DNA of 64,000 nucleotides from Sipunculus nudus (Eukaryota; Annelida; Sipuncula; Golfingiida; Sipunculidae): NCBI GenBank assembly GCA_026874595.1, contig CM049313.1, positions 80,530,659-80,594,658 on the forward strand, read 5' to 3'. Shown here in pieces: positions 1 through 64,000 of this stretch (position 1 is the first letter of the stretch; every line of letters begins with the position of its first letter). A program made the translations under genes and the position numbers. Below the pieces are notes generated by a model that saw nothing but the letters and a program-made list of their open reading frames with translations, was not told the origin of the DNA and did no database searches.

Positions 1-217
1 CTCTGTCTAACACGAACGCGGCTTCGCTTGCATTTCGGCATTCTGGACGTTCAACTCTTCAAGTTTCATTTTCAGTGCTTTTCTTATTTCCAGCACTCAA
101 GAATAGGAGAACTGCCAAGGATTCAGTTGGACTTCCTTTATTTTTATTTCTGTCCAAAAATGGATTATCCTGTGTAGGATGGCTACTAATAACAACACTA
201 TTAATGTCTCTCTATCC

Positions 218-245
<28 letters not shown>
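218..245 (+). repeat. (GTCT)n microsatellite
   Basis: Tetranucleotide tract about 190 bp before each A-type terminal hairpin. Equivalent tracts lie near 6090, 11954, 17812 and, in A', 52930. The Ser-Val-Cys-Leu open frames read through it are artefacts of the repeat. Confidence 0.95.
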
Positions 246-249
<4 letters not shown>

Positions 250-420
250 GTCTACTCCTCTTTGACTTTTGAAAATCAGCAAGACCTTATTCATATGTGC
301 TACTGTTTTCCCCATGATAGAGGTTTTTCATTTGATCAGATCCAAATGTTCCCTGTCTGTCTGCCTAGTAACTGTCCATCTATTTCGCTGTCTTATTTCC
401 GGTCACTTCCGGCAAGCGTT

Positions 421-438
421 CGACCTCAGGTCGTCTAG
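421..438 (+). repeat. A-type terminal hairpin plus CTAG
   Basis: CGACC-TCA-GGTCG (421-433), one T, then CTAG (435-438) followed by T. It sits immediately before the tetranucleotide tract that starts the next unit. Hairpin plus CTRR followed by T is the classic form of a Helitron 3' end. The stem is short for that class, so I treat the match as suggestive. Confidence 0.75.
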
Positions 439-440
439 TT

Positions 441-464
441 TGTCTGTCTGTCTGTCTGTCTGTT
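441..464 (+). repeat. (GTCT)n microsatellite at the unit 5' end
   Basis: Tetranucleotide tract directly after the terminal CTAG. B, C and E units carry (GTTT)n/(GTCT)n mixtures at the same place, followed by a box around CTACAGG. Confidence 0.93.
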
Positions 465-579
465 TATTTGTCTGTATGTACACGCTCTACAGGCCACAGT
501 TTTTAAGCAATCGCTCTGAAACTTATGCATTAGGTGTAAGATTGGTTCTCCTCGGAGCCTATTGTTTTTGGTCATGATC

Positions 580-603
580 GGTCAAAGGTCAAGGTCAAGG
601 TCA
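580..603 (+). promoter_or_regulatory. AGGTCA cluster in family A (representative)
   Basis: GGTCA-A-AGGTCA-AGGTCA-AGGTCA: a DR1 followed by contiguous repeats, including TCAAGGTCA. These are half-site patterns of nuclear receptors (DR1: HNF4, RXR and COUP-TF classes; TCAAGGTCA: NR5A and ERR classes). Binding is inferred from the motif only. It lies just after GCCTATTGTTTTTGG, a block shared by all families. Confidence 0.6.
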
Positions 604-871
604 CCAAAAAAACTAACATTTTTACTTTCTTCATATCTTTGTCAATAATAATCGTAGCCGCATAATCTGTAGCTCATTTTATTCCTCTTAATGTTAGCTT
701 TCCAAGTGCTAGCAAATTTTTTCTGGTCGATTGTTACCATCGTAACGTATTTTTGGGGGAAAATCAGAAAATTCGAAAATTTCACTCAAAATTTTTCATT
801 TTTTAAGTTAGAGAGGTCTAGTTTTTTGCATTGTGTAGCATTTAATATGCTCTATGGAAAATTAACGGGAG

Positions 872-908
872 TCTCGCAAAATCTCGTGCCATTTGTCGTC
901 AAATGAGA
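872..908 (+). repeat. 37-bp TCTCG box, first in A1
   Basis: TCTCG at offsets 1 and 11, TGTCG at 23, TGAGA at 33. The same spacing recurs at 1332-1368, 1480-1516 and 1629-1665 in this unit, in modules that otherwise differ strongly. Confidence 0.85.
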
Positions 909-1030
909 CTTTTCGAGATTTCATTAAAAACGATTTAGAGTTGGCAGTTTTACAGCTAATGTTCTAAAAGTGACATATTTTCTGTTTTTCTGTATTATCT
1001 CGAACTTGTTTTTTCATTTTTTTGAAATTA

Positions 1031-1049
1031 GCCACCAGGGGGCGTGGTA
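1031..1049 (+). promoter_or_regulatory. CTCF-like box in A1 (also A2-A4, A')
   Basis: GCCACCAGGGGGCGTGGTA resembles the CTCF core (CCACYAGRGGGCGC-like). Equivalent boxes start at 6902, 12763, 18620 and 47890, all in the same orientation. Occupancy is not shown by sequence. Confidence 0.6.
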
Positions 1050-1180
1050 CTGGAAACACTGCAACTTACCATTTTTCTGCAATACCAAAAAAAAATATTA
1101 AACGTGGCACAATGTTTACTGTCTTATCTGAAACTAGGATCGTCGGCTTATTCCTGCGTACATGTAGCTTTTGCGCTGCT

Positions 1181-1194
1181 GTTACCATGGTAAC
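1181..1194 (+). promoter_or_regulatory. X-box-like palindrome (RFX type)
   Basis: GTTACCATGGTAAC is a perfect 14-bp palindrome fitting the RFX X-box pattern GTTNCCATGGNAAC. Same in A2 (7051), A3 (12912), A4 (18769) and near 48040 in A'. A second, imperfect one, GTTACCATCGTAAC, lies at 733-746. B and C carry the related GTTACCATGGTTAC. Confidence 0.55.
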
Positions 1195-1888
1195 CAAATT
1201 TTGGGGTAAAACTTGGCAATCTGAAAATAATAACTTTTTTTGCTTCTATCTCTGTTAATATTTATACTACAAGTGTCTAGTTTTCTGCATGAGGTAGCAT
1301 TTCCCTTGCCACTAATGCAGTTAATTGCAAGTCTCGTAGAATCTCGCTCTGTTTTCCGTCAAACGAGAAATTACGAGATTTCACAGAAATGCATATAACT
1401 TGGTCACCTTTTCGGCTAAAGAGGAGTAGTTTTCAGCATTTTGTTGCGTTTTGGGAGCTTAACAAGATAATAACTTATATCTCGCCACATCTCGTACCAT
1501 CTCCCGCCAAACGAGAATATTCGAGAATTCGAACAAATGTCTATATCTCTGTCATTTGAATGCCAGAGATTTTATTTTTTCTATTGTTCAAGATTCACTT
1601 GACTAGTTTGAAGTGACAAAATTGAATATCTCGTCATATCTCGCATCATTTCTTGTCAAACGAGAACATGGGACCATTCAAAGATACGCCTATAATTCTG
1701 TTATTTTAATGCTGAAGACCTTTAGTTTTCAGCATTCGATAGCGTCTAACACTCTCGGTCACATTAATATGTTTATATTGTAAGTTTCGTCAAATCTGGG
1801 ATCGTTTTTTTCTTCAAATAAAAAAGTACATCCTATTGCCGTGACCATAAGTGGCGGCAGTATGTGATAGTAAATGTCGGCAGGAGCA

Positions 1889-2086
1889 TTACACTTGACA
1901 GTTGGAGCCGTGTTCTATGGGTGTGCGATGGCCCATGAAGAAGACTTCTATTGTGTTGTTATCGTCTTCCTTTGATTGCTGCTTCGTAAGCTTCACAGAC
2001 CAGCGCCAACCACCTGGTTGCCATGTGTCCTCAATGTAAACAACCTTTGCTGTTTTCCTTTCCCTAAGATATGTATGGTAGCCTGT
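1889..2086 (-). pseudogene. Possible exon relic, 65 codons, in A1
   Basis: Minus-strand segment open from stop to stop, without a start codon near its 5' end. It reads as ordinary protein, with a W-Q-P-G-G-W-R-W stretch at about residues 22-29, a basic/acidic middle (KLTKQQSKEDD) and a hydrophobic EVFFMGH. The preceding bases on this strand end in AACAG, acceptor-like. I do not recognise the family. A2 and A3 each carry a one-base GG-to-G loss that breaks the frame, which could be decay or sequencing error. It may simply be chance. Confidence 0.3.
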
Positions 2087-2200
2087 TCACTTGTCCTTAG
2101 ATTGTTTATTGTTGGTGTATTGAAGTAAAATAAAATGCCAGGTTTTCCTGCAAATTGATTGTAAATTGAATAAAATCATACAAGAACCAACCAATGTTCT

Positions 2201-4050
2201 ATGACCACTATTTCAGATTTGAGATCAGAACAATTGATTTCTGCATAAACCACTATGACCAGATTTGATAAACTTTAAAGTGGTCTATATTTTTTTCTGA
2301 AGAAGTTGAGCTATATGCTTGGAGATGCCAGCCAGTGGGTGTGAATGGATTGCAATGAAACCCAAGCCAGGTGTTTGTGAAGAGTCTGGTGGAGATGAAG
2401 GGGGCCAAAACCTATTTGACTGTGTATAAGCATAAACTGGCCTGAAATCAGGTTTCTGGGGGCTTGAAATTCTTGTTTGTGTCAACAGGGTAATATTATC
2501 TTGTTTCCCCTGTATATACACCTTGAATTGGGCCTAATGACACCTAAACCATGTTTTAGGGACCATCATTACAGATTTGAGGGAAAAAAAAAATGGATTT
2601 TCCCTGTATATCACTATGTTCACTGTGTCCAGATTTGGAAATTCAAACTGGCCCTAATTTTTTTTTCTGAGGGAGTTGAGCCAAATGCTTGGTGATGCCA
2701 GCCAGTGGGTGTAAATGGATTGCAATGATACCCAAACCAGGAGTGTGTGTTGAGTTTTGTGGATATGAAGGGGGCCAGAACCTATCTGACTGTGTATAAG
2801 CATAAACTGGCCTGAAATCAGGTTTCTGGGGGCATGAAATTTTTGTTTGTGGGAACAGGGTAATATTATCTTGTTTCCCTGTATATACACCCTAAACTGG
2901 GTCTAATGACACCAAAACCAGGTTTGTGGGACCATCAGTACAGATTTGAGGGGGGAAAATGGATTTTCTCTGTATATCACTATGTTCACTGTGTCCAGAT
3001 TTGGAACAAACTGGCCCTAATTTTTTTCTGAGGGAGTTGAGCCAAATGCTTGGTGATGCCAGCCAGTGGGTGTAAATGGATTGCAATGATACCCAAACCA
3101 GGAGTGTGTGTTGAGTTTTGTGGGGATGAGGGGGGCCAGAACCTATTTGACTGTGTATAAGCATAAACTGGCCTGAAATCAGGTTTCTGGGGGCATGAAA
3201 TTTTTGTTTGTGGGAACAGGGTAATATTATCTTGTTTCCCTGTATATACACACTAAACTGGGCCTAATGACACCAAAACCAGGTTTGTGGGACCATCAGT
3301 ACAGATTTGAGGGGAAAAAATGATTTTTTCTGTATATCACTATGTCCACTGTGTCCAGATTTGGAAATTCAAACTGGCCCTAATTTTTTTCTGAGGGAGT
3401 TGAGCCAAATGCTTGGTGATGCCAGCCAGTGGGTGTAAATGGATTGCAATGATACCCAAACCAGGAGTGTGTGTTGAGTTTTGTGGGGATGAGGGGGGCC
3501 AGAACCTATTTGACTGTGTATAAGCATAAACTGGCCTGAAATCAGGTTTCTGGGGGCATGAAATTTTTGTTTGTGGGAACAGGGTAATATTATCTTGTTT
3601 CCCTGTATATACACACTAAACTGGGCCTAATGACACCAAAACCAGGTTTGTGGGACCATCAGTACAGATTTGAGGGGAAAAAATGGATTTTTTCTGTATA
3701 TCACTATGTCCACTGTGTCCAGATTTGGAAATTCAAACTGGCCCTAATTTTTTTTCTGAGAGATTTGAACCAAATGCTTTGAGATTCCAGCCAGTGGGTG
3801 TAAATGGATTGCAATGATAGCCAAACCAGGTGTGTGTGATGAGTCTGGTGGAGATGAGGTGGTCCAAAACACTATTTGCCTGTGTATAATAAGCCATATA
3901 CTGTACTCAGCTGAAATCAGCTTTCTGGGGGCTTGAAATGTTTGCTGGTGGGAACAAGGTAAAATTATCTTGTTATCATGGATATACACCCTAAAATGGG
4001 TCTAAGAACACCAAATACATGCATGTTGGACCATGAGTACAGATTTGAGG
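2201..4050 (+). repeat. ~364-bp sub-array in A1, five units, rearranged
   Basis: Units are marked by GCCAGTGGGT at 2331, 2701, 3062, 3425 and 3790 (spacings 370, 361, 363, 365), preceded by a degenerate half unit. Diagnostic bases show that the first unit begins as u1 and ends as u2, and that u4 is present twice, followed by u5. The count stays at five by one loss and one gain. Confidence 0.93.
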
Positions 4051-4226
4051 TAACAAATTGTCTGTCTATAAATTAAAAAAAATAAAATATCAAACTGTTA
4101 TAAACATGTATCAATATATTTAATAAAATCTCTTTTCATCCAATGAATTGCATCTTATTTTTTTATAAATAAACCATGATATTCAATTACATCCAGTAAT
4201 AAAAAATAAAAATAAAATGAATAAAA

Positions 4227-4276
4227 GTTTTTTTGTTTTTGTTTTTTTTTGGGGGGGGGGGGGGGTTTGTGTTTTT
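4227..4276 (+). repeat. Poly(T)/poly(G) tract in A1
   Basis: T-runs followed by 15 consecutive G (4251-4265), then another T-run and GCAG. Other copies have 18 G (10115-10132), 19 G (15974-15992) and 11 G (51077-51087). The length varies by slippage or sequencing error. The G-run can form a G-quadruplex in principle. The T-run plus GCAG resembles a splice acceptor, but no gene supports one. Confidence 0.9.
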
Positions 4277-4652
4277 TTTTGCAGTTAAATCCAGGCTTCT
4301 CTTTGGATCCCGGCGGTGGGCGAGTGTACAATGGACACCACACAACATTTGAAAGAACATTTTTTCTGCTGTTATTGGATGACCAAGTCTCTATGAATTT
4401 AAAAAAAAATATTTATTCCGTTATTCAAGATGACAGTGAAAATGACCCTATTTTTTCAATCATTCACCACTCTTTTCGAGCGTTCATCGAATAAGAAAGA
4501 GCCCGTCCCACCGCATTTCCTGCGAGGGTTCGTTTCTTCAGAGTCCAAACAATCCTACAGGGGCGGGGTTTAGTCCATCTCGTCTTAAATTTGTGTCCGG
4601 GGCACGGCAAACATTATGAAAGCGGACAAAAACTTTCATACGGCTGGTAAAT

Positions 4653-4681
4653 GCGTTTATATGTAAACGCGGGGAATTCCC
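4653..4681 (+). promoter_or_regulatory. Hairpin plus GGGAATTCCC palindrome in the A unit
   Basis: GCGTTTA-TATG-TAAACGC followed one base later by GGGAATTCCC, which fits the NF-kB (kappa-B) consensus. Present in every A copy read in this part. Function unknown; the match could be coincidental. Confidence 0.4.
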
Positions 4682-5194
4682 GGACAATTCACGGAGAGAT
4701 TTTATATGCAATGATACTTTTAATTACACGTTAAAATCATTTAAAATCTACCACTATATTACTCTAAAGACATTTATTCACTGTTAAATTACCGAAATAA
4801 TAACCAGCGCAAACAATGTGGGACTGCCACTAACACCAATCTGGATCACCAGCTAACATTGACTACCGATCTTACATCAGACGAAAACGCTAAACACTAT
4901 ATATTTTTTCAACAGTTTACTGTGCAAACCGTAACAAAACCATGCAGGATATCAAATTTACAGGTTCTTAAGGGAATATGATACAAAACATAAATTGTAC
5001 CTTTGCTCACATTTAATAATATCATCATGATGAATTCTCCCCGAATTCTCCAGCTGTCCGCGTTATAGATGTATATGTATTTATTAATGACAAAAATTGA
5101 CATACAATTTTATGGATACCCGTATAATTGCGGTTTTCTGGACCGTCCCAGCCCACAGGTAGGATAATATGGATTCCCGACAATATTCTAATGA

Positions 5195-5215
5195 CCGTTC
5201 CCTGAGCTGGAACGG
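5195..5215 (+). repeat. Inverted repeat CCGTTCC/GGAACGG
   Basis: Perfect 7-bp stem with a 7-nt loop in the unassigned part of A1; conserved in the other A copies. Confidence 0.7.
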
Positions 5216-6089
5216 GCTAAGAAGGTCCCTGTCATTTTTTTTAATTGTCAATTCCCAGGTTTTTCGGATAAAAAAATGGCCCAATCCTTCATTCAATCTC
5301 CAGCCTCTTCTGGCGTTCCGGGTTTAAAAAAGAGCCCGTCCCATGCCTATTTCAGCTAGGACTGCAAACTCTGGGGTCAAAACAACTCAACTACGGCTTG
5401 GGATTACTACCTTTCCTCTTAAATTTCCATCGCGCCCGTGTCAAGTGTACCGTTTTATTCACAAACGTGCGGCAGGCGCCAAAAAATTTGACAGCACCCC
5501 TCTCTCATCCCAGAATATATTTTTATATATGAAGTCCTAACCCACCACGGAACTAGGGCCTCAAATTTTTTTATCTTATTACTTACCACTTCAGACTCCT
5601 TAAAAGTCTCTCCTTTTTTAACCAAAGATTCCAATTTTTAAAATATATTAAATTTCACATTACAGATAACCTACACCAAGGGGACATTACAGTTAATCCG
5701 TGATGGGCAGGACTTCTTGGAATTTTATAATTCCCGGACGCAGGCTGACCGACTGCCTTTTTTCTTCAAGGACAGCCCTAATTTAAGCCATCATCAGACT
5801 TGAAGATGTCCTCAGGCCGACCTATTTGTCCAGGAATGAAAGGTCACGTCTCCCTTACCCAGCAGGTCGGGTCTCTGTCTAACACGAACGCGGCTTCGCT
5901 TGCATTTCGGCATTCTGGACGTTCAACTCTTCAAGTTTCATTTTCAGTGCTTTTCTTATTTCCAGCACTCAAGAATAGGAGAACTGCCAAGGATTCAGTT
6001 GGACTTCCTTTATTTTTATTTCTGTCCAAAAATGGATTATCCTGTGTAGGATGGCTACTAATAACAACACTATTAATGTCTCTCTATCC

Positions 6090-6121
<32 letters not shown>

Positions 6122-6292
6122 GTCTACTCCTCTTTGACTTTTGAAAATCAGCAAGACCTTATTCATATGTGCTACTGTTTTCCCCATGATAGAGGTTTTT
6201 CATTTGATCAGATCCAAATGTTCCCTGTCTGTCTGCCTAGTAACTGTCCATCTATTTCGCTGTCTTATTTCCGGTCACTTCCGGCAAGCGTT

Positions 6293-6310
6293 CGACCTCA
6301 GGTCGTCTAG
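6293..6310 (+). repeat. A-type terminal hairpin plus CTAG
   Basis: Same CGACC-TCA-GGTCG stem and CTAG at the end of A1. Confidence 0.75.
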
Positions 6311-8066
6311 TTTGTCTGTCTGTCTGTCTGTCTGTTTATTTGTCTGTATGTACACGCTCTACAGGCCACAGTTTTTAAGCAATCGCTCTGAAACTTATGC
6401 ATTAGGTGTAAGATTGGTTCTCCTCGGAGCCTATTGTTTTTGGTCATGATCGGTCAAAGGTCAAGGTCAAGGTCACCAAAAAAACTAACATTTTTACTTT
6501 CTTCATATCTTTGTCAATAATAATCGTAGCCGCATAATCTGTAGCTCATTTTATTCCTCTTAATGTTAGCTTTCCAAGTGCTAGCAAATTTTTCTGGTCG
6601 ATTGTTACCATCGTAACGTATTTTTGGGGGGAAAATCAGAAAATTCGAAAATTTCACTCAAAATTTTTCATTTTTTAAGTTAGAGAGGTCTAGTTTTTTG
6701 CATTGTGTAGCATTTAATATGCTCTATGGAAAATTAACGGGAGTCTCGCAAAATCTCGTGCCATTTGTCGTCAAATGAGACTTTTCGAGATTTCATTAAA
6801 AACGATTTAGAGTTGGCAGTTTTACAGCTAATGTTCTAAAAGTGACATATTTTCTGTTTTTCTGTATTATCTCGAACTTGTTTTTTCATTTTTTGAAATT
6901 AGCCACCAGGGGGCGTGGTACTGGAAACACTGCAACTTACCATTTTTCTGCAATACCAAAAAAAAATATTAAACGTGGCACAATGTTTACTGTCTTATCT
7001 GAAACTAGGATCGTCGGCTTATTCCTGCGTACATGTAGCTTTGCGCTGCTGTTACCATGGTAACCAAATTTTGGGGTAAAACTTGGCAATCTGAAAATAA
7101 TAACTTTTTTGCTTCTATCTCTGTTAATATTTATACTACAAGTGTCTAGTTTTCTGCATGAGGTAGCATTCCCTTGCCACTAATGCAGTTAATTGCAAGT
7201 CATCGTAGAATCTCGCTCTGTTTTCCGTCAAACGAGAAATTACGAGATTTCACAGAAATGCATATAACTTGGTCACCTTTTCGGCTAAAGAGGAGTAGTT
7301 TTCAGCATTTTGTTGCGTTTTGGGAGCTTAACAAGATAATAACTTATATCTCGCCACATCTCGTACCATCTCCCGCCAAACGAGAATATTCGAGAATTCG
7401 AACAAATGTCTATATCTCTGTCATTTGAATGCCAGAGATTTTATTTTTCTATTGTTCAAGATTCACTTGACTAGTTTGAAGTGACAAAATTGAATATCTC
7501 GTCATATCTCGCATCATTTCTTGTCAAACGAGAACATGGGACCATTCAAAGATACGCCTATAATTCTGTTATTTTAATGCTGAAGACCTTTAGTTTTCAG
7601 CATTCGATAGCGTCTAACACTCTCGGTCACATTAATATGTTTATATTGTAAGTTTCGTCAAATCTGGGATCGTTTTTTCTTCAAATAAAAAAGTACATCC
7701 TATTGCCGTGACCATAAGTGGCGGCAGTATGTGATAGTAAATGTCGGCAGGAGCATTACACTTGACAGTTGGAGCCGTGTTCTATGGGTGTGCGATGCCC
7801 ATGAAGAAGACTTCTATTGTGTTGTTATCGTCTTCCTTTGATTGCTGCTTCGTAAGCTTCACAGACCAGCGCCAACCACCTGGTTGCCATGTGTCCTCAA
7901 TGTAAACAACCTTTGCTGTTTTCCTTTCCCTAAGATATGTATGGTAGCCTGTTCACTTGTCCTTAGATTGTTTATTGTTGGTGTATTGAAGTAAAATAAA
8001 ATGCCAGGTTTTCCTGCAAATTGATTGTAAATTGAATAAAATCTTACAAGAACCAACCAATGTTCT

Positions 8067-9914
8067 ATGACCACTATTTCAGATTTGAGAACAGAACAAT
8101 TGATTTCTGCATAAACCACTATGACCAGATTTGATAAACTTTAAAGTGGTCTATAATTTTTTTCTGAAGAAGTTGAGCTATATGCTTGGAGATGCCAGCC
8201 AGTGGGTGTGAATGGATTGCAATGAAACCCAAGCCAGGTGTTTGTGAAGAGTCTGGTGGAGATGAAGGGGGCCAAAACCTATTTGACTGTGTATAAGCAT
8301 AAACTGGCCTGAAATCAGGTTTCTGGGGGCATGAAATTTTTGTTTGTGGGAACAGGGTAATATTTTCTTGTTTCCCTGTATATACACCCTAAACTGGGCC
8401 TAATGACACCAAAACCAGGTTTGTGGGACCATCAGTACAGATTTGAGGGGGGAAAATGGATTTTATCTGTATATCACTATGTTCACTGTGTCCAGATTTG
8501 GAAATTCAAACTGGTCCTAATTTTTTTCTGATGGAGTTGAGCCAAATGCTTTGAGATACCAGCCAGTGGGTGTAAATGGATTGCAATGATACCAAACCAG
8601 GTGTGTGTGTTGAGTTTTGTGGAGATGAGGGGGGCCAGAACCTATCTGACTGTGTATAAGCATAAACTGGCCTGAAATCAGGTTTCTGGGGGCTTGAAAT
8701 TCTTGTTTGTGTCAACAGGGTAATATTATCTTGTTTCCCTGTATATACACCTTGAATTGGGCCTAATGACACCTAAACCATGTTTTAGGGACCATCATTA
8801 CAGATTTGAGGGAAAAAAAAATGGATTTTCCCTGTATATCACTATGTTCACTGTGGTCCAGATTTGGAAATTCAAACTGGCCCTAATTTTTTTTCTGAGG
8901 GAGTTGAGCCAAATGCTTGGTGATGCCAGCCAGTGGGTGTAAATGGATTGCAATGATACCCAAACCAGGAGTGTGTGTTGAGTTTGTGGATATGAAGGGG
9001 GCCAGAACCTATTTGACTGTGTATAAGCATAAACTGGCCTGAAATCAGGTTTCTGGGGGCATGAAATTTTTGTTTGTGGGAACAGGGTAATATTATCTTG
9101 TTTCCCTGTATATACACCCTAAACTGGGTCTAATGACACCAAAACCAGGTTTGTGGGACCATCAGTACAGATTTGAGGGGGAAAATGGATTTTCTCTGTA
9201 TATCACTATGTTCACTGTGTCCAGATTTGGAAATTCAAACTGGCCCTAATTTTTTTCTGAGGGAGTTGAGCCAAATGCTTTGGTGATGCCAGCCAGTGGG
9301 TGTAAATGGATTGCAATGATACCCAAACCAGGAGTGTGTGTTGAGTTTTGTGGGGATGAGGGGGGCCAGAACCTATTTGACTGTGTATAAGCATAAACTG
9401 GCCTGAAATCAGGTTTCTGGGGGCATGAATTTTTGTTTGTGGGAACAGGGTAATATTATCTTGTTTCCCTGTATATACACACTAAACTGGGCCTAATGAC
9501 ACCAAAACCAGGTTGTGGGACCATCAGTACAGATTTGAGGGGAAAAAATTGGATTTTTTCTGTATATCACTATGTCCACTGTGTCCAGATTTGGAAATTC
9601 AAACTGGCCCTAATTTTTTTTCTGAGAGATTTGAACCAAATGCTTTGAGATTCCAGCCAGTGGGTGTAATGGATTGCAATGATAGCCAAACCAGGTGTGT
9701 GTGATGAGTCTGGTGGAGATGAGGTGGTCCAAAACACTATTTGCCTGTGTATAATAAGCCATATACTGTACTCAGCTGAAATCAGCTTTCTGGGGGCTTG
9801 AAATGTTTGCTGGTGGGAACAAGGTAAAATTATCTTGTTATCATGGATATACACCCTAAAATGGTCTAAGAACACCAAATACATGCATGTTGGACCATGA
9901 GTACAGATTTGAGG
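8067..9914 (+). repeat. ~364-bp sub-array in A2, five units
   Basis: GCCAGTGGGT markers at 8198, 8562, 8929, 9292 and 9656. The order u1-u2-u3-u4-u5 is recognisable from diagnostic bases: GGGGGCATG versus GGGGGCTTG, GGATATGAAGG versus GGGGATGAGG, and TTCCAGCC in u5. Confidence 0.94.
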
Positions 9915-11951
9915 TAACAAATTGTCTGTCTATAAATTAAAAAAAATAAAATATCAAACTGTTATAAACATGTATCAATATATTTAATAAAATCTCTTTT
10001 CATCCAATGAATTGCATCTTATTTTTTATAAATAAACCATGATATTCAATTACATCCAGTAATAAAAAATAAAAATAAAATGAATAAAAGTTTTTTTTGT
10101 TTTTGTTTTTTTTTGGGGGGGGGGGGGGGGGGTTTGTGTTTTTTTTGCAGTTAAATCCAGCTTCTCTTTGGATCCCGGCGGTGGGCGAGTGTACAATGGA
10201 CACCACACAACATTTGAAAGAACATTTTTTCTGCTGTTATTGGATGACCAAGTCTCTATGAATTTAAAAAAAAATATTTATTCCGTTATTCAAGATGACA
10301 GTGAAAATGACCCTATTTTTTCAATCATTCACCACTCTTTTCGAGCGTTCATCGAATAAGAAAGAGCCCGTCCCACCGCATTTCCTGCGAGGGTTCGTTT
10401 CTTCAGAGTCCAAACAATCCTACAGGGGCGGGGTTTAGTCCATCTCGTCTTAAATTTGTGTCCGGGGCACGGCAAACATTATGAAAGCGGACAAAAACTT
10501 TCATACGGCTGGTAAATGCGTTTATATGTAAACGCGGGGAATTCCCGGACAATTCACGGAGAGATTTTATATGCAATGATACTTTTAATTACACGTTAAA
10601 ATCATTTAAAATCTACCACTATATTACTCTAAAGACATTTATTCACTGTTAAATTACCGAAATAATAACCAGCGCAAACAATGTGGGACTGCCACTAACA
10701 CCAATCTGGATCACCAGCTAACATTGACTACCGATCTTACATCAGACGAAAACGCTAAACACTATATATTTTTTCAACAGTTTACTGTGCAAACCGTAAC
10801 AAAACCATGCAGGATATCAAATTTACAGGTTCTTAAGGGAATATGATACAAAACATAAATTGTACCTTTGCTCACATTTAATAATATCATCATGATGAAT
10901 TCTCCCCGAATTCTCCAGCTGTCCGCGTTATAGATGTATATGTATTTATTAATGACAAAAATTGACATACAATTTTATGGATACCCGTATAATTGCGGTT
11001 TTCTGGACCGTCCCAGCCCACAGGTAGGATAATATGGATTCCCGACAATATTCTAATGACCGTTCCCTGAGCTGGAACGGGCTAAGAAGGTCCCTGTCAT
11101 TTTTTTTAATTGTCAATTCCCAGGTTTTCGGATAAAAAAATGGCCCAATCCTTCATTCAATCTCCAGCCTCTTCTGGCGTTCCGGGTTTAAAAAAGAGCC
11201 CGTCCCATGCCTATTTCAGCTAGGACTGCAAACTCTGGGGTCAAAACAACTCAACTACGGCTTGGGATTACTACCTTTCCTCTTAAATTTCCATCGCGCC
11301 CGTGTCAAGTGTACCGTTTTATTCACAAACGTGCGGCAGGCGCCAAAAAATTTGACAGCACCCCTCTCTCATCCCAGAATATATTTTTATATATGAAGTC
11401 CTAACCCACCACGGAACTAGGGCCTCAAATTTTTTTATCTTATTACTTACCACTTCAGACTCCTTAAAAGTCTCTCCTTTTTTAACCAAAGATTCCAATT
11501 TTTAAAATATATTAAATTTCACATTACAGATAACCTACACCAAGGGGACATTACAGTTAATCCGTGATGGGCAGGACTTCTTGGAATTTTTATAATTCCC
11601 GGACGCAGGCTGACCGACTGCCTTTTTTCTTCAAGGACAGCCCTAATTTAAGCCATCATCAGACTTGAAGATGTCCTCAGGCCGACCTATTTGTCCAGAA
11701 TGAAAGGTCACGTCTCCCTTACCCAGAGGTCGGGTCTCTGTCTAACACGAACGCGGCTTCGCTTGCATTTCGGCATTCTGGACGTTCAACTCTTCAAGTT
11801 TCATTTCAGTGCTTTTCTTATTTCCAGCACTCAAGAATAGGAGAACTGCCAAGGATTCAGTTGGACTTCCTTTATTTTTATTTCTGTCCAAAAATGGATT
11901 ATCCTGTGTAGGATGGCTACTAATAACAACACTATTAATGTCTCTCTATCC

Positions 11952-11983
<32 letters not shown>

Positions 11984-12155
11984 GTCTACTCCTCTTTGAC
12001 TTTTGAAAATCAGCAAGACCTTATTCATATGTGCTACTGTTTTCCCCATGATAGAGGTTTTTCATTTGATCAGATCCAAATGTTCCCTGTCTGTCTGCCT
12101 AGTAACTGTCCATCTATTTCGCTGTCTTAATTTCCGGTCACTTCCGGCAAGCGTT

Positions 12156-12173
12156 CGACCTCAGGTCGTCTAG
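12156..12173 (+). repeat. A-type terminal hairpin plus CTAG
   Basis: Same element at the end of A2. Confidence 0.75.
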
Positions 12174-13925
12174 TTTGTCTGTCTGTCTGTCTGTCTGTTT
12201 ATTTGTCTGTATGTACACGCTCTACAGGCCACAGTTTTTAAGCAATCGCTCTGAAACTTATGCATTAGGTGTAAGATTGGTTCTCCTCGGAGCCTATTGT
12301 TTTTGGTCATGATCGGTCAAAGGTCAAGGTCAAGGTCACCAAAAAAACTAACATTTTTACTTTCTTCATATCTTTGTCAATAATAATCGTAGCCGCATAA
12401 TCTGTAGCTCATTTTATTCCTCTTAATGTTAGCTTTCCAAGTGCTAGCAAATTTTTCTGGTCGATTGTTACCATCGTAACGTATTTTTGGGGGAAAATCA
12501 GAAAATTCGAAAATTTCACTCAAAATTTTCATTTTTTAAGTTAGAGAGGTCTAGTTTTTTGCATTGTGTAGCATTTAATATGCTCTATGGAAAATTAACG
12601 GGAGTCTCGCAAAATCTCGTGCCATTTGTCGTCAAATGAGACTTTTCGAGATTTCATTAAAAACGATTTAGAGTTGGCAGTTTTACAGCTAATGTTCTAA
12701 AAGTGACATATTTTCTGTTTTTCTGTATTATCTCGAACTTGTTTTTTCATTTTTTGAAATTAGCCACCAGGGGGCGTGGTACTGGAAACACTGCAACTTA
12801 CCATTTTTCTGCAATACCAAAAAAAAATATTAAACGTGGCACAATGTTTACTGTCTTATCTGAAACTAGGATCGTCGGCTTATTCCTGCGTACATGTAGC
12901 TTTGCGCTGCTGTTACCATGGTAACCAAATTTTGGGGTAAAACTTGGCAATCTGAAAATAATAACTTTTTTGCTTCTATCTCTGTTAATATTTATACTAC
13001 AAGTGTCTAGTTTTCTGCATGAGGTAGCATTCCCTTGCCACTAATGCAGTTAATTGCAAGTCTCGTAGAATCTCGCTCTGTTTTCCGTCAAACGAGAAAT
13101 TACGAGATTTCACAGAAATGCATATAACTTGGTCACCTTTTCGGCTAAAGAGGAGTAGTTTTCAGCATTTTGTTGCGTTTTGGGAGCTTAACAAGATAAT
13201 AACTTATATCTCGCCACATCTCGTACCATCTCCCGCCAAACGAGAATATTCGAGAATTCGAACAAATGTCTATATCTCTGTCATTTGAATGCCAGAGATT
13301 TTATTTTTCTATTGTTCAAGATTCACTTGACTAGTTTGAAGTGACAAAATTGAATATCTCGTCATATCTCGCATCATTTCTTGTCAAACGAGAACATGGG
13401 ACCATTCAAAGATACGCCTATAATTCTGTTATTTTAATGCTGAAGACCTTTAGTTTTCAGCATTCGATAGCGTCTAACACTCTCGGTCACATTAATATGT
13501 TTATATTGTAAGTTTCGTCAAATCTGGGATCGTTTTTTCTTCAATAAAAAAGTACATCCTATTGCCGTGACCATAAGTGGCGGCAGTATGTGATAGTAAA
13601 TGTCGGCAGGAGCATTACACTTGACAGTTGAGCCGTGTTCTATGGGTGTGCGATGGCCCATGAAGAAGACTTCTATTGTGTTGTTATCGTCTTCCTTTGA
13701 TTGCTGCTTCGTAAGCTTCACAGACCAGCGCCAACCACCTGGTTGCCATGTGTCCTCAATGTAAACAACCTTTGCTGTTTTCCTTTCCCTAAGATATGTA
13801 TGGTAGCCTGTTCACTTGTCCTTAGATTGTTTATTGTTGGTGTATTGAAGTAAAATAAAATGCCAGGTTTTCCTGCAAATTGATTGTAAATTGAATAAAA
13901 TCATACAAGAACCAACCAATGTTCT

Positions 13926-15774
13926 ATGACCACTATTTCAGATTTGAGATCAGAACAATTGATTTCTGCATAAACCACTATGACCAGATTTGATAAACTT
14001 TAAAGTGGTCTATATTTTTTTCTGAAGAAGTTGAGCTATATGCTTGGAGATGCCAGCCAGTGGGTGTGAATGGATTGCAATGAAACCCAAGCCAGGTGTT
14101 TGTGAAGAGTCTGGTGGAGATGAAGGGGGCCAAAACCTATTTGACTGTGTATAAGCATAAACTGGCCTGAAATCAGGTTTCTGGGGGCATGAAATTTTTG
14201 TTTGTGGGAACAGGGTAATATTTTCTTGTTTCCCTGTATATACACCCTAAACTGGGCCTAATGACACCAAAACCAGGTTTGTGGGACCATCAGTACAGAT
14301 TTGAGGGGGGAAAATGGATTTTATCTGTATATCACTATGTTCACTGTGTCCAGATTTGGAAATTCAAACTGGTCCTAATTTTTTTTCTGATGGAGTTGAG
14401 CCAAATGCTTTGAGATACCAGCCAGTGGGTGTAAATGGATTGCAATGATACCAAACCAGGTGTGTGTGTTGAGTTTTGTGGAGATGAGGGGGGCCAGAAC
14501 CTATCTGACTGTGTATAAGCATAAACTGGCCTGAAATCAGGTTTCTGGGGGCTTGAAATTCTTGTTTGTGTCAACAGGGTAATATTATCTTGTTTCCCTG
14601 TATATACACCTTGAATTGGGCCTAATGACACCTAAACCATGTTTTAGGGACCATCATTACAGATTTGAGGGAAAAAAAAATGGATTTTCCCTGTATATCA
14701 CTATGTTCACTGTGTCCAGATTTGGAAATTCAAACTGGCCCTAATTTTTTTTCTGAGGGAGTTGAGCCAAATGCTTGGTGATGCCAGCCAGTGGGTGTAA
14801 ATGGATTGCAATGATACCCAAACCAGGAGTGTGTGTTGAGTTTTGTGGATATGAAGGGGGCCAGAACCTATTTGACTGTGTATAAGCATAAACTGGCCTG
14901 AAATCAGGTTTCTGGGGGCATGAAATTTTTGTTTTGTGGGAACAGGGTAATATTATCTTGTTTCCCTGTATATACACCCTAAACTGGGTCTAATGACACC
15001 AAAACCAGGTTTGTGGGACCATCAGTACAGATTTGAGGGGGGAAAATGGATTTTCTCTGTATATCACTATGTTCACTGTGTCCAGATTTGGAAATTCAAA
15101 CTGGCCCTAATTTTTTCTGAGGGAGTTGAGCCAAATGCTTGGTGATGCCAGCCAGTGGGTGTAAATGGATTGCAATGATACCCAAACCAGGAGTGTGTGT
15201 TGAGTTTTGTGGGATGAGGGGGGCCAGAACCTATTTGACTGTGTATAAGCATAAACTGGCCTGAAATCAGGTTTCTGGGGGCATGAAATTTTTGTTTGTG
15301 GGAACAGGGTAATATTATCTTGTTTCCCTGTATATACACACTAAACTGGGCCTAATGACACCAAAACCAGGTTTGTGGGACCATCAGTACAGATTTGAGG
15401 GGAAAAAATGGATTTTTTCTGTATATCACTATGTCCACTGTGTCCAGATTTGGAAATTCAAACTGGCCCTAATTTTTTTTCTGAGAGATTTGAACCAAAT
15501 GCTTTGAGATTCCAGCCAGTGGGTGTAAATGGATTGCAATGATAGCCAAACCAGGTGTGTGTGATGAGTCTGGTGGAGATGAGGTGGTCCAAAACACTAT
15601 TTGCCTGTGTATAATAAGCCATATACTGTACTCAGCTGAATCAGCTTTCTGGGGGCTTGAAATGTTTGCTGGTGGGAACAAGGTAAAATTATCTTGTTAT
15701 CATGGATATACACCCTAAAATGGGTCTAAGAACACCAAATACATGCATGTTGGACCATGAGTACAGATTTGAGG
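13926..15774 (+). repeat. ~364-bp sub-array in A3, five units
   Basis: GCCAGTGGGT markers at 14056, 14421, 14787, 15151 and 15515, in the same u1-u5 order as A2. Minus-strand open frames across these units repeat with the DNA and are broken differently in each copy, so I do not annotate them as genes. Confidence 0.94.
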
Positions 15775-17809
15775 TAACAAATTGTCTGTCTATAAATTAA
15801 AAAAAATAAAATATCAAACTGTTATAAACATGTATCAATATATTTAATAAAATCTCTTTTCATCCAATGAATTGCATCTTATTTTTTTATAAATAAACCA
15901 TGATATTCAATTACATCCAGTAATAAAAAATAAAAATAAAATGAATAAAAGTTTTTTTGTTTTTGTTTTTTTTGGGGGGGGGGGGGGGGGGGTTTGTGTT
16001 TTTTTTGCAGTTAAATCCAGGCTTCTCTTTGGATCCCGGCGGTGGGCGAGTGTACAATGGACACCACCACAACATTTGAAAGAACATTTTTTCTGCTGTT
16101 ATTGGATGACCAAGTCTCTATGAATTTAAAAAAAAATATTTATTCCGTTATTCAAGATGACAGTGAAAATGACCTATTTTTTCAATCATTCACCACTCTT
16201 TTCGAGCGTTCATCGAATAAGAAAGAGCCCGTCCCACCGCATTTCCTGCGAGGGTTCGTTTCTTCAGAGTCCAAACAATCCTACAGGGGCGGGGTTTAGT
16301 CCATCTCGTCTTAAATTTGTGTCCGGGGCACGCAAACATTATGAAAGCGGACAAAAACTTTCATACGGCTGGTAAATGCGTTTATATGTAAACGCGGGGA
16401 ATTCCCGGACAATTCACGGAGAGATTTTATATGCAATGATACTTTTAATTACACGTTAAAATCATTTAAATCTACCACTATATTACTCTAAAGACATTTA
16501 TTCACTGTTAAATTACCGAAATAATAACCAGCGCAAAACAATGTGGGACTGCCACTAACACCAATCTGGATCACCAGCTAACATTGACTACCGATCTTAC
16601 ATCAGACGAAAACGCTAAACACTATATATTTTTTCAACAGTTTACTGTGCAAACCGTAACAAAACCATGCAGGATATCAAATTTACAGGTTCTTAAGGGA
16701 ATATGATACAAAACATAAATTGTACCTTTGCTCACATTTAATAATATCATCATGATGAATTCTCCCCGAATTCTCCAGCTGTCCGCGTTATAGATGTATA
16801 TGTATTTATTAATGACAAAATTGACATACAATTTTATGGATACCCGTATAATTGCGGTTTCTGGACCGTCCCAGCCCACAGGTAGGATAATATGGATTCC
16901 CGACAATATTCTAATGACCGTTCCCTGAGCTGGAACGGGCTAAGAAGGTCCCTGTCATTTTTTTTAATTGTCAATTCCCAGGTTTTTCGGATAAAAAAAT
17001 GGCCAATCCTTCATTCAATCTCCAGCCCTCTTCTGGCGTTCCGGGTTTAAAAAAGAGCCCGTCCCATGCCTATTTCAGCTAGGACTGCAAACTCTGGGGT
17101 CAAAACAACTCAACTACGGCTTGGGATTACTACCTTTCCTCTTAAATTTCCATCGCGCCCGTGTCAAGTGTACCGTTTTATTCACAAACGTGCGGCAGGC
17201 GCCAAAAAATTTGACAGCACCCTCTCTCATCCCAGAATATATTTTTATATATGAAGTCCTAACCCACCACGGAACTAGGGCCTCAAATTTTTTTATCTTA
17301 TTACTTACCACTTCAGACTCCTTAAAAGTCTCTCCTTTTTTAACCAAAGATTCCAATTTTTAAAATATATTAAATTTCACATTACAGATAACCTACACCA
17401 AGGGGACATTACAGTTAATCCGTGATGGGCAGGACTTCTTGGAATTTTATAATTCCCGGACGCAGGCTGACCGACTGCCTTTTTTCTTCAAGGACAGCCC
17501 TAATTTAAGCCATCATCAGACTTGAAGATGTCCTCAGGCCGACCTATTTGTCCAGGAATGAAAGGTCACGTCTCCCTTACCAGAGGTCGGGTCTCTGTCT
17601 AACACGAACGCGGCTTCGCTTGCATTTCGGCATTCTGGACGTTCAACTCTTCAAGTTTCATTTTCAGTGCTTTTCTTATTTCCAGCACTCAAGAATAGGA
17701 GAACTGCCAAGGATTCAGTTGGACTTCCTTTATTTTTATTTCTGTCCAAAAATGGATTATCCTGTGTAGGATGGCTACTAATAACAACACTATTAATGTC
17801 TCTCTATCC

Positions 17810-17841
<32 letters not shown>

Positions 17842-18012
17842 GTCTACTCCTCTTTGACTTTTGAAAATCAGCAAGACCTTATTCATATGTGCTACTGTTT
17901 TCCCCATGATAGAGGTTTTTCATTTGATCAGATCCAAATGTTCCCTGTCTGTCTGCCTAGTAACTGTCCATCTATTTCGCTGTCTTATTTCCGGTCACTT
18001 CCGGCAAGCGTT

Positions 18013-18030
18013 CGACCTCAGGTCGTCTAG
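18013..18030 (+). repeat. A-type terminal hairpin plus CTAG
   Basis: Same element at the end of A3. Confidence 0.75.
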
Positions 18031-19363
18031 TTTGTCTGTCTGTCTGTCTGTCTGTTTATTTGTCTGTATGTACACGCTCTACAGGCCACAGTTTTTAAGC
18101 AATCGCTCTGAAACTTATGCATTAGGTGTAAGATTGGTTCTCCTCGGAGCCTATTGTTTTTGGTCATGATCGGTCAAAGGTCAAGGTCAAGGTCACCAAA
18201 AAAACTAACATTTTTACTTTCTTCATATCTTTGTCAATAATAATCGTAGCCGCATAATCTGTAGCTCATTTTATTCCTCTTATGTTAGCTTTCCAAGTGC
18301 TAGCAAATTTTTCTGGTCGATTGTTACCATCGTAACGTATTTTTGGGGGAAAATCAGAAAATTCGAAAATTTCACTCAAAATTTTTCATTTTTTAAGTTA
18401 GAGAGGTCTAGTTTTTTGCATTGTGTAGCATTTAATATGCTCTATGGAAAATTAACGGGAGTCTCGCAAAATCTCGTGCCATTTGTCGTCAAATGAGACT
18501 TTTCGAGATTTCATTAAAAACGATTTAGAGTTGGCAGTTTTACAGCTAATGTTCTAAAAGTGACATATTTTCTGTTTTTCTGTATTATCTCGAACTTGTT
18601 TTTTCATTTTTTGAAATTAGCCACCAGGGGGCGTGGTACTGGAAACACTGCAACTTACCATTTTTCTGCAATACCAAAAAAAAATATTAAACGTGGCACA
18701 ATGTTTACTGTCTTATCTGAAACTAGGATCGTCGGCTTATTCCTGCGTACATGTAGCTTTGCGCTGCTGTTACCATGGTAACCAAATTTTGGGGTAAAAC
18801 TTGGCAATCTGAAAATAATAACTTTTTTTGCTTCTATCTCTGTTAATATTTATACTACAAGTGTCTAGTTTTCTGCATGAGGTAGCATTCCCTTGCCACT
18901 AATGCAGTTAATTGCAAGTCTCGTAGAATCTCGCTCTGTTTTCCGTCAAACGAGAAATTACGAGATTTCACAGAAATGCATATAACTTGGTCACCTTTTC
19001 GGCTAAAGAGGAGTAGTTTTCAGCATTTTGTTGCGTTTTGGGAGCTTAACAAGATAATAACTTATATCTCGCCACATCTCGTACCATCTCCCGCCAAACG
19101 AGAATATTCGAGAATTCGAACAAATGTCTATATCTCTGTCATTTGAATGCCAGAGATTTTATTTTTCTATTGTTCAAGATTCACTTGACTAGTTTGAAGT
19201 GACAAAATTGAATATCTCGTCATATCTCGCATCATTTCTTGTCAAACGAGAACATGGGACCATTCAAAGATACGCCTATAATTCTGTTATTTTAATGCTG
19301 AAGACCTTTAGTTTTTCAGCATTCGATAGCGTCTAACACTCTCGGTCACATTAATATGTTTAT
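18031..19363 (+). repeat. Family A unit 4, cut by the assembly gap
   Basis: The first ~1.33 kb of a fourth tandem A unit: (GTCT)n, AGGTCA cluster, CTCF-like box at 18620-18638, perfect X-box palindrome at 18769-18782 and the TCTCG boxes. It stops at the N run. The sequence after the gap is family B, so the remaining ~4.5 kb of this unit, and any further units, are missing. Confidence 0.93.
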
Positions 19364-19863
19364 NNNNNNNNNNNNNNNNNNNNNNNNNNNNNNNNNNNNN
19401 NNNNNNNNNNNNNNNNNNNNNNNNNNNNNNNNNNNNNNNNNNNNNNNNNNNNNNNNNNNNNNNNNNNNNNNNNNNNNNNNNNNNNNNNNNNNNNNNNNNN
19501 NNNNNNNNNNNNNNNNNNNNNNNNNNNNNNNNNNNNNNNNNNNNNNNNNNNNNNNNNNNNNNNNNNNNNNNNNNNNNNNNNNNNNNNNNNNNNNNNNNNN
19601 NNNNNNNNNNNNNNNNNNNNNNNNNNNNNNNNNNNNNNNNNNNNNNNNNNNNNNNNNNNNNNNNNNNNNNNNNNNNNNNNNNNNNNNNNNNNNNNNNNNN
19701 NNNNNNNNNNNNNNNNNNNNNNNNNNNNNNNNNNNNNNNNNNNNNNNNNNNNNNNNNNNNNNNNNNNNNNNNNNNNNNNNNNNNNNNNNNNNNNNNNNNN
19801 NNNNNNNNNNNNNNNNNNNNNNNNNNNNNNNNNNNNNNNNNNNNNNNNNNNNNNNNNNNNNNN
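19364..19863. other. Assembly gap, 500 N
   Basis: Exactly 500 consecutive N, which looks like a placeholder rather than a measured gap. Family A lies to the left and a family B 3' fragment to the right, so the true missing sequence should include an A-to-B transition and is probably several kb or more. Open frames that run through the N are meaningless. Confidence 0.99.
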
Positions 19864-20465
19864 TGACACCATTTTTTGGGTCGTATCTGAAACTAGGAAC
19901 ATTGGCTTATCCCTTCGCACATGTTGCTTTGTGCTGCCGTTACCATGGTTACCAAATTTTGGGGTAAAACTTGACAATCTGAAAATTCGGAGTTTTCCAG
20001 CTTCTCTCTCTGTTGATATTTGCGATAGAAAGGTCTGGTGTTTGGCGTTAGACAGCATCCCTCTAGTTCTTAGTCATTCAATCGCAAGTCTCGTCATATC
20101 TCGCACCGTTTCTCGTGAAACGAGAACACGTGACCATTCAAAGAAATGCCTATAATTATGTCATTTTTCACGCTACAGACACATGGTTTGCAGCGCTGGA
20201 TAGCGGCTGACACTCGCAGTCACATTCAGGGGTCACATTGTTAGTCTCGTCAAATCTCGCGCCGTTTTTCGCCAAACCACGAAGACACGTGCCGTCGCCG
20301 CAAGTGGCGGCAGGGTCCCTACGGTGGGCGGCCGGCGTGTGCAGCGGTGCGTGACGGCCTCTCCGGGCCCCATCTATGATCATACATGTTGGAGGCACAG
20401 TCCAGACTTTATTGCTTGCCGGAAATCTTCGATTTTCGCAAGCTGGTTGGTCAGTCGCGGATGTC
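19864..20465 (+). repeat. Family B unit, 3' fragment
   Basis: About 600 bp matching the 3' half of the 1270-bp B unit. It has a near-palindromic GTTACCATGG element, the TCTCG box with its CGAGA arm, the CG-rich 3' segment and the GCTTGCCGGAAATC hairpin. Its 5' part is lost in the gap. It ends at GATGTC plus TGTTTG and then passes into family C at 20472. Confidence 0.93.
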
Positions 20466-20639
20466 TGTTTGTTGCTTGCCGGAATCAGAGATTTCGACAA
20501 GTATGTTGATCAGTTCCGTTTGTTTGTTTGTCTGTATGTCCCCGCTCTACAGGCCACAATTTTGCACCAATCGTCCTGATACTTATAGATAGAGTGTATA
20601 ATCGGTTCTTCTCGGAGCCTATTGTTTTTGGTCATGATC

Positions 20640-20663
20640 GGTCAAGGGTCAAGGTCAGGGTCA
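20640..20663 (+). promoter_or_regulatory. AGGTCA-type cluster in family C (representative)
   Basis: GGTCA-A-GGGTCA-AGGTCA-GGGTCA: spacing kept, two half-sites changed to GGGTCA; repeats in every C unit. Confidence 0.55.
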
Positions 20664-20930
20664 CCAAAAAGCTCAAAAACGGTTTTTTCTTCATACCGTC
20701 GTCAAAAATAGCCGTAGGCACCTAATCTGTAGCCCGTTTTATTTGCCACTGCATGGCCACTTCCAACACTGCAAAATTGCCTCATTTCGCTGTTACCATG
20801 GTTACGCAATTTTGGGGAGAAATCATGGAATTTCGTGATATTTTTCAAATTTGCAGCAATTTTACTGATTCTGAGATATTTTATGTAACATAAGAATATC
20901 TCGAAACGGGTTTTTCAGATTTTGGAAATG

Positions 20931-20950
20931 GCCGCCAGGGGGCGTTGCAG
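20931..20950 (+). promoter_or_regulatory. CTCF-like box 1 of the C unit (representative)
   Basis: GCCGCCAGGGGGCGTTGCAG, recurring at +1273 and then every 1274 bp, in 12 copies including the truncated unit. Confidence 0.6.
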
Positions 20951-21228
20951 ATGAAAAAACATGAAAATTTGTTTTGGTGCTATACCTCCAGAACTGTTAA
21001 ACATTGGGCCATTTCCATCACAGCACCTTAAACTAGGGTCCATGGGCTTATTTCTGCGCATAGGTGCCAAAGTGCGCTATTGCCAGATTTCTCTATTTTT
21101 GGGGTAAAACCTTTGAATTTTGAAAATATGCAGTTTTCAGCTTCTAACTCTGTCAGTTTTTATGCTAGAGAGGTCAATATTTTTGCATCTTGTAGCCCTT
21201 GGTGACTTCTCGGTGATCCAACCAAAAA

Positions 21229-21265
21229 TCTTGCAAAATCTCGCACCGTTTCTCGTCGAATGAGA
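21229..21265 (+). repeat. 37-bp TCTCG box in C (representative)
   Basis: TCTTG, TCTCG, TCTCG and TGAGA at the same offsets 1, 11, 23 and 33. Confidence 0.85.
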
Positions 21266-21387
21266 TTTCGCGATTTCACGGTGACATGCCCTATAGGCCA
21301 CAGATATGCAGGCATCCTTTTGAAACTGATACATGTTACGTCATACACTAATATCTCGAAAGCAATTGTTCAGTTTTTGGAAAATTA

Positions 21388-21405
21388 CCGCTAGGGGGCG
21401 CTGCA
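21388..21405 (+). promoter_or_regulatory. CTCF-like box 2 of the C unit (representative)
   Basis: CCGCTAGGGGGCGCTGCA, a very close match to the CTCF core consensus, in 11 copies. It sits about 457 bp after box 1 with the same upstream TAATATCTCGAAA context, implying an internal duplication of the unit. Confidence 0.65.
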
Positions 21406-24400
21406 CTGCAACCCCGTACCTACTATCATTGTTTAACCATATCTCCAAAACTACACATTTTAGGTACATAAACTGTACACCATATGAATTGGCGTTTCAT
21501 GGCCTTTCTGCCCATGACCTCTTTTGTTTAATCATACACGGTCCCCGCAAGTTTTAGCAACTTTGTAAAAATTAAAACCCGCATGCACAAATACATATGC
21601 CATCACGCATGCATGCACGCGTTTTAGTATGAAAGACAGACACGCTTTCCGTGACTGCAAAAATTATAGCGTTCGCCGTATAAAATAAGTGACCACAGGC
21701 ACTCTTTGCGGGCCGGTTTGCCATTTCTGTCGCGTTATTGTTTATTGCTTGCCGGAATCAGAGATTTCGACAAGTATGTTGATCAGTTCCGTTTGTTTGT
21801 TTGTCTGTATGTCCCCGCTCTACAGGCCACAATTTTGCACCAATCGTCCTGATACTTATAGATAGAGTGTATAATCGGTTCTTCTCGGAGCCTATTGTTT
21901 TTGGTCATGATCGGTCAAGGGTCAAGGTCAGGGTCACCAAAAAGCTCAAAAACGGTTTTTTCTTCATACCGTCGTCAAAAATAGCCGTAGGCACCTAATC
22001 TGTAGCCCGTTTTATTTGCCACTGCATGGCCACTTCCAACACTGCAAAATTGCCTCATTTCGCTGTTACCATGGTTACGCAATTTTGGGGAGAAATCATG
22101 GAATTTCGTGATATTTTTCAAATTTGCAGCAATTTTACTGATTCTGAGATATTTTATGTAACATAAGAATATCTCGAAACGGGTTTTTCAGATTTTGGAA
22201 ATGGCCGCCAGGGGGCGTTGCAGATGAAAAAACATGAAAATTTGTTTTGGTGCTATACCTCCAGAACTGTTAAACATTGGGCCATTTCCATCACAGCACC
22301 TTAAACTAGGGTCCATGGGCTTATTTCTGCGCATAGGTGCCAAAGTGCGCTATTGCCAGATTTCTCTATTTTTGGGGTAAAACCTTTGAATTTTGAAAAT
22401 ATGCAGTTTTCAGCTTCTAACTCTGTCAGTTTTTATGCTAGAGAGGTCAATATTTTTGCATCTTGTAGCCCTTGGTGACTTCTCGGTGATCCAACCAAAA
22501 ATCTTGCAAAATCTCGCACCGTTTCTCGTCGAATGAGATTTCGCGATTTCACGGTGACATGCCCTATAGGCCACAGATATGCAGGCATCCTTTTGAAACT
22601 GATACATGTTACGTCATACACTAATATCTCGAAAGCAATTGTTCAGTTTTTGGAAAATTACCGCTAGGGGGCGCTGCACTGCAACCCCGTACCTACTATC
22701 ATTGTTTAACCATATCTCCAAAACTACACATTTTAGGTACATAAACTGTACACCATATGAATTGGCGTTTCATGGCCTTTCTGCCCATGACCTCTTTTGT
22801 TTAATCATACACGGTCCCCGCAAGTTTTAGCAACTTTGTAAAAATTAAAACCCGCATGCACAAATACATATGCCATCACGCATGCATGCACGCGTTTTAG
22901 TATGAAAGACAGACACGCTTTCCCGTGACTGCAAAAATTATAGCGTTCGCCGTATAAAATAAGTGACCACAGGCACTCTTTGCGGGCCGGTTTGCCATTT
23001 CTGTCGCGTTATTGTTTATTGCTTGCCGGAATCAGAGATTTCGACAAGTATGTTGATCAGTTCCGTTTGTTTGTTTGTCTGTATGTCCCCGCTCTACAGG
23101 CCACAATTTTGCACCAATCGTCCTGATACTTATAGATAGAGTGTATAATCGGTTCTTCTCGGAGCCTATTGTTTTTGGTCATGATCGGTCAAGGGTCAAG
23201 GTCAGGGTCACCAAAAAGCTCAAAAACGGTTTTTTCTTCATACCGTCGTCAAAAATAGCCGTAGGCACCTAATCTGTAGCCCGTTTTATTTGCCACTGCA
23301 TGGCCACTTCCAACACTGCAAAATTGCCTCATTTCGCTGTTACCATGGTTACGCAATTTTGGGGAGAAATCATGGAATTTCGTGATATTTTTCAAATTTG
23401 CAGCAATTTTACTGATTCTGAGATATTTTATGTAACATAAGAATATCTCGAAACGGGTTTTTCAGATTTTGGAAATGGCCGCCAGGGGGCGTTGCAGATG
23501 AAAAAACATGAAAATTTGTTTTGGTGCTATACCTCCAGAACTGTTAAACATTGGGCCATTTCCATCACAGCACCTTAAACTAGGGTCCATGGGCTTATTT
23601 CTGCGCATAGGTGCCAAAGTGCGCTATTGCCAGATTTCTCTATTTTTGGGGTAAAACCTTTGAATTTTGAAAATATGCAGTTTTCAGCTTCTAACTCTGT
23701 CAGTTTTTATGCTAGAGAGGTCAATATTTTTGCATCTTGTAGCCCTTGGTGACTTCTCGGTGATCCAACCAAAAATCTTGCAAAATCTCGCACCGTTTCT
23801 CGTCGAATGAGATTTCGCGATTTCACGGTGACATGCCCTATAGGCCACAGATATGCAGGCATCCTTTTGAAACTGATACATGTTACGTCATACACTAATA
23901 TCTCGAAAGCAATTGTTCAGTTTTTGGAAAATTACCGCTAGGGGGCGCTGCACTGCAACCCCGTACCTACTATCATTGTTTAACCATATCTCCAAAACTA
24001 CACATTTTAGGTACATAAACTGTACACCATATGAATTGGCGTTTCATGGCCTTTCTGCCCATGACCTCTTTTGTTTAATCATACACGGTCCCCGCAAGTT
24101 TTAGCAACTTTGTAAAAATTAAAACCCGCATGCACAAATACATATGCCATCACGCATGCATGCACGCGTTTTAGTATGAAAGACAGACACGCTTTCCCGT
24201 GACTGCAAAAATTATAGCGTTCGCCGTATAAAATAAGTGACCACAGGCACTCTTTGCGGGCCGGTTTGCCATTTCTGTCGCGTTATTGTTTATTGCTTGC
24301 CGGAATCAGAGATTTCGACAAGTATGTTGATCAGTTCCGTTTGTTTGTTTGTCTGTATGTCCCCGCTCTACAGGCCACAATTTTGCACCAATCGTCCTGA

Positions 24401-27400
24401 TACTTATAGATAGAGTGTATAATCGGTTCTTCTCGGAGCCTATTGTTTTTGGTCATGATCGGTCAAGGGTCAAGGTCAGGGTCACCAAAAAGCTCAAAAA
24501 CGGTTTTTTCTTCATACCGTCGTCAAAAATAGCCGTAGGCACCTAATCTGTAGCCCGTTTTATTTGCCACTGCATGGCCACTTCCAACACTGCAAAATTG
24601 CCTCATTTCGCTGTTACCATGGTTACGCAATTTTGGGGAGAAATCATGGAATTTCGTGATATTTTTCAAATTTGCAGCAATTTTACTGATTCTGAGATAT
24701 TTTATGTAACATAAGAATATCTCGAAACGGGTTTTTCAGATTTTGGAAATGGCCGCCAGGGGGCGTTGCAGATGAAAAAACATGAAAATTTGTTTTGGTG
24801 CTATACCTCCAGAACTGTTAAACATTGGGCCATTTCCATCACAGCACCTTAAACTAGGGTCCATGGGCTTATTTCTGCGCATAGGTGCCAAAGTGCGCTA
24901 TTGCCAGATTTCTCTATTTTTGGGGTAAAACCTTTGAATTTTGAAAATATGCAGTTTTCAGCTTCTAACTCTGTCAGTTTTTATGCTAGAGAGGTCAATA
25001 TTTTTGCATCTTGTAGCCCTTGGTGACTTCTCGGTGATCCAACCAAAAATCTTGCAAAATCTCGCACCGTTTCTCGTCGAATGAGATTTCGCGATTTCAC
25101 GGTGACATGCCCTATAGGCCACAGATATGCAGGCATCCTTTTGAAACTGATACATGTTACGTCATACACTAATATCTCGAAAGCAATTGTTCAGTTTTTG
25201 GAAAATTACCGCTAGGGGGCGCTGCACTGCAACCCCGTACCTACTATCATTGTTTAACCATATCTCCAAAACTACACATTTTAGGTACATAAACTGTACA
25301 CCATATGAATTGGCGTTTCATGGCCTTTCTGCCCATGACCTCTTTTGTTTAATCATACACGGTCCCCGCAAGTTTTAGCAACTTTGTAAAAATTAAAACC
25401 CGCATGCACAAATACATATGCCATCACGCATGCATGCACGCGTTTTAGTATGAAAGACAGACACGCTTTCCCGTGACTGCAAAAATTATAGCGTTCGCCG
25501 TATAAAATAAGTGACCACAGGCACTCTTTGCGGGCCGGTTTGCCATTTCTGTCGCGTTATTGTTTATTGCTTGCCGGAATCAGAGATTTCGACAAGTATG
25601 TTGATCAGTTCCGTTTGTTTGTTTGTCTGTATGTCCCCGCTCTACAGGCCACAATTTTGCACCAATCGTCCTGATACTTATAGATAGAGTGTATAATCGG
25701 TTCTTCTCGGAGCCTATTGTTTTTGGTCATGATCGGTCAAGGGTCAAGGTCAGGGTCACCAAAAAGCTCAAAAACGGTTTTTTCTTCATACCGTCGTCAA
25801 AAATAGCCGTAGGCACCTAATCTGTAGCCCGTTTTATTTGCCACTGCATGGCCACTTCCAACACTGCAAAATTGCCTCATTTCGCTGTTACCATGGTTAC
25901 GCAATTTTGGGGAGAAATCATGGAATTTCGTGATATTTTTCAAATTTGCAGCAATTTTACTGATTCTGAGATATTTTATGTAACATAAGAATATCTCGAA
26001 ACGGGTTTTTCAGATTTTGGAAATGGCCGCCAGGGGGCGTTGCAGATGAAAAAACATGAAAATTTGTTTTGGTGCTATACCTCCAGAACTGTTAAACATT
26101 GGGCCATTTCCATCACAGCACCTTAAACTAGGGTCCATGGGCTTATTTCTGCGCATAGGTGCCAAAGTGCGCTATTGCCAGATTTCTCTATTTTTGGGGT
26201 AAAACCTTTGAATTTTGAAAATATGCAGTTTTCAGCTTCTAACTCTGTCAGTTTTTATGCTAGAGAGGTCAATATTTTTGCATCTTGTAGCCCTTGGTGA
26301 CTTCTCGGTGATCCAACCAAAAATCTTGCAAAATCTCGCACCGTTTCTCGTCGAATGAGATTTCGCGATTTCACGGTGACATGCCCTATAGGCCACAGAT
26401 ATGCAGGCATCCTTTTGAAACTGATACATGTTACGTCATACACTAATATCTCGAAAGCAATTGTTCAGTTTTTGGAAAATTACCGCTAGGGGGCGCTGCA
26501 CTGCAACCCCGTACCTACTATCATTGTTTAACCATATCTCCAAAACTACACATTTTAGGTACATAAACTGTACACCATATGAATTGGCGTTTCATGGCCT
26601 TTCTGCCCATGACCTCTTTTGTTTAATCATACACGGTCCCCGCAAGTTTTAGCAACTTTGTAAAAATTAAAACCCGCATGCACAAATACATATGCCATCA
26701 CGCATGCATGCACGCGTTTTAGTATGAAAGACAGACACGCTTTCCCGTGACTGCAAAAATTATAGCGTTCGCCGTATAAAATAAGTGACCACAGGCACTC
26801 TTTGCGGGCCGGTTTGCCATTTCTGTCGCGTTATTGTTTATTGCTTGCCGGAATCAGAGATTTCGACAAGTATGTTGATCAGTTCCGTTTGTTTGTTTGT
26901 CTGTATGTCCCCGCTCTACAGGCCACAATTTTGCACCAATCGTCCTGATACTTATAGATAGAGTGTATAATCGGTTCTTCTCGGAGCCTATTGTTTTTGG
27001 TCATGATCGGTCAAGGGTCAAGGTCAGGGTCACCAAAAAGCTCAAAAACGGTTTTTTCTTCATACCGTCGTCAAAAATAGCCGTAGGCACCTAATCTGTA
27101 GCCCGTTTTATTTGCCACTGCATGGCCACTTCCAACACTGCAAAATTGCCTCATTTCGCTGTTACCATGGTTACGCAATTTTGGGGAGAAATCATGGAAT
27201 TTCGTGATATTTTTCAAATTTGCAGCAATTTTACTGATTCTGAGATATTTTATGTAACATAAGAATATCTCGAAACGGGTTTTTCAGATTTTGGAAATGG
27301 CCGCCAGGGGGCGTTGCAGATGAAAAAACATGAAAATTTGTTTTGGTGCTATACCTCCAGAACTGTTAAACATTGGGCCATTTCCATCACAGCACCTTAA

Positions 27401-30400
27401 ACTAGGGTCCATGGGCTTATTTCTGCGCATAGGTGCCAAAGTGCGCTATTGCCAGATTTCTCTATTTTTGGGGTAAAACCTTTGAATTTTGAAAATATGC
27501 AGTTTTCAGCTTCTAACTCTGTCAGTTTTTATGCTAGAGAGGTCAATATTTTTGCATCTTGTAGCCCTTGGTGACTTCTCGGTGATCCAACCAAAAATCT
27601 TGCAAAATCTCGCACCGTTTCTCGTCGAATGAGATTTCGCGATTTCACGGTGACATGCCCTATAGGCCACAGATATGCAGGCATCCTTTTGAAACTGATA
27701 CATGTTACGTCATACACTAATATCTCGAAAGCAATTGTTCAGTTTTTGGAAAATTACCGCTAGGGGGCGCTGCACTGCAACCCCGTACCTACTATCATTG
27801 TTTAACCATATCTCCAAAACTACACATTTTAGGTACATAAACTGTACACCATATGAATTGGCGTTTCATGGCCTTTCTGCCCATGACCTCTTTTGTTTAA
27901 TCATACACGGTCCCCGCAAGTTTTAGCAACTTTGTAAAAATTAAAACCCGCATGCACAAATACATATGCCATCACGCATGCATGCACGCGTTTTAGTATG
28001 AAAGACAGACACGCTTTCCCGTGACTGCAAAAATTATAGCGTTCGCCGTATAAAATAAGTGACCACAGGCACTCTTTGCGGGCCGGTTTGCCATTTCTGT
28101 CGCGTTATTGTTTATTGCTTGCCGGAATCAGAGATTTCGACAAGTATGTTGATCAGTTCCGTTTGTTTGTTTGTCTGTATGTCCCCGCTCTACAGGCCAC
28201 AATTTTGCACCAATCGTCCTGATACTTATAGATAGAGTGTATAATCGGTTCTTCTCGGAGCCTATTGTTTTTGGTCATGATCGGTCAAGGGTCAAGGTCA
28301 GGGTCACCAAAAAGCTCAAAAACGGTTTTTTCTTCATACCGTCGTCAAAAATAGCCGTAGGCACCTAATCTGTAGCCCGTTTTATTTGCCACTGCATGGC
28401 CACTTCCAACACTGCAAAATTGCCTCATTTCGCTGTTACCATGGTTACGCAATTTTGGGGAGAAATCATGGAATTTCGTGATATTTTTCAAATTTGCAGC
28501 AATTTTACTGATTCTGAGATATTTTATGTAACATAAGAATATCTCGAAACGGGTTTTTCAGATTTTGGAAATGGCCGCCAGGGGGCGTTGCAGATGAAAA
28601 AACATGAAAATTTGTTTTGGTGCTATACCTCCAGAACTGTTAAACATTGGGCCATTTCCATCACAGCACCTTAAACTAGGGTCCATGGGCTTATTTCTGC
28701 GCATAGGTGCCAAAGTGCGCTATTGCCAGATTTCTCTATTTTTGGGGTAAAACCTTTGAATTTTGAAAATATGCAGTTTTCAGCTTCTAACTCTGTCAGT
28801 TTTTATGCTAGAGAGGTCAATATTTTTGCATCTTGTAGCCCTTGGTGACTTCTCGGTGATCCAACCAAAAATCTTGCAAAATCTCGCACCGTTTCTCGTC
28901 GAATGAGATTTCGCGATTTCACGGTGACATGCCCTATAGGCCACAGATATGCAGGCATCCTTTTGAAACTGATACATGTTACGTCATACACTAATATCTC
29001 GAAAGCAATTGTTCAGTTTTTGGAAAATTACCGCTAGGGGGCGCTGCACTGCAACCCCGTACCTACTATCATTGTTTAACCATATCTCCAAAACTACACA
29101 TTTTAGGTACATAAACTGTACACCATATGAATTGGCGTTTCATGGCCTTTCTGCCCATGACCTCTTTTGTTTAATCATACACGGTCCCCGCAAGTTTTAG
29201 CAACTTTGTAAAAATTAAAACCCGCATGCACAAATACATATGCCATCACGCATGCATGCACGCGTTTTAGTATGAAAGACAGACACGCTTTCCCGTGACT
29301 GCAAAAATTATAGCGTTCGCCGTATAAAATAAGTGACCACAGGCACTCTTTGCGGGCCGGTTTGCCATTTCTGTCGCGTTATTGTTTATTGCTTGCCGGA
29401 ATCAGAGATTTCGACAAGTATGTTGATCAGTTCCGTTTGTTTGTTTGTCTGTATGTCCCCGCTCTACAGGCCACAATTTTGCACCAATCGTCCTGATACT
29501 TATAGATAGAGTGTATAATCGGTTCTTCTCGGAGCCTATTGTTTTTGGTCATGATCGGTCAAGGGTCAAGGTCAGGGTCACCAAAAAGCTCAAAAACGGT
29601 TTTTTCTTCATACCGTCGTCAAAAATAGCCGTAGGCACCTAATCTGTAGCCCGTTTTATTTGCCACTGCATGGCCACTTCCAACACTGCAAAATTGCCTC
29701 ATTTCGCTGTTACCATGGTTACGCAATTTTGGGGAGAAATCATGGAATTTCGTGATATTTTTCAAATTTGCAGCAATTTTACTGATTCTGAGATATTTTA
29801 TGTAACATAAGAATATCTCGAAACGGGTTTTTCAGATTTTGGAAATGGCCGCCAGGGGGCGTTGCAGATGAAAAAACATGAAAATTTGTTTTGGTGCTAT
29901 ACCTCCAGAACTGTTAAACATTGGGCCATTTCCATCACAGCACCTTAAACTAGGGTCCATGGGCTTATTTCTGCGCATAGGTGCCAAAGTGCGCTATTGC
30001 CAGATTTCTCTATTTTTGGGGTAAAACCTTTGAATTTTGAAAATATGCAGTTTTCAGCTTCTAACTCTGTCAGTTTTTATGCTAGAGAGGTCAATATTTT
30101 TGCATCTTGTAGCCCTTGGTGACTTCTCGGTGATCCAACCAAAAATCTTGCAAAATCTCGCACCGTTTCTCGTCGAATGAGATTTCGCGATTTCACGGTG
30201 ACATGCCCTATAGGCCACAGATATGCAGGCATCCTTTTGAAACTGATACATGTTACGTCATACACTAATATCTCGAAAGCAATTGTTCAGTTTTTGGAAA
30301 ATTACCGCTAGGGGGCGCTGCACTGCAACCCCGTACCTACTATCATTGTTTAACCATATCTCCAAAACTACACATTTTAGGTACATAAACTGTACACCAT

Positions 30401-33400
30401 ATGAATTGGCGTTTCATGGCCTTTCTGCCCATGACCTCTTTTGTTTAATCATACACGGTCCCCGCAAGTTTTAGCAACTTTGTAAAAATTAAAACCCGCA
30501 TGCACAAATACATATGCCATCACGCATGCATGCACGCGTTTTAGTATGAAAGACAGACACGCTTTCCCGTGACTGCAAAAATTATAGCGTTCGCCGTATA
30601 AAATAAGTGACCACAGGCACTCTTTGCGGGCCGGTTTGCCATTTCTGTCGCGTTATTGTTTATTGCTTGCCGGAATCAGAGATTTCGACAAGTATGTTGA
30701 TCAGTTCCGTTTGTTTGTTTGTCTGTATGTCCCCGCTCTACAGGCCACAATTTTGCACCAATCGTCCTGATACTTATAGATAGAGTGTATAATCGGTTCT
30801 TCTCGGAGCCTATTGTTTTTGGTCATGATCGGTCAAGGGTCAAGGTCAGGGTCACCAAAAAGCTCAAAAACGGTTTTTTCTTCATACCGTCGTCAAAAAT
30901 AGCCGTAGGCACCTAATCTGTAGCCCGTTTTATTTGCCACTGCATGGCCACTTCCAACACTGCAAAATTGCCTCATTTCGCTGTTACCATGGTTACGCAA
31001 TTTTGGGGAGAAATCATGGAATTTCGTGATATTTTTCAAATTTGCAGCAATTTTACTGATTCTGAGATATTTTATGTAACATAAGAATATCTCGAAACGG
31101 GTTTTTCAGATTTTGGAAATGGCCGCCAGGGGGCGTTGCAGATGAAAAAACATGAAAATTTGTTTTGGTGCTATACCTCCAGAACTGTTAAACATTGGGC
31201 CATTTCCATCACAGCACCTTAAACTAGGGTCCATGGGCTTATTTCTGCGCATAGGTGCCAAAGTGCGCTATTGCCAGATTTCTCTATTTTTGGGGTAAAA
31301 CCTTTGAATTTTGAAAATATGCAGTTTTCAGCTTCTAACTCTGTCAGTTTTTATGCTAGAGAGGTCAATATTTTTGCATCTTGTAGCCCTTGGTGACTTC
31401 TCGGTGATCCAACCAAAAATCTTGCAAAATCTCGCACCGTTTCTCGTCGAATGAGATTTCGCGATTTCACGGTGACATGCCCTATAGGCCACAGATATGC
31501 AGGCATCCTTTTGAAACTGATACATGTTACGTCATACACTAATATCTCGAAAGCAATTGTTCAGTTTTTGGAAAATTACCGCTAGGGGGCGCTGCACTGC
31601 AACCCCGTACCTACTATCATTGTTTAACCATATCTCCAAAACTACACATTTTAGGTACATAAACTGTACACCATATGAATTGGCGTTTCATGGCCTTTCT
31701 GCCCATGACCTCTTTTGTTTAATCATACACGGTCCCCGCAAGTTTTAGCAACTTTGTAAAAATTAAAACCCGCATGCACAAATACATATGCCATCACGCA
31801 TGCATGCACGCGTTTTAGTATGAAAGACAGACACGCTTTCCCGTGACTGCAAAAATTATAGCGTTCGCCGTATAAAATAAGTGACCACAGGCACTCTTTG
31901 CGGGCCGGTTTGCCATTTCTGTCGCGTTATTGTTTATTGCTTGCCGGAATCAGAGATTTCGACAAGTATGTTGATCAGTTCCGTTTGTTTGTTTGTCTGT
32001 ATGTCCCCGCTCTACAGGCCACAATTTTGCACCAATCGTCCTGATACTTATAGATAGAGTGTATAATCGGTTCTTCTCGGAGCCTATTGTTTTTGGTCAT
32101 GATCGGTCAAGGGTCAAGGTCAGGGTCACCAAAAAGCTCAAAAACGGTTTTTTCTTCATACCGTCGTCAAAAATAGCCGTAGGCACCTAATCTGTAGCCC
32201 GTTTTATTTGCCACTGCATGGCCACTTCCAACACTGCAAAATTGCCTCATTTCGCTGTTACCATGGTTACGCAATTTTGGGGAGAAATCATGGAATTTCG
32301 TGATATTTTTCAAATTTGCAGCAATTTTACTGATTCTGAGATATTTTATGTAACATAAGAATATCTCGAAACGGGTTTTTCAGATTTTGGAAATGGCCGC
32401 CAGGGGGCGTTGCAGATGAAAAAACATGAAAATTTGTTTTGGTGCTATACCTCCAGAACTGTTAAACATTGGGCCATTTCCATCACAGCACCTTAAACTA
32501 GGGTCCATGGGCTTATTTCTGCGCATAGGTGCCAAAGTGCGCTATTGCCAGATTTCTCTATTTTTGGGGTAAAACCTTTGAATTTTGAAAATATGCAGTT
32601 TTCAGCTTCTAACTCTGTCAGTTTTTATGCTAGAGAGGTCAATATTTTTGCATCTTGTAGCCCTTGGTGACTTCTCGGTGATCCAACCAAAAATCTTGCA
32701 AAATCTCGCACCGTTTCTCGTCGAATGAGATTTCGCGATTTCACGGTGACATGCCCTATAGGCCACAGATATGCAGGCATCCTTTTGAAACTGATACATG
32801 TTACGTCATACACTAATATCTCGAAAGCAATTGTTCAGTTTTTGGAAAATTACCGCTAGGGGGCGCTGCACTGCAACCCCGTACCTACTATCATTGTTTA
32901 ACCATATCTCCAAAACTACACATTTTAGGTACATAAACTGTACACCATATGAATTGGCGTTTCATGGCCTTTCTGCCCATGACCTCTTTTGTTTAATCAT
33001 ACACGGTCCCCGCAAGTTTTAGCAACTTTGTAAAAATTAAAACCCGCATGCACAAATACATATGCCATCACGCATGCATGCACGCGTTTTAGTATGAAAG
33101 ACAGACACGCTTTCCCGTGACTGCAAAAATTATAGCGTTCGCCGTATAAAATAAGTGACCACAGGCACTCTTTGCGGGCCGGTTTGCCATTTCTGTCGCG
33201 TTATTGTTTATTGCTTGCCGGAATCAGAGATTTCGACAAGTATGTTGATCAGTTCCGTTTGTTTGTTTGTCTGTATGTCCCCGCTCTACAGGCCACAATT
33301 TTGCACCAATCGTCCTGATACTTATAGATAGAGTGTATAATCGGTTCTTCTCGGAGCCTATTGTTTTTGGTCATGATCGGTCAAGGGTCAAGGTCAGGGT

Positions 33401-34484
33401 CACCAAAAAGCTCAAAAACGGTTTTTTCTTCATACCGTCGTCAAAAATAGCCGTAGGCACCTAATCTGTAGCCCGTTTTATTTGCCACTGCATGGCCACT
33501 TCCAACACTGCAAAATTGCCTCATTTCGCTGTTACCATGGTTACGCAATTTTGGGGAGAAATCATGGAATTTCGTGATATTTTTCAAATTTGCAGCAATT
33601 TTACTGATTCTGAGATATTTTATGTAACATAAGAATATCTCGAAACGGGTTTTTCAGATTTTGGAAATGGCCGCCAGGGGGCGTTGCAGATGAAAAAACA
33701 TGAAAATTTGTTTTGGTGCTATACCTCCAGAACTGTTAAACATTGGGCCATTTCCATCACAGCACCTTAAACTAGGGTCCATGGGCTTATTTCTGCGCAT
33801 AGGTGCCAAAGTGCGCTATTGCCAGATTTCTCTATTTTTGGGGTAAAACCTTTGAATTTTGAAAATATGCAGTTTTCAGCTTCTAACTCTGTCAGTTTTT
33901 ATGCTAGAGAGGTCAATATTTTTGCATCTTGTAGCCCTTGGTGACTTCTCGGTGATCCAACCAAAAATCTTGCAAAATCTCGCACCGTTTCTCGTCGAAT
34001 GAGATTTCGCGATTTCACGGTGACATGCCCTATAGGCCACAGATATGCAGGCATCCTTTTGAAACTGATACATGTTACGTCATACACTAATATCTCGAAA
34101 GCAATTGTTCAGTTTTTGGAAAATTACCGCTAGGGGGCGCTGCACTGCAACCCCGTACCTACTATCATTGTTTAACCATATCTCCAAAACTACACATTTT
34201 AGGTACATAAACTGTACACCATATGAATTGGCGTTTCATGGCCTTTCTGCCCATGACCTCTTTTGTTTAATCATACACGGTCCCCGCAAGTTTTAGCAAC
34301 TTTGTAAAAATTAAAACCCGCATGCACAAATACATATGCCATCACGCATGCATGCACGCGTTTTAGTATGAAAGACAGACACGCTTTCCCGTGACTGCAA
34401 AAATTATAGCGTTCGCCGTATAAAATAAGTGACCACAGGCACTCTTTGCGGGCCGGTTTGCCATTTCTGTCGCGTTATTGTTTA

Positions 34485-35347
34485 TTGCTTGCCGGAATCA
34501 GAGATTTCGACAAGTATGTTGATCAGTTCCGTTTGTTTGTTTGTCTGTATGTCCCCGCTCTACAGGCCACAATTTTGCACCAATCGTCCTGATACTTATA
34601 GATAGAGTGTATAATCGGTTCTTCTCGGAGCCTATTGTTTTTGGTCATGATCGGTCAAGGGTCAAGGTCAGGGTCACCAAAAAGCTCAAAAACGGTTTTT
34701 TCTTCATACCGTCGTCAAAAATAGCCGTAGGCACCTAATCTGTAGCCCGTTTTATTTGCCACTGCATGGCCACTTCCAACACTGCAAAATTGCCTCATTT
34801 CGCTGTTACCATGGTTACGCAATTTTGGGGAGAAATCATGGAATTTCGTGATATTTTTCAAATTTGCAGCAATTTTACTGATTCTGAGATATTTTATGTA
34901 ACATAAGAATATCTCGAAACGGGTTTTTCAGATTTTGGAAATGGCCGCCAGGGGGCGTTGCAGATGAAAAAACATGAAAATTTGTTTTGGTGCTATACCT
35001 CCAGAACTGTTAAACATTGGGCCATTTCCATCACAGCACCTTAAACTAGGGTCCATGGGCTTATTTCTGCGCATAGGTGCCAAAGTGCGCTATTGCCAGA
35101 TTTCTCTATTTTTGGGGTAAAACCTTTGAATTTTGAAAATATGCAGTTTTCAGCTTCTAACTCTGTCAGTTTTTATGCTAGAGAGGTCAATATTTTTGCA
35201 TCTTGTAGCCCTTGGTGACTTCTCGGTGATCCAACCAAAAATCTTGCAAAATCTCGCACCGTTTCTCGTCGAATGAGATTTCGCGATTTCACGGTGACAT
35301 GCCCTATAGGCCACAGATATGCAGGCATCCTTTTGAAACTGATACAT
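34485..35347 (+). repeat. Truncated last family C unit
   Basis: The final C unit follows the consensus to GATACAT, then switches to a family B-like 3' end (ACCACGAAG...). B-type sequence also has CAT before ACCACGAAG in E1 and E2, so CAT at 35345-35347 is shared by both partners. The lost part of the unit includes the second CTCF-like box. Confidence 0.92.
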
Positions 35348-35545
35348 ACCACGAAGACACGTGCAATTGCCGCAAGTGGCGACAGGGTCCTTACGGTGGG
35401 CAGGCGGCGTGTGCAGCGTTGCGTGTCGGCCTTTCCGGGCCCTATCTATTATCATACATGTTGGAGGCACAGTCCAGACTTTATTACTTGTATTACTTGC
35501 CGGAAATCTTCGATTTTCGAAAGCATGTTGGTCACCCGTGTATGT
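35348..35545 (+). repeat. Diverged family B-like 3' end
   Basis: About 200 bp similar to the CG-rich 3' end of B and E units, from ACCACGAAGACACGTG through the CTTGCCGGAAATC hairpin to GTTGGTCACCCGTG, with many substitutions and a small local duplication of TATTACTTG near 35487-35500. It is older than the neighbouring C array. Confidence 0.85.
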
Positions 35546-36206
35546 TTGTTCCTTCATCACCTTTGTATTATACTAATATCTCAAAAATTTTTTTCATTTT
35601 CCCGATATGGCCGCTAGGGGGCGCTGCACTTGACCCTTCCAAAAAATCAGTTTTTGAACATATTTCCGTAAGAGTAAACCTATATTACACAAACTATAGC
35701 TTATTTTCTTTCTCTTGGTCTTCTTCAAAACATTGTCAAGTCACCTGGTGTCCATCTAGTGTCACTTTGTCAGTATGTCTGTCTGTTTGTCATTTATCCT
35801 CATATTCGCCTGCTTGCTAGTTTTTGCACTTTAGATATAGCAATCAACAAGTCAGATATGTGGACGAATCCTTTTGAAACTATTACATCTTATGTCATAC
35901 ACTAATATCACGAAACGCATTTGTCGTCTTCAGGATATGTCCACTAGAGGGCGCTGCAGTCGAACATATCCAGTATATCATTATTTGGCCATATCTCCAA
36001 AATTATAAGCCTCAATTACATAAACTATAGCTTCTTTTCTTCCTCTGAGTCTTCTCCATAACCTGATTAAGTCATCTTGTCTCCATCTTGTGTCCCTTTG
36101 TAAGTTTGTCTGTTTGTTTGTCAGTTGTCCTCAAATTCGCCGGCTTTTTGGTTATTGAGTCTCACTGATAGCATTCTACAGGCCACCGTTTTGAAAGGAT
36201 CATTTT
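35546..36206 (+). repeat. Region D: diverged modules, first block
   Basis: Two degenerate modules about 330 bp apart. Each has a TAATATCTCGAAA-like run, a CTCF-like box (35609-35628 and 35941-35957), a 'CCATATCTCC' stretch, a CTTCT-rich segment and a GTCTGTTTGTC tract. They resemble the CTCF-box part of C but lack the 37-bp TCTCG box. They look like old copies of the same superfamily. No gene is visible. Confidence 0.75.
35609..35628 (+). promoter_or_regulatory. CTCF-like box in region D
   Basis: GGCCGCTAGGGGGCGCTGCA. It is kept in an otherwise strongly diverged module; other D boxes are at 35941, 37510 and (weaker) 37959. Confidence 0.6.
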
Positions 36207-36238
36207 TAGCCCAGCTGACTTTCAGTCATGCTGGGCTA
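36207..36238 (+). repeat. Long hairpin at the edge of a different repeat
   Basis: Inverted repeat TAGCCCAGC...GCTGGGCTA (9 bp) enclosing TGACT-TTC-AGTCA (5 bp, 3-nt loop), with one unpaired T between the two stems. It separates the D modules from an unrelated-looking repeat with TTTGTCCGTCGTCC and may mark that element's end. Confidence 0.85.
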
Positions 36239-37260
36239 TAGCGATGGGTCTTTGTCCGTCGTCCTTCCATCTGTCCATCCTGCTGACCGGCCGTCCGTCT
36301 GTTAGCAGGGCACAAATCGTAACTGTACGGGCTAGGGTCATGAACCCTATGTAGTCTTAGAGGTTCTAAAATGATCTCCTTGCAAACCTGAAATTAGGTC
36401 ACTGACCTATATTCTCGAAGTTACAGGGTGTGTATGCACCCCCCAGAAATAATTCTTTTAGCTAAAATTTTCATCCAAAAACTTCCATCTTTCACATACA
36501 GCTCATCTACCAACAGGGGAAGAACCATAATTATTTTGAAGTCAACAGGTCAAAGGTCAAGGTCACAGGAGTCCCTTTATTTAATGCCTGTGGATGCATT
36601 TTAAGCCAAATCTTTCATCCCAATTCTTTGAATTTTTACATATATTTCACCTTCTAAGAGGGAGAAGAATCCTATAGATTTTTAGGTCACAAGATCAAAG
36701 ATCAGGGTCACAGGATCCAATTTTTTTAAAAGGTTGTGAAAACATTTCAAGCTAGACATTTCATTCCAAACTTCCCAGCACTGATATCGCTTCTCTGCCA
36801 ACAGGGGAACAGACCTGTTGAATTTGAGGTCAAAGGTGAAGTTCACTGCACCCACTTTTTGTGTGGAGTCATTTTCAGGAAACTTTTCAATCTATACCTT
36901 CCATTTGTCATATATGGCTGACCTACCAATAGGGGAAGAAGCCTATCGATGTCGAGTTCAAAAGGTCAAAGGTCAAGGACACATTACTTAATTATTCTAA
37001 ATGGTTGTGAACATTTTGCAAGTGAAACTGTTCAACCCAAACCTTCAGTCTTTCACATATGCCATATCTATGCATCACTCAATTTGGTTCAAACTTCATA
37101 TTTATAAGCACCCGTTTCTCAATAATTCTTGCATGGATTTCCTTGATTTTTGCTATATATTTTGATCTTATATTTGCCCTTTTTGTTGTTTCTTTTGAGA
37201 CTGACAGGTATCAAGCAAGCTATGGGAATAGTTACCGATAGCTTAACAATCATTCATTTT
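36239..37260 (+). repeat. Region D: element with ~140-bp AGGTCA modules
   Basis: A distinct repeat starting with a TTTGTCCGTCGTCC-type 5' stretch. It contains four diverged modules recognised by (C)AACAGGGGAAGAA-like boxes starting at 36511, 36654, 36799 and 36927, spaced 143, 145 and 128 bp. Each is followed by a GGTCA-type cluster (for example near 36546, 36681, 36829 and 36963) and mostly by a TTTCATCC-like stretch. No protein is recognisable; open frames are short and module-derived. Confidence 0.75.
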
Positions 37261-37440
37261 TCCTAAGACCATCAAGTCACTGTGTTTTAACCAGACATAG
37301 GTGATGTATATTTCTGTTGTCGTAGAAAATTTCAAAATATTGGCAAATTGGTTCTTCAAAATGTGACTGGAAGTTGTGAATCTCAGCCCATGATGTGGCA
37401 GGTCATGCTTGGCAGCTGAGCGTCATGACCCATGGGTCAC
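37261..37440. other. Unassigned spacer in region D
   Basis: About 180 bp with no similarity to the other families that I can see, apart from a perfect 14-bp palindrome TGACCCATGGGTCA at 37426-37439. No gene or RNA is recognisable. Confidence 0.6.
37426..37439 (+). repeat. 14-bp palindrome TGACCCATGGGTCA
   Basis: Perfect palindrome made of TGACC and GGTCA half-sites around CATG, in the otherwise featureless D spacer. Confidence 0.7.
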
Positions 37441-37670
37441 TTGTTAAACTATTACATCTTACATCTTACAGTAATATCTCGAAACAGATTATTCATTTTC
37501 TGGATATTGCCAATAGGGGGCGTTGCACTCGCCTCTCCCCTATATATATTTCTTTGCCATATCTACAAAACTATAAACTTCAATTACAAACACTATGACT
37601 TATTGTCTTCCTTTGAATCTTCTCCATAATCTGAGTTAGTCATCTGGTCTTATTCTTGTGTCACTTTTTC

Positions 37671-37856
37671 AGTATGTCTGTCTGTTTGTCAGTGATCCTC
37701 TATTTCACCTGCTTTGCTGGATCTTGCGTCTTACAGTTAGCAATCTTCAGGCCACAGTTTTTCAGTATGTCTGTTTGTTTGTCAGTGATCCTCATTTTCG
37801 CCTGATTGCTGGATCTTGCGTCTTACAGTTAGCAATCTTCAGGCCACAGTTTTGAA
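37671..37856 (+). repeat. 93-bp tandem duplication
   Basis: Two adjacent copies starting AGTATGTCTGT at 37671 and 37764, each running through GTCAGTGATCCTC and CTTGCGTCTTACAG to CAGGCCACAGTTTT. They differ by a few substitutions and one small indel. Each resembles the 5' boundary of a unit. Confidence 0.85.
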
Positions 37857-38236
37857 GGAATCCTTTTGGAATTGAAACATCTCTTACAATAATATATACA
37901 TTTTGGAACATTTCTTACAATAATATCTCAAAAGAAATTTTTTAATTTTTGGGATATGGCCGCTAGGGGATGCTGCGGTAGAGCCTCCACACCATATCAT
38001 TTTTTGGCCATATCTCCGACATTATAAACTCTACCTTCACTTGTAGTCTGTTTTCTCAGGTGTGTCAGTATATTTGTCTGTTTTGAGCTATGTCTGATTT
38101 CATGTTCTTTTGTGTGATATATGTCGTTCAACAGGCCAAACGTTCCAGCAATCGCTTTAAAAGTCATTCAATTGATAGAAAACCGTCAGTTTGTCCTGTT
38201 TCTCCATTTGTCTGTCATTTAAGTCCGGCAAGCTCT

Positions 38237-38254
38237 CGACCTATGGTCGTCTAG
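38237..38254 (+). repeat. Terminal hairpin variant (loop TAT) plus CTAG
   Basis: CGACC-TAT-GGTCG then T-CTAG-T. The stem is kept while the loop differs from the A copies. It closes region D and abuts E1. Confidence 0.75.
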
Positions 38255-39510
38255 TTTGTTTGTTTGTCTGTCTGTTTGTCTGTATGTACACGCGCTAGAG
38301 GCCACAGTTTTTAAGCAATCGCTCTGAAACTTATACATAAACTGTAAGATCTGTTCTCCTCGGAGCCTATTGTTTTTGGTCATGATCGGTCAAAGGTCAA
38401 GGTCAGGGTCACCAAAAAACCTAAAATCTTTATTTTCTTCATATCTTCGTCAATAATAATCGTAGCCGCATAATCTGTAGCTCATTTTATTCCTCACTAT
38501 GTTAGCTTTCCAAGTGCTGGCAAATTTTTCCGGTCAATGGTTACCATGGTAACGTATTTTGGGGGGAAAATCAGAAAATTCGAAAATTTCCCTCCAAATT
38601 TCTCATTTTTTAAGTTAGAGAGGCCTAGTTTTTTGCAATGCGTAGCATTTAATATGCTCTATGCGAAATTAATGTAAGTCTCGCAAAATCTCGTGCCATG
38701 TGTCGTCAAATGGGACTTTTCGAGATTTCGTTAAATACGATTTACAGGTCGCAGTTTTACAGCTAAGGTTCTGAAAGTGACATATTTTCTGTTGTTTTGT
38801 ATTATCTCGAACTTGTTTTTTCATTTTTCGGAAATAGCCACCAGGGGGCGTGGTACTGGAAACACTGTAACATATCATTTTTCCGCAATATCTAAAAAAA
38901 TATTTAGCATATAACAATTTTTTTTGTCGCATCTAAAACTAGGATCATTGCCTTATTCCTTCGTACATTTAGCCTTGTGCTGCCGTTACCATGGTTACCA
39001 AATTTTGGGGTAAAACTTGACAATCTGAAATACGGAGTTTTCCTGCTTCTATCTCTGTCAATATTTGCGATAGAAAGCTCTGGTTTTTGGCGTTAGATAG
39101 CATTAGTTTACTTCTTAGTCATTCAATAGAAAGTCTCGTCATATCTCGCACCGTTTCTCGTGAAACGAGAACACGTGACCATTCAAAGAAATGCCTATAA
39201 TTCTGTCATTTTTCACGCTACAGACACATGGTTTGCAGCGCTGGATAGCGGCTGACACTCGCAGTCACATTCAGGGGTCACATTGTTAGTCTCGTCAAAT
39301 CTCGCGCCGTTTTTCGCCATACCACGAAGACACGTGCCGTCGCCGCAAGTGGCGGCAGGGTCCTTACGGTGGGCGGCCGGCGTGTGCAGCGGTGCGTGAC
39401 GGCCTCTCCGGGCCCCATCTATGATCATACATGTTGGAGGCACAGTCCAGACTTTATTGCTTGCCGGAAATCTTCGATTTTCGCAAGCTGGTTGGTCAGT
39501 CGCGGATGTC
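38255..39510 (+). repeat. Unit E1 (about 1256 bp)
   Basis: A single unit whose 5' part resembles the family A core (CTCCTCGGAGCC, AGGTCA cluster, GTTACCATGGTAAC at 38540-38553) and whose 3' part matches the CG-rich end of B. It has a CTCF-like box at 38837-38855. A near-identical copy, E2, lies 7676 bp downstream. It starts directly after a hairpin/CTAG terminus and is followed without spacer by B array 1. It may be a recombinant or an intermediate between A and B. Confidence 0.9.
38540..38553 (+). promoter_or_regulatory. X-box-like palindrome in E1
   Basis: Perfect GTTACCATGGTAAC; repeated in E2 at 46216-46229. Confidence 0.55.
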
Positions 39511-39644
39511 TGTTTGTCTGTTTGTTTGTTTGTTTGTTTGTCTGTCCAGTCTCTACAGGTCGCAATTTTGATCCCATCGCTTTCAAACTTTCACAGTTTG
39601 TGTAAAATCAAAAATGCAAGAAGCCTATTGTTTTTGGGCAATAT

Positions 39645-39669
39645 AGGTCAAAGGTCAAGGTCAAGGTCA
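39645..39669 (+). promoter_or_regulatory. AGGTCA cluster in family B (representative)
   Basis: AGGTCA-A-AGGTCA-AGGTCA-AGGTCA, the same spacing as in A; repeats in every B unit. Confidence 0.6.
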
Positions 39670-40105
39670 TCAAAAGTTCCTAAAGTGCTCTTTTCTTCAT
39701 ATCTCCATTACTATTTGTCATAGCCACTTCAAACAGGGCTCATTTTAATCGGCATTCCAAGGCCTTTCTTCTGATATATATGTTGCTGAAATCTGCTGTT
39801 TCTATGGTTACACATTTTGGGGGGAAACTCATGATTTTCGAAAATAAAAGGCCTAATTTTTCTAACTTTGTCATTTTTAAAGCTAGAGTGTTCTAGTTTT
39901 TTGCATCAGATAGTACTAAATAAGCTTTTAATTATACAAGTGAAAGTCTCGTAAAATCTCGCACCATTTCTCGTCAAACGAGAATTTTCGAGATTTCATT
40001 AAATATGGCTTACAGGTCGCATTTTTTAAACTATGACTTTGAAAATGACATATTTTGTGTTATTTAGAAATATCTCGAAACCAATTTTTCATTTTTTTGG
40101 AAATA

Positions 40106-40123
40106 GCCACCAGGGGGCGTGGT
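40106..40123 (+). promoter_or_regulatory. CTCF-like box of the B unit (representative)
   Basis: GCCACCAGGGGGCGTGGT, recurring every 1270 bp in array 1 and every 1269 bp in array 2 (first at 53735). The E units carry it at 38837 and 46513. Confidence 0.6.
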
Positions 40124-40403
40124 ACATGAAACACTGTAACATATCATTTTTCTGCAATATCTCAAAAAATATTAAACGTGACACCATTTTTTGGGTCGTA
40201 TCTGAAACTAGGAACATTGGCTTATCCCTTCGCACATGTTGCTTTGTGCTGCCGTTACCATGGTTACCAAATTTTGGGGTAAAACTTGACAATCTGAAAA
40301 TTCGGAGTTTTCCAGCTTCTCTCTCTGTTGATATTTGCGATAGAAAGGTCTGGTGTTTGGCGTTAGACAGCATCCCTCTAGTTCTTAGTCATTCAATCGC
40401 AAG

Positions 40404-40440
40404 TCTCGTCATATCTCGCACCGTTTCTCGTGAAACGAGA
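40404..40440 (+). repeat. 37-bp TCTCG box in B (representative)
   Basis: TCTCG at offsets 1, 11 and 23 and CGAGA at 33; the second half forms the perfect hairpin TTCTCGT-GAA-ACGAGAA (40425-40441). Another box lies at 39957-39993. Confidence 0.88.
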
Positions 40441-40728
40441 ACACGTGACCATTCAAAGAAATGCCTATAATTATGTCATTTTTCACACTACAGACACATG
40501 GTTTGCAGCGCTGGATAGCGGCTGACACTCGCAGTCACATTCAGGGGTCACATTGTTAGTCTCGTCAAATCTCGCGCCGTTTTTCGCCAAACCACGAAGA
40601 CACGTGCCGTCGCCGCAAGTGGCGGCAGGGTCCCTACGGTGGGCGGCCGGCGTGTGCAGCGGTGCGTGACGGCCTCTCCGGGCCCCATCTATGATCATAC
40701 ATGTTGGAGGCACAGTCCAGACTTTATT

Positions 40729-40758
40729 GCTTGCCGGAAATCTTCGATTTTCGCAAGC
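40729..40758 (+). repeat. Type I hairpin at the 3' end of a B unit (representative)
   Basis: GCTTGCCGGAAATC-TTC-GATTTTCGCAAGC: imperfect inverted repeat about 20 nt before the unit boundary. It is present in every B and E unit. C units carry a related form (GCTTGCCGGAATC-AGA-GATTTCGACAAG) at their start as defined here, for example from 20474. Confidence 0.85.
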
Positions 40759-43700
40759 TGGTTGGTCAGTCGCGGATGTCTGTTTGTCTGTTTGTTTGTT
40801 TGTTTGTTTGTCTGTCCAGTCTCTACAGGTCGCAATTTTGATCCCATCGCTTTCAAACTTTCACAGTTTGTGTAAAATCAAAAATGCAAGAAGCCTATTG
40901 TTTTTGGGCAATATAGGTCAAAGGTCAAGGTCAAGGTCATCAAAAGTTCCTAAAGTGCTCTTTTCTTCATATCTCCATTACTATTTGTCATAGCCACTTC
41001 AAACAGGGCTCATTTTAATCGGCATTCCAAGGCCTTTCTTCTGATATATATGTTGCTGAAATCTGCTGTTTCTATGGTTACACATTTTGGGGGGAAACTC
41101 ATGATTTTCGAAAATAAAAGGCCTAATTTTTCTAACTTTGTCATTTTTAAAGCTAGAGTGTTCTAGTTTTTTGCATCAGATAGTACTAAATAAGCTTTTA
41201 ATTATACAAGTGAAAGTCTCGTAAAATCTCGCACCATTTCTCGTCAAACGAGAATTTTCGAGATTTCATTAAATATGGCTTACAGGTCGCATTTTTTAAA
41301 CTATGACTTTGAAAATGACATATTTTGTGTTATTTAGAAATATCTCGAAACCAATTTTTCATTTTTTTGGAAATAGCCACCAGGGGGCGTGGTACATGAA
41401 ACACTGTAACATATCATTTTTCTGCAATATCTCAAAAAATATTAAACGTGACACCATTTTTTGGGTCGTATCTGAAACTAGGAACATTGGCTTATCCCTT
41501 CGCACATGTTGCTTTGTGCTGCCGTTACCATGGTTACCAAATTTTGGGGTAAAACTTGACAATCTGAAAATTCGGAGTTTTCCAGCTTCTCTCTCTGTTG
41601 ATATTTGCGATAGAAAGGTCTGGTGTTTGGCGTTAGACAGCATCCCTCTAGTTCTTAGTCATTCAATCGCAAGTCTCGTCATATCTCGCACCGTTTCTCG
41701 TGAAACGAGAACACGTGACCATTCAAAGAAATGCCTATAATTATGTCATTTTTCACACTACAGACACATGGTTTGCAGCGCTGGATAGCGGCTGACACTC
41801 GCAGTCACATTCAGGGGTCACATTGTTAGTCTCGTCAAATCTCGCGCCGTTTTTCGCCAAACCACGAAGACACGTGCCGTCGCCGCAAGTGGCGGCAGGG
41901 TCCCTACGGTGGGCGGCCGGCGTGTGCAGCGGTGCGTGACGGCCTCTCCGGGCCCCATCTATGATCATACATGTTGGAGGCACAGTCCAGACTTTATTGC
42001 TTGCCGGAAATCTTCGATTTTCGCAAGCTGGTTGGTCAGTCGCGGATGTCTGTTTGTCTGTTTGTTTGTTTGTTTGTTTGTCTGTCCAGTCTCTACAGGT
42101 CGCAATTTTGATCCCATCGCTTTCAAACTTTCACAGTTTGTGTAAAATCAAAAATGCAAGAAGCCTATTGTTTTTGGGCAATATAGGTCAAAGGTCAAGG
42201 TCAAGGTCATCAAAAGTTCCTAAAGTGCTCTTTTCTTCATATCTCCATTACTATTTGTCATAGCCACTTCAAACAGGGCTCATTTTAATCGGCATTCCAA
42301 GGCCTTTCTTCTGATATATATGTTGCTGAAATCTGCTGTTTCTATGGTTACACATTTTGGGGGGAAACTCATGATTTTCGAAAATAAAAGGCCTAATTTT
42401 TCTAACTTTGTCATTTTTAAAGCTAGAGTGTTCTAGTTTTTTGCATCAGATAGTACTAAATAAGCTTTTAATTATACAAGTGAAAGTCTCGTAAAATCTC
42501 GCACCATTTCTCGTCAAACGAGAATTTTCGAGATTTCATTAAATATGGCTTACAGGTCGCATTTTTTAAACTATGACTTTGAAAATGACATATTTTGTGT
42601 TATTTAGAAATATCTCGAAACCAATTTTTCATTTTTTTGGAAATAGCCACCAGGGGGCGTGGTACATGAAACACTGTAACATATCATTTTTCTGCAATAT
42701 CTCAAAAAATATTAAACGTGACACCATTTTTTGGGTCGTATCTGAAACTAGGAACATTGGCTTATCCCTTCGCACATGTTGCTTTGTGCTGCCGTTACCA
42801 TGGTTACCAAATTTTGGGGTAAAACTTGACAATCTGAAAATTCGGAGTTTTCCAGCTTCTCTCTCTGTTGATATTTGCGATAGAAAGGTCTGGTGTTTGG
42901 CGTTAGACAGCATCCCTCTAGTTCTTAGTCATTCAATCGCAAGTCTCGTCATATCTCGCACCGTTTCTCGTGAAACGAGAACACGTGACCATTCAAAGAA
43001 ATGCCTATAATTATGTCATTTTTCACACTACAGACACATGGTTTGCAGCGCTGGATAGCGGCTGACACTCGCAGTCACATTCAGGGGTCACATTGTTAGT
43101 CTCGTCAAATCTCGCGCCGTTTTTCGCCAAACCACGAAGACACGTGCCGTCGCCGCAAGTGGCGGCAGGGTCCCTACGGTGGGCGGCCGGCGTGTGCAGC
43201 GGTGCGTGACGGCCTCTCCGGGCCCCATCTATGATCATACATGTTGGAGGCACAGTCCAGACTTTATTGCTTGCCGGAAATCTTCGATTTTCGCAAGCTG
43301 GTTGGTCAGTCGCGGATGTCTGTTTGTCTGTTTGTTTGTTTGTTTGTTTGTCTGTCCAGTCTCTACAGGTCGCAATTTTGATCCCATCGCTTTCAAACTT
43401 TCACAGTTTGTGTAAAATCAAAAATGCAAGAAGCCTATTGTTTTTGGGCAATATAGGTCAAAGGTCAAGGTCAAGGTCATCAAAAGTTCCTAAAGTGCTC
43501 TTTTCTTCATATCTCCATTACTATTTGTCATAGCCACTTCAAACAGGGCTCATTTTAATCGGCATTCCAAGGCCTTTCTTCTGATATATATGTTGCTGAA
43601 ATCTGCTGTTTCTATGGTTACACATTTTGGGGGGAAACTCATGATTTTCGAAAATAAAAGGCCTAATTTTTCTAACTTTGTCATTTTTAAAGCTAGAGTG

Positions 43701-45866
43701 TTCTAGTTTTTTGCATCAGATAGTACTAAATAAGCTTTTAATTATACAAGTGAAAGTCTCGTAAAATCTCGCACCATTTCTCGTCAAACGAGAATTTTCG
43801 AGATTTCATTAAATATGGCTTACAGGTCGCATTTTTTAAACTATGACTTTGAAAATGACATATTTTGTGTTATTTAGAAATATCTCGAAACCAATTTTTC
43901 ATTTTTTTGGAAATAGCCACCAGGGGGCGTGGTACATGAAACACTGTAACATATCATTTTTCTGCAATATCTCAAAAAATATTAAACGTGACACCATTTT
44001 TTGGGTCGTATCTGAAACTAGGAACATTGGCTTATCCCTTCGCACATGTTGCTTTGTGCTGCCGTTACCATGGTTACCAAATTTTGGGGTAAAACTTGAC
44101 AATCTGAAAATTCGGAGTTTTCCAGCTTCTCTCTCTGTTGATATTTGCGATAGAAAGGTCTGGTGTTTGGCGTTAGACAGCATCCCTCTAGTTCTTAGTC
44201 ATTCAATCGCAAGTCTCGTCATATCTCGCACCGTTTCTCGTGAAACGAGAACACGTGACCATTCAAAGAAATGCCTATAATTATGTCATTTTTCACACTA
44301 CAGACACATGGTTTGCAGCGCTGGATAGCGGCTGACACTCGCAGTCACATTCAGGGGTCACATTGTTAGTCTCGTCAAATCTCGCGCCGTTTTTCGCCAA
44401 ACCACGAAGACACGTGCCGTCGCCGCAAGTGGCGGCAGGGTCCCTACGGTGGGCGGCCGGCGTGTGCAGCGGTGCGTGACGGCCTCTCCGGGCCCCATCT
44501 ATGATCATACATGTTGGAGGCACAGTCCAGACTTTATTGCTTGCCGGAAATCTTCGATTTTCGCAAGCTGGTTGGTCAGTCGCGGATGTCTGTTTGTCTG
44601 TTTGTTTGTTTGTTTGTTTGTCTGTCCAGTCTCTACAGGTCGCAATTTTGATCCCATCGCTTTCAAACTTTCACAGTTTGTGTAAAATCAAAAATGCAAG
44701 AAGCCTATTGTTTTTGGGCAATATAGGTCAAAGGTCAAGGTCAAGGTCATCAAAAGTTCCTAAAGTGCTCTTTTCTTCATATCTCCATTACTATTTGTCA
44801 TAGCCACTTCAAACAGGGCTCATTTTAATCGGCATTCCAAGGCCTTTCTTCTGATATATATGTTGCTGAAATCTGCTGTTTCTATGGTTACACATTTTGG
44901 GGGGAAACTCATGATTTTCGAAAATAAAAGGCCTAATTTTTCTAACTTTGTCATTTTTAAAGCTAGAGTGTTCTAGTTTTTTGCATCAGATAGTACTAAA
45001 TAAGCTTTTAATTATACAAGTGAAAGTCTCGTAAAATCTCGCACCATTTCTCGTCAAACGAGAATTTTCGAGATTTCATTAAATATGGCTTACAGGTCGC
45101 ATTTTTTAAACTATGACTTTGAAAATGACATATTTTGTGTTATTTAGAAATATCTCGAAACCAATTTTTCATTTTTTTGGAAATAGCCACCAGGGGGCGT
45201 GGTACATGAAACACTGTAACATATCATTTTTCTGCAATATCTCAAAAAATATTAAACGTGACACCATTTTTTGGGTCGTATCTGAAACTAGGAACATTGG
45301 CTTATCCCTTCGCACATGTTGCTTTGTGCTGCCGTTACCATGGTTACCAAATTTTGGGGTAAAACTTGACAATCTGAAAATTCGGAGTTTTCCAGCTTCT
45401 CTCTCTGTTGATATTTGCGATAGAAAGGTCTGGTGTTTGGCGTTAGACAGCATCCCTCTAGTTCTTAGTCATTCAATCGCAAGTCTCGTCATATCTCGCA
45501 CCGTTTCTCGTGAAACGAGAACACGTGACCATTCAAAGAAATGCCTATAATTATGTCATTTTTCACGCTACAGACACATGGTTTGCAGCGCTGGATAGCG
45601 GCTGACACTCGCAGTCACATTCAGGGGTCACATTGTTAGTCTCGTCAAATCTCGCGCCGTTTTTCGCCAAACCACGAAGACACGTGCCGTCGCCGCAAGT
45701 GGCGGCAGGGTCCCTACGGTGGGCGGCCGGCGTGTGCAGCGGTGCGTGACGGCCTCTCCGGGCCCCATCTATGATCATACATGTTGGAGGCACAGTCCAG
45801 ACTTTATTGCTTGCCGGAAATCTTCGATTTTCGCAAGCTGGTTGGTCAGTCGCGGATGTCTGTTTG

Positions 45867-45914
45867 TTGCTTGCCGGAAATCTTCGATTTTCGCAAGCAT
45901 GTTGATCACCCGCG
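45867..45914 (+). repeat. Junction hairpin module between B array 1 and E2
   Basis: A ~50-bp module TTGCTTGCCGGAAATC...GCAAGCATG...CACCCGCG with an imperfect hairpin at 45869-45898 (14-nt and 13-nt arms, TTC loop). It is an extra copy of the motif that already ends the B unit at about 45809, so the 3' module is duplicated exactly where the family changes. Confidence 0.88.
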
Positions 45915-47186
45915 TATGTTTGTTTGTTTGTTTGTTTGTTTGTCTGTCTGTTTGTCTGTATGTACACGCGCTAGAGGCCACAGTTTTTAAGCAATCGCTC
46001 TGAAACTTATACATAAACTGTAAGATCTGTTCTCCTCGGAGCCTATTGTTTTTGGTCATGATCGGTCAAAGGTCAAGGTCAGGGTCACCAAAAAACCTAA
46101 AATCTTTATTTTCTTCATATCTTCGTCAATAATAATCGTAGCCGCATAATCTGTAGCTCATTTTATTCCTCACTATGTTAGCTTTCCAAGTGCTGGCAAA
46201 TTTTTCCGGTCAATGGTTACCATGGTAACGTATTTTGGGGGGAAAATCAGAAAATTCGAAAATTTCCCTCCAAATTTCTCATTTTTTAAGTTAGAGAGGC
46301 CTAGTTTTTTGCAATGCGTAGCATTTAATATGCTCTATGCGAAATTAATGTAAGTCTCGCAAAATCTCGTGCCATGTGTCGTCAAATGGGACTTTTCGAG
46401 ATTTCGTTAAATACGATTTACAGGTCGCAGTTTTACAGCTAAGGTTCTGAAAGTGACATATTTTCTGTTGTTTTGTATTATCTCGAACTTGTTTTTTCAT
46501 TTTTCGGAAATAGCCACCAGGGGGCGTGGTACTGGAAACACTGTAACATATCATTTTTCCGCAATATCTAAAAAAATATTTAGCATATAACAATTTTTTT
46601 TGTCGCATCTAAAACTAGGATCATTGCCTTATTCCTTCGTACATTTAGCCTTGTGCTGCCGTTACCATGGTTACCAAATTTTGGGGTAAAACTTGACAAT
46701 CTGAAATACGGAGTTTTCCTGCTTCTATCTCTGTCAATATTTGCGATAGAAAGCTCTGGTTTTTGGCGTTAGATAGCATTAGTTTACTTCTTAGTCATTC
46801 AATAGAAAGTCTCGTCATATCTCGCACCGTTTCTCGTGAAACGAGAACACGGGACCATTCAAAGAAATGCCTATAATTCTGTCATTTTTCACGCTACAGA
46901 CACATGGTTTGCAGCGCTGGATAGCGGCTGACACTCGCAGTCACATTCAGGGGTCACATTGTTAGTCTCGTCAAATCTCGCGCCGTTTTTCGCCATACCA
47001 CGAAGACACGTGCCGTCGCCGCAAGTGGCGGCAGGGTCCTTACGGTGGGCGGCCGGCGTGTGCAGCGGTGCGTGACGGCCTCTCCGGGCCCCATCTATGA
47101 TCATACATGTTGGAGGCACAGTCCAGACTTTATTGCTTGCCGGAAATCTTCGATTTTCGCAAGCTGGTTGGTCAGTCGCGGATGTC
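45915..47186 (+). repeat. Unit E2
   Basis: Near-identical copy of E1 at a constant offset of 7676 bp from the TGTACACGCG box to the GATGTC end. The one substitution I noticed is ACACGTGACC in E1 against ACACGGGACC in E2. It has a longer (GTTT)n tract than E1 at its 5' end. It is followed by two hairpin modules and then A'. Confidence 0.93.
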
Positions 47187-47200
47187 TGTTTGTCTGTTTG

Positions 47201-47299
47201 TTGCTTGCCGGAATCAGAGATTTCGACAAGTATGTTGATCAGTTCCGTTTGTTGCTTGCCGGAAATCTTCGATTTTCGCAAGCATGTTGATCACCCGCG
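47201..47299 (+). repeat. Two different hairpin modules in tandem
   Basis: First the family C type (TTGCTTGCCGGAATCAGAG..., 47201-47247), then the B/E type (TTGCTTGCCGGAAATC..., 47252-47299). The C-type module is otherwise the first ~50 bp of each C unit, but no C body follows here. Confidence 0.88.
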
Positions 47300-48741
47300 T
47301 ATGTTTGTTTGTTTGTTTGTCTGTCTGTTTGTCTGTATGTACACGCGCTACAGGCCACAGTTTTTAAGCAATCGCTCTGAAACTTATACATAAACTGTAA
47401 GATCTGTTCTCCTCGGAGCCTATTGTTTTTGGTCATGATCGGTCAAAGGTCAAGGTCAGGGTCACCTAAAAACCTAAAATCTTTATTGTCTTCATATCTT
47501 CGTCAATATTAATCGTAGCCGCATAATCTGTAGCTCATTTTATTCCTCTTAATGTTAGCTTTCCAAGTGCTGGCAAATTTTTCCGGTCAATGGTTACCAT
47601 GGTAACGTATATTTGGGGGGAAATCAGAAAATTCGAAAATTTCCCTCCAAATTTCTCATTTTTTAAGTTAGAGAGGTCTAGTTTTTTGCAATGCGTAGCA
47701 TTTAATATGCTCTATGCGAAATAAATGTAAGTCTTGCAAAATCTCGCGCCATTCGTCGTCAAATGAGACTTTCCGAGATTTCATTAAATACGATTTACAG
47801 TTGGCATTTTTACAGCTAAGGTTCTGAAAGTGACATATTTTCTGTTTTTCTGTATTATCTCGAACTTGTTTTTTCATTTTTTGAAATTAGCCACCAGGGG
47901 GCGTGGTACTGGAAACACTACAACTTACCATTTTTCTGCAATACCACAAAAAAATATTAAACGTGGCACAATGTTTACTGTCTTATCTGAAACTAGGATC
48001 GTCGGCTTATTCCTGCGTACATGTAGCTTTGCGCTGCTGTTACCATGGTAACCAAATTTTGGGGTAAAACTTGGCAATCTGAAAATAATAAGTTTTTTGC
48101 TTCTATCTCTGTTGATATTTATACTACAAGTGTCTAGTTTTCTGCATGAGGAAGCATTCCCTTGCCACTAATGCAGTTCATTGCAAGTCTCGTAGAATCT
48201 CGCTCTGTTTTCCGTCAAACGAGAAATTACGAGATTTCACAGAAATGCTTATAACTTGGTCACCTTTTCGGCTAAAGAGGAGCAGTTTTCAGCATTTTGT
48301 TGCGTTTTGTTAGCTTAACAAGATAATAACTTATATCTCGCCATATCTCGTACCATCTCCCGCCAAACGAGAATATTCGAGAATTCGAACAAATGTCTAT
48401 ATCTCTGTCATTTGAATGCCAGAGATTTTATTTTTCTATTGTTCAAGATTCACTTGACTAGTTTGAAGTGACAAAATTGAATATCTCGTCATATCTCGCA
48501 TCATTTCTTGTCAAACGAGAACATGGGACCATTCAAAGATACGCCTATAATTCTGTTATTTAAATGCTGAAGACCTTTAGTTTTCAGCATTCGATAGCGT
48601 CTAACACTCTCGGTCACATTATGTGTTTATATTGTAAGTTTCGTCAAATCTGGGATCGTTTTTTCTTCAAATAAAAAAGTACATCCTATTGCCGTGACCA
48701 TAAGTGGCGGCAGTATGTGATAGTAAATGTCGGCAGGGGCA

Positions 48742-48939
48742 TTACACTTGACAGTTGGAGCCATGTTCTATGGGTGTGCGATGGCCCATGAAGAAGACTT
48801 CTATTGTGTTGTTATCGTCTTCCTTTGATTGCTGCTTCGTAAGCTTCACAGACCAGCGCCAACCCCCTGGTTGCCATGTGTCCTCAATGTAAACAACCTT
48901 TGCTGTTTTCCTTTCCCTAAGATATGTATGGTAGCCTGT
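48742..48939 (-). pseudogene. Same possible exon relic in A'
   Basis: The A' copy is also open for 65 codons and the same length. I see two substitutions against A1 (GGT/GGG and CAC/CAT) and both are synonymous in this frame. Two changes are too few to prove constraint. Confidence 0.3.
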
Positions 48940-49053
48940 TTACTTGTCCTTAGATTGTTTATTGTTGGTGTATTGAAGTAAAATAAAATGCCAGGTTTTC
49001 CTGCATAATGATTGTAAATTGAATAAAATCATACCAGAACCAACCAATGTTCT

Positions 49054-50884
49054 ATGACCACTATTTCAGATTTGAGATCAGAACAATTGATTTCTGCATA
49101 AACCACTATGACCAGATTTGATAAACTTTAAAGTGGTCTATATTTTTTTTCTGAAGAAGTTGAGCTATATGCTTGGAGATGCCAGCCAGTGGGTGTGAAT
49201 GGATTGCAATGAAACCCAAGCCAGGTGTTTGTGAAGAGTCTGGTGGAGATGAAGGGGGCCAAAACCTGTTTGACTGTGTATAAGCATAAACTGGCCTGAA
49301 ATCAGGTTTCTGGGGGCATGAAATTTTTGTTTGTGGGAACAGGGTAATATTTTCTTGTTTCCCTGTATATACACCCTAATCTGGGCCTAATGACACCAAA
49401 ACCAGGTTTGTGGGACCATCAGTACAGATTTGAGGGGAAAAAATGGATTTTATCTGTATATCACTATGTTCACTGTGTCCAGATTTGGAAATTCAAACTG
49501 GTCCTAATTTTTTTTCTGATGGAGTTGAGCCAAATGCTTTGAGATACCAGCCAGTGGGTGTAAATGGATTGCAATAAGTGTTGAGTTTTGTGGAGATGAG
49601 GGGGGCCAGAACCTATCTGACTGTGTATAAGCATAAACTGGCCTGAAATCAGGTTTCTGGGGGCATGAAATTTTTGTTTGTGTCAGCAGGGTTATATTAT
49701 CTTGTTTCCCTGTATATACACCTTGAATATGGCCTAATGACACCTAAACCATGTTTTAGGGACCATCAGTACAGATTTGAGGTAAAAAAATGGATTTTCC
49801 CTGTATATCACTATGTTCACTGTGTCCAGATTTGGAAATTCAAACTGGTCCTAATTTTTTTTCTGAGGGAGTTGAGCCAAATGCATGGTGATGCCAGCCA
49901 GTGGGTGTAAATGGATTGCAATGATACCCAAACCAGGAGTGTGTGTTGAGTTTTGTGGATATGAAGGGGGCCAGAACCTATTTGACTGTGTATAAGCATA
50001 AACTGGCCTGAAATCAGGTTTCTGGGGGCATGGAATTTTGTTTGTGGGAACAGGATAATATTATCTTGTTTCCCTGTATATACACCCTAAACTGGGCCTA
50101 ATGACACCAAAACCAGGTTTGTGGGACCATCAGTACAGATTTGAGGGGGAAATATGGATTTTCTCTGTATATCACTATGTTCACTGTGTCCAGATTTGGA
50201 AATTCAAACTGGCCCTAATTTTATTTCTGAGGGAGTTGAGCCAAATGCTTGGTGGAGCCAGCCAGTGGGTGTAAATGGATTGCAATGATACCCAAACCAG
50301 GAGTGTGTGTTGAGTTTTGTGGAGATGAGGGGGGCCAGAACCTATTTGACTGTGTATAAGCATAAACTGGCCTGAAATCAGGTTTCTGGGGGCATGAAAT
50401 TTTTGTTTGTGGGAACAGGGTATTATTATCTTGTTTCCCTGTATATACACCCTAAACTGGGCCTAATGACACCAAAACCAGGTTTGTGGGACCATCAGTA
50501 CAGATTTGAGGGGGGAAAATGGATTTTCTCTGTATATCACTATGTCCACTGTGTCCAGATTTGAAAATTCAAACTGGCCCTAATTTTTTTTTCTGAGGGA
50601 TTTGAACCTAATGCTTTGAGATTCCAGCCAGTGGGTGTAAATGGATTGCAATGATAGCCAAACCAGGTGTGTGTGATGAGTCTGGTGGAGATGAGGTGGT
50701 CCAAAACACTATTTGCCTGTGTATAATAAGCCATAAGTCCTCAGCTGAAATCAGCTTTCTGGGGGCTTGAAATGTTTGCTGGTGGGAACAAGGTAATATT
50801 ATCTTGTTATCATGGATATACACCCTAAAATGGGCCTGAGAACACCAAATACATGCATGTTGGACCATGAGTGCAGATTTGAGG
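49054..50884 (+). repeat. ~364-bp sub-array in A', five units
   Basis: Markers at 49185, 49550, 49897, 50261 and 50627. The second-to-third spacing is 347 because about 19 bp are missing from u2, after GGATTGCAAT near 49574. The order is u1-u5, so the five-unit arrangement predates the split of A' from A1-A4. Confidence 0.92.
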
Positions 50885-52927
50885 TAACAAATTGTCTGTC
50901 TATAAATTAAAAAAAATCAAATATCAAACTGTTATAAACATGTATCAATATATTTAATAAAATCTCTTTTCATCCAATGAATTGCATCTTATTTTTTTAA
51001 TAAATAAACCATGATATTCAACTACATCCAGTAATAAAAAATAAAAATAAAATGAATAAAAGTTTTTTTTTTTTTTGGGGGGGGGGGTGGTTGTGTTTTT
51101 TTGCAGTAAAATCCAGGCTTCTCTTTGGATCCCGGCGGTGGGCGAGGGTACAATGGACACCACACAACATTTGAAAGAACATTTTTTTCTGCTGTTATTG
51201 GATGACCAAGTCTCTATGAATTTTAAAAAAAAATATTTATTCCGTTATTCAAGATGACAGTGAAAATGACCCTATTTTTTCAATCATTCACCACTCTTTT
51301 CGAGCGTTCATCGAATAAGAAAGAGCCCGTCCCACCGCATTTCCTGCGAGGGTTCGTTTCTTCAGAGTCCAAACAATCCTACCGGGGCGGGGTTTAGTCC
51401 ATCTCGTCTTAAATTTGTGTCCGGGGCACGGCAAACATTATGAAAGCGGACAAAAACTTTCATACGGCTGGTAAATGCGTTTATATGTAAACGCGGGGAA
51501 TTCCCGGAGAATTCACGGAGAGATTTTATATGCAATGATACTTTTAATTACACGTTAAAATCATTTAAAATCTACCACTATATTACTCTAAAGACATTTA
51601 TTCACTGTTAAATTACCGAAATAATAACCAGCGCAAACAATGTGGGACTGCCACGAACACCAATCAGGATCACCAGCTAACATTGACTACCGATCTTACA
51701 TCAGACGAAAACGCTAAACACTATATATTTTTTTCAACAGTTTACTGTGCAAACCGTAACAAAACCATGCAGGATATCAAATTTACAGGTTCTTAAGGAA
51801 ATATGATACAAAACATAAATTGTACCTTTGCTCACATTTAATAATATCATCATGATAAATTCTCCGCGAATTCTCCAGCTGTCCGCGTTATAGATGTATA
51901 TGTATTTATTAATGACAAAAACTGACATACAATTTTATGGATACCCGTATAATTGCGGTTTTCTGGACCGTCCCAGCCCACAGGTAGGATAATATGGATT
52001 CCCGACAATATTCTAATGACCGTTCCCTGAGCTGGAACGGGCTAAGAAGGTCCCTGTCATTTTTTTAATTGTCAATTCCCAGGTTTTTCTGATAAAAAAA
52101 TGGCCCAATCCTTCATTCAATCTCCAGCCTCTTCTGGCGTTCCGGGTTTAAAAAAGAGCCCGTCCCATGCCTATTTCAGCTAGGACTGCGAACTCTGGGG
52201 TCAAAACAACTCAACTACGGCTTGGGATTACCACCTTTCCTCTTAAATATCCATCGCGCCCGTGTCAAGTGTACCGTTATTATTCACAAACGTGCGGCAG
52301 GCGCCAAAAAATTTGACAGCACCCCTTTCGGATGCCAGAATATATTTTTATATATAAAGTCCAAACCCACCACGGAACTAGGGACTCACAATTTTTTATC
52401 TTATTACTTACCATTTCAGACTCCTTAAAAATCACCGCTTTCCTTTTTTAACCAAAGATTCCAATTTTTTAACATATATTAAATTTCACATTACAGATAA
52501 CTTACACCAAGGGGACATTACAGTTAATCCGTGATGGGCAGGACTTCTTGGAATATTATAATTCCCGGACGCAGGCTGACCGGCTAACCTTTTTTCTTCA
52601 AGGAAAGCCCTAATTTAAGCCGAGACCTTAAAGGATGGTCTAGATAGGCACCTAGCTTGTCCAGGAATGAAAGGTCACGTCTCCCTTACCCAGATGTCGG
52701 GTCTCCGTCTAACACGAACGCGGCTTCGCTTGCATTTCGGCATTCTGGACGTTCAACTCTTCAAGTTTCATTTTCATCGCTTTTTCTTATTTCCAGCACT
52801 CAAGAATAGAAGAAGTATTCAGTTGGATTTGTATTATTTTTTATTTCTGTCAAAAAGTGATTGTCCTGTACAGGATAGCTACTAATAATAACACTAATAA
52901 TGTGTCTCCAGCTGTCTGTCTCTCTGC

Positions 52928-52958
<31 letters not shown>

Positions 52959-53128
52959 CTCCTCTTTGACTTTTGAAAATCAGCAAGACCTTATTCATAT
53001 GTGCTACTGTTTCCCCCATGATAGAGGTTTTTCATTTGATCAGATCCGAATGTTCCCTGTCTGTCTGTCTGCCTAGTAACTGTCCATCTAATTCGCTGTC
53101 TTATTTCCGGTCACTTCCGGCAAGCGCG

Positions 53129-53146
53129 TGACCTCTGGTCATCTAG
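53129..53146 (+). repeat. Terminal hairpin variant with compensatory change plus CTAG
   Basis: TGACC-TCT-GGTCA then T-CTAG. Relative to the other copies the outer pair changed from C-G to T-A on both arms and the loop also differs. The next bases are TC, so CTAG abuts TC at the junction with B array 2. Confidence 0.78.
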
Positions 53147-56100
53147 TCTGTTTGTTTGTTTGTTTGTTTGTCTGTCCAGTCTCTACAGGTCGCAATTTTG
53201 ATCCCATCGCTTTCAAACTTTCACAGTTTGTGTAAAATCAAAAATGCAAGAAGCCTATTGTTTTTGGGCAATATAGGTCAAAGGTCAAGGTCAAGGTCAT
53301 CAAAAGTTCCTAAAGTGCTCTTTTCTTCATATCTCCATTACTATTTGTCATAGCCACTTCAAACAGGGCTCATTTTAATCGGCATTCCAAGGCCTTTCTT
53401 CTGATATATATGTTGCTGAAATCTGCTGTTTCTATGGTTACACATTTTGGGGGGAAACTCATGATTTTCGAAAATAAAAGGCCTAATTTTTCTAACTTTG
53501 TCATTTTTAAAGCTAGAGAGTTCTAGTTTTTTGCATCAGATAGTACTAAATAAGCTTTTAATTATACAAGTGAAAGTCTCGTAAAATCTCGCACCATTTC
53601 TCGTCAAACGAGAATTTTCGAGATTTCATTAAATATGGCTTACAGGTCGCATTTTTTAAACTATGACTTTGAAAATGACATATTTTGTGTTATTTAGAAA
53701 TATCTCGAAACCAATTTTTCATTTTTTGGAAATAGCCACCAGGGGGCGTGGTACATGAAACACTGTAACATATCATTTTTCTGCAATATCTCAAAAAATA
53801 TTAAACCTGACACCATTTTTTGGGTCGTATCTGAAACTAGGAACATTGGCTTATCCCTTCGCACATGTTGCTTTGTGCTGCCGTTACCATGGTTACCAAA
53901 TTTTGGGGTAAAACTTGACAATCTGAAAATTCGGAGTTTTCCAGCTTCTCTCTCTGTTGATATTTGCGATAGAAAGGTCTGGTGTTTGGCGTTAGACAGC
54001 ATCCCTCTAGTTCTTAGTCATTCAATCGCAAGTCTCGTCATATCTCGCACCGTTTCTCGTGAAACGAGAACACGTGACCATTCAAAGAAATGCCTATAAT
54101 TATGTCATTTTTCACGCTACAGACACATGGTTTGCAGCGCTGGATAGCGGCTGACACTCGCAGTCACATTCAGGGGTCACATTGTTAGTCTCGTCAAATC
54201 TCGCGCCGTTTTTCGCCAAACCACGAAGACACGTGCCGTCGCCGCAAGTGGCGGCAGGGTCCCTACGGTGGGCGGCCGGCGTGTGCAGCGGTGCGTGACG
54301 GCCTCTCCGGGCCCCATCTATGATCATACATGTTGGAGGCACAGTCCAGACTTTATTGCTTGCCGGAAATCTTCGATTTTCGCAAGCTGGTTGGTCAGTC
54401 GCGGATGTCTGTTTGTCTGTTTGTTTGTTTGTTTGTTTGTCTGTCCAGTCTCTACAGGTCGCAATTTTGATCCCATCGCTTTCAAACTTTCACAGTTTGT
54501 GTAAAATCAAAAATGCAAGAAGCCTATTGTTTTTGGGCAATATAGGTCAAAGGTCAAGGTCAAGGTCATCAAAAGTTCCTAAAGTGCTCTTTTCTTCATA
54601 TCTCCATTACTATTTGTCATAGCCACTTCAAACAGGGCTCATTTTAATCGGCATTCCAAGGCCTTTCTTCTGATATATATGTTGCTGAAATCTGCTGTTT
54701 CTATGGTTACACATTTTGGGGGGAAACTCATGATTTTCGAAAATAAAAGGCCTAATTTTTCTAACTTTGTCATTTTTAAAGCTAGAGAGTTCTAGTTTTT
54801 TGCATCAGATAGTACTAAATAAGCTTTTAATTATACAAGTGAAAGTCTCGTAAAATCTCGCACCATTTCTCGTCAAACGAGAATTTTCGAGATTTCATTA
54901 AATATGGCTTACAGGTCGCATTTTTTAAACTATGACTTTGAAAATGACATATTTTGTGTTATTTAGAAATATCTCGAAACCAATTTTTCATTTTTTGGAA
55001 ATAGCCACCAGGGGGCGTGGTACATGAAACACTGTAACATATCATTTTTCTGCAATATCTCAAAAAATATTAAACCTGACACCATTTTTTGGGTCGTATC
55101 TGAAACTAGGAACATTGGCTTATCCCTTCGCACATGTTGCTTTGTGCTGCCGTTACCATGGTTACCAAATTTTGGGGTAAAACTTGACAATCTGAAAATT
55201 CGGAGTTTTCCAGCTTCTCTCTCTGTTGATATTTGCGATAGAAAGGTCTGGTGTTTGGCGTTAGACAGCATCCCTCTAGTTCTTAGTCATTCAATCGCAA
55301 GTCTCGTCATATCTCGCACCGTTTCTCGTGAAACGAGAACACGTGACCATTCAAAGAAATGCCTATAATTATGTCATTTTTCACGCTACAGACACATGGT
55401 TTGCAGCGCTGGATAGCGGCTGACACTCGCAGTCACATTCAGGGGTCACATTGTTAGTCTCGTCAAATCTCGCGCCGTTTTTCGCCAAACCACGAAGACA
55501 CGTGCCGTCGCCGCAAGTGGCGGCAGGGTCCCTACGGTGGGCGGCCGGCGTGTGCAGCGGTGCGTGACGGCCTCTCCGGGCCCCATCTATGATCATACAT
55601 GTTGGAGGCACAGTCCAGACTTTATTGCTTGCCGGAAATCTTCGATTTTCGCAAGCTGGTTGGTCAGTCGCGGATGTCTGTTTGTCTGTTTGTTTGTTTG
55701 TTTGTTTGTCTGTCCAGTCTCTACAGGTCGCAATTTTGATCCCATCGCTTTCAAACTTTCACAGTTTGTGTAAAATCAAAAATGCAAGAAGCCTATTGTT
55801 TTTGGGCAATATAGGTCAAAGGTCAAGGTCAAGGTCATCAAAAGTTCCTAAAGTGCTCTTTTCTTCATATCTCCATTACTATTTGTCATAGCCACTTCAA
55901 ACAGGGCTCATTTTAATCGGCATTCCAAGGCCTTTCTTCTGATATATATGTTGCTGAAATCTGCTGTTTCTATGGTTACACATTTTGGGGGGAAACTCAT
56001 GATTTTCGAAAATAAAAGGCCTAATTTTTCTAACTTTGTCATTTTTAAAGCTAGAGAGTTCTAGTTTTTTGCATCAGATAGTACTAAATAAGCTTTTAAT

Positions 56101-59100
56101 TATACAAGTGAAAGTCTCGTAAAATCTCGCACCATTTCTCGTCAAACGAGAATTTTCGAGATTTCATTAAATATGGCTTACAGGTCGCATTTTTTAAACT
56201 ATGACTTTGAAAATGACATATTTTGTGTTATTTAGAAATATCTCGAAACCAATTTTTCATTTTTTGGAAATAGCCACCAGGGGGCGTGGTACATGAAACA
56301 CTGTAACATATCATTTTTCTGCAATATCTCAAAAAATATTAAACCTGACACCATTTTTTGGGTCGTATCTGAAACTAGGAACATTGGCTTATCCCTTCGC
56401 ACATGTTGCTTTGTGCTGCCGTTACCATGGTTACCAAATTTTGGGGTAAAACTTGACAATCTGAAAATTCGGAGTTTTCCAGCTTCTCTCTCTGTTGATA
56501 TTTGCGATAGAAAGGTCTGGTGTTTGGCGTTAGACAGCATCCCTCTAGTTCTTAGTCATTCAATCGCAAGTCTCGTCATATCTCGCACCGTTTCTCGTGA
56601 AACGAGAACACGTGACCATTCAAAGAAATGCCTATAATTATGTCATTTTTCACGCTACAGACACATGGTTTGCAGCGCTGGATAGCGGCTGACACTCGCA
56701 GTCACATTCAGGGGTCACATTGTTAGTCTCGTCAAATCTCGCGCCGTTTTTCGCCAAACCACGAAGACACGTGCCGTCGCCGCAAGTGGCGGCAGGGTCC
56801 CTACGGTGGGCGGCCGGCGTGTGCAGCGGTGCGTGACGGCCTCTCCGGGCCCCATCTATGATCATACATGTTGGAGGCACAGTCCAGACTTTATTGCTTG
56901 CCGGAAATCTTCGATTTTCGCAAGCTGGTTGGTCAGTCGCGGATGTCTGTTTGTCTGTTTGTTTGTTTGTTTGTTTGTCTGTCCAGTCTCTACAGGTCGC
57001 AATTTTGATCCCATCGCTTTCAAACTTTCACAGTTTGTGTAAAATCAAAAATGCAAGAAGCCTATTGTTTTTGGGCAATATAGGTCAAAGGTCAAGGTCA
57101 AGGTCATCAAAAGTTCCTAAAGTGCTCTTTTCTTCATATCTCCATTACTATTTGTCATAGCCACTTCAAACAGGGCTCATTTTAATCGGCATTCCAAGGC
57201 CTTTCTTCTGATATATATGTTGCTGAAATCTGCTGTTTCTATGGTTACACATTTTGGGGGGAAACTCATGATTTTCGAAAATAAAAGGCCTAATTTTTCT
57301 AACTTTGTCATTTTTAAAGCTAGAGAGTTCTAGTTTTTTGCATCAGATAGTACTAAATAAGCTTTTAATTATACAAGTGAAAGTCTCGTAAAATCTCGCA
57401 CCATTTCTCGTCAAACGAGAATTTTCGAGATTTCATTAAATATGGCTTACAGGTCGCATTTTTTAAACTATGACTTTGAAAATGACATATTTTGTGTTAT
57501 TTAGAAATATCTCGAAACCAATTTTTCATTTTTTGGAAATAGCCACCAGGGGGCGTGGTACATGAAACACTGTAACATATCATTTTTCTGCAATATCTCA
57601 AAAAATATTAAACCTGACACCATTTTTTGGGTCGTATCTGAAACTAGGAACATTGGCTTATCCCTTCGCACATGTTGCTTTGTGCTGCCGTTACCATGGT
57701 TACCAAATTTTGGGGTAAAACTTGACAATCTGAAAATTCGGAGTTTTCCAGCTTCTCTCTCTGTTGATATTTGCGATAGAAAGGTCTGGTGTTTGGCGTT
57801 AGACAGCATCCCTCTAGTTCTTAGTCATTCAATCGCAAGTCTCGTCATATCTCGCACCGTTTCTCGTGAAACGAGAACACGTGACCATTCAAAGAAATGC
57901 CTATAATTATGTCATTTTTCACGCTACAGACACATGGTTTGCAGCGCTGGATAGCGGCTGACACTCGCAGTCACATTCAGGGGTCACATTGTTAGTCTCG
58001 TCAAATCTCGCGCCGTTTTTCGCCAAACCACGAAGACACGTGCCGTCGCCGCAAGTGGCGGCAGGGTCCCTACGGTGGGCGGCCGGCGTGTGCAGCGGTG
58101 CGTGACGGCCTCTCCGGGCCCCATCTATGATCATACATGTTGGAGGCACAGTCCAGACTTTATTGCTTGCCGGAAATCTTCGATTTTCGCAAGCTGGTTG
58201 GTCAGTCGCGGATGTCTGTTTGTCTGTTTGTTTGTTTGTTTGTTTGTCTGTCCAGTCTCTACAGGTCGCAATTTTGATCCCATCGCTTTCAAACTTTCAC
58301 AGTTTGTGTAAAATCAAAAATGCAAGAAGCCTATTGTTTTTGGGCAATATAGGTCAAAGGTCAAGGTCAAGGTCATCAAAAGTTCCTAAAGTGCTCTTTT
58401 CTTCATATCTCCATTACTATTTGTCATAGCCACTTCAAACAGGGCTCATTTTAATCGGCATTCCAAGGCCTTTCTTCTGATATATATGTTGCTGAAATCT
58501 GCTGTTTCTATGGTTACACATTTTGGGGGGAAACTCATGATTTTCGAAAATAAAAGGCCTAATTTTTCTAACTTTGTCATTTTTAAAGCTAGAGAGTTCT
58601 AGTTTTTTGCATCAGATAGTACTAAATAAGCTTTTAATTATACAAGTGAAAGTCTCGTAAAATCTCGCACCATTTCTCGTCAAACGAGAATTTTCGAGAT
58701 TTCATTAAATATGGCTTACAGGTCGCATTTTTTAAACTATGACTTTGAAAATGACATATTTTGTGTTATTTAGAAATATCTCGAAACCAATTTTTCATTT
58801 TTTGGAAATAGCCACCAGGGGGCGTGGTACATGAAACACTGTAACATATCATTTTTCTGCAATATCTCAAAAAATATTAAACCTGACACCATTTTTTGGG
58901 TCGTATCTGAAACTAGGAACATTGGCTTATCCCTTCGCACATGTTGCTTTGTGCTGCCGTTACCATGGTTACCAAATTTTGGGGTAAAACTTGACAATCT
59001 GAAAATTCGGAGTTTTCCAGCTTCTCTCTCTGTTGATATTTGCGATAGAAAGGTCTGGTGTTTGGCGTTAGACAGCATCCCTCTAGTTCTTAGTCATTCA

Positions 59101-62100
59101 ATCGCAAGTCTCGTCATATCTCGCACCGTTTCTCGTGAAACGAGAACACGTGACCATTCAAAGAAATGCCTATAATTATGTCATTTTTCACGCTACAGAC
59201 ACATGGTTTGCAGCGCTGGATAGCGGCTGACACTCGCAGTCACATTCAGGGGTCACATTGTTAGTCTCGTCAAATCTCGCGCCGTTTTTCGCCAAACCAC
59301 GAAGACACGTGCCGTCGCCGCAAGTGGCGGCAGGGTCCCTACGGTGGGCGGCCGGCGTGTGCAGCGGTGCGTGACGGCCTCTCCGGGCCCCATCTATGAT
59401 CATACATGTTGGAGGCACAGTCCAGACTTTATTGCTTGCCGGAAATCTTCGATTTTCGCAAGCTGGTTGGTCAGTCGCGGATGTCTGTTTGTCTGTTTGT
59501 TTGTTTGTTTGTTTGTCTGTCCAGTCTCTACAGGTCGCAATTTTGATCCCATCGCTTTCAAACTTTCACAGTTTGTGTAAAATCAAAAATGCAAGAAGCC
59601 TATTGTTTTTGGGCAATATAGGTCAAAGGTCAAGGTCAAGGTCATCAAAAGTTCCTAAAGTGCTCTTTTCTTCATATCTCCATTACTATTTGTCATAGCC
59701 ACTTCAAACAGGGCTCATTTTAATCGGCATTCCAAGGCCTTTCTTCTGATATATATGTTGCTGAAATCTGCTGTTTCTATGGTTACACATTTTGGGGGGA
59801 AACTCATGATTTTCGAAAATAAAAGGCCTAATTTTTCTAACTTTGTCATTTTTAAAGCTAGAGAGTTCTAGTTTTTTGCATCAGATAGTACTAAATAAGC
59901 TTTTAATTATACAAGTGAAAGTCTCGTAAAATCTCGCACCATTTCTCGTCAAACGAGAATTTTCGAGATTTCATTAAATATGGCTTACAGGTCGCATTTT
60001 TTAAACTATGACTTTGAAAATGACATATTTTGTGTTATTTAGAAATATCTCGAAACCAATTTTTCATTTTTTGGAAATAGCCACCAGGGGGCGTGGTACA
60101 TGAAACACTGTAACATATCATTTTTCTGCAATATCTCAAAAAATATTAAACCTGACACCATTTTTTGGGTCGTATCTGAAACTAGGAACATTGGCTTATC
60201 CCTTCGCACATGTTGCTTTGTGCTGCCGTTACCATGGTTACCAAATTTTGGGGTAAAACTTGACAATCTGAAAATTCGGAGTTTTCCAGCTTCTCTCTCT
60301 GTTGATATTTGCGATAGAAAGGTCTGGTGTTTGGCGTTAGACAGCATCCCTCTAGTTCTTAGTCATTCAATCGCAAGTCTCGTCATATCTCGCACCGTTT
60401 CTCGTGAAACGAGAACACGTGACCATTCAAAGAAATGCCTATAATTATGTCATTTTTCACGCTACAGACACATGGTTTGCAGCGCTGGATAGCGGCTGAC
60501 ACTCGCAGTCACATTCAGGGGTCACATTGTTAGTCTCGTCAAATCTCGCGCCGTTTTTCGCCAAACCACGAAGACACGTGCCGTCGCCGCAAGTGGCGGC
60601 AGGGTCCCTACGGTGGGCGGCCGGCGTGTGCAGCGGTGCGTGACGGCCTCTCCGGGCCCCATCTATGATCATACATGTTGGAGGCACAGTCCAGACTTTA
60701 TTGCTTGCCGGAAATCTTCGATTTTCGCAAGCTGGTTGGTCAGTCGCGGATGTCTGTTTGTCTGTTTGTTTGTTTGTTTGTTTGTCTGTCCAGTCTCTAC
60801 AGGTCGCAATTTTGATCCCATCGCTTTCAAACTTTCACAGTTTGTGTAAAATCAAAAATGCAAGAAGCCTATTGTTTTTGGGCAATATAGGTCAAAGGTC
60901 AAGGTCAAGGTCATCAAAAGTTCCTAAAGTGCTCTTTTCTTCATATCTCCATTACTATTTGTCATAGCCACTTCAAACAGGGCTCATTTTAATCGGCATT
61001 CCAAGGCCTTTCTTCTGATATATATGTTGCTGAAATCTGCTGTTTCTATGGTTACACATTTTGGGGGGAAACTCATGATTTTCGAAAATAAAAGGCCTAA
61101 TTTTTCTAACTTTGTCATTTTTAAAGCTAGAGAGTTCTAGTTTTTTGCATCAGATAGTACTAAATAAGCTTTTAATTATACAAGTGAAAGTCTCGTAAAA
61201 TCTCGCACCATTTCTCGTCAAACGAGAATTTTCGAGATTTCATTAAATATGGCTTACAGGTCGCATTTTTTAAACTATGACTTTGAAAATGACATATTTT
61301 GTGTTATTTAGAAATATCTCGAAACCAATTTTTCATTTTTTGGAAATAGCCACCAGGGGGCGTGGTACATGAAACACTGTAACATATCATTTTTCTGCAA
61401 TATCTCAAAAAATATTAAACCTGACACCATTTTTTGGGTCGTATCTGAAACTAGGAACATTGGCTTATCCCTTCGCACATGTTGCTTTGTGCTGCCGTTA
61501 CCATGGTTACCAAATTTTGGGGTAAAACTTGACAATCTGAAAATTCGGAGTTTTCCAGCTTCTCTCTCTGTTGATATTTGCGATAGAAAGGTCTGGTGTT
61601 TGGCGTTAGACAGCATCCCTCTAGTTCTTAGTCATTCAATCGCAAGTCTCGTCATATCTCGCACCGTTTCTCGTGAAACGAGAACACGTGACCATTCAAA
61701 GAAATGCCTATAATTATGTCATTTTTCACGCTACAGACACATGGTTTGCAGCGCTGGATAGCGGCTGACACTCGCAGTCACATTCAGGGGTCACATTGTT
61801 AGTCTCGTCAAATCTCGCGCCGTTTTTCGCCAAACCACGAAGACACGTGCCGTCGCCGCAAGTGGCGGCAGGGTCCCTACGGTGGGCGGCCGGCGTGTGC
61901 AGCGGTGCGTGACGGCCTCTCCGGGCCCCATCTATGATCATACATGTTGGAGGCACAGTCCAGACTTTATTGCTTGCCGGAAATCTTCGATTTTCGCAAG
62001 CTGGTTGGTCAGTCGCGGATGTCTGTTTGTCTGTTTGTTTGTTTGTTTGTTTGTCTGTCCAGTCTCTACAGGTCGCAATTTTGATCCCATCGCTTTCAAA

Positions 62101-64000
62101 CTTTCACAGTTTGTGTAAAATCAAAAATGCAAGAAGCCTATTGTTTTTGGGCAATATAGGTCAAAGGTCAAGGTCAAGGTCATCAAAAGTTCCTAAAGTG
62201 CTCTTTTCTTCATATCTCCATTACTATTTGTCATAGCCACTTCAAACAGGGCTCATTTTAATCGGCATTCCAAGGCCTTTCTTCTGATATATATGTTGCT
62301 GAAATCTGCTGTTTCTATGGTTACACATTTTGGGGGGAAACTCATGATTTTCGAAAATAAAAGGCCTAATTTTTCTAACTTTGTCATTTTTAAAGCTAGA
62401 GAGTTCTAGTTTTTTGCATCAGATAGTACTAAATAAGCTTTTAATTATACAAGTGAAAGTCTCGTAAAATCTCGCACCATTTCTCGTCAAACGAGAATTT
62501 TCGAGATTTCATTAAATATGGCTTACAGGTCGCATTTTTTAAACTATGACTTTGAAAATGACATATTTTGTGTTATTTAGAAATATCTCGAAACCAATTT
62601 TTCATTTTTTGGAAATAGCCACCAGGGGGCGTGGTACATGAAACACTGTAACATATCATTTTTCTGCAATATCTCAAAAAATATTAAACCTGACACCATT
62701 TTTTGGGTCGTATCTGAAACTAGGAACATTGGCTTATCCCTTCGCACATGTTGCTTTGTGCTGCCGTTACCATGGTTACCAAATTTTGGGGTAAAACTTG
62801 ACAATCTGAAAATTCGGAGTTTTCCAGCTTCTCTCTCTGTTGATATTTGCGATAGAAAGGTCTGGTGTTTGGCGTTAGACAGCATCCCTCTAGTTCTTAG
62901 TCATTCAATCGCAAGTCTCGTCATATCTCGCACCGTTTCTCGTGAAACGAGAACACGTGACCATTCAAAGAAATGCCTATAATTATGTCATTTTTCACGC
63001 TACAGACACATGGTTTGCAGCGCTGGATAGCGGCTGACACTCGCAGTCACATTCAGGGGTCACATTGTTAGTCTCGTCAAATCTCGCGCCGTTTTTCGCC
63101 AAACCACGAAGACACGTGCCGTCGCCGCAAGTGGCGGCAGGGTCCCTACGGTGGGCGGCCGGCGTGTGCAGCGGTGCGTGACGGCCTCTCCGGGCCCCAT
63201 CTATGATCATACATGTTGGAGGCACAGTCCAGACTTTATTGCTTGCCGGAAATCTTCGATTTTCGCAAGCTGGTTGGTCAGTCGCGGATGTCTGTTTGTC
63301 TGTTTGTTTGTTTGTTTGTTTGTCTGTCCAGTCTCTACAGGTCGCAATTTTGATCCCATCGCTTTCAAACTTTCACAGTTTGTGTAAAATCAAAAATGCA
63401 AGAAGCCTATTGTTTTTGGGCAATATAGGTCAAAGGTCAAGGTCAAGGTCATCAAAAGTTCCTAAAGTGCTCTTTTCTTCATATCTCCATTACTATTTGT
63501 CATAGCCACTTCAAACAGGGCTCATTTTAATCGGCATTCCAAGGCCTTTCTTCTGATATATATGTTGCTGAAATCTGCTGTTTCTATGGTTACACATTTT
63601 GGGGGGAAACTCATGATTTTCGAAAATAAAAGGCCTAATTTTTCTAACTTTGTCATTTTTAAAGCTAGAGAGTTCTAGTTTTTTGCATCAGATAGTACTA
63701 AATAAGCTTTTAATTATACAAGTGAAAGTCTCGTAAAATCTCGCACCATTTCTCGTCAAACGAGAATTTTCGAGATTTCATTAAATATGGCTTACAGGTC
63801 GCATTTTTTAAACTATGACTTTGAAAATGACATATTTTGTGTTATTTAGAAATATCTCGAAACCAATTTTTCATTTTTTGGAAATAGCCACCAGGGGGCG
63901 TGGTACATGAAACACTGTAACATATCATTTTTCTGCAATATCTCAAAAAATATTAAACCTGACACCATTTTTTGGGTCGTATCTGAAACTAGGAACATTG
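53147..64000 (+). repeat. Family B array 2: 1269-bp units (8 full + 1 partial)
   Basis: Unit starts are 53147, 54410, 55679, 56948, 58217, 59486, 60755, 62024 and 63293; the last is cut by the window end and the first is a few bases short in its tetranucleotide tract. All units share four differences from units 1-4 of array 1: one T fewer before GGAAATAG, AAACCTGACACC instead of AAACGTGACACC, GAGAGTTCTAG instead of GAGTGTTCTAG, and CACGCTACAG instead of CACACTACAG. Within the array they look identical. Confidence 0.97.

Follow-up and report, generated by a model that had tools for sequence, protein, structure and literature searches.

The locus considered here, a stretch of 64,000 nucleotides that was analysed as a whole (the window), raises the question of whether the CTCF-like boxes recurring along it are CTCF-type sites and, if so, how their number and common direction arose.

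Repeat arrays and box inventory

Head-to-tail arrays of several unit families, designated A, B and C, together with D modules, were found by self-BLAST to fill the window (Table 1). The run of D modules is split by about 1.2 kb of unrelated inserted sequence (about 36206-37443), which, like an AGGTCA phrase, may resemble repeats of mollusc genomes. The box of the B-type fragment 3' of the N gap, if any, would fall inside the gap. Units were letter-identical within each of the sets formed by the ten C units, the four B units of the first array and the eight B units of the second, which points to amplification of very recent date, to strong recent homogenisation or to an artefact of assembly. 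The CpG figure was low in the older parts (0.56 in A, 0.53 in D and 0.32 in the insert) and lay at 0.93-0.98 in the young arrays. Methylation can block CTCF, and the CpG-poor older parts would fit methylation, a point against CTCF binding, although age alone may suffice.

Table 1. Repeat units, gap and boxes along the window, with positions in window coordinates.
Feature	Positions	Strand	Details
A array	1-19363	+	cut by 500-N gap; self-BLAST identity 98.3-99.6%
A array, three complete units	1-5872, 5873-11735, 11736-17592	+	5.86 kb each
A array, fourth unit, partial	17593-19363	+	1.77 kb; ends at gap
A array boxes	starts 1029, 6900, 12761, 18618	+	one per unit, 19 bases each; 21.1 bits each (matrix scan)
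N gap	19364-19863		500 N
B-type unit fragment 3' of gap	19864-20695	+	89.3% to B unit positions 73-865
C array	20466-35347	+	self-BLAST; two boxes per unit
C array make-up	20931-22203 (1273-base unit), 22204-34943 (ten 1274-base units)		preceded by a 465-base partial, followed by a 404-base partial
C1 boxes (n=12)	starts 20929 ... 34942	+	21.9 bits
C2 boxes (n=11)	starts 21385 ... 34124	+	22.3 bits
D modules	35566-38081	+	diverged, tandem, ~331 bases; direct repeats 331 bases apart (60-73% alike)
D1 box TGGCCGCTAGGGGGCGCTG	35608-35626	+	25.2 bits, top score of window
D2 box TGTCCACTAGAGGGCGCTG	35938-35956	+	24.5 bits; 0 mismatches to CCASYAGRKGGCRS
D3 box	37507-37525	+	17.9 bits; eroded
D4 box	37957-37975	+	16.8 bits; most eroded; >2 mismatches to consensus
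First B array	38249-47202	+	self-BLAST, matrix scan
First B array, start	38838-40106 (unit)		589-base lead-in, then 96.6% unit
First B array, core	40107-45186		four 1270-base units, letter-identical
First B array, end	45187-46513, 46514-47202		altered unit, then partial unit
First B array boxes	starts 38835, 40104, 41374, 42644, 43914, 45184, 46511	+
Diverged A-type copy	47299-52702	+	95.1% to A unit positions 438-5872
Diverged A-type copy, box	47888-47906	+	one box; 21.1 bits
Second B array	53146-64000	+	self-BLAST, matrix scan
Second B array make-up	53736-63887 (eight 1269-base units)		590-base lead-in before, first 113 bases of next unit after
Second B array boxes	starts 53733, 55002, 56271, 57540, 58809, 60078, 61347, 62616, 63885	+

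A scan of the + strand with a 19-column JASPAR CTCF matrix recovered 48 sites scoring 16 bits or more, 46 of which reached 20 bits, in agreement with the figure of about 48 boxes given in a preliminary description of this DNA. The sites extended from 1029-1047 to 63885-63903 and were distributed over the A units (5), the C units (12 and 11), the D modules (4) and the first and second B arrays (7 and 9). The interval from one box start to the next is 1269-1270 bases in regular B units, 456 or 817-818 bases in C units and 5857-5871 bases in A units. On the - strand the same scan gave no site of at least 14 bits, one of at least 12 and two of at least 10. The exact strings CCACCAGGGGGCG (21 occurrences), CC[AG]C[CT]AGGGGGCG (45) and CCGCTAGGGGGCGCTGCA (12) were present on the + strand, with zero occurrences on the - strand of the window. 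The earlier statements that the G-rich strand always lies on + and that C units carry two boxes (types C1 and C2) were thus borne out, the former at a threshold of at least 16 bits. A second scan of both strands used the consensus CCASYAGRKGGCRS, its text taken from an excerpt of PMC6746451, with up to 2 mismatches allowed. Its 48 matches comprised 47 of the 48 boxes and one minus-strand match at 17023-17036, D4 being missed, and the core therefore fits the CTCF consensus as had been proposed. Only 7 distinct 19-base sequences make up all of the boxes, in 21, 12, 11, 1, 1, 1 and 1 copies.

Chance expectation and variation among box types

Boxes scored far better than shuffled sequence by both matrix and consensus. 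Against the 48 consensus matches observed, 100 shuffles gave a mean of 5.06 (sd 2.21, maximum 12). A collapsed version of the window, in which A, B and C are each represented by a single unit and the D region is kept (11,292 bases), still has 8 sites of at least 16 bits, compared with a mean of 0.047 per dinucleotide shuffle (n=1500, maximum 2). The best score of 25.2 bits was reached in 0 of the 1500 shuffles of the collapsed sequence and a score of 21.1 bits in 0.2% of them, figures that cover one motif, picked because it had already been noticed, and that are uncorrected for this choice. The CTCF match is therefore real, yet its evidential weight is that of about 8 related sites and not of 48.

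Differences among the seven box types were evaluated in a substitution test, in which their consensus was mutated by the number of differences of each type in 5000 simulations under each of five models, CpG-biased ones included. The observed total score was 149.8 bits, compared with 105-117 under the null, and the null fractions for the five models (0.0000, 0.0014, 0.0042, 0.0024 and 0.0062) are optimistic in that the consensus was taken as the ancestor and related boxes were treated as independent. Under the transition-weighted model the signal was carried by A/B (0.017) and D2 (0.022), while C1 (0.21), C2 (0.19), D3 (0.13) and D4 (0.638) did not reach significance singly; D1 is identical to the consensus, and D4 was no better than random. 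Columns of high information varied less (Spearman -0.44, permutation 0.028). With the exception of D4, the substitutions among box types thus sit at positions tolerated by the matrix. A CTCF-type identity of the boxes, as read from their letters, is moderately supported.

Conservation of the box and of other blocks

When 10 of the 48 box regions were aligned, each with 200 bases on either side of the box, the identity across groups (A/B, C and D) was 41-57%, and the modules are thus related. Of the 19-column blocks in this core alignment the box ranked first (0.86), with TATCTCGAA... and a further block downstream (both 0.83) close behind. When whole A, B and C units were aligned, the window of the box stood at 0.84, two other blocks were higher (0.95 and 0.89), three tied with it among the blocks listed, and 2.6% of windows equalled or beat it; among the blocks at least as conserved as the box were AGCCTATTGTTTTTGG, GTCAAGGTCAAGGTCA and ATTTTGGGGTAAAAC. 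For whole units this alignment ruled out the box as the sole conserved landmark, and conservation was not limited to the CTCF motif, as it would be in a DXZ4-like array. The D modules had been described as keeping the box while losing most other landmarks: the box was indeed kept, though two of its four copies there are eroded, but the loss was overstated, as TATCTC, GGCCATATCTCC and TGTCTG blocks are retained besides. Diverged inverted arms (37939-37961 / 38006-38028) flank the D4 box. Besides the box, A, B and C units bear 36 X-box-like GTTACCATGG sites, which we take to be RFX-like and of which 8 are perfect palindromes, and 33 AGGTCA tandems, presumably nuclear-receptor-like, and CTCF is therefore not singled out. 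The string AGGTCAAAGGTCA was counted 16 times.

These observations bear on an alternative in which the box would belong to the cis machinery of the repeat itself, or serve another zinc-finger or nuclear factor, with the likeness to CTCF being incidental and the box being kept since amplified copies descend from working elements. The several blocks that match or exceed the box (AGCCTATTGTTTTTGG, GTCAAGGTCAAGGTCA, ATTTTGGGGTAAAAC and TATCTCGAA), the GTTACCATGG sites and AGGTCA tandems in A, B and C units and the inverted arms around D4 would all speak for this account, but the likeness extends over 19 bases including the flanks and is strong (25.2 bits in D1), and box variation tracks CTCF tolerance; we regard the alternative as rather unlikely, though deserving of serious consideration.

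Database searches and affinity of the repeat

No tRNA or tmRNA was found in the window, Rfam gave no match at the gathering score, and no Pfam family (E 0.1) was found in 8 of the 145 listed stop-to-stop frames, many of the others repeating these or crossing the N gap. The pattern GCCRCYAGGGGGCGYTGCA occurred in 2 stretches of viral_contigs, L001 (2000 bases read) and L002 (901 bases), both GC-rich and prokaryote- or phage-like, with a likeness confined to the box, and the pattern AATATCTCGAAAN{5,12}TTCATTTT gave 3 stretches. When L001-L005 were aligned to the window, the longest matches covered 21, 19, 30, 33 and 48 bases, with best E values of 0.002-0.032, and all five were taken as chance matches. 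A unit-specific pattern had 0 occurrences in genome_contigs and 0 in viral_contigs, and a B unit compared with phages in distant mode gave no match. A CTCF-bearing invertebrate satellite was not found among titles and abstract openings of the open literature, which were in part those of the best matches only.

The units recall Cg_HINE of Crassostrea gigas, a non-autonomous Helentron in which a GTCY-type microsatellite occurs together with a palindromic hairpin and with satellite-like repeats (PMC7492417, in excerpt). The GTCY microsatellite has its counterpart in the TGTC/TGTT tracts of the window. A hairpin was present in the centroid fold of 55590-55720 (z -0.37; equalled or bettered by 71 of 200 shuffles), and among 25 of 28 pairs listed for one B unit no pair fitted the subterminal inverted repeats of 11-12 bases that characterise HINEs. 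We do not place the repeat among the HINEs, given that the fold of the hairpin region is no more stable than that of shuffled sequence and that the subterminal inverted repeats were not found among the pairs listed for that unit; the word CTCF does not appear in the main text of PMC7492417. The module family is possibly transposon-derived.

Origin of number and orientation

As 7 sequences cover all 48 boxes and the units are letter-identical, 48 independently evolved sites were ruled out. Self-BLAST of the window (E 1e-10) gave 0 minus-strand self-matches in 2063 rows, and the boxes share one orientation because the arrays are head-to-tail. Co-orientation, being a product of head-to-tail amplification, is therefore no evidence for selection on direction, which is unneeded as an explanation. 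The CTCF-type sites were likely multiplied by repeat amplification.

Selection might nonetheless maintain the array as a one-sided boundary or loop anchor, or as a CTCF sink, in the manner of DXZ4. Such a role would be in keeping with 48 strong co-oriented sites within 63 kb and with the precedents of Dxz4 (PMC5899087) and IgH VH (PMC6746451), both in excerpt, but tandem copying alone accounts for orientation and number, and no sign of selection on array copy number or position was seen in the window, which makes this explanation improbable. That a chance GC-rich stretch hitch-hiked on amplification with no protein bound is very hard to credit: one ancestral box may underlie all copies, and with hundreds of motifs a single chance match at the 21.1-bit level would not be absurd, but no collapsed shuffle attained the D1 score, the variation is patterned, and the box persists in modules as dissimilar as those of the core alignment.

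Proposed function

The interpretation that we favour, with somewhat more confidence than doubt, is that of a macrosatellite field derived from one family of related modules, in whose conserved core a CTCF-class box was copied head-to-tail to 48 places. We infer that host CTCF can bind the box and that the module kept the box while other sequence diverged. On this reading each module carries one CTCF-class recognition box in its core, and repeated head-to-tail amplification would have passed the number, spacing and orientation of boxes on with the array. If bound, the bank would stall cohesin coming from one side, like mammalian co-oriented CTCF banks, and the resulting contact stripe would be one-sided. 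With the CCACNAGGGGGC strand on +, this stripe is predicted to run towards higher window coordinates; alternatively, the array may simply hold CTCF. The rule of CTCF motif orientation applied here is reportedly that of Rao et al. 2014. A role of the array as a boundary or CTCF sink is possible, and binding of the boxes would be plausible in a bilaterian host with CTCF. Orthologues of CTCF have been reported in molluscs and annelids, with none found in flatworms in the excerpted part of PMC10658182, and a CTCF-like motif is over-represented at squid TAD boundaries (PMC9023564, in excerpt). A bolder version, to which we attach little credence, would make the array an invertebrate DXZ4-like bank of CTCF sites in one direction, built from a module with CTCF, RFX-like and nuclear-receptor-like sites and acting outside vertebrates as a one-sided cohesin stall and stripe anchor.

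Comparison with known systems

The closest precedent for the array, one that the preliminary description does not name, is DXZ4. As in a DXZ4-like array, tandem units each carry a CTCF motif in one direction, and the mammalian X macrosatellite DXZ4/Dxz4 and the window are alike in their tandem units, in a CTCF motif lying within the repeat and in the tandem orientation of the motifs. DXZ4, however, is CTCF-bound and acts on the inactive X, whereas the boxes of the window are predicted from sequence; primate DXZ4 units measure about 3 kb, and human DXZ4 consists of two sets in opposite orientation (PMC5899087 and PMC3491370, in excerpt). Unlike DXZ4, the window mixes several unit families, and its box shares conservation with other blocks. 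Dxz4 makes its contacts in the direction in which its bank of CTCF sites points (PMC5899087, in excerpt).

The CTCF sites of the IgH VH domain likewise form a large co-oriented bank, sharing one orientation, with occupancy at 111 of the 144 sites predicted in mouse, and the human consensus ACCACCAGGGGGCG contains the core of the A/B box; these sites accompany V gene segments and have demonstrated occupancy, whereas the window is a satellite with sequence-predicted boxes (PMC6746451, in excerpt). The spread of CTCF motifs by a repeat family is shared with rodent SINE B2 and other TE-derived CTCF sites, which, however, are dispersed single insertions that are bound, in contrast to the tandem arrays and predicted sites described here (PMC7520972 and PMC6979391, in excerpt).

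Biological significance

Directional loop extrusion by CTCF outside vertebrates is an open question. As of 2023 there was no direct evidence that invertebrates form TADs, according to an excerpt of PMC10658181, and in squid the direction of the CTCF motif could not be resolved (PMC10658182, in excerpt). The array would lend itself to testing this: CTCF that is bound and acts directionally should give a stripe on one side of the 48 strong co-oriented sites, with the other side free of it. The array would also illustrate how satellites can multiply regulatory sites.

Recurrent motifs, insert and identical units

X-box-like (RFX-like) GTTACCATGG sites were found 36 times in the tandem A, B and C units (for example at 1181, 40254 and 22065), eight of them being perfect GTTACCATGGTAAC palindromes. 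The same units also carried 33 AGGTCA-type (nuclear-receptor-like) tandem stretches (for example at 580, 40916 and 21913), all of which lay on the + strand, and AGGTCAAAGGTCA occurred 16 times.

The insert found among the diverged tandem D modules begins with the hairpin AGCCCAGC...GCTGGGCT and contains four diverged AGGTCAAAGGTCAAGGTCAC-like phrases at a spacing of 135-145 bases; the CpG o/e of the insert is 0.32. It is reminiscent of mollusc repeats.

Coordinates of features in the window
Feature	Position	Remarks
Sub-repeat, A unit	2250-4050 and homologues	tandem, 363-base period, 4.9 copies
Assembly gap	19364-19863	500 N, where A-type array meets B/C-type arrays
C-unit set	22204-34943	10 units
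Insert	36206-37443 (ends approximate)	unrelated to D modules, which it interrupts
First B-unit set	40107-45186	4 units
Second B-unit set	53736-63887	8 units
Hairpin TGCTTGCC...GCAAGC	54357-54387; homologues in B and C units	TGTC/TGTT microsatellite directly after it

The units within each of the three sets were letter-identical to one another; this identity reflects very recent spread or an effect of the assembly.
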